Shown one piece after another: positions 1 through 64,000 of a DNA stretch of 64,000 bases. Made by a program: the position numbers and the translations under genes. Below the pieces are notes generated by a model, which worked only from the letters and a program-made list of their open reading frames with translations, was not told where the DNA came from and searched no databases. Source of the stretch: Astropecten irregularis (taxonomy: Eukaryota; Echinodermata; Asteroidea; Paxillosida; Astropectinidae); contig OZ020244.1 in the NCBI GenBank assembly GCA_963971285.1, positions 4,712,001-4,776,000 on the forward strand. The letters run 5' to 3'. Within the stretch, counting starts at the first letter, position 1. Every line of letters starts with the position of its first letter.

Positions 1-19
1 CGCGTGCGTGTAAATGCTT

Positions 20-30
20 GGGGATTCCCC
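20..30. promoter_or_regulatory. Palindromic kappaB-like motif in satellite
   Basis: GGGGATTCCCC matches the NF-kappaB/Rel consensus GGGRNWYYCC. The decamer GGGGATTCCC is intact at the same place in 31 of the 38 monomers. Seven monomers (starting 8313, 10363, 15525, 17420, 19297, 22196 and 24240) read GCGGATTCCCC, which breaks the G run. Conservation alone is explained by satellite homogenisation, so function is speculative. Confidence 0.35.
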
Positions 31-360
31 TGCGTAAATAACTGTATTTTCGCTTTGGAGTGGACTGAGTTTGAATTATTTAGGCCAAAAAATATAGGTT
101 AGGATTTTCATTTGTTTGTGCTTGTTTTTCAGCCTTTTTAGTGAAGTTCTTTATATTCATACAAAGACAAAGGAGCATAGCAGAGAGGGTTACCCGAGAC
201 GAGGGTAGCAACTGTTGGCCAGTGTTATTGTTGCGCGTTTGCTTCATCAAGCACCTTTTCTTTGACCCCAAGTCAGTCAACTATCCCCAAAACCGGGAAA
301 AAAAACTTTAAAAAACGTCAGTCATGCAAACAAGATGCGAAGAGTCCTCAAAAATAGTCC

Positions 361-435
361 AACCCTAGTTGCCCTAACCCTAGTTGCCCTAACCCTAGCG
401 AACCTAACCCTAGCGAGCCTAACCCTAGCTAGTAG
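361..435. repeat. Telomere-like 15-bp subrepeat block (first monomer)
   Basis: Five units of 15 bp, each beginning AACCCTAG. The first two read AACCCTAGTTGCCCT, followed by variants with GCGAACCT, GCGAGCCT and GCTAGTAG. Each CCCTAACCCTAG core is two telomeric CCCTAA repeats, the second with an A-to-G change, separated by a 3-bp spacer. Every monomer has an equivalent block, but the unit number varies: 6 in the monomers starting at 1034, 3124, 16366 and 37614; 5 in most; 4 in those starting at 21172, 23214, 28189 and 32448. This looks like an ancient telomeric insertion or slippage product captured and amplified inside the satellite, not a functional telomere. Confidence 0.92.
363..395 (-). 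other. Potential G-quadruplex in the telomere-like block
   Basis: The plus strand has CCC runs at 363-365, 372-374, 378-380, 387-389 and 393-395. The minus strand therefore has five GGG runs with loops of 3 and 6 nt, which satisfies the usual G3+N1-7 rule. Equivalent motifs recur in nearly all monomers, with fewer usable runs in those with four subrepeats. Folding is inferred, not shown. Confidence 0.6.
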
Positions 436-813
436 AGTCCACTGGCTGGACAAATTCTTGTTAGCCTTCTTGTTCCACCCCCCCCCCGAAATAAATTGTC
501 GCATAGCCCTGGCCACCCCTCAAAACCCCTGGCTGTGAACTCAACAATCTTGTAGTATTCAACGATTGCTCCTTGCTTACTTTGAAGACTTGTAATATTC
601 AAAAGGAACTGCGATGCATATCGATCCATGCAGGCATTACAATGGATACCGTGCGAAAACTACATAAACAAAATGGCCGCCCCTCTTCCAAGATTGGCCT
701 GTATTTCGAAAAGGGTTCAATTTTGTTCAATTTTTTTTTTGCAGATTCATGGTCAGTGACCACTTCCCTTTGTCTTAAAGGCGGTTTTATAAGGAAATAA
801 AATACTTTATGCA

Positions 814-840
814 CTATATATAGCGAAATCCAAGATGGCG
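814..840 (+). promoter_or_regulatory. TATA-like palindrome followed by AAGATGGCG
   Basis: CTATATATAG (814-823) lies 8 bp upstream of AAGATGGCG (832-840), which resembles a YY1 core (AANATGGC). The pair recurs in every full-length monomer and is removed by the 200-bp deletion in the four short monomers. It could give weak Pol II initiation for satellite transcripts, but no transcript evidence exists here. Confidence 0.2.
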
Positions 841-3784
841 TCATGCCGTTGCAATTTTGTCCTTTAAATGTCGCTAAAGTGAACTGTAGGCAGAAAATAT
901 TGACGGACACAACTTTTGCACTGTCTGACATGTCGTTTTCAACTACTAGTTTCCTTTTAAATCCATTAAAATTACCATAAATTTGATTTTTCCGAAATAA
1001 AGCATACGGCGGCCATTTTTACCATAGTCAACGCGCGTGCGTGTAAATGCTTGGGGATTCCCCTGCGTAAATAACTGTATTTTCGCTTTGGAGTGGACTG
1101 AGTTTGAATCATTTGGGCCAAAAAATATAGGTTAGGATTTTCATTTGTTTGTGCTTGTTTTTCAGCCTTTTTAGTGAAGTTCTTTATATTCATGCAAAGA
1201 CAAAGTTGCATAGCAGAGATGGTTACCCGTGACGAGGGTAGCAACTGTTGGCCAGTGTTATTGTTGCGCGTTTGCTTCATCAAGCACCTTTTCTTTGACC
1301 CCAAGTCAGTCAACTATCCCCAAAACCGGGGAAAAAACTTTATAAAAACATCAGTCTTGCAAACAAGATGCGAAGAGTCCTCAAAAATAGTCCAACCCTA
1401 GTTGCCCTAACCCTAATTGCCCTAACCCTAGTTGTCCTAACCCTAGCGAACCTAACCCTAGCGAGCCTAACCCTAGCTAGTATAGTCCACTGGCTGGACC
1501 AATTCTCGTTAGCCTTCTTGTTCCACCCCCCCCCCCCCCCCCGAAATAAATTGTCGCATAGCCCTGGCCACCCCTCACAACCCCTGGCTGTGAACTCAAC
1601 AATCTTGAAGTATTCAACGATTGCTCCTTGCTTACTTTGAAGACTTGTAATATTCAAAAAGGAACTGCAATGCATATCGATCCATGCATGCATTACAATG
1701 GATACCGTGCTAAAACTACATAAACAAAATGGCCTCCCCTCTTCCAAGATTGGCCTGTATTTCGAAAAGGGTTCAATTTTGTTCAATTTTTTTTTTGCAG
1801 ATTCATGGTCAGTGACCACTTCCCTTTGTCTTAAAGGCGGTTTTATAAGGAAATAAAATACTTTATGCACTATATATAGCGAAATCCAAGATGGCGTCAT
1901 GCCGTTGCAATTTTGTCCTTTAAATGTCGCTAAAGTGAACTGTAGGCAGAAAATATTGACGGACACAACTTTTGCACTGTCTGACATGTCGTTTTCAACT
2001 ACTAGTTTCCTTTTAAATCCATTAAAATTACCATAAATTTGATTTTTCCGAAATAAAGCATACGGCGGCCATGTTTACCATAGTCAACGCGCGTGCGTGT
2101 AAATGCTTGGGGATTCCCCTGCGTAAATAACTGTATTTTCGCTTTGGAGTGGACTGAGTTTGAATTATTTGGGCCAAAAAATATAGGTTAGGATTTTCAT
2201 TTGTTTGTGCTTGTTTTTCAGCCTTTTTAGTGAAGTTCTTTATATTCATACAAAGACAAAGGAGCATAGCAGAGAGGGTTACCCGAGACGAGGGTAGCAA
2301 CTGTTGGCCAGTGTTATTGTTGCGCGTTTGCTTCATCAAGCACCTTTTCTTTGACCCCAAGTCAGTCAACTATCCCCAAAACCGGGAAAAAAAACTTTAA
2401 AAAACGTCAGTCATGCAAACAAGATGCGAAGAGTCCTCAAAAATAGTCCAACCCTAGTTGCCCTAACCCTAGTTGCCCTAACCCTAGCGAACCTAACCCT
2501 AGCGAGCCTAACCCTAGCTAGTAGAGTCCACTGGCTGGACAAATTCTTGTTAGCCTTCTTGTTCCACCCCCCCCCCCGAAATAAATTGTCGCATAGCCCT
2601 GGCCACCCCTCAAAACCCCTGGCTGTGAACTCAACAATCTTGTAGTATTCAACGATTGCTCCTTGCTTACTTTGAAGACTTGTAATATTCAAAAGGAACT
2701 GCGATGCATATCGATCCATGCAGGCATTACAATGGATACCGTGCGAAAACTACATAAACAAAATGGCCGCCCCTCTTCCAAGATTGGCCTGTATTTCGAA
2801 AAGGGTTCAATTTTGTTCAATTTTTTTTTTGCAGATTCATGGTCAGTGACCACTTCCCTTTGTCTTAAAGGCGGTTTTATAAGGAAATAAAATACTTTAT
2901 GCACTATATATAGCGAAATCCAAGATGGCGTCATGCCGTTGCAATTTTGTCCTTTAAATGTCGCTAAAGTGAACTGTAGGCAGAAAATATTGACGGACAC
3001 AACTTTTGCACTGTCTGACATGTCGTTTTCAACTACTAGTTTCCTTTTAAATCCATTAAAATTACCATAAATTTGATTTTTCCGAAATAAAGCATACGGC
3101 GGCCATTTTTACCATAGTCAACGCGCGTGCGTGTAAATGCTTGGGGATTCCCCTGCGTAAATAACTGTATTTTCGCTTTGGAGTGGACTGAGTTTGAATC
3201 ATTTGGGCCAAAAAATATAGGTTAGGATTTTCATTTGTTTGTGCTTGTTTTTCAGCCTTTTTAGTGAAGTTCTTTATATTCATGCAAAGACAAAGGTGCA
3301 TAGCAGAGATGGTTACCCGTGACGAGGGTAGCAACTGTTGGCCAGTGTTATTGTTGCGCGTTTGCTTCATCAAGCACCTTTTCTTTGACCCCAAGTCAGT
3401 CAACTATCCCCAAAACCGGGGAAAAAACTTTATAAAAACATCAGTCTTGCAAACAAGATGCGAAGAGTCCTCAAAAATAGTCCAACCCTAGTTGCCCTAA
3501 CCCTAATTGCCCTAACCCTAGTTGTCCTAACCCTAGCGAACCTAACCCTAGCGAGCCTAACCCTAGCTAGTATAGTCCACTGGCTGGACCAATTCTCGTT
3601 AGCCTTCTTGTTCCACCCCCCCCCCCGAAATAAATTGTCGCATAGCCCTGGCCACCCCTCACAACCCCTGGCTGTGAACTCAACAATCTTGAAGTATTCA
3701 ACGATTGCTCCTTGCTTACTTTGAAGACTTGTAATATTCAAAAAGGAACTGCGATGCATATCGATCCATGCATACATTACAATG

Positions 3785-6700
3785 GATACCGTGCTAAAAC
3801 TACTTAAACAAAATGGCCGACCCTCTTCCAAGATTGGCCTGTATTTCGAAAAGGGTTAAATTTTGTTCAATTGTTTTTGCAGATTCATGGTCAGTGACCA
3901 CTTCCCTTTGTCTTAAAGGCGGTTGTATAAGGAAATAAAATACTTTATGCACTATATATAGAGAAATCCAAGATGGCGTCATGCCGTTGCAATTTTGTCC
4001 TTTAAATGTCGCTAAAGTGAATTGTAGGCAGAAAATATTGACGGACACAACTTTTGCACTGTCTGACATGTCGTTTTCAACTATTAGTTTCCTTTTAAAT
4101 CCATTAAAATTACCATAAATTTAATTTTTCCGAAATAAAGCATACGGCGGCCATGTTTACCATAGTCAACGCGCGTGCGTGTAAATGCTTGGGGATTCCC
4201 CTGCGTAAATAACTGTATTTTCGCTTTGGAGTGGACTGAGTTTGAATAATTTGGGCCAAAAAATATAGGTTAGGATTTTCATTTGTTTGTGCTTGTTCTT
4301 CAGCCTTTTTAGTGAAGTTCTTTATATTCATGCAAAGACAAAGGAGCATAGCAGAGAGGGTTACCCGAGACGAGGGTAGCAACTGTTGGCCAGTGTTATT
4401 GTTGCGCGTTTGCTTCATCAAGCACCTTTTCTTTGACCCAAAGTCAGTCAACTATCCCCAAAACCGGAAAAAAAACCTTTATAAAAACATCAGTATTGCA
4501 AACAAGATGCGAAGAGTCCTCAAAAATAGTCCAACCCTAGTTGCCCTAACCCTAGTTGCCCTAACCCTAGCGAGCCTAACCCTAGCGAGCCTAACCCTAG
4601 CTAGTAGAGTCCACTGGCTGGACCAATTCTTGTTAGCCTTCTTGTTCCACCCCCCCCCCCCGAAATAAATTGTCGCATAGCCCTGGCCACCCCTCACAAC
4701 CCCTGGCTGTGAACTCAACAATCTTGAAGTATTCAACGATTGCTCCTTGCTTACTTTGAAGACTTGTAATATTCAAAAAGGAACTGCGATGCATATCGAT
4801 CCATGCATGCAATACAATGGATACCGTGCTAAAACTACATAAACAAAATGGCCGCCCCTCTTCCAAGATTGGCCTGTATATCGAAAAGGGTTAAATTTTG
4901 TTCAATTGTTTTTGCAGATTCATGGTCAGTGACCACTTCCCTTTGTCTTAAAGGCGGTTTTATAAGGAAATAAAATACTTTATGCACTATATATAGCGAA
5001 ATCCAAGATGGCGTCATGCCGTTGCAATTTTGTACTTTAAATGTCGCTAAAGTGAACTGTAGGCAGAAAATATTGACGGACACAACTTTTGCACTGTCTG
5101 ACATGTCGTTTTCAACTATTAGTTTCCTTTTAAATCCATTAAAATACCATAAATTTAATTTTTCCGAAATAAAGCATACGGCGGCCATGTTTACCATAGT
5201 CAACGCGCGTGCGTGTAAATGCTTGGGGATTCCCCTGCGTAAATAACTGTATTTTCGCTTTGGAGTGGACTGAGTTTGAATTATTTGGGCCAAACAAATA
5301 TAGGTTAGGATTTTCATTTGTTTGTGCTTGTTTTTCAGACTTTTTAGTGAAGTTCTTCATATTCATGCAAAGACAAAGGAGCATAGCAGAGAGGGTTACC
5401 CGAGACGAGGGTAGCAACTGTTGGCTAGTGTTATTTTTGCGCGTTTGCTTCATCAAGCACCTTTTCTTTGACCCCAAGTCAGTCAACTATCCCCCAAACC
5501 GGGGAAAAAAATTTATAAAAACATCAGTCTTGCAAACAAGATGCGAAGAGTCCTCAAAAATAGTCCAACCCTAGTTGCCCTAACCCTAGTTGCCCTAACC
5601 CTAGCGAACCTAACCCTAGCGAGCCTAACCCTAGCTAGTAGAGTCCACTGGCTGGACCAATTCTTGTTAGCCTTCTTGTTCCACCCCCCCCCCCCCGAAA
5701 TAAATTGTCGCATAGCCCTGGCCACCCCTCACAACCCCTGGCTGTGAACTCAACAATCTTGAAGTATTCAACGATTGCTCCTTGCTTACTTTGAAGACTT
5801 GTAATATTCAAAAAGGAACTGCGATGCATATCGATCCATGCATACTTTACAATGGATACCGTGCTAAAACTACTTAAACAAAATGGCCGACCCTCTTCCA
5901 AGATTGGCCTGTATTTCGAAAAGGGTTAAATTTTGTTCAATTGTTTTTGCAGATTCATGGTCAGTGACCACTTCCCTTTGTCTTAAAGGCGGTTGTATAA
6001 GGAAATAAAATACTTTATGCACTATATATAGAGAAATCCAAGATGGCGTCATGCCGTTGCAATTTTGTCCTTTAAATGTCGCTAAAGTGAATTGTAGGCA
6101 GAAAATATTGACGGACACAACTTTTGCACTGTCTGACATGTCGTTTTCAACTATTAGTTTCCTTTTAAATCCATTAAAATTACCATAAATTTAATTTTTC
6201 CGAAATAAAGCATACGGCGGCCATGTTTACCATAGTCAACGCGCGTGCGTGTAAATGCTTGGGGATTCCCCTGCGTAAATAACTGTATTTTCGCTTTGGA
6301 GTGGACTGAGTTTGAATAATTTGGGCCAAAAAATATAGGTTAGGATTTTCATTTGTTTGTGCTTGTTCTTCAGCCTTTTTAGTGAAGTTCTTTATATTCA
6401 TGCAAAGACAAAGGAGCATAGCAGAGAGGGTTACCCGAGACGAGGGTAGCAACTGTTGGCCAGTGTTATTGTTGCGCGTTTGCTTCATCAAGCACCTTTT
6501 CTTTGACCCAAAGTCAGTCAACTATCCCCAAAACCGGAAAAAAAACCTTTATAAAAACATCAGTATTGCAAACAAGATGCGAAGAGTCCTCAAAAATAGT
6601 CCAACCCTAGTTGCCCTAACCCTAGTTGCCCTAACCCTAGCGAGCCTAACCCTAGCGAGCCTAACCCTAGCTAGTAGAGTCCACTGGCTGGACCAATTCT

Positions 6701-7670
6701 TGTTAGCCTTCTTGTTCCACCCCCCCCCCCCGAAATAAATTGTCGCATAGCCCTGGCCACCCCTCACAACCCCTGGCTGTGAACTCAACAATCTTGAAGT
6801 ATTCAACGATTGCTCCTTGCTTACTTTGAAGACTTGTAATATTCAAAAAGGAACTGCGATGCATATCGATCCATGCATGCAATACAATGGATACCGTGCT
6901 AAAACTACATAAACAAAATGGCCGCCCCTCTTCCAAGATTGGCCTGTATATCGAAAAGGGTTAAATTTTGTTCAATTGTTTTTGCAGATTCATGGTCAGT
7001 GACCACTTCCCTTTGTCTTAAAGGCGGTTTTATAAGGAAATAAAATACTTTATGCACTATATATAGCGAAATCCAAGATGGCGTCATGCCGTTGCAATTT
7101 TGTACTTTAAATGTCGCTAAAGTGAACTGTAGGCAGAAAATATTGACGGACACAACTTTTGCACTGTCTGACATGTCGTTTTCAACTATTAGTTTCCTTT
7201 TAAATCCATTAAAATACCATAAATTTAATTTTTCCGAAATAAAGCATACGGCGGCCATGTTTACCATAGTCAACGCGCGTGCGTGTAAATGCTTGGGGAT
7301 TCCCCTGCGTAAATAACTGTATTTTCGCTTTGGAGTGGACTGAGTTTGAATTATTTGGGCCAAACAAATATAGGTTAGGATTTTCATTTGTTTGTGCTTG
7401 TTTTTCAGACTTTTTAGTGAAGTTCTTCATATTCATGCAAAGACAAAGGAGCATAGCAGAGAGGGTTACCCGAGACGAGGGTAGCAACTGTTGGCTAGTG
7501 TTATTTTTGCGCGTTTGCTTCATCAAGCACCTTTTCTTTGACCCCAAGTCAGTCAACTATCCCCCAAACCGGGGAAAAAAATTTATAAAAACATCAGTCT
7601 TGCAAACAAGATGCGAAGAGTCCTCAAAAATAGTCCAACCCTAGTTGCCCTAACCCTAGTTGCCCTAACC
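3785..7670. repeat. Recent 2.07-kb segmental copy inside the satellite
   Basis: About 1.8 kb from roughly 3785 to 5600 recurs at an offset of exactly 2070 bp (roughly 5855 to 7670). By eye it is base-for-base identical, including shared rare variants such as TTGAATAATTTGGG and CAATACAATGG. The match breaks at the ends where C-tract length and an ATT insertion differ. A related copy of part of this block reappears near 13386-14764. Confidence 0.75.
4172..5205. repeat. Representative satellite monomer (1034 bp)
   Basis: A typical full-length unit. In order it carries a CG-rich CGCGTGCGTG start, a GGGGATTCCCC palindrome, an A/T-rich section with pyrimidine tracts ending in TTCAG, and five 15-bp telomere-like subrepeats. 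Next come a C tract followed by GAAATAAA, an ATGCATATCGAT palindromic patch, a TTTTTGCAG tract, a CTATATATAG palindrome followed by AAGATGGCG, and a second AAATAAAG near the end. The splice-acceptor-like and poly(A)-signal-like words are seen directly. Whether any is used is unknown. I find no plausible protein product. Confidence 0.9.
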
Positions 7671-10600
7671 CTAGCGAGCCTAACCCTAGCGAGCCTAACC
7701 CTAGCTAGTAGAGTCCACTGGCTGGACCAATTCTTGTTAGCCTTCTTGTTCCACCCCCCCCCCCCGAAATAAATTGTCGCATAGCCCTGGCCACCCCTCA
7801 CAACCCCTGGCTGTGAACTCAACAATCTTGAAGTATTCAACGATATTGCTCCTTGCTTACTTTGAAGACTTGTAATATTCAAAATGGAACTGCGATGCAT
7901 ATCGATCCATGCATGCATTACAATGGATACCGTGCTAAAACTATATAAACAAAATGGCCGCCCCTCTTCCAAGATTGGCCTGTATTTCGAAAAGGGTTAA
8001 ATTTTGTTCAATTGTTTTTGCAGATTCATGGTCAGTGACCACTTCCCTTTGTCTTAAAGGCGGTTTTATAAGGAAATAAAATACTTTATGCACTATATAT
8101 AGCGAAATCCAAGATGGCGTCATGCCGTTGCAATTTTGTCCTTTAAATGTCGCTAAAGTGAACTGTAGGCAGAAAATATTGACGGACACAACTTTTGCAC
8201 TGTCTGACATGTCGTTTTCAACTATTAGTTTCCTTTTAAATCCATTAAAATTACCATAAATTTGATTTTTCCGAAATAAAGCATACGGCGGCCATGTTTA
8301 CCATAGAAAACGCGCGTGCGTGTAAATGCTTGCGGATTCCCCTGCGTAAATAACTGAGTTTGAATTATTTGGGCCAAAAAATATAGGTTAGGATTTTCAT
8401 TTGTTTGTGCTTGTTTTTCAGCCTTTTTAGTGAAGTTCTTTATTCATGCAAAGACAAAGGAGCATAGCAGAGAGGGTTACCCGAGACGAGGGTAGCAACA
8501 TTACTGTTGGCCAGTGTTATTGTTGCGCGTTTGCTTCATCAAGCACCTTTTCTTTGACCCAAAGTCAGTCAACTATCCCCAAAACCGGGGAAAAAAATTT
8601 ATAAAAACATCAGTATTGCAAACAAGATGCGAAGAGTCCTCAAAAATAGTCCAACCCTAGTTGCCCTAACCCTAGTTGCCCTAACCCTAGCGAGCCTAAC
8701 CCTAGCGAGCCTAACCCTAGCTAGTAGAGTCCACTGGCTGGACCAATTCTTGTTAGCCTTCTTGTTCCACCCCCCCCCCCCGAAATAAATTGTCGCATAG
8801 CCCTGGCCACCCCTCACAACCCCTGGCTGTGAACTCAACAATCTTGAAGTATTCAACGATTGCTCCTTGCTTACTTTGAAGACTTGTAATATTCAAAAAG
8901 GAACTGCGATGCATATCGATCCATGCATGCAATACAATGGATACCGTGCTAAAACTACATAAACAAAATGGCCGCCCCTCTTCCAAGATTGGCCTGTATA
9001 TCGAAAAGGGTTAAATTTTGTTCAATTGTTTTTGCAGATTCATGGTCAGTGACCACTTCCCTTTGTCTTAAAGGCGGTTTTATAAGGAAATAAAATACTT
9101 TATGCACTATATATAGCGAAATCCAAGATGGCGTCATGCCGTTGCAATTTTGTACTTTAAATGTCGCTAAAGTGAACTGTAGGCAGAAAATATTGACGGA
9201 CACAACTTTTGCACTGTCTGACATGTCGTTTTCAACTATTAGTTTCCTTTTAAATCCATTAAAATACCATAAATTTAATTTTTCCGAAATAAAGCATACG
9301 GCGGCCATGTTTACCATAGTCAACGCGCGTGCGTGTAAATGCTTGGGGATTCCCCTGCGTAAATAACTGTATTTTCGCTTTGGAGTGGACTGAGTTTGAA
9401 TTATTTGGGCCAAACAAATATAGGTTAGGATTTTCATTTGTTTGTGCTTGTTTTTCAGACTTTTTAGTGAAGTTCTTCATATTCATGCAAAGACAAAGGA
9501 GCATAGCAGAGAGGGTTACCCGAGACGAGGGTAGCAACTGTTGGCTAGTGTTATTTTTGCGCGTTTGCTTCATCAAGCACCTTTTCTTTGACCCCAAGTC
9601 AGTCAACTATCCCCCAAACCGGGGAAAAAAATTTATAAAAACATCAGTCTTGCAAACAAGATGCGAAGAGTCCTCAAAAATAGTCCAACCCTAGTTGCCC
9701 TAACCCTAGTTGCCCTAACCCTAGCGAGCCTAACCCTAGCGAGCCTAACCCTAGCTAGTAGAGTCCACTGGCTGGACCAATTCTTGTTAGCCTTCTTGTT
9801 CCACCCCCCCCCCCCGAAATAAATTGTCGCATAGCCCTGGCCACCCCTCACAACCCCTGGCTGTGAACTCAACAATCTTGAAGTATTCAACGATATTGCT
9901 CCTTGCTTACTTTGAAGACTTGTAATATTCAAAATGGAACTGCGATGCATATCGATCCATGCATGCATTACAATGGATACCGTGCTAAAACTATATAAAC
10001 AAAATGGCCGCCCCTCTTCCAAGATTGGCCTGTATTTCGAAAAGGGTTAAATTTTGTTCAATTGTTTTTGCAGATTCATGGTCAGTGACCACTTCCCTTT
10101 GTCTTAAAGGCGGTTTTATAAGGAAATAAAATACTTTATGCACTATATATAGCGAAATCCAAGATGGCGTCATGCCGTTGCAATTTTGTCCTTTAAATGT
10201 CGCTAAAGTGAACTGTAGGCAGAAAATATTGACGGACACAACTTTTGCACTGTCTGACATGTCGTTTTCAACTATTAGTTTCCTTTTAAATCCATTAAAA
10301 TTACCATAAATTTGATTTTTCCGAAATAAAGCATACGGCGGCCATGTTTACCATAGAAAACGCGCGTGCGTGTAAATGCTTGCGGATTCCCCTGCGTAAA
10401 TAACTGAGTTTGAATTATTTGGGCCAAAAAATATAGGTTAGGATTTTCATTTGTTTGTGCTTGTTTTTCAGCCTTTTTAGTGAAGTTCTTTATTCATGCA
10501 AAGACAAAGGAGCATAGCAGAGAGGGTTACCCGAGACGAGGGTAGCAACATTACTGTTGGCCAGTGTTATTGTTGCGCGTTTGCTTCATCAAGCACCTTT

Positions 10601-11378
10601 TCTTTGACCCAAAGTCAGTCAACTATCCCCAAAACCGGGGAAAAAAATTTATAAAAACATCAGTATTGCAAACAAGATGCGAAGAGTCCTCAAAAATAGT
10701 CCAACCCTAGTTGCCCTAACCCTAGTTGCCCTAACCCTAGCGAGCCTAACCCTAGCGAGCCTAACCCTAGCTAGTAGAGTCCACTGGCTGGACCAATTCT
10801 TGTTAGCCTTCTTGTTCCACCCCCCCCCCCCCCCGAAATAAATTGTCGCATAGCCCTGGCCACCCCTCACAACCCCTGGCTGTGAACTCAACAATCTTGA
10901 AGTATTCAACGATTGCTCCTTGCTTACTTTGAAGACTTGTAATATTCAAAAAGGAACTGCGATGCATATCGATCCATGCATGCAATACAATGGATACCGT
11001 GCTAAAACTACATAAACAAAATGGCCGCCCCTCTTCCAAGATTGGCCTGTATATCGAAAAGGGTTAAATTTTGTTCAATTGTTTTTGCAGATTCATGGTC
11101 AGTGACCACTTCCCTTTGTCTTAAAGGCGGTTTTATAAGGAAATAAAATACTTTATGCACTATATATAGCGAAATCCAAGATGGCGTCATGCCGTTGCAA
11201 TTTTGTACTTTAAATGTCGCTAAAGTGAACTGTAGGCAGAAAATATTGACGGACACAACTTTTGCACTGTCTGACATGTCGTTTTCAACTATTAGTTTCC
11301 TTTTAAATCCATTAAAATACCATAAATTTAATTTTTCCGAAATAAAGCATACGGCGGCCATGTTTACCATAGTCAACG
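7276..11378. repeat. Higher-order dimer, approximately 2.05 kb, two copies
   Basis: Units 7276-8312 plus 8313-9325 are repeated as 9326-10362 plus 10363-11378 with almost no change except C-tract length. The second monomer of each pair is the variant with GCGGATTCCCC, a 21-bp deletion after AAATAACTG and an inserted ATTACTG-like octamer. Confidence 0.8.
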
Positions 11379-14300
11379 CGCGTGCGTGTAAATGCTTGGG
11401 GATTCCCCTGCGTAAATAACTGTATTTTCGCTTTGGAGTGGACTGAGTTTGAATTATTTGGGCCAAACAAATATAGGTTAGGATTTTCATTTGTTTGTGC
11501 TTGTTTTTCAGACTTTTTAGTGAAGTTCTTCATATTCATGCAAAGACAAAGGAGCATAGCAGAGAGGGTTACCCGAGACGAGGGTAGCAACTGTTGGCTA
11601 GTGTTATTTTTGCGCGTTTGCTTCATCAAGCACCTTTTCTTTGACCCAAAGTCAGTCAACTATCCCCAAAACCGGGGAAAAAAATTTATAAAAACATCAG
11701 TATTGCAAACAAGATGCGAAGAGTCCTCAAAAATAGTCCAACCCTAGTTGCCCTAACCCTAGTTGCCCTAACCCTAGCGAGCCTAACCCTAGCGAGCCTA
11801 ACCCTAGCTAGTAGAGTCCACTGGCTGGACCAATTCTTGTTAGCCTTCTTGTTCCACCCCCCCCCCCCCCGAAATAAATTGTCGCATAGCCCTGGCCACC
11901 CCTCACAACCCCTGGCTGTGAACTCAACAATCTTGAAGTATTCAACGATTGCTCCTTGCTTACTTTGAAGACTTGTAATATTCAAAAAGGAACTGCGATG
12001 CATATCGATCCATGCATGCAATACAATGGATACCGTGCTAAAACTACATAAACAAAATGGCCGCCCCTCTTCCAAGATTGGCCTGTATATCGAAAAGGGT
12101 TAAATTTTGTTCAATTGTTTTTGCAGATTCATGGTCAGTGACCACTTCCCTTTGTCTTAAAGGCGGTTTTATAAGGAAATAAAATACTTTATGCACTATA
12201 TATAGCGAAATCCAAGATGGCGTCATGCCGTTGCAATTTTGTACTTTAAATGTCGCTAAAGTGAACTGTAGGCAGAAAATATTGACGGACACAACTTTTG
12301 CACTGTCTGACATGTCGTTTTCAACTATTAGTTTCCTTTTAAATCCATTAAAATACCATAAATTTAATTTTTCCGAAATAAAGCATACGGCGGCCATGTT
12401 TACCATAGTCAACGCGCGTGCGTGTAAATGCTTGGGGATTCCCCTGCGTAAATAACTGTATTTTCGCTTTGGAGTGGACTGAGTTTGAATTATTTGGGCC
12501 AAACAAATATAGGTTAGGATTTTCATTTGTTTGTGCTTGTTTTTCAGACTTTTTAGTGAAGTTCTTCATATTCATGCAAAGACAAAGGAGCATAGCAGAG
12601 AGGGTTACCCGAGACGAGGGTAGCAACTGTTGGCTAGTGTTATTTTTGCGCGTTTGCTTCATCAAGCACCTTTTCTTTGACCCCAAGTCAGTCAACTATC
12701 CCCAAAACCGGGGAAAAAACTTTATAAAAACATCAGTCTTGCAAACAAGATGCGAAGAGTCCTCAAAAATAGTCCAACCCTAGTTCCCCTATTCCTAGTT
12801 GCCCTAACCCTAGCGAACCTAACCCTAGCGAGCCTAACCCTAGCTAGTAGAGTCCACTGGCTGGACCAATTCTTGTTAGCCTTCTTGTTCCACCCCCCCC
12901 CCGAAATAAATTGTCGCATAGCCCTGGCCACCCCTCACAACCCCTGGCTGTGAACTCAACAATCTTGAAGTATTCAACGATTGCTCCTTGCTTACTTTGA
13001 AGACTTGTAATATTCAAAAAGGAACTGCGATGCATATCGATCCATGCATACATTACAATGGATACCGTGCTAAAACTACTTAAACAAAATGGCCGACCCT
13101 CTTCCAAGATTGGCCTGTATTTCGAAAAGGGTTAAATTTTGTTCAATTGTTTTTGCAGATTCATGGTCAGTGACCACTTCCCTTTGTCTTAAAGGCGGTT
13201 GTATAAGGAAATAAAATACTTTATGCACTATATATAGAGAAATCCAAGATGGCGTCATGCCGTTGCAATTTTGTCCTTTAAATGTCGCTAAAGTGAATTG
13301 TAGGCAGAAAATATTGACGGACACAACTTTTGCACTGTCTGACATGTCGTTTTCAACTATTAGTTTCCTTTTAAATCCATTAAAATTACCATAAATTTAA
13401 TTTTTCCGAAATAAAGCATACGGCGGCCATGTTTACCATAGTCAACGCGCGTGCGTGTAAATGCTTGGGGATTCCCCTGCGTAAATAACTGTATTTTCGC
13501 TTTGGAGTGGACTGAGTTTGAATAATTTGGGCCAAAAAATATAGGTTAGGATTTTCATTTGTTTGTGCTTGTTCTTCAGCCTTTTTAGTGAAGTTCTTTA
13601 TATTCATGCAAAGACAAAGGAGCATAGCAGAGAGGGTTACCCGAGACGAGGGTAGCAACTGTTGGCCAGTGTTATTGTTGCGCGTTTGCTTCATCAAGCA
13701 CCTTTTCTTTGACCCAAAGTCAGTCAACTATCCCCAAAACCGGAAAAAAAACCTTTATAAAAACATCAGTATTGCAAACAAGATGCGAAGAGTCCTCAAA
13801 AATAGTCCAACCCTAGTTGCCCTAACCCTAGTTGCCCTAACCCTAGCGAGCCTAACCCTAGCGAGCCTAACCCTAGCTAGTAGAGTCCACTGGCTGGACC
13901 AATTCTTGTTAGCCTTCTTGTTCCACCCCCCCCCCCCCCGAAATAAATTGTCGCATAGCCCTGGCCACCCCTCACAACCCCTGGCTGTGAACTCAACAAT
14001 CTTGAAGTATTCAACGATTGCTCCTTGCTTACTTTGAAGACTTGTAATATTCAAAAAGGAACTGCGATGCATATCGATCCATGCATGCAATACAATGGAT
14101 ACCGTGCTAAAACTACATAAACAAAATGGCCGCCCCTCTTCCAAGATTGGCCTGTATATCGAAAAGGGTTAAATTTTGTTCAATTGTTTTTGCAGATTCA
14201 TGGTCAGTGACCACTTCCCTTTGTCTTAAAGGCGGTTTTATAAGGAAATAAAATACTTTATGCACTATATATAGCGAAATCCAAGATGGCGTCATGCCGT

Positions 14301-15524
14301 TGCAATTTTGTACTTTAAATGTCGCTAAAGTGAACTGTAGGCAGAAAATATTGACGGACACAACTTTTGCACTGTCTGACATGTCGTTTTCAACTATTAG
14401 TTTCCTTTTAAATCCATTAAAATACCATAAATTTAATTTTTCCGAAATAAAGCATACGGCGGCCATGTTTACCATAGTCAACGCGCGTGCGTGTAAATGC
14501 TTGGGGATTCCCCTGCGTAAATAACTGTATTTTCGCTTTGGAGTGGACTGAGTTTGAATTATTTGGGCCAAACAAATATAGGTTAGGATTTTCATTTGTT
14601 TGTGCTTGTTTTTCAGACTTTTTAGTGAAGTTCTTCATATTCATGCAAAGACAAAGGAGCATAGCAGAGAGGGTTACCCGAGACGAGGGTAGCAACTGTT
14701 GGCTAGTGTTATTTTTGCGCGTTTGCTTCATCAAGCACCTTTTCTTTGACCCCAAGTCAGTCAACTATCCCCCAAACCGGGGAAAAAAATTTATAAAAAC
14801 ATCAGTCTTGCAAACAAGATGCGAAGAGTCCTCAAAAATAGTCCAACCCTAGTTGCCCTAACCCTAGTTGCCCTAACCCTAGCGAGCCTAACCCTAGCGA
14901 GCCTAACCCTAGCTAGTAGAGTCCACTGGCTGGACCAATTCTTGTTAGCCTTCTTGTTCCACCCCCCCCCCCCCCCCGAAATAAATTGTCGCATAGCCCT
15001 GGCCACCCCTCACAACCCCTGGCTGTGAACTCAACAATCTTGAAGTATTCAACGATATTGCTCCTTGCTTACTTTGAAGACTTGTAATATTCAAAATGGA
15101 ACTGCGATGCATATCGATCCATGCATGCATTACAATGGATACCGTGCTAAAACTATATAAACAAAATGGCCGCCCCTCTTCCAAGATTGGCCTGTATTTC
15201 GAAAAGGGTTAAATTTTGTTCAATTGTTTTTGCAGATTCATGGTCAGTGACCACTTCCCTTTGTCTTAAAGGCGGTTTTATAAGGAAATAAAATACTTTA
15301 TGCACTATATATAGCGAAATCCAAGATGGCGTCATGCCGTTGCAATTTTGTCCTTTAAATGTCGCTAAAGTGAACTGTAGGCAGAAAATATTGACGGACA
15401 CAACTTTTGCACTGTCTGACATGTCGTTTTCAACTATTAGTTTCCTTTTAAATCCATTAAAATTACCATAAATTTGATTTTTCCGAAATAAAGCATACGG
15501 CGGCCATGTTTACCATAGAAAACG

Positions 15525-16365
15525 CGCGTGCGTGTAAATGCTTGCGGATTCCCCTGCGTAAATAACTGAGTTTGAATTATTTGGGCCAAAAAATATAGGT
15601 TAGGATTTTCATTTGTTTGTGCTTGTTTTTCAGCCTTTTTAGTGAAGTTCTTTATTCATGCAAAGACAAAGGAGCATAGCAGAGAGGGTTACCCGAGACG
15701 AGGGTAGCAACATTACTGTTGGCCAGTGTTATTGTTGCGCGTTTGCTTCATCAAGCACCTTTTCTTTGACCCCAAGTCAGTCAACTATACCCAAAACCGG
15801 GGAAAAAACTTTATAAAAACATCAGTCTTGCAAACAAGATGCGAAGAGTCCTCAAAAATAGTCCAACCCTAGTTGCCCTAACCCTAGTTGCCCTAACCCT
15901 AGCGAACCTAACCCTAGCGAGCCTAACCCTAGCTAGTAGAGTCCACTGGCTGGACCAATTCTTGTTAGCCTTCTTGTTCCACCCCCCCCCCCCCCCCCCG
16001 AAATAAATTGTCGCATAGCCCTGGCCACCCCTCACAACCCCTGGCTGTGAACTCAACAATCTTGAAGTATTCAACGATTGCTCCTTGCTTACTTTGAAGA
16101 CTTGTAATATTCAAAATGGAACTGCGATGCATATCGATCCATGCATGCATTACAATGGATACCGTGCTAAAACTACATAAACAAAATGGCCGCCCCTCTT
16201 CCAAGATTGGCCTGTATTTCGAAAAGGGTTAAATTTTGTTCAATTGTTTTTGCAGATTCATGGTCAGTGACCACTTCCCTTTGTCTTAAAGGCGGTTTTA
16301 TCAGAACCATAAATTTGATTTTTCCGAAATAAAGCATACGGCGGCCATGTTTACCATAGTCAACG
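15525..16365. repeat. Satellite monomer with 200-bp deletion (variant 1)
   Basis: The sequence jumps from GGCGGTTTTATCAG to AACCATAAATTTG near 16301, losing about 200 bp that include the TATA-like palindrome and AAGATGGCG. The same junction occurs in three further monomers, so they share ancestry. Confidence 0.9.
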
Positions 16366-17419
16366 CGCGTGCGTGTAATTGCTTGGGGATTCCCCTGCGT
16401 AAATAACTGTATTTTCGCTTTGGAGTGGACTGAGTTTGAATTATTTGGGCCAAAAAATATAGGTTAGGATTTTCATTTGTTTGTGCTTGTTTTTCAGCCT
16501 TTTTAGTGAAGTTCTTCATATTCATGCAAAGACAAAGGAGCATAGCAGAGAGGGTTACCCGAGACGAGGGTAGCAACTGTTGGCTAGTGTTATTTTTGCG
16601 CGTTTGCTTCATCAAGCACCTTTTCTTTGACCCCAAGTCAGTCAACTATCCCCCAAACCGGGGAAAAAAATTTATAAAAACATCAGTCTTGCAAACAAGA
16701 TGCGAAGAGTCCTCAAAAATAGTCCAACCCTAGTTGCCCTAACCCTAGTTGCCCTAACCCTAGCGAGCCTAACCCTAGCGAGCCTAACCCTAGCGAGCCT
16801 AACCCTAGCTAGTAGAGTCCACTGGCTGGACCAATTCTTGTTAGCCTTCTTGTTCCACCCCCCCAACCCCCCGAAATAAATTGTCGCATAGCCCTGGCCA
16901 CCCCTCACAACCCCTGGCTGTGAACTCAACAATCTTGAAGTATTCAACGATATTGCTCCTTGCTTACTTTGAAGACTTGTAATATTCAAAATGGAACTGC
17001 GATGCATATCGATCCATGCATGCATTACAATGGATACCGTGCTAAAACTATATAAACAAAATGGCCGCCCCTCTTCCAAGATTGGCCTGTATTTCGAAAA
17101 GGGTTAAATTTTGTTCAATTGTTTTTGCAGATTCATGGTCAGTGACCACTTCCCTTTGTCTTAAAGGCGGTTTTATAAGGAAATAAAATACTTTATGCAC
17201 TATATATAGCGAAATCCAAGATGGCGTCATGCCGTTGCAATTTTGTCCTTTAAATGTCGCTAAAGTGAACTGTAGGCAGAAAATATTGACGGACACAACT
17301 TTTGCACTGTCTGACATGTCGTTTTCAACTATTAGTTTCCTTTTAAATCCATTAAAATTACCATAAATTTGATTTTTCCGAAATAAAGCATACGGCGGCC
17401 ATGTTTACCATAGAAAACG

Positions 17420-18257
17420 CGCGTGCGTGTAAATGCTTGCGGATTCCCCTGCGTAAATAACTGAGTTTGAATTATTTGGGCCAAAAAATATAGGTTAGGA
17501 TTTTCATTTGTTTGTGCTTGTTTTTCAGCCTTTTTAGTGAAGTTCTTTATTCATGCAAAGACAAAGGAGCATAGCAGAGAGGGTTACCCGAGACGAGGGT
17601 AGCAACATTACTGTTGGCCAGTGTTATTGTTGCGCGTTTGCTTCATCAAGCACCTTTTCTTTGACCCCAAGTCAGTCAACTATACCCAAAACCGGGGAAA
17701 AAACTTTATAAAAACATCAGTCTTGCAAACAAGATGCGAAGAGTCCTCAAAAATAGTCCAACCCTAGTTGCCCTAACCCTAGTTGCCCTAACCCTAGCGA
17801 ACCTAACCCTAGCGAGCCTAACCCTAGCTAGTAGAGTCCACTGGCTGGACCAATTCTTGTTAGCCTTCTTGTTCCACCCCCCCCCCCCCCCGAAATAAAT
17901 TGTCGCATAGCCCTGGCCACCCCTCACAACCCCTGGCTGTGAACTCAACAATCTTGAAGTATTCAACGATTGCTCCTTGCTTACTTTGAAGACTTGTAAT
18001 ATTCAAAATGGAACTGCGATGCATATCGATCCATGCATGCATTACAATAGATACCGTGCTAAAACTACATAAACAAAATGGCCGCCCCTCTTCCAAGATT
18101 GGCCTGTATTTCGAAAAGGGTTAAATTTTGTTCAATTGTTTTTGCAGATTCATGGTCAGTGACCACTTCCCTTTGTCTTAAAGGCGGTTTTATCAGAACC
18201 ATAAATTTGATTTTTCCGAAATAAAGCATACGGCGGCCATGTTTACCATAGTCAACG
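17420..18257. repeat. Satellite monomer with 200-bp deletion (variant 2)
   Basis: Same deletion junction, near 18193. The unit is 838 bp and is also marked by GCGGATTCCCC and TATACCCAAAACC. Confidence 0.9.
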
Positions 18258-19296
18258 CGCGTGCGTGTAATTGCTTGGGGATTCCCCTGCGTAAATAACT
18301 GTATTTTCGCTTTGGAGTGGACTGAGTTTGAATTATTTGGGCCAAAAAATATAGGTTAGGATTTTCATTTGTTTGTGCTTGTTTTTCAGCCTTTTTAGTG
18401 AAGTTCTTCATATTCATGCAAAGACAAAGGAGCATAGCAGAGAGGGTTACCCGAGACGAGGGTAGCAACTGTTGGCTAGTGTTATTTTTGCGCGTTTGCT
18501 TCATCAAGCACCTTTTCTTTGACCCCAAGTCAGTCAACTATCCCCCAAACCGGGGAAAAAAATTTATAAAAACATCAGTCTTGCAAACAAGATGCGAAGA
18601 GTCCTCAAAAATAGTCCAACCCTAGTTGCCCTAACCCTAGTTGCCCTAACCCTAGCGAGCCTAACCCTAGCGAGCCTAACCCTAGCTAGTAGAGTCCACT
18701 GGCTGGACCAATTCTTGTTAGTCTTCTTGTTCCACCCCCCCAACCCCCCGAAATAAATTGTCGCATAGCCCTGGCCACCCCTCACAACCCCTGGCTGTGA
18801 ACTCAACAATCTTGAAGTATTCAACGATATTGCTCCTTGCTTACTTTGAAGACTTGTAATATTCAAAATGGAACTGCGATGCATATCGATCCATGCATGC
18901 ATTACAATGGATACCGTGCTAAAACTATATAAACAAAATGGCCGCCCCTCTTCCAAGATTGGCCTGTATTTCGAAAAGGGTTAAATTTTGTTCAATTGTT
19001 TTTGCAGATTCATGGTCAGTGACCACTTCCCTTTGTCTTAAAGGCGGTTTTATAAGGAAATAAAATACTTTATGCACTATATATAGCGAAATCCAAGATG
19101 GCGTCATGCCGTTGCAATTTTGTCCTTTAAATGTCGCTAAAGTGAACTGTAGGCAGAAAATATTGACGGACACAACTTTTGCACTGTCTGACATGTCGTT
19201 TTCAACTATTAGTTTCCTTTTAAATCCATTAAAATTACCATAAATTTGATTTTTCCGAAATAAAGCATACGGCGGCCATGTTTACCATAGAAAACG

Positions 19297-20134
19297 CGCG
19301 TGCGTGTAAATGCTTGCGGATTCCCCTGCGTAAATAACTGAGTTTGAATTATTTGGGCCAAAAAATATAGGTTAGGATTTTCATTTGTTTGTGCTTGTTT
19401 TTCAGCCTTTTTAGTGAAGTTCTTTATTCATGCAAAGACAAAGGAGCATAGCAGAGAGGGTTACCCGAGACGAGGGTAGCAACATTACTGTTGGCCAGTG
19501 TTATTGTTGCGCGTTTGCTTCATCAAGCACCTTTTCTTTGACCCCAAGTCAGTCAACTATACCCAAAACCGGGGAAAAAACTTTATAAAAACATCAGTCT
19601 TGCAAACAAGATGCGAAGAGTCCTCAAAAATAGTCCAACCCTAGTTGCCCTAACCCTAGTTGCCCTAACCCTAGCGAACCTAACCCTAGCGAGCCTAACC
19701 CTAGCTAGTAGAGTCCACTGGCTGGACCAATTCTTGTTAGCCTTCTTGTTCCACCCCCCCCCCCCCCCGAAATAAATTGTCGCATAGCCCTGGCCACCCC
19801 TCACAACCCCTGGCTGTGAACTCAACAATCTTGAAGTATTCAACGATTGCTCCTTGCTTACTTTGAAGACTTGTAATATTCAAAATGGAACTGCGATGCA
19901 TATCGATCCATGCATGCATTACAATAGATACCGTGCTAAAACTACATAAACAAAATGGCCGCCCCTCTTCCAAGATTGGCCTGTATTTCGAAAAGGGTTA
20001 AATTTTGTTCAATTGTTTTTGCAGATTCATGGTCAGTGACCACTTCCCTTTGTCTTAAAGGCGGTTTTATCAGAACCATAAATTTGATTTTTCCGAAATA
20101 AAGCATACGGCGGCCATGTTTACCATAGTCAACG
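19297..20134. repeat. Satellite monomer with 200-bp deletion (variant 3)
   Basis: Same deletion junction, near 20070. Nearly identical to the unit starting at 17420, including the substitution ATTACAATAGATACC. Confidence 0.9.
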
Positions 20135-21171
20135 CGCGTGCGTGTAATTGCTTGGGGATTCCCCTGCGTAAATAACTGTATTTTCGCTTTGGAGTGGACT
20201 GAGTTTGAATTATTTGGGCCAAAAAATATAGGTTAGGATTTTCATTTGTTTGTGCTTGTTTTTCAGCCTTTTTAGTGAAGTTCTTTATATTCATGCAAAG
20301 ACAAAGGAGCATAGCAGAGAGGGTTACCCGAGACGAGGGTAGCAACTGTTGGCCAGTGTTATTCTTGCGCGTTTGCTTCATCAAGCACCTTTTCTTTGAC
20401 CCCAAGTCAGTCAACTATCCCCAAAACCGGGGAAAAAACTTTATAAAAACATCAGTCTTGCAAACAAGATGCGAAGAGTCCTCAAAAATAGTCCAACCCT
20501 AGTTGACCTAACCCTAGTTGCCCTAACCCTAGTTGCCCTAACCCTAGCGAGCCTAACCCTAGCTAGTAGAGTCCACTGGCTGGACCAATTCTTGTTAGCC
20601 TTCTTGTTCCACCCCCCCCCCCCCCCGAAATAAATTGTCGCATAGCCCTGGCCACCCCTCACAACCCCTGGCTGTGAACTCAACAATCTTGAAGTATTCA
20701 ACGATTGCTCCTTGCTTACTTTGAAGACTTGTAATATTCAAAAAGGAACTGCGATGCATATCGATCCATGCATGCATTACAATGGATACCGTGCTAAAAC
20801 TACATAAACAAAATGGCCGCCCCTCTTCCAAGATTGGCCTGTATTTCGAAAAGGGTTAAGATTTGTTCAATTGTTTTTGCAGATTCATGGTCAGTGACCA
20901 CTTCCCTTTGTCTTAAAGGCGGTTTTATCAGGAAATAAAATACTTTATGCACTATATATAGCGAAATCCAAGATGGCGTCATGCCGTTGCAATTTTGTCC
21001 TTTAAATGTCGCTAAAGTGAACTGTAGGCAGAAAATATTGACGGACACAACTTTTGCACTGTCTGACATGTCGTTTTCAACTATTAGTTTCCTTTTCAAT
21101 CCATTAAAATAACAATAAATTTGATTTTTCCGAAATAAAGCATACGGCGGCCATGTTTACCATAGTCAACG

Positions 21172-24100
21172 CGCGTGCGTGTAAATGCTTGGGGATTCCC
21201 CTGCGTAAATAACTGTATTTTCGCTTTGGAGTGGACTGAGTTTGAATTATTTGGGCCAAAAAATATAGGTTAGGATTTTCATTTGTTTGTGCTTGTTTTT
21301 CAGCCTTTTTAGTGAAGTTCTTTATATTCATGCAAAGACAAAGGAGCATAGCAGAGAGGGTTACCCGAGACGAGGGTAGCAACTGTTGGCCAGTGTTATT
21401 GTTGCGCGTTTGCTTCATCAAGCACCTTTTCTTTGACCCCAAGTCAGTCAACTATCCCCAAAACCGGGGAAAAAACTTTATTAAAACATCAGTCTTGCAA
21501 ACAAGATGCGAAGAGTCCTCAAAAATAGTCCAACCCTAGTTGCCCTAACCCTAGTTGCCCTAACCCTAGCGAGCCTAACCCTAGCTAGTAGAGTCCACTG
21601 GCTGGACCAATTCTTGTTAGCCTTCTTGTTCCACCCCCCCCCCCCCCCGAAATAAATTGTCGCATAGCCCTGGCCACCCCTCACAACCCCTGGCTGTGAA
21701 CTCAACAATCTTGAAGTATTCAACGATATTGCTCCTTGCTTACTTTGAAGACTTGTAATATTCAAAATGGAACTGCGATGCATATCGATCCATGCATGCA
21801 TTACAATGGATACCGTGCTAAAACTATATAAACAAAATGGCCGCCCCTCTTCCAAGATTGGCCTGTATTTCGAAAAGGGTTAAATTTTGTTCAATTGTTT
21901 TTGCAGATTCATGGTCAGTGACCACTTCCCTTTGTCTTAAAGGCGGTTTTATAAGGAAATAAAATACTTTATGCACTATATATAGCGAAATCCAAGATGG
22001 CGTCATGCCGTTGCAATTTTGTCCTTTAAATGTCGCTAAAGTGAACTGTAGGCAGAAAATATTGACGGACACAACTTTTGCACTGTCTGACATGTCGTTT
22101 TCAACTATTAGTTTCCTTTTAAATCCATTAAAATTACCATAAATTTGATTTTTCCGAAATAAAGCATACGGCGGCCATGTTTACCATAGAAAACGCGCGT
22201 GCGTGTAAATGCTTGCGGATTCCCCTGCGTAAATAACTGAGTTTGAATTATTTGGGCCAAAAAATATAGGTTAGGATTTTCATTTGTTTGTGCTTGTTTT
22301 TCAGCCTTTTTAGTGAAGTTCTTTATTCATGCAAAGACAAAGGAGCATAGCAGAGAGGGTTACCCGAGACGAGGGTAGCAACATTACTGTTGGCCAGTGT
22401 TATTGTTGCGCGTTTGCTTCATCAAGCACCTTTTCTTTGACCCCAAGTCAGTCAACTATACCCAAAACCGGGGAAAAAACTTTATAAAAACATCAGTCTT
22501 GCAAACAAGATGCGAAGAGTCCTCAAAAATAGTCCAACCCTAGTTGCCCTAACCCTAGTTGCCCTAACCCTAGCGAACCTAACCCTAGCGAGCCTAACCC
22601 TAGCTAGTAGAGTCCACTGGCTGGACCAATTCTTGTTAGCCTTCTTGTTCCACCCCCCCCCCCCCCCCGAAATAAATTGACGCATAGCCCTGGCCACCCC
22701 TCACAACCCCTGGCTGTGAACTCAACAATCTTGAAGTATTCAACGATTGCTCCTTGCTTACTTTGAAGACTTGTAATATTCAAAAAGGAACTGCGATGCA
22801 TATCGATCCATGCATGCATTACAATGGATACCGTGCTAAAACTACATAAACAAAATGGCCGCCCCTCTTCCAAGATTGGCCTGTATTTCGAAAAGGGTTA
22901 AGATTTGTTCAATTGTTTTTGCAGATTCATGGTCAGTGACCACTTCCCTTTGTCTTAAAGGCGGTTTTATCAGGAAATAAAATACTTTATGCACTATATA
23001 TAGCGAAATCCAAGATGGCGTCATGCCGTTGCAATTTTGTCCTTTAAATGTCGCTAAAGTGAACTGTAGGCAGAAAATATTGACGGACACAACTTTTGCA
23101 CTGTCTGACATGTCGTTTTCAACTATTAGTTTCCTTTTCAATCCATTAAAATAACAATAAATTTGATTTTTCCGAAATAAAGCATACGGCGGCCATGTTT
23201 ACCATAGTCAACGCGCGTGCGTGTAAATGCTTGGGGATTCCCCTGCGTAAATAACTGTATTTTCGCTTTGGAGTGGACTGAGTTTGAATTATTTGGGCCA
23301 AAAAATATAGGTTAGGATTTTCATTTGTTTGTGCTTGTTTTTCAGCCTTTTTAGTGAAGTTCTTTATATTCATGCAAAGACAAAGGAGCATAGCAGAGAG
23401 GGTTACCCGAGACGAGGGTAGCAACTGTTGGCCAGTGTTATTGTTGCGCGTTTGCTTCATCAAGCACCTTTTCTTTGACCCCAAGTCAGTCAACTATCCC
23501 CAAAACCGGGGAAAAAACTTTATTAAAACATCAGTCTTGCAAACAAGATGCGAAGAGTCCTCAAAAATAGTCCAACCCTAGTTGCCCTAACCCTAGTTGC
23601 CCTAACCCTAGCGAGCCTAACCCTAGCTAGTAGAGTCCACTGGCTGGACCAATTCTTGTTAGCCTTCTTGTTCCACCCCCCCCCCCCCCCCCGAAATAAA
23701 TTGTCGCATAGCCCTGGCCACCCCTCACAACCCCTGGCTGTGAACTCAACAATCTTGAAGTATTCAACGATATTGCTCCTTGCTTACTTTGAAGACTTGT
23801 AATATTCAAAATGGAACTGCGATGCATATCGATCCATGCATGCATTACAATGGATACCGTGCTAAAACTATATAAACAAAATGGCCGCCCCTCTTCCAAG
23901 ATTGGCCTGTATTTCGAAAAGGGTTAAATTTTGTTCAATTGTTTTTGCAGATTCATGGTCAGTGACCACTTCCCTTTGTCTTAAAGGCGGTTTTATAAGG
24001 AAATAAAATACTTTATGCACTATATATAGCGAAATCCAAGATGGCGTCATGCCGTTGCAATTTTGTCCTTTAAATGTCGCTAAAGTGAACTGTAGGCAGA

Positions 24101-25074
24101 AAATATTGACGGACACAACTTTTGCACTGTCTGACATGTCGTTTTCAACTATTAGTTTCCTTTTAAATCCATTAAAATTACCATAAATTTGATTTTTCCG
24201 AAATAAAGCATACGGCGGCCATGTTTACCATAGAAAACGCGCGTGCGTGTAAATGCTTGCGGATTCCCCTGCGTAAATAACTGAGTTTGAATTATTTGGG
24301 CCAAAAAATATAGGTTAGGATTTTCATTTGTTTGTGCTTGTTTTTCAGCCTTTTTAGTGAAGTTCTTTATTCATGCAAAGACAAAGGAGCATAGCAGAGA
24401 GGGTTACCCGAGACGAGGGTAGCAACATTACTGTTGGCCAGTGTTATTGTTGCGCGTTTGCTTCATCAAGCACCTTTTCTTTGACCCCAAGTCAGTCAAC
24501 TATACCCAAAACCGGGGAAAAAACTTTATAAAAACATCAGTCTTGCAAACAAGATGCGAAGAGTCCTCAAAAATAGTCCAACCCTAGTTGCCCTAACCCT
24601 AGTTGCCCTAACCCTAGCGAACCTAACCCTAGCGAGCCTAACCCTAGCTAGTAGAGTCCACTGGCTGGACCAATTCTTGTTAGCCTTCTTGTTCCACCCC
24701 CCCCCCCCGAAATAAATTGTCGCATAGCCCTGGCCACCCCTCACAACCCCTGGCTGTGAACTCAACAATCTTGAAGTATTCAACGATTGCTCCTTGCTTA
24801 CTTTGAAGACTTGTAATATTCAAAATGGAACTGCGATGCATATCGATCCATGCATGCATTACAATGGATACCGTGCTAAAACTACATAAACAAAATGGCC
24901 GCCCCTCTTCCAAGATTGGCCTGTATTTCGAAAAGGGTTAAATTTTGTTCAATTGTTTTTGCAGATTCATGGTCAGTGACCACTTCCCTTTGTCTTAAAG
25001 GCGGTTTTATCAGAACCATAAATTTGATTTTTCCGAAATAAAGCATACGGCGGCCATGTTTACCATAGTCAACG
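21172..25074. repeat. Higher-order dimer, approximately 2.04 kb, two copies
   Basis: Monomers starting 21172 and 23214 are near-identical, with four telomere-like subrepeats and TTTATTAAAACATC. Monomers 22196 and 24240 share the GCGGATTCCCC and 21-bp-deletion variant. The second copy ends in the 200-bp-deleted form and the first does not, so the deletion was exchanged between dimers. Confidence 0.7.
24240..25074. repeat. Satellite monomer with 200-bp deletion (variant 4)
   Basis: Same deletion junction, near 25012. It lies 4 kb away from the other three, separated by full-length units, so the deletion moved by exchange or amplification rather than arising locally. Confidence 0.9.
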
Positions 25075-28000
25075 CGCGTGCGTGTAAATGCTTGGGGATT
25101 CCCCTGCGTATTAAAATAACTGTATTTTCGCTTTGGAGTAGACTGAGTTTGAATTATTTGGGCCAAAAAATATAGGTTAGGATTTTTATTTGTTTGTGCT
25201 TGTTTTTCAGCCTTTTTAGTGAAGTTCTTTATATTCATGCAAAGACAAAGGAGCATAGCAGAGAGGGTTACCCGAGACGAGGGTAGCAACTGTTGGCCAG
25301 TGTTATTCTTGCGCGTTTGCTTCATCAAGCACCTTTTCTTTGACCCCAAGTCAGTCAACTATCCCCAAAACCGGGGAAAAAACGTTATAAAAACATCAGT
25401 CTTGCAAACAAGATGCGAAGAGTCCTCAAAAATAGTCCAACCCTAGTTGCCCTAACGCTAGTTGCCCTAACCCTAGCGAACCTAACCCTAGCGAGCCTAA
25501 CCCTAGCTAGTAGAGTCCACTGGCTGGACCAATTCTTGTTAGCCTTCTTGTTCCACCCCCCCCCCCCCGAAATAAATTGTCGCATAGCACTTGCCACCCC
25601 TCACAACCCCTGGCTGTGAACTCAACAATCTTGAAGTATTCAACGATTGCTCCTTGCTTACTTTGAAGACTTGTAATATTCAAAAAAGGAACTGCGATGC
25701 ATATCGATCCATGCATGCATTACAATGGATACCGTGCTAAAACTACATAAACAAAATGGCCGCCCCTCTTCCAAGATTGGCCTGTATTTCGAAAAGGGTT
25801 AAATTTTGTTCAATTTTTTTTGCAGATTCATGGTCAGTGACCACTTCCCTTTGTCTTAAAGGCGGTTTTATAAGGAAATAAAATACTTTATGCACTATAT
25901 ATAGCGAAATCCAAGATGGCGTCATGCCGTTGCAATTTTATCCTTTAAATGTCGCTAAAGTGAACTGTAGGCAGAAAATATTGACGGACACAACTTTTGC
26001 ACTGTCTGACATGTCGTTTTCAACTATTAGTTTCCTTTTAAATCCATTAAAATTACCATAAATTTGATTTTTCCGAAATAAAGCATACGGCGGCCATGTT
26101 TACCATAGTCAACGCGCGTGCGTGTAAATGCTTGGGGATTCCCGTGCGTAAATAACTGTATTTTCGCTTTGGAGTGGACTGAGTTTGAATTATTTGGGCC
26201 AAAAAATATAGGTTAGGATTTTCATTTCTTTGTGCTTGTTTTTCAGCCTTTTTAGTGAAGTTCTTTATATTCATGCAAAGACAAAGGAGCATAGCAGAGA
26301 GGGTTACCCGAGACGAGGGTAGCAACTGTTCGCCAGTGTTATTGTTGCGCGTTTGCTTCATCAAGCACCTTTTCTTTGACCACAAGTCAGTCAACTATCC
26401 CCAAAACCGGGGAAAAAAACTTTATAAAAACATCAGTCTTGCAAACAAGATGCGAAGAGTCCTCAAAAATAGTCCAACCCTAGTTGCCCTAACCCTAGTT
26501 GCCCTAACCCTAGCGAACCTAACCCTAGCGAGCCTAACCCTAGCTAGTAGAGTCCACTGGCTGGACCAATTCTTGTTAGCCTTCTTGTTCCACCCCCCCC
26601 CCCCCCCCGAAATAAATTGTCGCATAGCCCTGGCCACCCCTCACAACCCCTGGCTGTGAACTCAACAATCTTGAAGTATTCAACGATTGCTCCTTGCTTA
26701 CTTTGAAGACTTGTAATATTCAAAAAGGAACTGCGTTGCATATCGATCCATGCATGCATTACAATGGATACCGTGCTAAAACTACATAAACAAAATGGCC
26801 CCCCCTCTTCCAAGATTGGCCTGTATTTCGAAAAGGGTTCAATTTTGTTCAATTGTTTTTGCAGATTCATGGTCAGTGACCACTTCCCTTTGTCTTAAAG
26901 GCGGTTTTATAAGGAAATAAAATACTTTATGCACTATATATAGCGAAATCCAAGAAGGCGTCATACCGTTGCAATTTTGTCCTTTAAATGTCGCTAAAGT
27001 GAACTGTAGGCAGAACATATTGACGGACACAACTTTTGCACTGTCTGACATGTCGTTTTCAACTATTATCTTCCTTTTAAATCCATTAAAATTGCCATAA
27101 ATTTGATTTTTCCGAAATAAAGCATACGGCGGCCATGTTTACCATAGTCAACGCGCGTGCGTGTAAATGCTTGGGGATTCCCCTGCGTAAATAACTGTAT
27201 TTTTGCTTTGGAGTGGACTGAGTTTGAATTATTTGGGCCAAAAAATATAGGTTAGGATTTTCATTTGTTTGTGCTTGTTTTTCAGCCTTTTTAGTGAAGT
27301 TCTTTATATTCATGCAAAGACAAAGGAGCATAGCAGAGAGGGTTACCCGAGACGAGGGTAGCAAATGTTGGCCAGTGTTATTGCTGCGCGTTTGCTTCAT
27401 CAAGCACCTTTTCTTTGACCCCAAGTCAGTCAACTATCCCCAAAACCGGGGAAAAAACTTTCTAAAAACATCAGTCTTGCAAACAAGATGCGAAGAGTCC
27501 TCAAAAATAGTCCAACCCTAGTTGCCCTAACCCTAGTTGCCCTAACCCTAGCGAACCTAACCCTAGCGAGCCTAACCCTAGCTAGTAGAGTCCACTGGCT
27601 GGACCAATTCTTGTTAGCCTTCTTGTTCCACCCCCCCCCCCCTGAAATAAATTGTCGCATAGCCCTGGCCACCCCTCACAACCCCTGGCTGTGAACTCAA
27701 CAATCTTGAAGTATTCAACGATTGCTCCTTGCTTACTTTGAAGACTTGTAATATTCAAAAAGAAACTGCGATGCATATCGATCCATGCATGCATTACAAT
27801 GGATACCGTGCTAAAACTACATAAACAAAATGGCCGCCCCTCTTCCAAGATTGGCCTGTATTTCGAAAAGGGTTCAATTTTGTTCAATTGTTTTTGCAGA
27901 TTCATGGTCAGTGACAACTTCCCTTTGTCTTAAAGGCGGTTTTATATGGAAATAAAATACTTTATGCACTATATATAGCGAAATCCAAGATGGCGTCATG

Positions 28001-31000
28001 CCGTTGCAATTTTGTCCTTTAAATGTCGCTAAAGTGAACTGTAGGCAGAAAATATTGACGGACACAACTTTTGCACTGTCTGACATGTCGTTTTCAACTA
28101 TTAGTTTCCTTTTAAATCCATTAAAATTACCATAAATTGGATTTTTCCGAAATAAAGCATACGGCGGCCATGTTTACCATAGTCAACGCGCGTGCGTGTA
28201 AAGGCTTGGGGATTCCCCTGCGTAAATAACTGTATTTTCGCTTTGGAGTGGACTGAGTTTGAATTATTTGGGCCAAAATATATAGGTTAGGATTTTAATT
28301 TGTTTGTGCTTGTTTTTCAGCCTTTTTAGTGAAGTTCTTTATATTCATGCAAAGACAAAGGAGCATAGCAGAGAGGGTTACCCGAGACGAGGGTAGCAAC
28401 TGTTAATTGGACAGTGTTATTGTTGCGCGTTTGCTTCATCAAGCACCTTTTCTTTGACCCCAAGTCCGTCAACTATCCCCAAAACCGGGGAAAAAAACTT
28501 TATAAAAACATCAGTCTTGCAAACAAGATGCGAAGAGTCCTCAAAAATAGTCCAACCCTAGTTGCCCTAACCCTAGCGAACCTAACCCTAGCGAGCCTAA
28601 CCCTAGCTAGTAGAGTCCACTGGCTGGACCAATTTTTGTTCGCCTTCTTGTTCCACCACCCAACCTCCGAAATAAATTGTCGCATAGCCATGGCCACCCC
28701 TCACAACCCCTGGCTGTGAACTCAACAATCTTGAAGTATTCAACGATTGCTCCTTGCTTACTTTGAAGACTTGTAATATTCAAAAAGGAACTGCGATGCA
28801 TATCGATCCATGCATGCATTACAATGGATACCGTGCTAAAACTACATAAACAAAATGGCCGCCCCTCTTCCAAGATTGGCCTGTATTTCGAAAAGGGTTC
28901 AATTTTGTTCAATTGTTTTTGCAGATTCATGGCCAGTGACCACTTCCCTTTGTCTTAAAGGCGGTTTTATAAGGAAATAAAATACTTTATGCACTATATA
29001 TAGCGAAATCCAAGATGGCGTCATGCCGTTGCAATTTTGTCCTTTAAATGTCGCTAAAGTGAACTGTAGGCAGAAAATATTGACGGACACAACTTTTGCA
29101 CTGTCTGGTATGTCGTTTTCAACTATTAGTTTCCTTTTAAATCCATTAAAATTACCATAAATTTGATTTTTCCGAAATAGAGCATACGGCGGCCATGTTT
29201 ACCACAGTCAACGCGCGTGCGTGTAAATGCTTGGGGATTCCCCTGCGTAAATAACTGTATTTTCGATTTGGAGTGGACTGAGTTTGAATTATTTGGGCAA
29301 AAAAATATAGCTTAGGATTTTCATTTGTTTGTGCTTGTTTTTCAGCCTTTTTAGTGAAGTTGTTTATATTCATGCAAAGACAAAGGAGCATACCAGAGAG
29401 GGTTACCCGAGACGAGGGTAGCAACTGTTGGCCAGTGTTATTGTTGCGCGTTTGGTTCATCAAGCACCTTTTCTTTGACCCCAAGTCAGTCAACTATCCC
29501 CAAAACCGGGGAAAAAACTTTATAAAAACATCAGTCTTGCAAACAAGATGCGAAGAGTCCTCAAAAATAGTCCAACCCTAGTTGCCCTAACCCTAGTTGC
29601 CCTAACCCTAGCGAACCTAACCCTAGCGACCCTAACCCTAGTTAGTAGAGTCCACTGGCTGGACCAATTCTTGTTAGCCTTCTTGTTAAACCCCCCCCCC
29701 CCCCGAAATAAATTGTCGCATAGCCCTGGCCACCCCTCACAACCCCTGGCTGTGAACTCAACAATCTTGAAGTATTCAACGATTGCTCCTTGCTTACTTT
29801 GAAGACTTGTAATATTCAAAAAGGAACTGCGATGCATATCGATCCATGCATGCATTACAATGGATACCGTGCTAAAACTACATAAACAAAATGGCCGCCC
29901 CTCTTCCAAGATTGGCCTGTATTTCGAAAAGGGTTCAATTTTGTTCAATTGTTTTTGCAGATTCATGGTCAGTGACCACTTCCCTTTGTCTTAAAGGCGG
30001 TTTTTTAAGGAAATAAAATACTTTATGCACTATATATAGCGAAATCCAAGATGGCGTCATGCCGTTGCAATTTTGTCCTTTAAATGTCGCTAAAGTGAAC
30101 TGTAGGCAGAAAATATTGACGGACACAACTTTTGCACTGTCTGACATGTCGTTTTCAACTATTAGTTTCCTTTTAAATCCATTAAAATTACCATAAATTA
30201 GATTTTTCCTAAATAAAGCATACGGCGGCCATGTTGACCATAGTCAACGCGCGTGCGTGTAAATGCTTGGGGATTCCCCTGCGTAAATAACTGTATTTTC
30301 GCTTTGGAGTGGACTGAGTTTGAATTATTTGGGCCAAAAAATATAGGTTAGGATTTTTATTTGTTTGTGCTTGTTTTTCAGCCTTTTTAGTGAAGTTCTT
30401 TATATTCATGCAAAGACAAAGGAGCATAGCAGAGAGGGTTACCCGTGACGAGGGTAGCAACTGTTGGCCAGTGTTATTGTTGCGCGTTTGCTTCATCAAG
30501 CACCTTTTCTTTGACCCCAAGTCAGTCAACTATCCCCAAAACCGGGGAAAAAACTTTATAAAAACATCAGTCTTGCAAACAAGATGCGAAGAGTCCTCAA
30601 AAATAGTCCAACCCTAGTTGCCCTCACCCTAGTTGCCCTAACCCTAGCGAACCTAACCCTATCGAGCCTAACCCTAGCTAGTAGAGTCCACTGGCTGGAC
30701 CAATTCTTGTTAGCCTTCTTGTTCCACCCCCCAACCCCCCCCCCCCCGAAATAAATTGTCGCATAGCCCTGGCCACCCCTCACAACCCCTGGCTGTGAAC
30801 TCAACAATCTTGATGTATTCAACGATTGCTCCTTGCTTACTTTGAAGACTTGTAATATTAAAAAAGAAACTGCGATGCATATCGATCCATGCATGCATTA
30901 CAATGGATACCGTGCTAAAACTACATAAACAAAATGGCCGCCCCTCTTCCAAGATTGGCCTGTATTTCGAAAAGGGTTAAATTTTGTTCAATTGTTTTTG

Positions 31001-31707
31001 CAGATTCATGGTCAGTGACCACTTCCCTTTGTCTTAAAGGCAGTTTTATAAGGAAATAAAATACTTTATGCACTATATATAGCGAAATCAAAGATGGCGT
31101 CATGTCGTTGCAATTTTGTCCTTTAAATGTCGCTAAAGTGAACTGTAGGCAGAAAATATTGACGGACACAACTTTTGCACTGTCTGACATGTCGTTTTCA
31201 ACTATTAGTTTCCTTTTAAATCCATTAAAATTACCATAAATTTGATTTTTCCGAAATAAAGCATACGGCGGCCATGTTTACCATAGTCAACGCGCGTGCG
31301 TGTAAATGCTTGGGGATTCCCCTGCGTAAATAACTGTTTTTTCGCTTTGGAGTGGACTGAGTTTGAATTATTTGGGCCAAAAAATATAGGTTAGGATTTT
31401 CATTTGTTTGTGCTTGTTTTTCAGCCTTTTTAGTGAAGTTCTTTATATTCATGCAAAGACAAAGGAGCATAGCAGAGAGGGTTACCCGAGACGAGGGTAG
31501 CAACTGTTGGCCAGTGTTATTGTTGCGCGTTTGCTTCATCAAGCACCTTTTCTTTGACCCCAAGGCAGTCAACTATCCCCAAAACCGGGGAAAAAACTTT
31601 ATAAAAACATCAGTCTTGCAAACAAGATGCGAAGAGTCCTCAAAAATAGTCCAACCCTAGTTGCCCTAACCCTAGTTGCCCTAACCCTAGCGAACCTAAC
31701 CCTAGCG

Positions 31708-31947
31708 AGCCTAACCCTAGCTAGTAGAGTTCACTGGCTGGACCAATTCTTGTTAGCCTTCTTGTTCCACCCCCCCCCCCCCCCGAAATAAATTGTCGCA
31801 TAGCCCTGGCCACCCCTCACAACCCCTAGCCTAACCCTAGCTAGTAGAGTCCACTGGCTGGACCAATTCTATTAAGCCTTCTTCTTCCACCCCCCCCCCC
31901 CCGAAATAAATTGTCGCATAGCCCTGGCCACCCCTCACAACCCCTGG
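31708..31947. repeat. 120-bp tandem duplication inside one satellite monomer
   Basis: The segment 31708-31827 (from AGCCTAACCCTAG through the C tract to AACCCCT) is followed directly by a diverged second copy, 31828-31947. The second copy carries ATTAAGCC and CTTCTTCC variants, so the duplication is not brand new or arose between different monomers. It explains the 1155-bp unit. Confidence 0.85.
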
Positions 31948-32447
31948 CTGTGAACTCAACAATCTTTAAGTATTCAACGATTGCTCCTTGCTTACTTTGA
32001 AGACTTGAGATATTAAAAAAGGAACTGCGATGCATATCGATCCATGTATGCATTACAATGGATACCGTGCTAAAACTACATAAACAAAATGGCCGCCCCT
32101 CTTTCAAGATTGGCCTGTATTTCGAAAAGGGTTAAATTTTGTTCAATTTTTTTTGCAGATTCATGGTCAGTGACCACTTCCCTTTATCTTAAAGGCGGTT
32201 TTATACAGAAATAAAATACTTTATGCACTATATATAGCGAAATCCAAGATGGCGTCATGCCGTTGCAATTTTGTCCTTTAAATGTCGCTAAAGTGAACTG
32301 TAGGCAGAAAATATTGACGGACACAACTTTTGCACTGTCTGACATGTCGTTTTCAACTATTAGTTTCCTTTTAAATCCATTAAAATTACCATAAATTAGA
32401 TTTTTTCGAAATAAAGCATACGGCGGCCATGTTTACCATAGTCAACG

Positions 32448-35400
32448 CGCGTGCGTGTAAATGCTTGGGGATTCCCCTGCGTTAATAACTGTATTTTCGC
32501 TGTGGAGTGGACTGAGTTTGAATTATTTTGGCCAAAAAATATAGGTTAGGATTTTCATTTGTTTGTGCTTGTTTTTCAGCCTTTTTAGTGAAGTTCTTTA
32601 TATTCATGCAAAGACAAAGGAGCATAGCAGAGAGGGTTACACGAGACGAGGGTAGCAACTGTTGGCCAGTGTTATTGTTGCGCGTTTGCTTCATCAAGCA
32701 CCTTTTCTTTGACCCCAAGGCAGTCAACTACCCCCAAAACCGGGGAAAAAACTTTATAAAAACATCAGTCTTGCAAACAAGATGCGAAGAGTCCTCAAAA
32801 ATAGTCCAACCCTAGTTGCCCTAACCCTAGTTGCCCTAACCCTAGCGAACCTAACCCTAGCTAGTAGAGTCCACTGGCTGGACCAATTCTTGTTAGCCTT
32901 CTTGTTCCACCCCCCCCCCCCCCCCCAAAAAATAAATTGTCGCATAGCCCTGGCCACCCCTCACAACCCCTGGCTGTGAACTCAACAATCTTTTAGTATT
33001 CAACGATTGCTCCTTGCTTACTTTGAAGACTTGTAATATTCAAAAAGGAACTGCGATGCATATCGATCCATGCATGCATTACAATGGATAGGCCTACCGT
33101 GCTAAAACTACATAAACAAAATGGCCGCCCCTCTTCCAAAATTGGCCTGTATTTCGAAAAGGGTTCAATTTTGTTCAATTTTTTTTTGCAGATTCATGGT
33201 CAGTGACCACTTCCCTTTGTCTTAAAGGCGGTTTTATAAGAAAATAAAATACTTTATGCACTATATATAGCGAAATCCAAGATGGCGTCATGCCGTTGCA
33301 ATTTTGTCCTTTAAATGTCGCTAAAGTGAACTGTCGGCAGAAAATATTGACGGACACAACTTTTGCACTGTCTGACATGTCGTTTTCAACTATTAGTTTC
33401 CTTTTAAATCCATTAAAATTACCATAAATTAGATTTTTCCTAAATGAAGCATACGGCGGCCATGTTTACCATAGTCAACGTGCGTGCGTGTAAATGCTTG
33501 GGGATTCCCCTGCGTAAATAACTGTATTTTCGCTTTGGAGTGAACTGAGTTTGAATTATTTGGGCCAAAAAATATAGGTTAGGATTTTCATTTGTTTGTG
33601 CTTGTTTTTCAGCCTTTTTAGTGAAGTTCTTTATATTCATGCAAAGACAAAGGAGCATAGCAGAGAGGGTTACACGAGACGAGGGTAGCAACTGTTGGCC
33701 AGTGTTATTGTTGCGCGTTTGCTTCATCAAGCACCTTTTCTTTGACCCCAAGGCAGTCAACTACCCCCAAAACCGGGGAAAAAACTTTATAAAAACATCA
33801 GTCTTGCAAACAAGATGCGAAGAGTCCTCAAAAATAGTCCAACCCTAGTTGCCCTAACCCTAGTTGCCCTAACCCTAGCGAACCTAACCCTAGCTAGTAG
33901 AGTCCACTGGCTGGACCAATTCTTGTTAGCCTTCTTGTTCCACCCCCCCCCCCCCCAAAAAAAATAAATTGTCGCATAGCCCTGGCCACCCCTCACAACC
34001 CCTGGCTGTGAACTCAACAATCTTTTAGTATTCAACGATTGCTCCTTGCTTACTTTGAAGACTTGTAATATTCAAAAAGGAACTGCGATGCATATCGATC
34101 CATGCATGCATTACAATGGATAGGCCTACCGTGCTAAAACTACATAAACAAAATGGCCGCCCCTCTTCCAAAATTGGCCTGTATTTCGAAAAGGGTTCAA
34201 TTTTGTTCAATTTTTTTTTGCAGATTCATGGTCAGTGACCACTTCCCTTTGTCTTAAAGGCGGTTTTATAAGAAAATAAAATACTTTATGCACTATATAT
34301 AGCGAAATCCAAGATGGCGTCATGCCGTTGCAATTTTGTCCTTTAAATGTCGCTAAAGTGAACTGTCGGCAGAAAATATTGACGGACACAACTTTTGCAC
34401 TGTCTGACATGTCGTTTTCAACTATTAGTTTCCTTTTAAATCCATTAAAATTACCATAAATTAGATTTTTCCTAAATGAAGCATACGGCGGCCATGTTTA
34501 CCATAGTCAACGTGCGTGCGTGTAAATGCTTGGGGATTCCCCTGCGTAAATAACTGTATTTTCGCTTTGGAGTGAACTGAGTTTGAATTATTTGGGCCAA
34601 AAAATATAGGTTAGGATTTTCATTTGTTTGTGCTTGTTTTTCAGCCTTTTTAGTGAAGTTCTTTATATTCATGCAAAGACAAAGGAGCATAGCAGAGAGG
34701 GTTACCCGTGACGAGGGAAGCAACTGTTGGCCAGTGTTATTGTTGCGCGTTTGCTTCATCAAGCACCTTTTCTTTGACCCCAAGTCAGTCAACTATCCCC
34801 AAAACCGGGGAAAAAAACTTTATAAAAACGTCAGTCTTGCAAACAAGATGCGAAGAGTCCTCAAAAATAGTCCAACCCTAGTTGCCCTAACCCTAGTTGC
34901 CCTAACCCTAACGAACCTAACCCTAACGAGCCTTACCCTATATAGCTAGTATAGAGTCCACTGGCTGGAAAAATTCTTTTTAGCCTTCTTCTTCCACCCC
35001 CCCCCCCCGAAATAAATTGTCGCATAGCCCTGGCCACCCCTCACAACCTGGCTGTGAACTCAACAATCTTGAAGTATTCAACGATTGCTCCTTGCTTACT
35101 TTGAAGACTTGAGATATTAAAAAAGGAACTGCGATGCATATCGATCCATGTATGCATTACAATGGATACCGTGCTAAAACTACATAAACAAAATGGCCGC
35201 CCCTCTTTCAAGATTGGCCTGTATTTCGAAAAGGGTTAAATTTTGTTCAATTTTTTTTGCAGATTCATGGTCAGTGACCACTTCCCTTTATCTTAAAGGC
35301 GGTTTTATACAGAAATAAAATACTTTATGCACTATATATAGCGAAATCCAAGATGGCGTCATGCCGTTGCAATTTTGTCCTTTAAATGTCGCTAAAGTGA

Positions 35401-38400
35401 ACTGTAGGCAGAAAATATTGACGGACACAACTTTTGCACTGTCTGACATGTCGTTTTCAACTATTAGTTTCCTTTTAAATCCATTAAAATTACCATAAAT
35501 TAGATTTTTTCGAAATAAAGCATACGGCGGCCATGTTTACCATAGTCAACGCGCGTGCGTGTAAATGCTTGGGGATTCCCCTGCGTTAATAACTGTATTT
35601 TCGCTGTGGAGTGGACTGAGTTTGAATTATTTTGGCCAAAAAATATAGGTTAGGATTTTCATTTGTTTGTGCTTGTTTTTCAGCCTTTTTAGTGAAGTTC
35701 TTTATATTCATGCAAAGACAAAGGAGCATAGCAGAGAGGGTTACACGAGACGAGGGTAGCAACTGTTGGCCAGTGTTATTGTTGCGCGTTTGCTTCATCA
35801 AGCACCTTTTCTTTGACCCCAAGGCAGTCAACTACCCCCAAAACCGGGGAAAAAACTTTATAAAAACATCAGTCTTGCAAACAAGATGCGAAGAGTCCTC
35901 AAAAATAGTCCAACCCTAGTTGCCCTAACCCTAGTTGCCCTAACCCTAGCGAACCTAACCCTAGCTAGTAGAGTCCACTGGCTGGACCAATTCTTGTTAG
36001 CCTTCTTGTTCCACCCCCCCCCCAAAAAAATAAATTGTCGCATAGCCCTGGCCACCCCTCACAACCCCTGGCTGTGAACTCAACAATCTTTTAGTATTCA
36101 ACGATTGCTCCTTTCTTACTTTGAAGACTTGTAATATTCAAAAAGGAACTGCGATGCATATCGATCCATGCATGCATTACAATGGATAGGCCTACCGTGC
36201 TAAAACTACATAAACAAAATGGCCGCCCCTCTTCCAAAATTGGCCTGTATTTCGAAAAGGGTTCAATTTTGTTCAATTTTTTTTTGCAGATTCATGGTCA
36301 GTGACCACTTCCCTTTGTCTTAAAGGCGGTTTTATAAGAAAATAAAATACTTTATGCACTATATATAGCGAAATCCAAGATGGCGTCATGCCGTTGCAAT
36401 TTTGTCCTTTAAATGTCGCTAAAGTGAACTGTCGGCAGAAAATATTGACGGACACAACTTTTGCACTGTCTGACATGTCGTTTTCAACTATTAGTTTCCT
36501 TTTAAATCCATTAAAATTACCATAAATTAGATTTTTCCTAAATGAAGCATACGGCGGCCATGTTTACCATAGTCAACGTGCGTGCGTGTAAATGCTTGGG
36601 GATTCCCCTGCGTAAATAACTGTATTTTCGCTTTGGAGTGAACTGAGTTTGAATTATTTGGGCCAAAAAATATAGGTTAGGATTTTCATTTGTTTGTGCT
36701 TGTTTTTCAGCCTTTTTAGTGAAGTTCTTTATATTCATGCAAAGACAAAGGAGCATAGCAGAGAGGGTTACCCGTGACGAGGGAAGCAACTGTTGGCCAG
36801 TGTTATTGTTGCGCGTTTGCTTCATCAAGCACCTTTTCTTTGACCCCAAGTCAGTCAACTATCCCCAAAACCGGGGAAAAAACTTTATAAAAACGTCAGT
36901 CTTGCAAACAAGATGCGAAGAGTCCTCAAAAATAGTCCAACCCTAGTTGCCCTAACCCTAGTTGCCCTAACCCTAACGAACCTAACCCTAACGAGCCTAA
37001 CCCTATATAGCTAGTATAGAGTCCACTGGCTGGAAAAATTCTTTTTAGCCTTCTTCTTCCACCCCCCCCCGAAATAAATTGTCGCATAGCCCTGGCCACC
37101 CCTCACAACCTGGCTGTGAACTCAACAATCTTGAAGTATTCAACGATTGCTCCTTGCTTACTTTGAAGACTTGAGATATTAAAAAAGGAACTGCGATGCA
37201 TATCGATCCATGTATGCATTACAATGGATACCGTGCTAAAACTACATAAACAAAATGGCCGCCCCTCTTTCAAGATTGGCCTGTATTTCGAAAAGGGTTA
37301 AATTTTGTTCAATTTTTTTTGCAGATTCATGGTCAGTGACCACTTCCCTTTATCTTAAAGGCGGTTTTATACAGAAATAAAATACTTTATGCACTATATA
37401 TAGCGAAATCCAAGATGGCGTCATGCCGTTGCAATTTTGTCCTTTAAATGTCGCTAAAGTGAACTGTAGGCAGAAAATATTGACGGACACAACTTTTGCA
37501 CTGTCTGACATGTCGTTTTCAACTATTAGTTTCCTTTTAAATCCATTAAAATTACCATAAATTAGATTTTTTCGAAATAAAGCATACGGCGGCCATGTTT
37601 ACCATAGTCAACGCGCGTGCGTGTAAATGCTTGGGGATTCCCCTGCGTTAATAACTGTATTTTCGCTGTGGAGTGGACTGAGTTTGAATTATTTTGGCCA
37701 AAAAATATAGGTTAGGATTTTCATTTGTTTGTGCTTGTTTTTCAGCCTTTTTAGTGAAGTTCTTTATATTCATGCAAAGACAAAGGAGCATAGCAGAGAG
37801 GGTTACCCGTGACGAGGGTAGCAACTGTTGGCCAGTGTTATTGTTGCGCGTTTGCTTCATCAAGCACCTTTTCTTTGACCCCAAGTCAGTCAACTATCCC
37901 CAAAACCGGGGAAAAAACTTTATAAAAACGTCAGTCTTGCAAACAAGATGCGAAGAGTCCTCAAAAATAGTCCAACCCTAGTTGCCCTAACCCTAGTTGC
38001 CCTAACCCTAGTTGCCCTAACCCTAGCGAACCTAACCCTAGCGAACCTAACCCTAGCTAGTAGAGTCCACTGGCTGGACCAATTCTTGTTACCCTTCTTG
38101 TTCCACCCCCCCCCCGAAAGAAATTGTCTCATAGCCCTGGCCACCCCTCACAACCCCTGGCTGTGAACTCAACAATCTTGAAGTATTCAACGATTGCTCC
38201 TTGCTAACTTTGAAGACTTGTAATATTCAAAAAGGAACTGCGATGCATATCGATCCATGCATGCATTACAATGGATACCGTGCTAAAACTACATAAACAG
38301 AATGGCCGCCCCTCTTCCAAGATTGGCCTGTATTTCGAAAAGGGTTAAATTTTGTTCATTTTTTTTGCAGATTCATGGTCAGTGACCACTTCCCTTTGTC

Positions 38401-38444
38401 TTAAAGGCGGTTTTATAAGGAAATAAAATACTTTATGCACTATA
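32448..38444. repeat. Right-edge satellite block with its own variant set
   Basis: Units starting 32448, 35552 and 37614 form one type (GCGTTAATAACTG, GCTGTGGAG, ATTTTGGCC). Units starting 33481, 34513 and 36579 form another (GTGCGTGCGTG start, AAATGAAGC). A 6-bp insertion, GGATAGGCCTACCG, marks three of the repeats. Offsets of 1032, 2062 and 2066 bp between near-identical segments show local re-amplification close to the array boundary. The last unit stops at 38444. Confidence 0.75.
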
Positions 38445-38446
38445 AA

Positions 38447-38911
38447 GGGTGCAGACCAGTAAATAGGCCCAAATCGGTCCGCGGAGCTCATTAATTTTTT
38501 GTATACCCTCAAAATCTTTTCTCTTAAAGCGTCTGGTGAGCCCTACGTGGTAAGTCTTGTAGACAAAATGGATGGAACCCGATCACCAGAGTTTGGACTT
38601 TTTTTGAGCCATTTGGATGAAATCAGGCCATAAATTCGCTCTATTTTTGCCCTGTAGTGGAGGGGTACTATTTTTGGTCTGGCACCGGTCAATTCGGTCG
38701 TTTTAGGGGTATTTTTCTTTGAATGTACTTTTCGGCAAAAAGTCATCTGTTAACCTATAGAATATTAAAAAGAAAATGAAAATTGAAGTTTTCACCTTTA
38801 TTTTGCCGTATTGGTCGGTTGCCTCAGAAACTTCTGAGTATTTTTAATATTTTTTTTTAATTGGCCATTTTGCGTGGGAGCCTATGTGAATTTATTTACT
38901 GGTCTGCACCC
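38447..38911. mobile_element. MITE-like element, 465 bp, 19-bp perfect TIRs
   Basis: GGGTGCAGACCAGTAAATA at 38447-38465 is exactly inverted at 38893-38911. ATAAA occurs immediately outside both ends (38442-38446 and 38912-38916), a plausible 5-bp target-site duplication. The interior is AT-rich and has no transposase. I cannot assign a superfamily. It sits exactly where the satellite ends, and the sequence on its right side is not satellite. Confidence 0.8.
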
Positions 38912-39074
38912 ATAAAACAAAACTAGATGACGCACCCGTGTATTAACGAATGGGGGTTGCACTACGCTCACGTGCTAATAACAAACCGAGCAAGCCGCGC
39001 CGTTACGCGTTACGCGGTACGCCATGCACCAAGAAACATGATGGAACGCCGTAGCTATATTCGCGGTGGCTAAA

Positions 39075-39245
39075 ATTGTTTGTCGGTAATTCCATCATTT
39101 TAATTTGCCAATTTCATCATTTTATTTGCCGTTTTGTCATTCCGGTCGGCAATTCCATCATCCAGTTTATCATTCTGTCATTCTGTTCGAAAATTTCATC
39201 ATTCAATTTGGCAAAATGAGTGATGGAATTACCGAAGCAAACAAT
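39075..39245. mobile_element. Short hairpin MITE-like element, 171 bp
   Basis: Ends ATTGTTTG and CAAACAAT are inverted, and the 14-mer CGGTAATTCCATCA is repeated inverted just inside. The core contains several degenerate copies of a unit like AATTyCATCATTTTrTTTGCC, so the whole element can fold into a long hairpin. There is no coding capacity. The flanking 38912-39074 has no recognisable feature. Confidence 0.6.
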
Positions 39246-39345
39246 CTAAAAAGATAGCTAAGGCGTTCCATAAAAACAGATTTTAAACTCCCTTTAAAAA
39301 TGGCCCCGTGAAAGACGCATCCACGAGCAGCCAATGCGTCATCTA

Positions 39346-39481
39346 GGGCCTGTTTGTTTCGGACGAATCTGCGGATCCGGATCCCATTTTTCGGATCCTT
39401 CTCCTATGCAGGGTACGCTAAAATGGGATCCGGATCCGGATCCGAAGGATTCATGATCCTTTGCGTGAAACAAACAGGCCC
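39346..39481. mobile_element. Short MITE-like element, 136 bp, 15-bp TIRs
   Basis: GGGCCTGTTTGTTTC (39346-39360) is perfectly inverted at 39467-39481. The interior is dominated by GGATCC/CGGATC repeats, themselves palindromic. No target duplication is obvious and there is no ORF. Confidence 0.65.
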
Positions 39482-40620
39482 CCCTTTTTTTTTTATACAT
39501 CTATGCCGGCTCCGGCTCCAAACTTTGGGCGCCATATTGGAGACGCAAACCAAATTCAGACTCCGGCTTGGGCTTCATTTTGGGGCTTCAGAATTTGCCG
39601 AAAAACGAAGCCTGATGAAGTCTACCAAAGAGGTGGCTTCGTGGGGCTTCGTGACGTCACCCTTTGAATCACTGAGTACAAAGTCACGTGACAGTAATAA
39701 AAAGTGAACTTTGACACCCTTTCATTGTTGTATATTTAAATACTGAAACTAGTGAAATTATGGAAACTACAGTAGGATATTTTGGGAAACTTGTTGCAAC
39801 GAGCTCAGTGTAAATTGATAGACAAATTTCCATGTTTCAAACGTGGAGCCGCGCAAGCACGGCGACTTCGAACTGAAGCCGCGTGAAGTCGAAGCTTCGT
39901 GGAGCCAGAGCCGGAGCCTGAAGCCGGAGCCGAGATTTGGAAAAGGGCCCAGAGTCCGGTATCGGCTAAATGCACAGAAGGGGCACGTGACCAAAAAGGT
40001 CAGTTTTGATTTGTTTACGGAAATACCCGAAACATAATTTAATTCCAGATAGTAACATGAAATGTCGGACATTTCCGACAAGTCACGCGGGGTCATGCAC
40101 ATGATAAGACATGTTTAGTTTAGTTCTGTGCTACGGTTAAATAATAAGATCATAATTATTTTCCACACACAATACAGTACTCTTGTTATGCACTATTAGG
40201 GCTTTTGTTGCATGTTTCCTTCCGACTCTTTTAACTCTTACTTTGCCCAGGCAACATTTCAAAAATGAGAGCCGAAATGAAACATAAGATTTGTAATAAG
40301 AGTCGCCAGAGAATCTCTGGGAAAGGAACCAGACTAAAAGAAGAGGGGAGATCGGAGACCTCAATTATAGCCCGGCTCTTGCTCAAGCTCCGGCTTCATT
40401 TCTGTAATCCATATGGTGAAAATATAGGTTGTGGTTCCTCATCGAAGCTGAATCTCTGTTTTTTTTTCAAACCTGAGAATCTACTTCTGAACCGCAGCCA
40501 AAGGTACCGGTCTTTTTTGTATACCCGTTATTTAAAAATGGATTCACGAAGTGGAGCTGGAGCTGGAACTGGAGCTGGAGCCTGAACCTGAACCGAGCTT
40601 TCAAAAGGCCCCAGAAATGT
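39482..40620. repeat. Non-coding stretch rich in GGAGCY/GGCTCC repeats
   Basis: Blocks of CCGGCTCCGGCTCC (near 39505), GCCGGAGCC (39900-39940), CGGCTCTTGCTC (40370-40400) and GGAGCTGGAGCTGG (40553-40585) recur with alternating orientation. GGGCCC or GGCCCC words lie near the borders (39478, 39945, 40608). The stretch looks like one or two degraded inverted-repeat elements plus microsatellite expansion. Part lies in the intron downstream of the secreted-protein exon. I see no convincing gene. Confidence 0.4.
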
Positions 40621-40638
40621 ATTGAAAATCAAACTCAC

Positions 40639-40779
40639 CTTGTCCGGCCTTTTTAGGGCGGGGGCATTGTTTGCTCAGCTGTCGCACGGCTGCTTTCATC
40701 CAGTGTTCACCGGGAACCGGCTCAGGAGGAGGGCCGAAGTGACGAGCCACCAACTTACTTTCCAGACCATCTAAATTGG
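40639..40779 (-). CDS. Exon 2 of a putative secreted-protein gene (unidentified)
   Basis: Read on the minus strand, TTTGCTCCTCAG is a good 3' splice site before 40779, and ACAAG followed by GTGAGT is a near-consensus donor after 40639. The 141-nt exon is open throughout. It starts and ends in phase 1, matching the phase-1 end of the upstream signal-peptide exon. It encodes 46 full residues starting NLDGLESKLVARHFG, with a proline-rich GPPPEPVPGEH and a basic CPRPKK near the end. A 1-1 phase exon of this size is typical of extracellular modules that can be shuffled. I do not recognise the family. Further exons should lie at lower coordinates, but none was identified before the satellite. Confidence 0.6.
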
Positions 40780-41281
40780 CTGAGGAGCAAACCACAACCA
40801 AACATTGTAAACATCATTCCCAAGGGTCATGGATAGGGTGAGCTGGTTTTTGGAAGTCTACGAGAGCGAGGTGGAATACAAATACATGGGCGGATCAAGA
40901 CTAAGATCCGGTTTGGACTTCGTCGCGCGTAAACATCGAAGAGTCTCGGTTATGAAGTGAAGTGAAGTTGAGTTATCAAAACATTTTTTGGGGTGAAAAT
41001 TGTTGGGGTATTTGACAGATATTTGTTTCTATTCCTTAAGTGGTCTGCCAATAATATGTAGTAATATATGTACCATAATGCACTGTATCATACTCGAGAG
41101 TTGATGGTTTTGCACGAACGATTGTAACAAGATTTGCTTAGAATGAACTATGAAAAAGCGGCAAAGGAGTGTATGTTTTGTTATGGCTTTTACCAAAAGC
41201 TTGTACCAACGAAACTGGTAAACCCAGGATTTCAAGTAAAGCCCGGAACTAGATTAAATGGTGATTAACTGATTAACTTAC

Positions 41282-41333
41282 CAAGGATGGTGGTCAGAAC
41301 TGTCACCAAGGCCAAGGGGAGAAATATCTCCAT
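41282..41333 (-). CDS. Exon 1 (signal peptide) of the same putative secreted-protein gene
   Basis: On the minus strand, an ATG at 41333 opens MEIFLPLALVTVLTTIL, an acidic residue followed by a hydrophobic core and small residues, which looks like a cleavable signal peptide or membrane anchor. The exon ends after one base of the next codon at a consensus donor (CTTG then GTAAGT). Splicing over a 502-nt intron (40780-41281) creates an Ala codon and continues in frame into exon 2. A pyrimidine-rich acceptor (CCCCTCCACAG) precedes 41354, so 41334-41354 may be the end of a 5' UTR exon. The first in-frame ATG is the start. The protein would enter the secretory pathway; its role is unknown. Confidence 0.6.
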
Positions 41334-41896
41334 GATTCCTTTTTCTCGTGCTGCCTGTGGAGGGGAAAACATTTTGGAACAATGTTACTTGGATACGTAA
41401 TGGTCATTGCTGTTTTGCCGTGTACGCCTAATTCACGCTCAAAGATCGCTTGGTGAATGTGTTGTCTATCATTTCGTACTTGATGTTCAATCTAGAGAGG
41501 CAGATGCCACTGTTCTGAGTTTTATATTCATCGATTAACCTGTTTATCGTCCTTTATCGCGAGTTCAACATCATGGCCCATCCCGTCGTAATCGACGATG
41601 GAGTCGAAGTTTCACACAGTAATCTACGTAGTGTTTGGTTGAGATGGAGCAACCATTAAGAGTGGCAGAGCCCCACTGGGAGCGGTCGGGAGCTGTTGTC
41701 TCCCATGTTGTGCTAGGTATAACGAAAGCGGTGAGGTCACGTTTCAGGGCATCCTTTTAGCGCAGTCTTGGTCGACCGCGAGGTCGGGCAGCATCAGCAA
41801 GCCCACCGAAGACCAACCCACCGAAGACGGCGCTGTCTCAAAATGAACATATCTGTTGCCACAGTGATCTGCAAGATTGTGACATTTGGGATGTGG

Positions 41897-42605
41897 TCAC
41901 GCCAGGAGATAGATGCCTAAAATGGAACGTAGGCAACGGAAGTGGAAGGAGTTGAGACGGCGTTCTTGACGACGGTCGTCGTTGAATTGTGCCGTGGCTT
42001 GCATGTCATTGTGGAAGTCCATGAGGATAGCCAGGAGTGTATTCGGGCATCCAAGACGCTTCAGTATAGAGAACAGGCCTGAACGGCTAACGGAGTCGAA
42101 AGCCTTTGTCAAGTAGATGAAGACGACGTAAAGCGGACGCTGCTGCTCTACACACTTTTCCTGTAGCTGTCTCAGAGAAAACACCATGTCGACAGTGGAG
42201 CGAGATTGACGGAAACCACATTGACTCTCAGGTAGAATTCTGTTGGCGATGACCTACAGCCGGGGAAGCAAGGACATTTCCAGCGATGCTCAACAGAAAA
42301 AGCATCTGTAGTTATTGCAGTCTTGACGGCTGCCTTTATTTTTTGTAGAGGGTGATAATGTTTGCATCTTTTAAGTTCTGTGGGAGACACCGAGAGTGTC
42401 AGCACAGCTGGAAGATGTTGCACAGCTCAGCCATGAGATCAGCCCCACCACACTTCAAGACCTCTGGAGGAATGCCATCGGCACCAGGAGATTTGTTGTT
42501 CTTTAGCCCATCAAGAGCACGTTTTACTGCAGCCAAGGTGATGTCAGTGTCAAGCTGATGCAGGATGGGAAGACGTGGAAGAGAGTCCAGTGCGTCAGGG
42601 CTCAC
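41897..42605 (-). pseudogene. LINE reverse transcriptase remnant, catalytic core deleted
   Basis: The minus strand encodes LKNNKSPGADGIPPEVLKCGG (RT block 1) at about 42430-42520, then QRPLYVVFIYLTKAFDSVSR (the expected FIDLTKAFD has D changed to Y) at about 42070-42140. The frame then goes directly to the C-terminal region near 41900-41960. The FADD/YADD block is absent, which indicates an internal deletion. The two parts are in different frames. Confidence 0.85.
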
Positions 42606-43318
42606 TACAGAATCGACAGCATAGGGCGAGCAGAAATGCTCTGCCCAACGATGAAGCTGTGTAGAGGGATCAGTGAGGACTTCAAGTGTAGCCGACAGCA
42701 GCCTGGGACACTCTTCTTTGGGGTAGGGCCTATTGTTTCTTTGATGCTGAAGTACAGAGCCCGTAGATCCCCGAAGTTGGCGCAGTGTTGGATGCGACCG
42801 CTGAGATCAGCCCAGTAGCGACGCAGGGCAATACGAGTCAAGCGCTGGACGTTTCTCTTAGCGGCACGAAGCGCAGACTTGGAGGAGCGTGTGTGGAGCA
42901 TGAAGGCTTTTGATCTTGCTGCACGTTTTGCCTCAAGTGCAGGGAGCAAGATGTCAGCACTATCACGAAAGAAGTTGGGTTGTGTTTGAGTACGTCGACC
43001 AAAAGCGGAGAGAGCACAGTTCATGATTGTGAGCTTAAACCTGGACCACGCAGGACCAGGGCAATTTGGTGAAGGAGATGAGCAAAGCTGTTCATTGATG
43101 AGATCCTGAAACTTGGTGACACAGTTGATGTCCAGAGTGGTGGAGGTGTCGACGACGGATGATCTTAACCGAGCCTGATAAAACTGTTTAGGCTGCATAC
43201 TCAGCTTGCAACGGACAAAAGCATGCTCGGTGTTACAGTCTTCGGAGTGCATACTACGGCACTGTTTGACATCACGCAGCTGACTCTTTCTGACGATGAT
43301 GTGGTCCAGTTGATGCAA
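42605..43318 (-). pseudogene. LINE linker region between endonuclease and RT
   Basis: A 237-residue open stretch begins MHQLDHIIVRKSQLRDVKQCRSM and includes the usual LINE signature after the endonuclease (DHIIV...RD), followed by a basic, tryptophan-containing linker (RRYWADLSGRIQHC). It joins a degraded RT start. It has no independent function. Confidence 0.75.
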
Positions 43319-43414
43319 ATGGAGGGTGTATCCACGTGGATTGGAACGAGGTGAGCCAGTAAAGAAGGTGCTAGTTAGATACAGTTCATGGCCGGCACAA
43401 CACCCCAGGAAATG

Positions 43415-44060
43415 TTAACTGTTATCGTTCATGTCGCCAAAGCCGTGAGGACCTATCACACCGCACCAGGACCCATGGTCAGAACCAGTACGGGCATTGA
43501 AGTCACCGGCAAGTATAATGCTGTCCCCGGCTGGTATACTGAGCAGAGTGTCTTCAAGCAGTTGGTAGAATGTGTCATTTTCTGTAGAATCAGCCAACGG
43601 AGTAGGAGCATATGCAGAGATGACGATGACAGCGCCACTACTAAGGCAGATCCGCATTGACATGAGTTGAGGAGAGAGGGAAACAGGTTGTTGAATGCAT
43701 GGTAGCAGGGAGTTTCGAATTGCAAGGCCAACTCCATGCATAGGTTTTGTGCCATCTGGGTGACCACTCCAAAAGAAGGTGAAGTTTGCTTCACGAATGG
43801 AGCCATTGCCAGTGAGCCAAGTCTCACCGAGAGCACAAACGCTATGTCGAGTTCAAGGTCAATCATAGCAGACTTTCGCAGGAAAGATTGCTGGACAGTA
43901 CGAATACTCATGGAGCGAACATTCCAGCATGCTAACACAAAGGAGGCAGTAGCAGGATGACGACCCGGATGCGCCTGCCTGGAACGCAATCCTTGCCGGG
44001 CAACGAGAGTCCCAGAACTGGAAGACCCCCGTTTTGCCAGTCGCTGAAACTGATTTGGAA
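43415..44060 (-). pseudogene. LINE endonuclease domain remnant
   Basis: The minus strand encodes ACWNVRSM near 43945, typical of the start of an endonuclease/exonuclease/phosphatase domain. In a second frame it encodes GVGLAIRNSLLP, SAYAPTP and LAGDFNARTGSDH (GDFNAR at about 43492-43512), the metal/phosphate-binding motifs. The domain would nick target DNA for target-primed reverse transcription. At least one frameshift divides it. Confidence 0.85.
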
Positions 44061-44095
44061 ACATGAATGTGGTGCTCCCCTCTGGACCTTGCAAT

Positions 44096-44443
44096 CATCG
44101 TATCCAGCGGAACGCGAAGCGTGACGGCTGGGGTGAAAGAAGGTTGCCCCGCAGTGGCGAACTAACTACACATTGTGACCAGCAACCGTTGACTCGAGAA
44201 GGAGTTCCTCCGCGTGACGATCGGCTGCAACATGCCGAGGACACAAATGTTGTGACGCCATGATTGCACCTGCCAGCCCCTGCTGCCGAGCTGACGACAT
44301 GTGTACTAGAGGAAAATGTTCCCCACCTGCTGGAATGCACCAGCAGGTTCACTCATGTATTACATTTTGCTGACCAGCCGAGGTCAGGAACCGGGTTGTG
44401 GCCACTGCTGTACACAAGCAGAATCCGAGGAGCCATACATGAG
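44096..44443. other. Unassigned sequence between LINE and hairpin element
   Basis: Short ORFs on both strands are not supported by motifs. It may be the 5' untranslated part of the minus-strand LINE. I see no promoter, RNA gene or repeat that I can name. Confidence 0.3.
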
Positions 44444-44545
44444 CTAGGGTGGTCAGTTGGAACCAAAGGTTAGGGCCCCCAAAAAATTGGGGCGGCTGCT
44501 CAATGGCCAAAGGTAATATCCATCCTGACCATCCCAACACCCTAG
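44444..44545. mobile_element. Small inverted-repeat element (102 bp)
   Basis: CTAGGGTG at 44444 is inverted as CACCCTAG at 44538-44545, with further complementary GGTCAG/CTGACC and GGGGC pairs inside. It is possibly a degraded MITE. The remaining sequence to 44792 shows no gene. Confidence 0.35.
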
Positions 44546-44792
44546 TTCACCCGAGTTCATACCTTCATAATATCACACTGGAAATTCGGCCCCTAGCCTT
44601 TGGTAACTCTGCCCCAGTTCACATTGTTATCCCCCATGCGTTGTGTCCCTCTTGCAACCTTGTATCGGTTCGACGAAATGAATTCAGATATTTTGACTTT
44701 TTACATTGCTTGAAGAAAAAATACACTTGGGTGAGTCTGAAGATGAAAAGGTCAGAGGTCGGAGCCCCTACAGCACATAACATAAATGTCAG

Positions 44793-45032
44793 TCACGAGG
44801 AAGCCCACTTGATTGATAGCGCCACAGGTAGTCGCTCAGTGAACATGCCGCGTGCCAGGTGTATCAACGGTTGTTTGTCCGAAACAGTGGAGCCATCAGG
44901 AAAACCTTGTTGGATGGCGGTAGCGGCCGAACGGTAGTTCTTTACGATTGCTTCAGTGAGGCCTGACTTAAACATGTAGAGCAGAAAACCAGCCACCGTG
45001 AGTTTGGATTCAGAGATCGTTCCCTGCACCAT
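44793..45032 (-). pseudogene. Tyrosine-recombinase N-terminal fragment, DIRS-like
   Basis: A 79-residue minus-strand frame includes KLTVAGFLLYMFKSGLTEAI, VKNYRSAATAIQQGF and LARGMFTERLP. The pattern GL...(V/I)K.YRSA followed by L.RGMF.ERLP is characteristic of the core-binding (SAM-like) domain of tyrosine recombinases in DIRS/Ngaro retroelements. The catalytic C-terminal R-H-R-Y part is absent. It is probably the 3' part of the same kind of element whose gag remnants lie at 46721-51060. The start Met shown may not be the original start. Confidence 0.6.
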
Positions 45033-45179
45033 GACTTAAAATGTCGTATAGCCTGCTACTGTAGACTTGCCTTGCCTTGTAGAAAGGCCTGCTGCCTGAC
45101 ACGTTCATTGCAGAGAGGCCAGCAGGTCAGGTGACGATCCTATGGTTTCGGATGCATGATCCCTGACCTCAGCTGTGAG

Positions 45180-46720
45180 ATGATGTCCGACCTGCGGGCG
45201 ATTAAATATGTTGAGCGGCTTTAAGTTGATAATGGGCCGCCATTGGAGGATACTTCAGAACTGACGGGTTTTTCGGAGTGCGCAGTTCCTCAACAATAAT
45301 TACCGCTTGCTCATTGCAACTTCTTCGAGTGCAGCCCGGAGGCTGTCTCCATCTCAGCCAAGGCTTGATGTGAGTCGTCTTCGGGAGCCGTGGCGGATGA
45401 TTTTGCATGCGGTCTTCGTGACCTGCTTGGGGGAATGCCTAATCTGGAGCGCCCTGAGGTGATGTGGTGTTTCTTCAGGGACACCACTCTGCCTGTTGCT
45501 GGTGAAAGGCTTGGAGCTCCAAGAGTGTCCAGGAAGACCTTTGTCTCTGAATGACCACCTAGAGGCGAGGAAGTTGAGGCACTTTGCTGTGCGATCCCTT
45601 AGGGCTGACAAGGAGGCGCATGTACGGTCTGTGTGTGAGCGAATCGAGAGCATCGCGTTCCTCTAACTCTGCATCGGGGGTAAGGTGGGTCAGATCTGCA
45701 AGCGGCGAGTTGCTGACGGAGGAGTCCGAGGTAAGGTTTTGTTGGGCATCCTACTTTGAGCAGTTACGTATGAATATTAGGGTCCACCAATGGTTGCCAA
45801 CCCACCATTCGACTGTTATCCACCTACGCTCTTGGAAACGAGGGATGCGGTGAACAGTATGAAAAGTGGGAAGGCAGCAGGGATCTATGGTATCCAAGCA
45901 GGATTTTTGAATGCTGGTGGGACAATACAGTTGAGATATTGCATGACATACTAGGTTCCGTATGGACCACTGGCGAGATTCCGTCTAACTGGAAGAGTGG
46001 TATTAAATAGTTCCTCTCTGGACGGGCAAGAGGGGTCTCAAGGATTGCAATGCATATCGAGGTGTGACATTGCTCTATGTGCCCAGCAAGGTTCTTGCCA
46101 AGATTCTTCTGCGTAACATCAGTCTGGGTCAATCCAAAGAGATCAACGATTGACCGTATTTTGGCACCGCTGGTTCTCTCGAACCACATGCGCGAGTATC
46201 TTAGTAGGTTCTTTGCAGCCTATATCGATCTCCGCAAGGCGTTCTACTCGGTAGATCTAGGTGCCCTCTGGCGGCTTCTGTGTTCCCGTGGCTACCACTG
46301 ACTCTGATGACTCTACTGTTCAAACTATACTCAGGTACCGAGAGTGTTGTGAGTTGTGCGGGTCCAAACTCAGAGTTCTTCCAAATTTCGTCTGGTGTGG
46401 GACAATGAAGGATTGAAGCTCAACACTGGGCCATGGGGAGGACGCCGGGTAGAGAATTGTGGCCGTGAGGAGTATCATTCGACGATGTCACTGTAGCTGA
46501 CCTTGACTTTGCCGATGATGATGTTACCTTCGCGGAGACTCTTGAGCTGCTCGTGGGTGCTGTTGAGTCTCTGAGCTTCGAGTTGGAGCCCCTGGGGCTA
46601 AAAGTGTCCTGGAAAAACCAAGGTTTTTTTAATGACTTGATGAGGCGAATTCTCTCTATGAGAGAACCTACTGGTAGGACTCGCCCGGTAGGGCGTCCGC
46701 ATGACACGTTGGCTACGTCA
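45180..46720 (+). mobile_element. Degraded LINE, plus strand, with RT motifs
   Basis: Spread over several frames are SGELLTEESEVRFCWASYFEQL (45705-45770, the usual lead-in to LINE RT), MKSGKAAGIYGIQA (45858-45900), GEIPSNWKSG, then FAAYIDLRKAFYSVD (about 46210-46255) and LDFADDDVTFAETLELL (46500-46550). The last holds the catalytic F-A-D-D box. SFELEPLGLKVSW follows, then the C-terminal REPTGRTRPVGRPHD near 46660-46710. There are many stops and frameshifts. It belongs to a different family or subfamily from the minus-strand LINE. It breaks at 46720, where a foreign block intervenes, and its 3' end resumes at 48699. Confidence 0.85.
46643..46720. repeat. 78-bp direct repeat flanking inserted DIRS-like block (left copy)
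   Basis: Begins AGGCGAATTC and ends GGCTACGTCA. Repeated at 48699-48775 with about six differences. It is either a long, old target duplication or overlap between two LINE copies. Confidence 0.7.
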
Positions 46721-48698
46721 GAAAAAAAACCTCACTCTGTATAGAGTCGCACGCTTTCCCTTGACGGTCGGGGTTTGTGTAGCGCGGGGTATCGTTTCCG
46801 ACGGTAGGGTGCTCGTGAATTCGAGTTTGTATCCATGATTTATCGTGGCGAGTACCCATCTGTCCGAAGTGATTTCTTGCCAGGACCCCCCCCCCCCCCA
46901 AAGGCTTAGACGTCCCCCGACAGGTCCAGGTGCTGAGGCTAGATAGTCATCGCCAGAACCCCCCCCCCCCAGAGTACCCTGGCACCCCACTGAGCTTTGG
47001 GACGTGTATCTCGCGAGGATGACTGTGGGAGTGCTTTGGCCGCAATGTTACCTGGCGAAGCTCACGGAGCCTGATGTTTCGAACCCCTCAGACAAGAGTC
47101 TCGAGACAAAAGGAGGATCTGGTTTGTGAGCTTCGTTTCTGTAGGCCTACGGTACGACCTCCCGTGTTGCCAGTGACCTTGCGAAGGTATAATATACTTG
47201 GTGGTGTCAATTCGCTTCGCTGCTGTCTTCATCACATCTTGGAAGTGACCATTGAAAACATCATTACCCAGAAGGGAAGATCTTGCAGTCTCTCCTTGAT
47301 ATGGAATGTCCATATCGCTAAGGGCATTCGCTCGACGTGAGTAAGTTGTTAGCCAGGAAATTCTTGTTAACTGGTCAAAGATGGTGCGTAGCCCTTCATC
47401 AAGGCACCAACATGGCTCTCACAATACTTAGACAGTGACACATACCAGATATTCGTAAAGCAGCTGTAGTAAGAACGTTTTCGTTGGAATTGCGAACCTA
47501 TCAATGCAGCCTTAATAGGGTGTTGCTTTTCCTCCGTCAGCTGATAGCTTGTCCCTTGCTGTGTCCGGAAGTAGAGGGACTTTCCCCTCTATCAATCTAT
47601 GGAGTGGGCGGTGCTGTTCTGTCAGTCGGGTGAGGTCACGTCCTGCCCCTTCCGTATCGGTAAATTGCGATCGCGGATTCGGGAAGTTAGCTACGGGGAT
47701 GCGTGGTCCGGTCCGCCGTAGGTACGCCCAGTCTTTAAGGCCTACGCCAAGACTGACAATGTTTCGGAACGCCTGCAGGGGTCTCACTTTGACCTACATC
47801 CTTGCAGTCGAAGCGGCTTGTTTTGAAACCTTGGGATTCGTCCCAAGAAATCAACGAGCTCCGCTTCTGTTTCTGTTTCTTTGCTTTACTGGTGCTGCCG
47901 GTGGTGCTACCTGGAGACATATCAACCAACGGGATCCCGGATAACTTTTCGTTCTCGGACTCGAGTCCATCTGGCGTCTGGCTCCGGTTAACCCCAGATA
48001 ATGAACCAGCCAGATTTAGACGCCATGCCGGTCTCGTGGGCCTCGAGAAGATTCTCCCTGTCCGCCGCTGGTGATCCATAAGTGGCTGTCTCCGGAAACT
48101 CAAGCATTTAAGGTGGTTCGGTGGGTGGTTGTTGGTCCGGCTGGGTCTTAATTGCCTTTCTTCAGAGCCTTAACCACGGGGCTGCCGGCAGCAGATCGTG
48201 TTCCTGTCTTTTTGACTGCGGGTCCCTTGCTGGTTGATGCTAGCGGTGTCATGGTGGCGGTGGACGACGTGTCCCCCGGCGATTCATCTGAGCCCTACCC
48301 ATGTGAGGCAGTTGTGTAGCGGGAGACTGACCGCGATCCACGGCGAACGCCCAACGGCACTGAGGTAGCGGTCCGGAGGAGCTGAGCTCAACGACCGCTG
48401 CCTGCTTTACGCGCCGTTTAGTTTATAGCACCCCGATGGGAGAGGAACGGATTCTTTTCCCGTATAGTGGCCTCACTGCAACCTGCAAGTGAGGTTGTTG
48501 TTGTACACCGGGAGATTGAGTTCTTCACGTCAAGGCTTGGCGTGCTTAAAAATCACGGTGTTCGTTCCCCGTACCGAGAAAGCTCGGTTTGGACTGGGAC
48601 CTCGTTGAGGCGACTAACGCCAGGAACGGGAAAAAGCGATACCCGACCACCTCTCCCTTGGAGCAGAATGGGCTTTGAGGGAAAATAGCGACCATGCC
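46721..48698 (-). mobile_element. DIRS-like gag-region remnant, copy 1
   Basis: About 1.98 kb shares end-to-end similarity with 48985-51060. On the minus strand, broken frames encode a serine/lysine-rich stretch (SPGSTTGSTSKAKKQKQK, 47850-47920), NFPNPRSQFTDTEGAGRDLTR (near 47640-47700), and LLGNDVFNGHFQDVMKTAAKRID (near 47200-47270). The last resembles the LFGDxF...K/R segment seen in gag-like proteins of DIRS/Ngaro elements. Frameshifts and stops make it inactive. Two C tracts (46886-46898 and 46959-46969) interrupt the 3' part. Confidence 0.55.
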
Positions 48699-48905
48699 AG
48701 GCGAATTCGCTCTATGAGAGAACCTACTGGTATGACTCGCCTGGTAGGGCGTCCGCATGACGCGTGGTTACGTCACATAGAACGTTATTTTGCTTGGATG
48801 GGGATGGGTCGTGTAATTGCCTGGGGATGGCTATCAGGAGACCGCTCGAAGATAGATGCGGCAACGCGCTGCCGCGGCGCATGCTCACACTGATTGATTG
48901 ATTTG
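48699..48905 (+). pseudogene. 3' end of plus-strand LINE
   Basis: This encodes SMREPTGMTRLVGRPHD, then AWLRHIERYFAWMGM and DRSKIDAATRCRGACSH, the conserved C-terminus of this LINE type, and ends with CTGATTGATTGATTTG. Short ATTG repeats at the 3' end are common in some non-LTR families. The first 77 bp repeat the sequence 46643-46720 with about 92% identity, so this is either the continuation of the interrupted LINE or a second copy. Confidence 0.8.
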
Positions 48906-48984
48906 CCTGACCCCATAGGGGGAGGGTTAAAACGGAAGGTTGATGGAATCCAAATCCCTGATTTGTGTTGACTCTCTCTATTGC

Positions 48985-51060
48985 CTGTTTCTCTAGGAGA
49001 AAGGAAACCTCACTCTCTAGCGTTGAGCACTTCGCACTTATTGTGTCGGACGGAGGGGTGCTCGTGAGCTCGAGTTTGTATCCTTGACTCATCGTGGCGA
49101 GGATCTATCTGTCCACTGTGATTTCTTGCCAGGACCCTGCATAAAGGCTTAGACGGCTGCCGGCGGGTTCAGGAGTTTGGGCTAGCCATGTATTGAGATA
49201 TTCAGGACCGCGCTCCTTCTGAGTATCGGGGTAGGTTGTTAACCTCCGCGACCCCTGGTACCCCACTGAGCATTGTCGGTCTCGGGTTGGAACCTGGCGA
49301 AGCTTTCGGAGCCTGATGTTTCCAATCCCTAAACGGATTAAATGGCTTATGGGTCTCGGGACGAAAGGTGGGTCTGTTTTGAGGTTCGTTTCGGTATGGT
49401 ATACGACCTCCCGTGTTGCCAGTGCCCTTGCGAAAGGAAAGCTTGTTGGTGGTGTCAATTCGATCGCTTCGCCTCTGTCTCCATTGCATCTTGGAACTGA
49501 CCATTGAACAGATCATTACCCAGCAGGGGAGATCATGTAGTCTTTTCTTCACTCCTTCATATGAAATCCCCATAGCGTTAAGGGCATTCGCTCGGCGTGG
49601 GGATGTTGTCAGCCAAGAAATTCTTGTGAACTGATCAAATGTGGGTCGTAGCCACAATTGAAAGCGGTAATTGAAAGTATGAACGTGCCCGTGGCAGACA
49701 TGGTCGCCACGTCCTTGCCTTAGCCAAGTTTTCCATTCGTTCTACGCAGAGGCGGTCGAATGGGAGTTCGGGAAAGGTTGGTGACTTCACCTCTGCTGGA
49801 GCCGTATGTTGCTGGAAAGACTGATGTTTTGTTTCTTCCTCAGGTTTCTTCACGGTTGGAAGTTTAAGTATACCCTGACCATATCTCTCTGCACTAAGCG
49901 GAACTGTGTCTCTCATGAAGAAAAGCTCAGGCTGCCTGTATCTAGTGATCCCGTCTGGTCCGAAAGAACATCATGTGAATTCTCCAGAGATGGGGCCACT
50001 GATGGCTGTGATGACTGTGATGGCACCATCATCTTCAATTCCGAAGTATCACTGATGGGTGATCCCGGTGCATGCCACCGACGTCCGAGGGTATTGTTCC
50101 CGGAAGCGGGCGGTGGTGTTGCCGGTCTGGTGAGGTCACGCACTGCCCCCTCCATCTCGGCAATTTGAGATCGCGGATTGGGGAAGGTAGTCAAGGGGGT
50201 GCGTGGTACGGGTCCACCATCGGTCCGCCCGGTCTTTGCGTCAAGTTTGACAAAGCGTTGCTGATGTTTTGGAAAGCGAGCATGTCCACAGGGTCACTCA
50301 TTGACAAATTAGCGGTGGGAGCGGCACGCTTTCTTCAAGGGAGCAGTGCTGTGTCCGCCGCTGGTGACCCGTGAGTGGCCGTCTCCAGACCCTCGAGTAT
50401 CTCGGGGGTTCGGTGGGTGGTTGTTGGTCCGGCTGGCCTTGCCCTCCTTCGGGGCCTTAGCCCTGGGGCCGCCAGCAGCAGATCGTTTTCCGGTCTTCAT
50501 GACTGCGGGCCCCTTGCCGGTCGATGCAAGCAGGGTCATGGGGCGGTGGACGACGCGTCCCCGATGATCCCATCTGAGCCATATTGGGGTGAGGCAGTTG
50601 TGTAGCGGAAGATTGACCGTGACCCTCGGCAGACGCCGAACGGCATTGAGGTAGCGGTGCGGAGGAGCTGAGATCAACGACCACTGCCTGATCGGCGCGT
50701 TTAGGTAGCGCCCCGATTGGAAAAGAACGGATCCCTTTTCCCGTACGGGGGCCTCAGTGCAGCCTGCATGTGAGGTGGCTAGAACCGTGGGTACGAGGCG
50801 ATATGAGCGACCGTGGTTGATCCGTAGTAGGCCCGCCTACCGGTGCAGTACACCGGGAGATTGAGCTCTCACCGGCAAGGCGCGTGTGCTTTATTATTAC
50901 GGTGTTAGTCCCCCGTACCGAGTAAACTCTGTTCCTTGGACAGGGAACTCCATGAGGTGGCCAGGCGCCCGGAACGGGAAAGGCGATACCCCGACCACCT
51001 GTCCCTCGCGAGCAGAATGGGCTTCGAGGGGAAAAGCAACCCCCCCTCACGGAGCCAATT
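48985..51060 (-). mobile_element. DIRS-like gag-region remnant, copy 2
   Basis: The better-preserved copy of the same unit. Minus-strand frames in order are a region near 50370-50680, FPNPRSQIAEMEGAVRDLTR (50130-50190), FPELPFDRLCVERMENLAKA (49730-49790), and a 151-residue stretch (49202-49657). That stretch includes SWLTTSPRRANALNAMGIS, RIDTTNKLSFRKGTGNTGG and a YRNEPQNRPTFRPETHK basic tail. This looks like a gag/nucleocapsid-like ORF. No RT or RNase H was found next to it. The match to copy 1 begins at AAACCTCACTCT and ends around GAGCAGAATGGGCTT. Confidence 0.55.
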
Positions 51061-51084
51061 AGTACTGACATGTTTATTTATTGG

Positions 51085-51243
51085 CTTTTCCGATTTTAAT
51101 CGGAAAAGGTATTGTTTTTGTTCTGATTTTTTTGGCTTTTTCGCGGAAGCGAAAAGCCTTTTTTTTTGTTCTGCTTTTTCTTTTTTCTTTGGCTTTTCCG
51201 ATTTCAATCGGAAAAGGTATTGCGTTTGTTCTGATTTTTTTTT
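51085..51243. repeat. Palindromic repeat cluster at left end of Helitron-like array
   Basis: Two direct copies of a segment of about 52 bp each contain the palindrome CTTTTCCGATT/AATCGGAAAAG (51086-51110 and 51192-51216). Between them is a hairpin GGCTTTTTCGC/GCGAAAAGCC (51131-51155). Poly-T runs follow. Confidence 0.75.
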
Positions 51244-51539
51244 TTTTTTCTTCTTCTTCTTCTTTTTCTTCTCCCCAAGTCTATGAGAATTTGTACACGA
51301 TTGTTCTACGCTCCACTTTGGTCACTTTTAAACAGTCAATCTTAACCAAACTTAGTATAAATAAAGTCCATATAGCATAGATGTGCCCGCGTAAAATTCG
51401 TCATGATGACGTCATCAGGTGTCATGTGACCAGCGATTTGAATTTTATAATCAAAATCTTTAAAAATCAACAAAAAATCAACCGATTGAGATATTAAGTT
51501 CATTCTTTCACCAAATATCAATGTTAGGGACGGTCTTTC

Positions 51540-52315
51540 TTTTTTACACAATATTTGACCTCTGTGACCTCTACTTCCGGTCAAACAGGAAGTAGCTCCT
51601 CATTTAAAAGTGGTAAGAGCTAGGATCATGATTCTTTCACCAAAGGTCAATGTTAGGCATGGTCTTTCTTTGTGACACATTACTTGACCTCTACTTCCGG
51701 TCAAACAGGAAGTAGCTCCTCATTTAAAAGTGGTAAGAGCTAGGATCATAATTCTTTCACCAAATATCAATGCTAGGCAAGGTCTTTCTTTGTGACACAT
51801 TACTTGACCTCTGTAACCCCTACTTCCGGTCAAACAGGAAGTAGCTCCTCATTTAAAAGTGGTTAGAGCTAGGATCATGATTCTTTCACCAAACATCAAA
51901 GTAAGGGAGGGTCTTTCTTTGAAACACATTGCTTGACCTCTGTGACCTCTACTTCCGGTCAAACCGGAAGTAGCCTCTCATTTAAAAGTGGTTCGAGCTA
52001 GGATCATGATTCTTTCACAAAAAGTGAATGTTAGGCATGGTCTTTCTTTGTGACACATTGTTTGACCTCTGTGACCTTTACATCCGGTCAAACCGGAAGT
52101 TAGTTCTCATTTAAAAGTGGTAAGAGCTAAAATCGTGATTCTTTCACTAAATATCAATGTTAGGCAAGATCTTTCTTTGTGACACATAGCTTGACCTCTG
52201 TGACCTTTACTTCCGGTCAAACAGGAAGTAGCTTGTCATTTAAAAGTGGTAAGAGCTTTGATTATGATTCTTTTACCAAATGTCAATGTAAGGGAAGGTC
52301 TTTCTTATGACACAA
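51540..52315. repeat. Minisatellite block 1, approximately 129-bp unit, six units
   Basis: Each unit contains TTGACCTCTGTGACCT, ACTTCCGGTCAAACAGGAAG, CTCATTTAAAAGTGG, GAGCTAGGATCATGATTCTTT and a TTAGGCAAGGTCTTTCTTTG segment. GGTCAAAC marks units at about 51580, 51700, 51829, 51957, 52086 and 52216. The second unit lacks the second TGACCT. Confidence 0.9.
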
Positions 52316-52365
52316 TTCGATCTGATCGACAAGCAATTGATATAATATGCGGAAAAGCCTTATGT

Positions 52366-52392
52366 GCTGTTTCAAACAGCCATAAACTCTAG
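52366..52392 (+). other. Helitron-like 3' stem-loop and CTAG terminus (copy 1)
   Basis: GCTGTTTCAAACAGC can form a 7-bp stem and is followed 8 nt later by CTAG. This is the layout of Helitron 3' termini (short GC hairpin about 10 nt before CTRR). Confidence 0.65.
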
Positions 52393-52654
52393 TCTTCTTC
52401 TTAATCTTCTTCAGCCAAATTTCGTATAGACTTTGTACAGGGACATTCTACGTGCCACTTTGGTCACTTTAAAACAATCGATTTTAACCAAACTTGGTTT
52501 GAAGGAAGTCCATATAGGGTACTTGTGCCCCGAAAATTTTCGTCATCATGACGTCATCAGGTGTCACGTGACAAGCGATTTGAATTTAATAATCAAAATC
52601 TTTAAAAATCAACAAAAAAATCAACGGTTTGAGATATTAAGTTGATTCTTTCAC

Positions 52655-53690
52655 CAAAAATGATTGTTAGGTAGAGTCTTTCTTTGTAACACATTTCTTG
52701 ACCTCTGTGACCTCCACTTCCGGTCAAACAGGAAGTAGCTCCTCATTTAAAAGTGGTAAGAGCTATGATCATGATTCTTTCACCAATAGACAATGTTAGG
52801 CAAGGCTCTCATTTGTGACACATTGCTTGACCTCTGTGACCTCCACTTCCGGTCAAACAGGAAGTAGCTCCTCATTTAAAAGTGGTAAGAGCTAGGATCA
52901 TGATTCTTTCACCAATAGACAATGTTAGGCAAGGTCTTTCATTTGTGACACATTGCTTGACCTCTCTGACCTCTACTTCCGGTCAAACAGGAGGTAGCTC
53001 CTCATTTAAAAGTGGTAAGAGCTATGATCATGATTCTTTCACCAATAGACAATGTTAGGCAAGGCTCTCATTTGTGACACATTGCTTGACCTCTGTGACC
53101 TATACTTCCGGTCAAACAGGAAGTAGCTCATTATTTAAAAGTGGTAAGAGCTAGGATCATGATTCTTTCACCAAATATCAATGTTAGGCAAGGTTTTTCT
53201 TTGAGACACATTGCTTGACCTCTGTGACCTCTACTTCCGGTTAAACAGGAAGTAGCTCCTCATTTAAAAGTGGTAAGAGCTATGATCATGATTCTTTCAC
53301 CAATAGACAGTGTTAGGCAAGGTCTCTCATTTGTGACACATTGCTTGACCTCTGTGACCTATACTTCTGGTCAAACAGGAAGTAGCTCATTATTTAAAAG
53401 TGGTTAGAGCTAGGATCATGATTCTTTCACCAAATATCAATGTTAGGCAAGGTTTTTCTTTGAGCCACATTGCTTGACCTCTTTGACCTCTACATCCGGT
53501 CAAACCGGAAGTAGCTTGTCATTTAAAAGTGGTAAGAGCTAGGATCATGATTCTTTCACAAAAAGTGAATGTTAGGAAAGGTCTTTCTTTGAGACACAAT
53601 GCTTGACCTCTGTGACCTCTACTTCCGGTTAAACAGGAAGTTGCTCCTCATATCTAGCATCATGATTCTTTTTTCAATATTGTGCATTAA
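52655..53690. repeat. Minisatellite block 2, same unit, eight units
   Basis: Unit markers lie at about 52722, 52851, 52980, 53109, 53238, 53368, 53497 and 53626. Alternating units share CAATAGACAATGTTAGG versus AAATATCAATGTTAGG, a hint of dimer-wise expansion within the block. Confidence 0.9.
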
Positions 53691-53764
53691 GGGATCCCTT
53701 TCTTTGTATAACAGTTTATATTTGTAATTCAATTTATAATATCATATGCGGAAAAGCCCTATGT

Positions 53765-53792
53765 GCTGTTTGCAACAGCCATAGATGTCTAG
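53765..53792 (+). other. Helitron-like 3' stem-loop and CTAG terminus (copy 2)
   Basis: GCTGTTTGCAACAGC is followed 9 nt later by CTAG. The stem is GCTGTT/AACAGC. Confidence 0.65.
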
Positions 53793-54054
53793 TTTTCTTT
53801 TCTTCTTCTTCTCCCCAAGTCTATGAGAATTTGTACACGCTTTTTCAACGCTGGACTTTGGTCACTTTTAAACAATCAATCTTAACCAAACTTGGTGTAA
53901 ACAAAGTCCATATAGGGTAGTTGTGCCCCGAAACTTTTCGTCAACATGACGTCACCAGGTGTCATGTGACAAGCGATTTGAATTTAATAATCAAAATCTT
54001 CAAAAATCAACAAAAAATCAACGGTTTGAGATATTAAGTTCATTCTTTCACCAA

Positions 54055-54590
54055 TAGTGATTATTAGGCAGGGTCTTTCTTTCTGACACATTGCTTGACC
54101 TCTGTGACCTCTACTTCCGGTCAAACAGGAAGTAGCTCCTCATTTAAAAGTGGTAAGAGCTATGATCATGATTCTTTCACCAAAAGTCAATGTTAGGCAA
54201 GATCTTTCTGTGTGACACATTGCTTGACCTCTGTGACCTCTACTTCCGGTCAAACAGGAAGTAGCGCTTCATTTAAAAGTGATAAGAGCTATGATCATGA
54301 TTCTCTCACCAAAAGTGATTGTTAGGCAAGGTCCTTCTTTGTGACATAGTGCTTGACCTCTACTTCCAGTCAAACAGGAAGTAGCGCTTCATTTAAAAGT
54401 GATAAGAGCTACGATCATGATTCTTTCACCAAAAGTGAATGTTAGGCTAGGTCCTTCTTTGTGACATAGTGCTTGACCTCTGTGACCTCAACTTCCGGTC
54501 AAACAGGAAGTAGCTCCTCATTTAAAAGTGGTAAGAGCTAGGATCATGATTCTTTTGCCAAATATCAGAAGGTCTTTCTTGGTGACACAA
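54055..54590. repeat. Minisatellite block 3, same unit, four units
   Basis: Unit markers lie at about 54118, 54247, 54366 and 54496. The middle units share GCGCTTCATTTAAAAGTGATAAG, so they duplicated most recently. The third lacks the second TGACCT. Confidence 0.9.
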
Positions 54591-54627
54591 TTCTCCAATT
54601 TATATCATATCCGGAAAAGCCTTATGT

Positions 54628-54656
54628 GCTGTTTGCAAAACAGCCATAACCTCTAG
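54628..54656 (+). other. Helitron-like 3' stem-loop and CTAG terminus (copy 3)
   Basis: GCTGTTTGCAAAACAGC (7-bp stem) is followed 8 nt later by CTAG, with T next, as expected for insertion before a T. Confidence 0.65.
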
Positions 54657-55157
54657 TTTATTCATTAATTTATTTCACCACGTTTCTCTTAGGTCAAATT
54701 ATTCAAAATTAAGAGAGGAGAAAAACTCCGTAAATTTCGAAGGAACAGGGGACTACTTCGACCCCTGAAAGTAAAATAAGAACGGAAGACGGGTCTACTT
54801 TCGCTGAAAAGGAAAGCCCGTGACCACGAGTGGCGAGCCTACTTGACCGTTTGGTTGGGCCCGGTGAGCTGGAGGCACGAGTGTGGTCCGACGCGCGAAG
54901 GTCAACGGAAGAAATAACGTTTGAAAATCAGTGAAAATATCTCTTACCAAACTCAAGAAGACAAAAATAAAAGAAACACTCAAATCTCTACTTCTTTATT
55001 ATCAACGGTTAATCGATTTAACACAGCGATGAAGTCGGAAAGCTCGAAGAATTCGAGATTGTGAAAATTCACCTCCGTTTGTTTTAATGCTAAGAAAAAG
55101 AAGGCGGTTGATCGAACTTGGCGTATTCCGTATTGTTTCACGACATTTAATACCCTT
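54657..55157. other. Unassigned sequence
   Basis: AT-rich with moderate GC patches. Short ORFs on the minus strand show no recognisable domain. Nothing supportable was found. Confidence 0.3.
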
Positions 55158-55299
55158 TTCACACTACAAATTGCTTAACCTCGAGAGTTTCTGCCCCGGG
55201 TTACCCTGAGATGCGTTCCCACTTGTTTCATTAACCCGGATGTTTATAAAGCCGGGGTAACACTGCCCCGGGTTAACGCTGTGCACATTCACACTACAA
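55158..55299. repeat. Pair of spaced direct repeats, possible degraded mobile element
   Basis: TTCACACTACAA occurs at 55158-55169 and 55288-55299, and CTGCCCCGGGTTA at 55191-55203 and 55263-55275. CCCGG/CCGGGG words lie between them. The nested arrangement suggests an old short element with repeated subterminal sequence. I cannot classify it. Confidence 0.35.
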
Positions 55300-55663
55300 G
55301 CAGGGTTTGGCACAGCCAGACTTTCGAGCGCGCTGGCTGGTCCGGTAAGTGCATTACATGTCGCCCGTTCGCGTCGTTCGTATTCGGACAAGCAAGCCCT
55401 AGCTGAAAATGGTATCAGGCGACATGGAAGTGATATCGGTTGCAGTTCTTTTGATGATGTCGTGAAGGAAAAGTCTACATCGGGTAAGAATTAGGCAGAG
55501 GTGTGTCTGTTTTGATTTTCACAAGTAACAGTAGTAGCAAAGGTTGCAGTATTGCTGCGTGTATCATTGAAAGGATCCTTGGGGTATGGCGGTGTGTGCG
55601 TGGTTTCATTACTTTTGACTGCCAAACGAACAAAGAGCATTGCCTATTGGGGTCACCACCAAC

Positions 55664-55746
55664 GTAGGGCTGAATGCCTCAGTTGGTAGAACGCATGTAC
55701 GGTATTCAGGAGGTCGCCGGTTCGAATCCCGCTCCAGTAAATTTTT
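55664..55746 (+). ncRNA. tRNA-like Pol III unit (tRNA pseudogene or SINE head)
   Basis: TGCCTCAGTTGG (55675-55686) resembles the A box with one mismatch. GGTTCGAATCC (55719-55729) is a perfect B box at the usual tRNA spacing. A run of five T at 55742-55746 is a Pol III terminator. The predicted acceptor arms GGGCTG... and ...GCTCCAGT do not pair properly, so I do not call a functional tRNA. It is more likely a tRNA-derived SINE head or a decayed tRNA. Confidence 0.5.
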
Positions 55747-56245
55747 CTTTGTTAATTTTTTCATTACTTTGAAGTAAGTCAGTTACCCTTGTGCACAATT
55801 GTGGTTATTTGAACATTACAAAAAGATTTTGATGGCATCAAATGATTTTCATGTATGACAAAAAATTATCTCAAGGCTTTCCAGCTCTGCTCGAAAATCA
55901 ACCCCCCCCCCAAAAAAAAAATGCAACGGGGACCGGGTGAGTGACTCATCTTGCAGGCCGCGCGGTCTCGCACAAAAATTGCTACACGTCCGTACGGGGG
56001 TGCGTGGACTGCACTGGTTATCACGGGCCCATGCCTCGGGCTTAATTTGGCATGTACATGTTGCTTTATCTTGTTGGAAATTCTTAATTTTCAAAAGGAA
56101 ATTCTTAATTTTCAAAAGGAAATACTCAGGTCGACCGCTAAGCTTTACTTAAAAAAACCAGCTATTAAACAGAAAGTTATACTCCATTTTGTTTAGTAAG
56201 AACAGCAGTTTCAAACACTGGAAGTGAAAATAACACATCATCACG
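55747..56245. other. Unassigned sequence with C/A tract and short tandem repeat
   Basis: Contains a C tract followed by an A tract (55902-55920) and two direct copies of GAAATTCTTAATTTTCAAAAG (56078-56119). No gene found. Confidence 0.35.
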
Positions 56246-56283
56246 TGGGTTTTCTGAGTCAAAAATTTGACTCAGAAAACCCA
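56246..56283. repeat. Near-perfect palindrome, 18-bp arms, 2-bp spacer
   Basis: TGGGTTTTCTGAGTCAAA (56246-56263) is exactly inverted at 56266-56283 with AA between. It could extrude as a cruciform or encode an RNA hairpin. It includes a TGAGTCA AP-1-like heptamer in each arm. Confidence 0.85.
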
Positions 56284-57474
56284 TGTCACTTACCTTTTTT
56301 CGTATTTATCATGAAAACGGCTAAATTATACCTTTTATTTGTGTGGATTGTTCTATTCTACTTTTGGAAGACCTTTCTAGTCATGATTAAGGCATGCATT
56401 GGCGCCAAAAGGCGCCCCAAATCGCCCAACGAGGCCGGCGTTACCTTTAATGGTAGTATCATACTTTGGGAAGAAGCCAAAACAGAAATGTTCACAGATT
56501 TACTTATAACTTACAAGGTATGGAGATGGTAATGTTATAAACATACCGTTAAAATTATTCCGCCTGAAAAGCTGTATTTATCCAGAAAAGAGTAAAACGA
56601 GGACCGAAAATCGTTTTGATCTTTTAAAAGATCAAAAATAAAAGAGAAAAGACTTAAGAAATACTGTGGCCGTTTTTCCCTGTTTTCCCTCAAAGTGGGC
56701 ACCGTATGGGACTGAAATGTTCTCAAAGTCTGTTTCTTTATCTGTCTTGATATTTTTGCCCATGAATCTGCATTTCTTTGACAAAAACCAAAGTATGATA
56801 TTACCTTTGAAGCTAGGCATGGTGGAAGTACTTGATTAGGTAAGGTTTTCACCATGCATCATGTACCAAAGCTTTTCTATATTAAAAGGGCGCCCCTTTT
56901 TATTACTGTGGTTCTCATTTCCGACCAACCCATATTTTGGGCTCCGAACAAAGAAAAGAAAATTGCCGACGACAAAGTCCAGAATGACATAATATAAATT
57001 TGTTTTATGAAATCAGGTGCTTCGTTTTTAGAAATGAAATAAAAGTTACAGAAAATGAAATGCGCGTTGTATGTAATTGCATGCATCTTTTCTAAAATCG
57101 AAATACACGTTTCATTGTCCATCAACTTAGTGTAAATTTGAAGAGTCAGACGGTAAAATGGTTTAAACAGAAACAATTCAAAATCGGCCGGGAAATAATA
57201 TACTATTAAAGCAAAGACGGAGGGCAGCATGAATGAGGCCTGTTTTCAGTGAATTATGAAGCAATGTGAAGATATACACAATCAGATATTGTACTACCTT
57301 TCATTTCTGTTCATATACCTTCCCTCCAAGCATTCGGTTCTATACCAGATTACATTCATTGAGTTACATCCGTTAATATGTAGTTTGCTATTTATTGTTG
57401 GCTTTTATTCCAGTTATGTGTAACAAATCAAGTGGGCTGAATTGGCGAAAGTGGAGAAAAGTTGTTCGTCTTAC
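56284..57474. other. Unassigned sequence downstream of candidate minus-strand exon
   Basis: ORFs of about 100 codons occur on both strands (plus to 56532, minus 56535-56855 and 56877-57230). None shows a domain, and composition is AT-rich. If the exon at 57475 is real, this would be its first intron and possibly later exons. Confidence 0.3.
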
Positions 57475-57572
57475 CTTATATCCTTGTACGCTGCGTGAAA
57501 CAGACAAATGCGACGATAAGCAGACGGACGATCCGACTCCACCTTCATCCGTGAAGCGACTGCAGATGAAAT
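57475..57572 (-). CDS. Candidate first exon of an unidentified minus-strand gene
   Basis: Between a TATA/Inr promoter and a consensus donor (ATAAG then GTAAGA at 57475/57474) lies a 98-nt exon. An ATG about 23 nt into it opens MKVESDRPSAYRRICL and stays open to the donor, ending mid-codon. The exon could be coding or a 5' UTR with an upstream ORF. No protein family is recognised and no downstream exon was identified. Confidence 0.35.
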
Positions 57573-57605
57573 GACGGAGCTGGCCTGGTACTACCTGGTT
57601 TTATA
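57572..57605 (-). promoter_or_regulatory. TATA box and initiator (minus strand)
   Basis: TATAAAA occupies 57605-57599 on the minus strand. TCATTTC (A at 57572) fits the initiator consensus YYANWYY 33 nt downstream. A splice donor follows about 98 nt further on. The combined spacing supports a real Pol II core promoter. Confidence 0.5.
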
Positions 57606-57632
57606 GACGCTACCCTCAGAAGGGAGGAGGTG

Positions 57633-57698
57633 GTTACCATGGTTAAGTCATTTAACAAAACAATTTGTTTATCGTGAACGACAGGCTACCATGGCAAC
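57633..57698. promoter_or_regulatory. Two RFX X-box-like motifs upstream of the TATA box
   Basis: GTTACCATGGTTAA (57633-57646) and GCTACCATGGCAAC (57685-57698) match the palindromic RFX X-box (GTTGCCATGGCAAC) at 11 and 12 of 14 positions. They lie 28 and 80 bp upstream of the TATA box on the minus strand. X-boxes commonly control ciliary genes in animals. Binding is inferred. Confidence 0.45.
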
Positions 57699-58180
57699 AC
57701 CGCCGTCACATACATGAATGCAAAGTTGCAACAAGTGGTGCGCAGTTTCGTTCAGCATTGCTGCGTTGTACAGCATCTTAATGTGCCTTTATGGTCTTTT
57801 CTTGGTAGACTTTCACGATTTAAATTCAGACAGATATCAAGACGATAAAAAGGGGAAAATAAAGCCACGATTTTGCAACGTGTTTTGGTTTTTAAATGTA
57901 TAAAGTAGAAAATAATGGCAATTCCACTGATCCAGTCCAAACTACCTTTATCACACAGTTCGTGTTATACTAACAAAACACGCAGTTCATGTCAAATAAT
58001 TTTGCATCGTCATATTATTTGCATCAATATAGACCTATGCGTGAAATATCAAATTGCCAAACAACACACTACAAATGCTAACCATAGTTTTTAGTTTAAA
58101 CTGAGTGTCAACAAAGTAATGATCATGAAAGTGATACGAATACTAAATGAATGCTGAACACAGTTTCTCATGTGTGTACT
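57699..58180. other. Unassigned AT-rich sequence
   Basis: No supported gene, RNA or repeat. Confidence 0.3.
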
Positions 58181-58305
58181 GGGGTCGGTTTTACGAAGCC
58201 CTACGATCGATCGTAACTCGAGTTACGAAATATAACCCATCTTATCCTACATATGGCTGCAATGTATCGATAGTAAGTTAAGATGAGTTTGGTTAAATCG
58301 ACCCC
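58181..58305. mobile_element. Short MITE-like element, 125 bp
   Basis: GGGGTCGGTTTTAC at the left is the imperfect inverse of GGTTAAATCGACCCC at the right. The interior contains TTACGATCGATCGTAA, itself a palindrome. There is no coding capacity. Confidence 0.5.
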
Positions 58306-59716
58306 GGGTTTGGTTGTTTTAAAATACACTGGCTTTTACGTTTTCCCGCGTATTTGAATATAGGTATACAGTAACAAATGGGTTATCTTATATTCATTTT
58401 TCTGCATTAGGGTAATACTTCGGGTGGTCTCAGGTGACTGATTACTGATAATAAGTTGGTGACCATCAGTCCCAATTAGTATGCCCCTAATGTTAGATGA
58501 AACCCCAGAAGATGTTACAAACCTCCATCCAAAGATGTAAAAGCTGAATAGGAATCTCAGTATGGTCTAAAATGCTTTTTTCACTCCAAACCAAATGTTC
58601 GGCTATCGGCCTTTGATGACTAAGATGTGCTTATCTTCAATAACATGCTTGAGTCGAATTTCAACGGAATTATGACATATAAAACCATTATTTGGCAGCT
58701 TACATCGCTTTTTGTTTTTAGTTAGAAATCAATAATCGGGGTAGGGTTATTATAAAGACCACGATTCCTAAAACAAAGCCAACAAATGAAAGAGGAAATA
58801 TCTACAGCCAAAACCCCTAGTAGGATTCGCGCTCCTGTCTGGTTCATCGGTTTAATTGTAGTTTCGCGGTGGACGTTTTTTTTAGTTGATTGTTATAATT
58901 ATTTACTTGGATTTGCGTCTTGTTGCGGGTTTTCTTGTCATGTATGATATTAGAACACGCGATCGGTTGTTTACACTGGTTCTGACTGAAGGAGGGACTC
59001 TTGTCGAGCAAAATCATACAGATACCAGAATGACAATATTGCACAATCAAAAGTCTTCAATTTGACCTCCCTCTGTGCAGTCATCCATATAACAAGCCAT
59101 AAACAGCATACTGTATCTCGTGCAGCCTAATCAATACAGACTCACGGTGTTTCCAGCAGTTCCAATATTCACTCATTGAGTCTCCTAGGTTGGTGGCAAT
59201 TCCTATATAATAATTTACTCATCGTTATCGCCTTGGTGGTCTGACTTTTTGCGAGATTTTTTTTTTTTTCAAATATTGCTCAACACAAGACCCGAGAGGG
59301 CCACTCAAAGGTCGGGGCTAAAGGAAAGGAGAGAGAAACACAGAGCCATTAGGAAGATCTGTTTGCAAGAAAACTATTAACATTTCGTTTGAATTGAGAC
59401 AGATTGTATCCAGAAGGAAAACAGGATGAGGGTATGGAATTCCAGAGTGAGGCAGTGCGTGGGAAGAAACTTGTAGAATTCAGGTATTTGATTTGGGGAC
59501 AGTAACAGATAAAGGATGGGAACTACAGTAAAAGTGAGTTGTGCGACCAAATGACCAATTAGGTGGTACAACCATTGAAAGACCATTGGAACACATTCTA
59601 TAGTAGTACCTGTATACAAAGACTAATTGAAGCAACTGAGCGCCGATGAGATAAAGGTTCCAGGGATGATGCCAGGGGTGCGTTCTACTCATTGCTGCGT
59701 GGGTTGATATCATAGA
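58306..59716. other. Unassigned AT-rich sequence
   Basis: Only short ORFs. The part from about 59370 to 59690 has higher GC and may be an eroded retroelement fragment, but I cannot name a domain. A T run lies at 59258-59269. Confidence 0.3.
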
Positions 59717-59747
59717 TATAGAACTTAAATAATATTTAAGTTCTATA
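59717..59747. repeat. Perfect palindrome, 15-bp arms, 1-bp centre
   Basis: TATAGAACTTAAATA (59717-59731), a single A, then TATTTAAGTTCTATA (59733-59747). It can form a cruciform. It lies 30 bp before the AGAG-family element. Confidence 0.85.
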
Positions 59748-59777
59748 ATATCTCTTGTTAATATTAGTTGCGTTCCA

Positions 59778-60301
59778 TAGAGCTATATTAAAATTACAAG
59801 AGTGCTAGCTCCGCTTTCTCCATGCGTAGACGCTTTGGAGCCGTCCTGGGGCCAATTTCATTGAATCCGTCACAGTTAGCAAACATTCTTCGCTTATGAT
59901 AGCATAATTTTGTTGGTTACGGTTAGCGTATTTCACGGAAGAGTTTCCCTTTTGGTAACTGTAAGCAAGGAATTTGTGCAGAATGCATACGACAGCGCGT
60001 TAGCAGAAAATGATCACGGTTACCCTAGAAATTCTTCGCTAATCGAGAGTCTTGCTTACGGATTCCATGAACTAGATTTCATGCGTAGCAGTGCCCGTAA
60101 GCACAAAATAGGCCGAAACGGATTCCATGAAATTGGGCAGTGGGCGCAGTCATTTTGAATTTAATTGCGTGTCTGTGAAACAAGAAAACTTGTTGGAATG
60201 TCTTTCGAATAGTGTAATCTATATGCAACGCGCAAGTACGTACAAACGGTACCGGTAGCGCGTCTTGATGATGCATGCAATAATTGCGTGACTGCAGCGC
60301 A
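59778..60301 (+). mobile_element. AGAG-family DNA transposon, copy A (interrupted)
   Basis: Starts TAGAGCTATATTAAAATTAC, followed by GCTAGCTCC and a GGAGCCGTCCTGGG...GCGCAGTCATTTTGAA segment shared with copies B and C. It is interrupted at the TGGG by a 290-bp inserted element. After the insertion it continues through GTCTTGATGATGCATGC to about 60301. The 3' half is missing and it abuts an inverted copy of the family. Confidence 0.75.
59851..60140. mobile_element. Nested MITE in copy A, TGGG target duplication
   Basis: GCCAATTTCATTGAATCCGT (left) is the near-perfect inverse of ACGGATTCCATGAAATTGGGC (right; one mismatch plus one extra C). TGGG flanks both sides (59847-59850 and 60141-60144). 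Copies B and C of the host family have a single CCTGGGCGCAG at this point, so the uninterrupted sequence is known and the insertion is proven by comparison. Confidence 0.8.
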
Positions 60302-60305
60302 TGCA

Positions 60306-60535
60306 TAGAGCTATATTAAAGATGCTGGGCGCATCCATGTTTGTGCACAAACCTATGGAAAACACAAAATTGTGTACGATTTGTGTACGTTCATTATCGA
60401 AGCCAAACATGCCCAAATTCCGACGCACCTCCGGTAAATGCGCGTTTCATTTTGGGCCGTGCGCACACACGCTCCGCACTTCAGTCACGCAATTATTGCA
60501 TGCCTCATCAAGACCATATATATCGGAAGAATAAA
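60306..60535 (-). mobile_element. AGAG-family DNA transposon, inverted partial copy A2
   Basis: Begins TAGAGCTATATTAAA and then joins GATGCTGGGCGCATCC and TTTGTGCACAAACCT, which in copies C and D lie at the opposite (3') end. It is therefore a minus-oriented copy with a deletion of the subterminal GCTAGCTCC segment. Together with copy A it forms a large inverted arrangement. Confidence 0.65.
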
Positions 60536-60612
60536 ATACTAGATGGGAAGCGCGTGCGTGCCTGCCATTACTTGTGCAGAAACCTTTTTTGCTGCTCATT
60601 GACGCGCTAAAA

Positions 60613-60794
60613 AGTCACGTGAATGAGGCGACGCGCAATGGTAAAATGGAATAAACAACATCAAATTAGCAGAGTAAAAGGGCTAATGTCTTTATATCCA
60701 TATTAAGTTGCTCAAGGTAAATTCCCATTCAGACTTGAATAGCCATTGGAACTTTAAACACATTTTAATTTTTTTTAGCCTCATTCACGTGACT
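60613..60794. mobile_element. MITE-like element, 182 bp, 17-bp perfect TIRs
   Basis: AGTCACGTGAATGAGGC (60613-60629) is exactly inverted at 60778-60794. The interior is AT-rich without ORF. Each terminus contains the E-box CACGTG. No clear target duplication. Confidence 0.75.
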
Positions 60795-60860
60795 AATGGC
60801 AGCCCCCACACTGAATACGCGTCTGATACGCGTTTCCCATCTAGTTATTTATTCTTTTGA

Positions 60861-61035
60861 AATCTATGATCAAGACGCGTTATCGGTACCGTACGCGCAT
60901 ACTTGCGCGTTGCATATAGAGGACACTCTTCGAAAGGCATTCCAGTGTTCTTGTTCAAAATAACTGCGCCCAGGACGGCTTCAAAGCGTCTACACACGGA
61001 GAACGCGGAGCTAGAACTCGAAATTTTAATATAGG
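60861..61035 (-). mobile_element. AGAG-family DNA transposon, copy B (5' half, inverted)
   Basis: The minus strand reads ATTAAAATTTCGAGTTCTAG, then GCTCCGCGTTCTCCGTG, TAGACGCTTTGAAGCCGTCC and TGGGCGCAGTTATTTTGAAC, which aligns with the start of copies A and C. It is uninterrupted at the TGGG site used by the nested MITE in copy A. Confidence 0.7.
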
Positions 61036-61166
61036 GCCGTGTCCCAATTCTCTGGCTGCGACCGCAAATAACACACAAGTCTATGGAAACGGCGGCAGTA
61101 ACTGGCTAGTGGATGTCATAGGTGCGTGTGTAATTTGCAGCCGCAGCCAGAAATGTCAGACACGGC
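61036..61166. mobile_element. MITE-like element, 131 bp, GCCGTGTC termini
   Basis: GCCGTGTC at the left and GACACGGC at the right are perfect inverses. Just inside, CTGGCTGCG pairs with CGCAGCCAG, and AACACACAA loosely with GTGTGTAA. It lies between two pieces of the AGAG family (60861-61035 and 61171-61262), and probably inserted into or next to them. Confidence 0.65.
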
Positions 61167-61170
61167 TTAG

Positions 61171-61262
61171 CGCTATGAGCGCATGTAAGTCCACTGCGCA
61201 AAATGAAACGCGCATTAACCAAAGGTGCGTCGGACTTTGGGTGTACTGGCTCGGGTGACACC
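61171..61262 (+). mobile_element. AGAG-family fragment
   Basis: CACTGCGCAAAATGAAAC, GGTGCGTCGGA and TTTGGGTG match the central-right part of copy C (62612-62665). A short plus-oriented remnant. Confidence 0.6.
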
Positions 61263-62345
61263 TGTTGGTGGCCATACGTCCCACTTTAGTATGCACGCTC
61301 ATAATATTCGATTAAATTTACACATGGGGTATTATGGATAGACGTTATCATCTAAAAAGTGGACATTATGGATACATCGGGACTTAAGGGGACTTTTCAT
61401 ATTTGTACTGTCCATATTTTAATAGAAGACCGATAATGCTCTCGAAATTAACATATGTCAATTTCAAGTTCATTGATTCGGAGGATATAAAGAAATAGGT
61501 AAGTAAAGTTTGTGCACGATCCTATGAGAAAGTCTCCCTAATGACCCATTCCCGGTAATTATTATCACCATTGTTATTACGGTTTTGTGTTCCTGTCCAC
61601 CCTCGGGATATGGCTGGAAGACACAGGTAGTGTCCACTGGTTTAGGGAATGTGGAGGTCGTCCATAAAGTTCCATTTCTTAATTGCCTTAAATGCATTCT
61701 CAAAATACCAATCAAGTGCCGAGATAAACCAATACATACATTATTTGAAAATTCAACACAAGTCATAAATATCTCCATCGGGGATAATATTCTCATGTAA
61801 AATAATGTGTGTGTATTCGAAGGCTTGGTAAAGCTAAAATTATTATCTGTAAACTCAGCCACGTAACGTCGAATTGATTTTTTTAGTTTGATGCGTGAAA
61901 TCGACATTGTGTTGGCGTGGAGACGTCTCGTCCTTCACTCTCGTCGAGGTAAAAATCTGCATCCAAATATTTGTGCTGGTTTCTATGGCCACGGTGTCAG
62001 TAATATGTCAAATCAATCATACCATCCCTTCGGTGGCGATTTTACATGTCCTATTATGAATGCTTCAATACGTTCGAAAAAAATGGTGGCCTAAAAAAGC
62101 GGCCTTAAGTCAGCAGAATACGGGAACAGACCAAACAACCAATTGTTCTTTACCTCGGTTGTGATTGCAATCAGTATACACTACTCTGGTATCATTAATT
62201 ATTAAAATTATGTCATGACAATGTTTAAGAACAACAGTTTCCCATCTATTGTTTTATTCTTCCGATATATATGGATTGGACACGCGTCCGCACGCACCAT
62301 ACAATGTGTACAAACTTTTCTTGTTGTCCAAATAAGTAACGTGAA
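61263..62345. other. Unassigned sequence with one longer minus-strand ORF
   Basis: The longest ORF, 145 codons on the minus strand (61470-61907), has no recognisable domain and no splice or promoter context, so I do not call it a gene. GTTTCCCATCTA and TCTTCCGATATATATGG near 62235-62275 resemble the flanks of copies A2 and B, so related repeat fragments extend here. Confidence 0.3.
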
Positions 62346-62686
62346 TTGGGCCAAACATAGAGCTATATAGAAATTACTAGAGCGCTAGCTCCGCGTTCTC
62401 CGTGCGTAGATATAGACGATTTGAAGCCGTCCTGGGCGCAGTCATTTTGAATTTGTGTGCATGTCTGTGGAACAAGAACACTTTGACGGGAATGCCTTTC
62501 GAAGGGTGTACTCTTTATACAACGCAAAAGTACGCGCTAACAGTACCTGTAGCGCGTCTTGATGACGCGAGCAATCATTGCGTGACTGACGTGCAAAGCG
62601 TTTGCGGGCACTGCGCAAAATGAAACACTCATTTACCGAAGGTGCGTCGGATTTTGGGCGCATTGGGCTTCTATAACGCACCTGTA

Positions 62687-63546
62687 CAGTGTGTATAAAA
62701 AAACGCAACAGGATTTAAATTCAAAATTGTGAAGATTGTGTTATCTTTCCAGCAAAGTGAATAGTATCATGTTAAAGCCACATTTCTCCTCTTTCCAATG
62801 ATATGTTTTTTTTATTCATACACGGTCACGGATGGCTGAATAATCATTCTTTTTGGACAATGGGTCAGAATGGGCTTGGGACCAAGTTTTACACACGGCT
62901 TAGAGCATCAAACTCATCAATGATTCTTTGTCGGAGAGTTGCAATATCAGGTGAAGGGGTAATAAACACTTTCCCAAAGAAAGAGTTACAAATCAGACCT
63001 GGAAATGGATACTTACATATTTTAAATGAAAATGTGATTGGGATTACTGAATTAATGGAAAACTTTCCTATGCAACAAAGGGGTGTGTTCAGATGGGCTC
63101 AGGATGGTTCATCAGCCCATCGACTAGTTGCAGTAAGAAACAGATTGGCTGAGGTTTTTGGACATCGAGTGATTGCTTGTATCATGATGTGGAGTGGCCA
63201 TCGCGATCTCCGGATCTGACTTGTTGTTGTGACTTTTTCTTCTGGGGTTATCTCAAGAGCAAAGTGTTTATTACCCTCCACCTGATATTGCAACTCTCCG
63301 ACAAAGAATCATTGATGTGTTTGATGCTCTAAGTCGTGTGTAAAACTTAGTCACAAGTCTATTCTGACCCATTGTCCAAAAACAATGATTACTCAGCCAT
63401 CCGTGACCGTGTATGAATAAAAAAGCATATCATTGGAAAGAAGAGAAATGTGGCTTTAACATGATACCATTCACTTTGCTGTAAAATTAACGCAATCTTC
63501 AGAAATTTGAATTTAAATCCTGTTGCGTTTTTTTTGATACACACTG
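62687..63546 (+). mobile_element. Fold-back Tc1/mariner-like element, 860 bp
   Basis: It is flanked by TA (62685-62686 and 63547-63548). The right arm 63261-63546 (286 bp) is repeated inverted as the left arm 62687-62972 (286 bp) with roughly 90% identity. Between them lie 288 bp of transposase DDE coding sequence. Because the left arm is an antisense copy of the transposase C-terminus plus 3' end, the original 5' half (DNA-binding domain and first catalytic Asp) has been replaced. Copy D of the host family contains the intact empty TA site. Confidence 0.9.
62973..63343 (+). pseudogene. Truncated mariner-type transposase (DDE C-terminal half)
   Basis: The frame gives GYLHILNENVIGI, FRWAQDGSSAHRLVAVRNRL with the second catalytic Asp (63103-63105) and AEVFGHRVIA. 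After a one-base frameshift near 63178-63190 it gives VEWPSRSPDLT with the third Asp (63213-63215), then DFFFWGYLKSKV. After another shift it gives PPPDIATLRQRIIDVFDALS and a stop at 63341-63343. The two Asp are about 36 residues apart, in keeping with Tc1/mariner-type DDE/D domains. The N-terminal half is missing, so it cannot be active. Confidence 0.85.
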
Positions 63547-63830
63547 TATAGAACACAACGCAGATGTGCAAATGAACGTACACAAAACGTACAAAATTGT
63601 GTGTTTTCCCTAGGTTTGTGCACAAACATGGATGCGCCCAGCAGGCATCCCTTTAAACATGAAGCTAGTGCTCTAGTAATTTTAATAGGCCTATAGCTCT
63701 TTTGGGCCAAACAAGACTTTTTTGACACAGTCCCGCACCAAGATATCCGTTGCAATACCTTTAATCGTTTCCGGGGAAAAAAAATGAAGAAAATAATAGA
63801 ACATTACATGAGCAAATGACAGCAAACCAT

Positions 63831-64000
63831 ACAGCTATAATAAAATTACTAGAGCGCTAGCTCCGTGCAGAAAGTGATGCCTGCTGGGCGCATCCATGTT
63901 TGTGCACAAACCTAAGGAAAGCCCAAAATTGTGTACGTTTTGTGTACGTTCATTTGCATACCTGCGTTATGTTCTATACAGGTGCGTTATCGAAGCCAAA
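63831..64000 (-). mobile_element. AGAG-family DNA transposon, copy D (runs off window), empty mariner site
   Basis: Begins ACAGCTATAATAAAATTAC and GAGCGCTAGCTCC, then TGCTGGGCGCATCC and TTTGTGCACAAACCT. It is the reverse orientation of copy C. At 63977-63978 it has a single TA in GTTCTATACAGGTGCG, exactly where copy C is split by the mariner element. It is truncated by the window end. Confidence 0.8.

Follow-up and report, generated by a model that had tools for sequence, protein, structure and literature searches.

A satellite with telomere-like motifs in the sea star Astropecten irregularis is probably the tandemly multiplied interior of a composite mobile element

How satellite DNA jumps between chromosomes is an old question. 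In bacteria, composite transposons consist of two direct copies of a mobile element, which move the cargo lying between them and leave one target duplication. Satellites with built-in TTAGGG motifs are already known, as are satellite-like arrays in Helentrons, MITEs and TRIMs. For example, PaB6 of Prospero autumnale, a plant with TTAGGG telomeres, is a pericentromeric satellite of 10^4-10^6 copies per 1C with a 249-bp monomer of which several TTAGGG-type motifs are an integral part, and the portion of that report available to us makes no mention of transposon ends (PMC4273535). According to the available portions of the respective accounts, satellite-like repeats form the centre of non-autonomous Helentrons such as the oyster Cg_HINE, which are dispersed genome-wide and make no target-site duplication (PMC7492417); bivalve TRIMs, of less than about 1000 bp, combine terminal direct repeats of 100-250 bp with a primer site and a polypurine tract and also occur as solo repeats and tandem arrays (PMC6934838); and in the Xenopus elements Xstir and miDNA4, one MITE-like element contains a satellite monomer or array, with microhomology at its A/T-rich edges (PMC12628747).

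The repeat described here resembles PaB6 in its integral TTAGGG-type motifs, but its monomer measures approximately 1034 bp, carries these motifs in a 15-bp minisatellite and is dispersed by an element. With the Helentrons it shares satellite-like repeats as the centre of a non-autonomous, dispersed element, and it differs from them in having 4-bp target-site duplications as well as long direct repeats whose ends are inverted repeats. Like the bivalve TRIMs, it has terminal direct repeats, solo repeats and tandem arrays, whereas its terminal repeat, termed E1, is 465 bp long and has 19-bp inverted ends. The Xenopus elements are similar in combining a satellite, a MITE-like element and microhomology at A/T-rich edges, although here two E1 copies bracket the repeats. 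Bacterial composite transposons are matched in the two direct element copies around cargo and the single outer duplication, but the present case is eukaryotic, its ends are non-autonomous and the cargo consists of a satellite unit, with no gene seen in it. In the literature, as far as its available text extends, we saw no description of a satellite array enclosed by a directly oriented pair of copies of an inverted-repeat element and, outside these, a single target duplication, and we therefore call the satellite array carried between two E1 copies new, as a variant of transposon-borne satellite DNA.

The window, i.e., the whole stretch of 64,000 nucleotides that was analysed, corresponds to C1:4712001-4776000 (contig C1, OZ020244.1, is 39.04 Mb long; assembly GCA_963971285.1 comprises 475.7 Mb in 168 contigs). 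Its positions 1..38446 are occupied on the plus strand by 38 head-to-tail monomers of approximately 1034 bp each (length range 834-1155 bp), with a mean pairwise identity of 97.2%. These are the right part of an array that starts approximately 15 kb left of the window. The preliminary description, made from the window alone, had proposed an array of at least 38 kb ending at 38444 and holding hundreds of TTAGGG-type motifs, and had advised a search of the assembly for its location and total length. That search placed the array at C1:4697053-4750446 (53,394 bp, 52 monomer anchors), with 258 motif sites and a right end at the junction of satellite and E1 at 38446/38447. Such a long, homogenised head-to-tail array of similar monomers is satellite DNA in the usual sense.

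Identity between monomers was highest at lag 2, with two-monomer higher-order blocks (e.g., u5-u17, near-exact), and in other blocks of the array 838-bp variants alternate with full monomers as 1877-bp dimers. We infer from the lag-2 pattern, which is a usual mark of such processes, that unequal exchange or a similar amplification of dimers took place. An example of the approximately 838-bp variant, with a deletion of about 180 bp (consensus ~792-973), lies at window 15530..16370 (+), and a 1155-bp monomer with an internal 122-bp tandem duplication at 31297..32451 (+). Haplotype analysis revealed mosaic monomers with switch intervals too wide to place, and for this reason a candidate recombination hot spot at the minisatellite was dropped. 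A poly-C run 3' of the minisatellite (window 478-487, and the same place in most monomers) is 6-18 long where found and differs in length even among otherwise near-identical monomers, so that it is either hypermutable or assembly noise. C-runs of the G-quadruplex type number 49 in the window part of the array.

The right border of the array is formed by E1 (window 38447..38911, plus strand; 465 bp), which has 19-bp perfect terminal inverted repeats, starts with GGG and ends with CCC. It is followed at 38912..38915 (+) by ATAA, the right copy of a 4-bp target-site duplication, of which the left copy stands directly before a second E1 outside the window (C1:4696076-4696481). This left E1 comprises positions 1-402 only, lacks 403-465 and abuts the satellite at consensus position 629. 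The two E1 copies are in direct orientation around the satellite, and the ATAA pair brackets 54.8 kb (C1:4696076-4750911) made up of E1, the 53.4-kb array and E1. Terminal inverted repeats and a target duplication of fixed length are the properties of a MITE or TIR DNA transposon, and one E1 was found alone with ATAG on both sides. Just inside the left E1, an insertion resembling a further element, E2, interrupts the satellite within the first monomer. E2 is MITE-like by eye, lies in the window at 38923-39370 and has the inverted ends CTAGATGACGC; pieces of E2 also adjoin the left ends of satellite arrays.

The satellite-E1 junction had 130 matches genome-wide (0 for a backward-pattern control), and the 100 of these that were listed lie on ten contigs (C1, C8, C9, C10, C11, C12, C15, C16, C19 and C20), singly or in series of approximately 1.49-1.52 kb. 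A 29-mer of the satellite had 285 exact matches genome-wide (183 plus, 102 minus; backward control 0), of which the 100 listed form seven runs at C1 4.26-4.93 Mb. A family specific to C1, suggested by a substitute pattern with 20 of 20 matches on that contig, is ruled out by the junctions on at least ten contigs.

Fourteen insertions of the form E1...E1 were looked at, counted separately from five further arrays on C1 (4.55, 4.63, 4.80, 4.81 and 4.90 Mb). Ten of the fourteen loci (nine single, one array) were taken from the listed junctions, with both expected ends fetched; seven had both E1 ends, and all seven had exact 4-bp direct repeats. Three of the fourteen were untestable, E1 being absent from the expected left end (two) or from both ends (one). 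Exact 4-bp direct repeats were present at 11 of 11 testable insertions, each consisting of two direct copies of a TIR transposon around cargo with one outer target duplication. The duplications were TGAG and GTAA at solitary E1-satellite-E1 copies at C1:11.44 Mb and C1:31.09 Mb (the latter with internal deletions in both E1 and read from the printed flanks), TTAG at the C1:4.26-Mb array, ATAA at the window array, TGAG at the C8:19.90-Mb array, and TCAA, ATAG, TTCA, TACA, TAAA and CGAG at six further loci from the junction list. When flanks were swapped among 12 loci (the 11 insertions and the lone E1), 4 of 132 ordered pairs matched by manual count.

Quite probably, the satellite monomer constitutes the interior of a non-autonomous mobile element (E1, an internal region of approximately 1.03 kb, E1) and was multiplied in tandem inside one insertion. 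A putative transposase acting in trans would recognise the outermost pair of E1 copies by their inverted repeats and move all that lies between them as one composite element. The inside occurs in two tandem forms, either E1 plus internal region with a period of ~1.49-1.52 kb or the internal region alone, as in the window array. In the C1:4.26-Mb array, eight E1 copies are spaced at 1494 bp, and E1-free units of approximately 1.02 kb occur among them. Unequal exchange between repeats, often of two monomers per step, could have expanded the array after insertion; an already long array may instead have been inserted.

Additionally, the junctions bear on the order of events. Amongst the E1-free junctions caught by pattern in the 53.4-kb array, 45 of 48 read CACTATATATAGCG and the other three end in GAG, and in the C1:4.26-Mb array this junction is CACTATAAATAGCG (three cases). 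E1-bearing junctions consist of CACTATAAA, E1 and TATATAGCG in that order, so that the A/T run is 8 bases long at E1-free junctions versus 6 + 6 at E1-bearing ones. These lengths are those expected if E1 entered the satellite and duplicated 4 bp there (TAAA/TATA, differing in one base) and thus favour an order of satellite first and E1 second, then mobilisation of whatever stands between two E1 copies. The E1-free junctions would represent the pre-insertion site of E1 or later losses, and E1 may alternatively have been lost from an E1-satellite-E1 element.

Five further C1 arrays lacked the full E1...E1 structure in the pieces read. The 4.63-Mb array has E1 on the left, and on the right the satellite ends without E1; at 4.55 Mb, E1 is on the left and at the right edge the satellite runs into other sequence without E1 (800 bp read). 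A truncated E1 (186-465) is on the right of the 4.81-Mb array, and the pieces from 4.80 Mb, 4.90 Mb and the left of 4.81 Mb were wholly inside satellite. Seven edge pieces at 4.55, 4.80, 4.81 and 4.90 Mb comprised two with an E1 border (one truncated), four within satellite and one without E1. Sequence from the left of the window array is found again at C1:4.55 and 4.63 Mb, and sequence from its right at 4.81 Mb. Each of the arrays at 4.55, 4.63, 4.70 and 4.81 Mb thus has a flank in common with another, so that duplication of larger local segments has contributed to their spread as well. A 40-bp tandem array of 88 copies lies between satellite arrays at C1:4648766-4652275.

The proposal of the preliminary description that each monomer of about 1.03 kb contains 4-6 copies of a 15-bp unit was borne out: a minisatellite block of such units, with 4-6 AACCCTA cores each, was present in 38 of 38 window monomers. 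The first block (window 361..433, +) has five 15-bp units of AACCCTAG plus spacer, each a YAACCCTAR site, and the last (37974..38061, +) has six units. The 12-mer CCCTAACCCTAG, which had been named for the unit, holds only in part, as exact copies number only 70 in the window while the core common to all units, YAACCCTAR, has 183 sites. The nearly constant part of the unit is CCTAACCCTAG, with spacers that are mostly TTGC, CGAA or CGAG, the last two also written GCGAA or GCGAG after CCTAACCCTAG. All 183 sites are on the plus strand and none lies outside the array, compared with a mean of 2.42 and a maximum of 7 in 100 shuffles and with 10 sites in 170 kb of background, taken from 18 other loci of 5-10 kb in this genome that were selected for containing neither the array nor telomere repeats. 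On the basis of the shuffles, a chance origin was rejected for the tandem array and the motif density. Exact CCCTAA occurs 84 times in the window, 81 of these inside the array. The block is not an interstitial telomeric sequence in the sense of an uninterrupted hexamer run, as a spacer every 15 bp breaks the hexamer-like pairs.

In simulations, 100 of 400,000 random 15-bp tandem units had a 12-mer within one mismatch of (CCCTAA)2. Telomere likeness by chance is unlikely for one preselected minisatellite, an argument weakened because a genome scan passes over many repeats. All 14 copies sampled from nine other contigs contained the block, with 2-6 intact sites each, one block being rearranged and one decayed; it was also found in 10 units of the C1:4.26-Mb array (3 sites each) and in the C1:11.44-Mb and 31.09-Mb copies. 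The minisatellite would be a constant module of the internal region that travels with it, most likely captured or born by slippage in the ancestor of the element, and may be kept at least partly by slippage and conversion.

Across the 14 dispersed copies, core substitutions amounted to 9/576 (1.6%) versus 86/1897 (4.5%) in the flanks (p = 0.0007), and the nine-base core was intact in 58 of 64 units versus about 66% expected. These values are a hint of core constraint rather than proof, because the units were non-independent and picked by best match, slippage homogenises them and two core positions were allowed to be ambiguous. Within the window array, tested on 18 representatives of the 38 monomers with the poly-C left out, the core did not differ significantly from the remainder, either by segregating columns (6/45 vs 181/945, p = 0.44) or by cells (7/792 vs 262/16635, p = 0.14). 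The YAACCCTAR motif matches the TTAGGG telomere of this genome and YTAGGGTTR, given as the TRF1/TRF2 site in the available part of the source (PMC5651854). A functional role as a landing pad, in which the YTAGGGTTR cluster would be bound by TRF-type telomere Myb proteins of the host and would help the element or its arrays to replicate, recombine, stay silent or be placed in the nucleus, appears rather doubtful. Selection of this kind would explain the 58 intact cores and the rarer core substitutions, which slippage homogenisation and the choice of units by best match may also have produced. Telomere-binding proteins may be attracted by the satellite motif, as had been suggested.

The telomere of this genome is (TTAGGG)n; the final 5 kb of C10 contain 816 hexamers, and another 45 terminate C1. 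A subtelomeric position, one of those considered initially, does not agree with the location of the array at 4.70-4.75 Mb of the 39.04-Mb contig or with the absence of the satellite from eight contig ends (the first 10 kb and last 5 kb of C1, C8, C9 and C10 were read, of which 5 kb at the C10 start are N). Of these eight, only the two on the right of C1 and C10 have terminal TTAGGG repeats and are hence shown to be chromosome ends. The 100 listed junctions (of 130) are at least 1.2 Mb from contig ends. The preliminary description had itself named dispersed short arrays unlinked to telomeres as half of what would speak against its reading, and this is the distribution observed. At the C10 start (stretch L020, 6100-9100; first 5 kb N), an unrelated satellite with a unit of approximately 180 bp and a higher period of 1680 bp repeatedly carries telomere-like motifs head to head, CCCTAATTTTAGGGTTAGGG, so that at least two unrelated tandem families here have such motifs. 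On C8 (stretch L018, 7403-7984), 582 bp of perfect CCCTAA repeats lie 7.4 kb inside the contig start and are followed by a degenerate repeat of the CTCTAACCCCCACTCTCA type.

The two direct terminal repeats around a centre, the 4-bp duplications, the lone E1 and the tandem units sharing E1 would also suit a TRIM with E1 as its long terminal repeat, spread by reverse transcription and forming arrays via recombination between repeats. Terminal repeats of TRIMs typically have TG...CA ends, whereas E1 has GGG...CCC and 19-bp perfect inverted ends. By eye, no tRNA-primer site or polypurine tract was seen beside E1, the centre starting with TATATAGCG and ending with CACTATAAA. The A/T run of 8 versus 6 + 6 bases is what would be expected if 4 bp of the satellite had been duplicated, three of the four bases being alike. 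According to the available part of the bivalve account, solo repeats and tandem forms are reported and animal TRIMs can be without a recognisable primer site (PMC6934838); on balance a TRIM is unlikely. Less probable still is an ordinary satellite, perhaps pericentromeric, whose arrays would owe their spread entirely to segmental duplication and unequal exchange and which E1 would have joined late, as a passenger. The seven match runs at C1 4.26-4.93 Mb (among the 100 matches listed), the flanks shared between arrays and the repeat-rich surroundings with other tandem arrays agree with it, but other contigs carry single copies and short arrays, and since every one of these that was tested has a 4-bp duplication of its own, they require insertion and not duplication of flanks.

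A telomeric derivation, in which a fusion or a telomerase-repaired break put telomeric DNA inside the monomer before its amplification, is likewise improbable, to about the same degree as the TRIM. The motif is the telomere repeat of this genome, and a 6-bp direct repeat, AGTCCA, flanks the minisatellite block as repair of a staggered break might leave it (180 of 5000 flank shuffles reach 6 bp). Against this, there is no long perfect hexamer run, all window sites are on one strand, the array is internal in its contig and a fusion is not needed; a search of the genome with a single exact 20-base pattern for copies that lack the block gave 0 matches and hence no pre-insertion state. The relic of a telomere fusion, as first envisaged, gives way to a simpler origin, since at least ten contigs have copies, and these are bordered by an element that has target-site duplications. 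Rather than a chromosome-end or fusion relic, the telomere-motif repeat most likely represents the central part of a small mobile element that at least ten contigs carry, and a break-repair origin of the minisatellite module is compatible with the E1-composite explanation.

If the composite-element explanation is true, a satellite at one locus is the inside of a mobile element at another, and telomere-like motifs in satellites need not mean telomere fusions. The element may additionally spread hundreds of potential telomere-protein sites through chromosome arms. Because two E1 copies with a perfect 4-bp duplication outside them enclose a 53-kb array (54.8 kb in total), the route of transposition plus expansion is directly testable at this locus.

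Other repeats were observed in the surroundings of the array. A Pfam scan of eight flank reading frames gave one match, an endonuclease domain (PF03372, E 8.5e-9) at window 43415-43852, within a broken LINE-like element on the minus strand (42399-44094). In searches for the source of the DNA, an exact 38-mer had no match in viral contigs and a 29-mer none in genome contigs, and Rfam likewise gave 0 matches. A 129-bp tandem array with higher periods occupies window 51502-54562, and a three-copy array at C1:4645733-4646116 also has a period of 129 bp. From window 61500-64000 to C1:4782583 extends a second kilobase-scale tandem array of about 3.3 copies with a period of approximately 2785 bp, whose long matches have 99.1-99.5% identity. 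We take one of its reading frames, by eye, to resemble a transposase.
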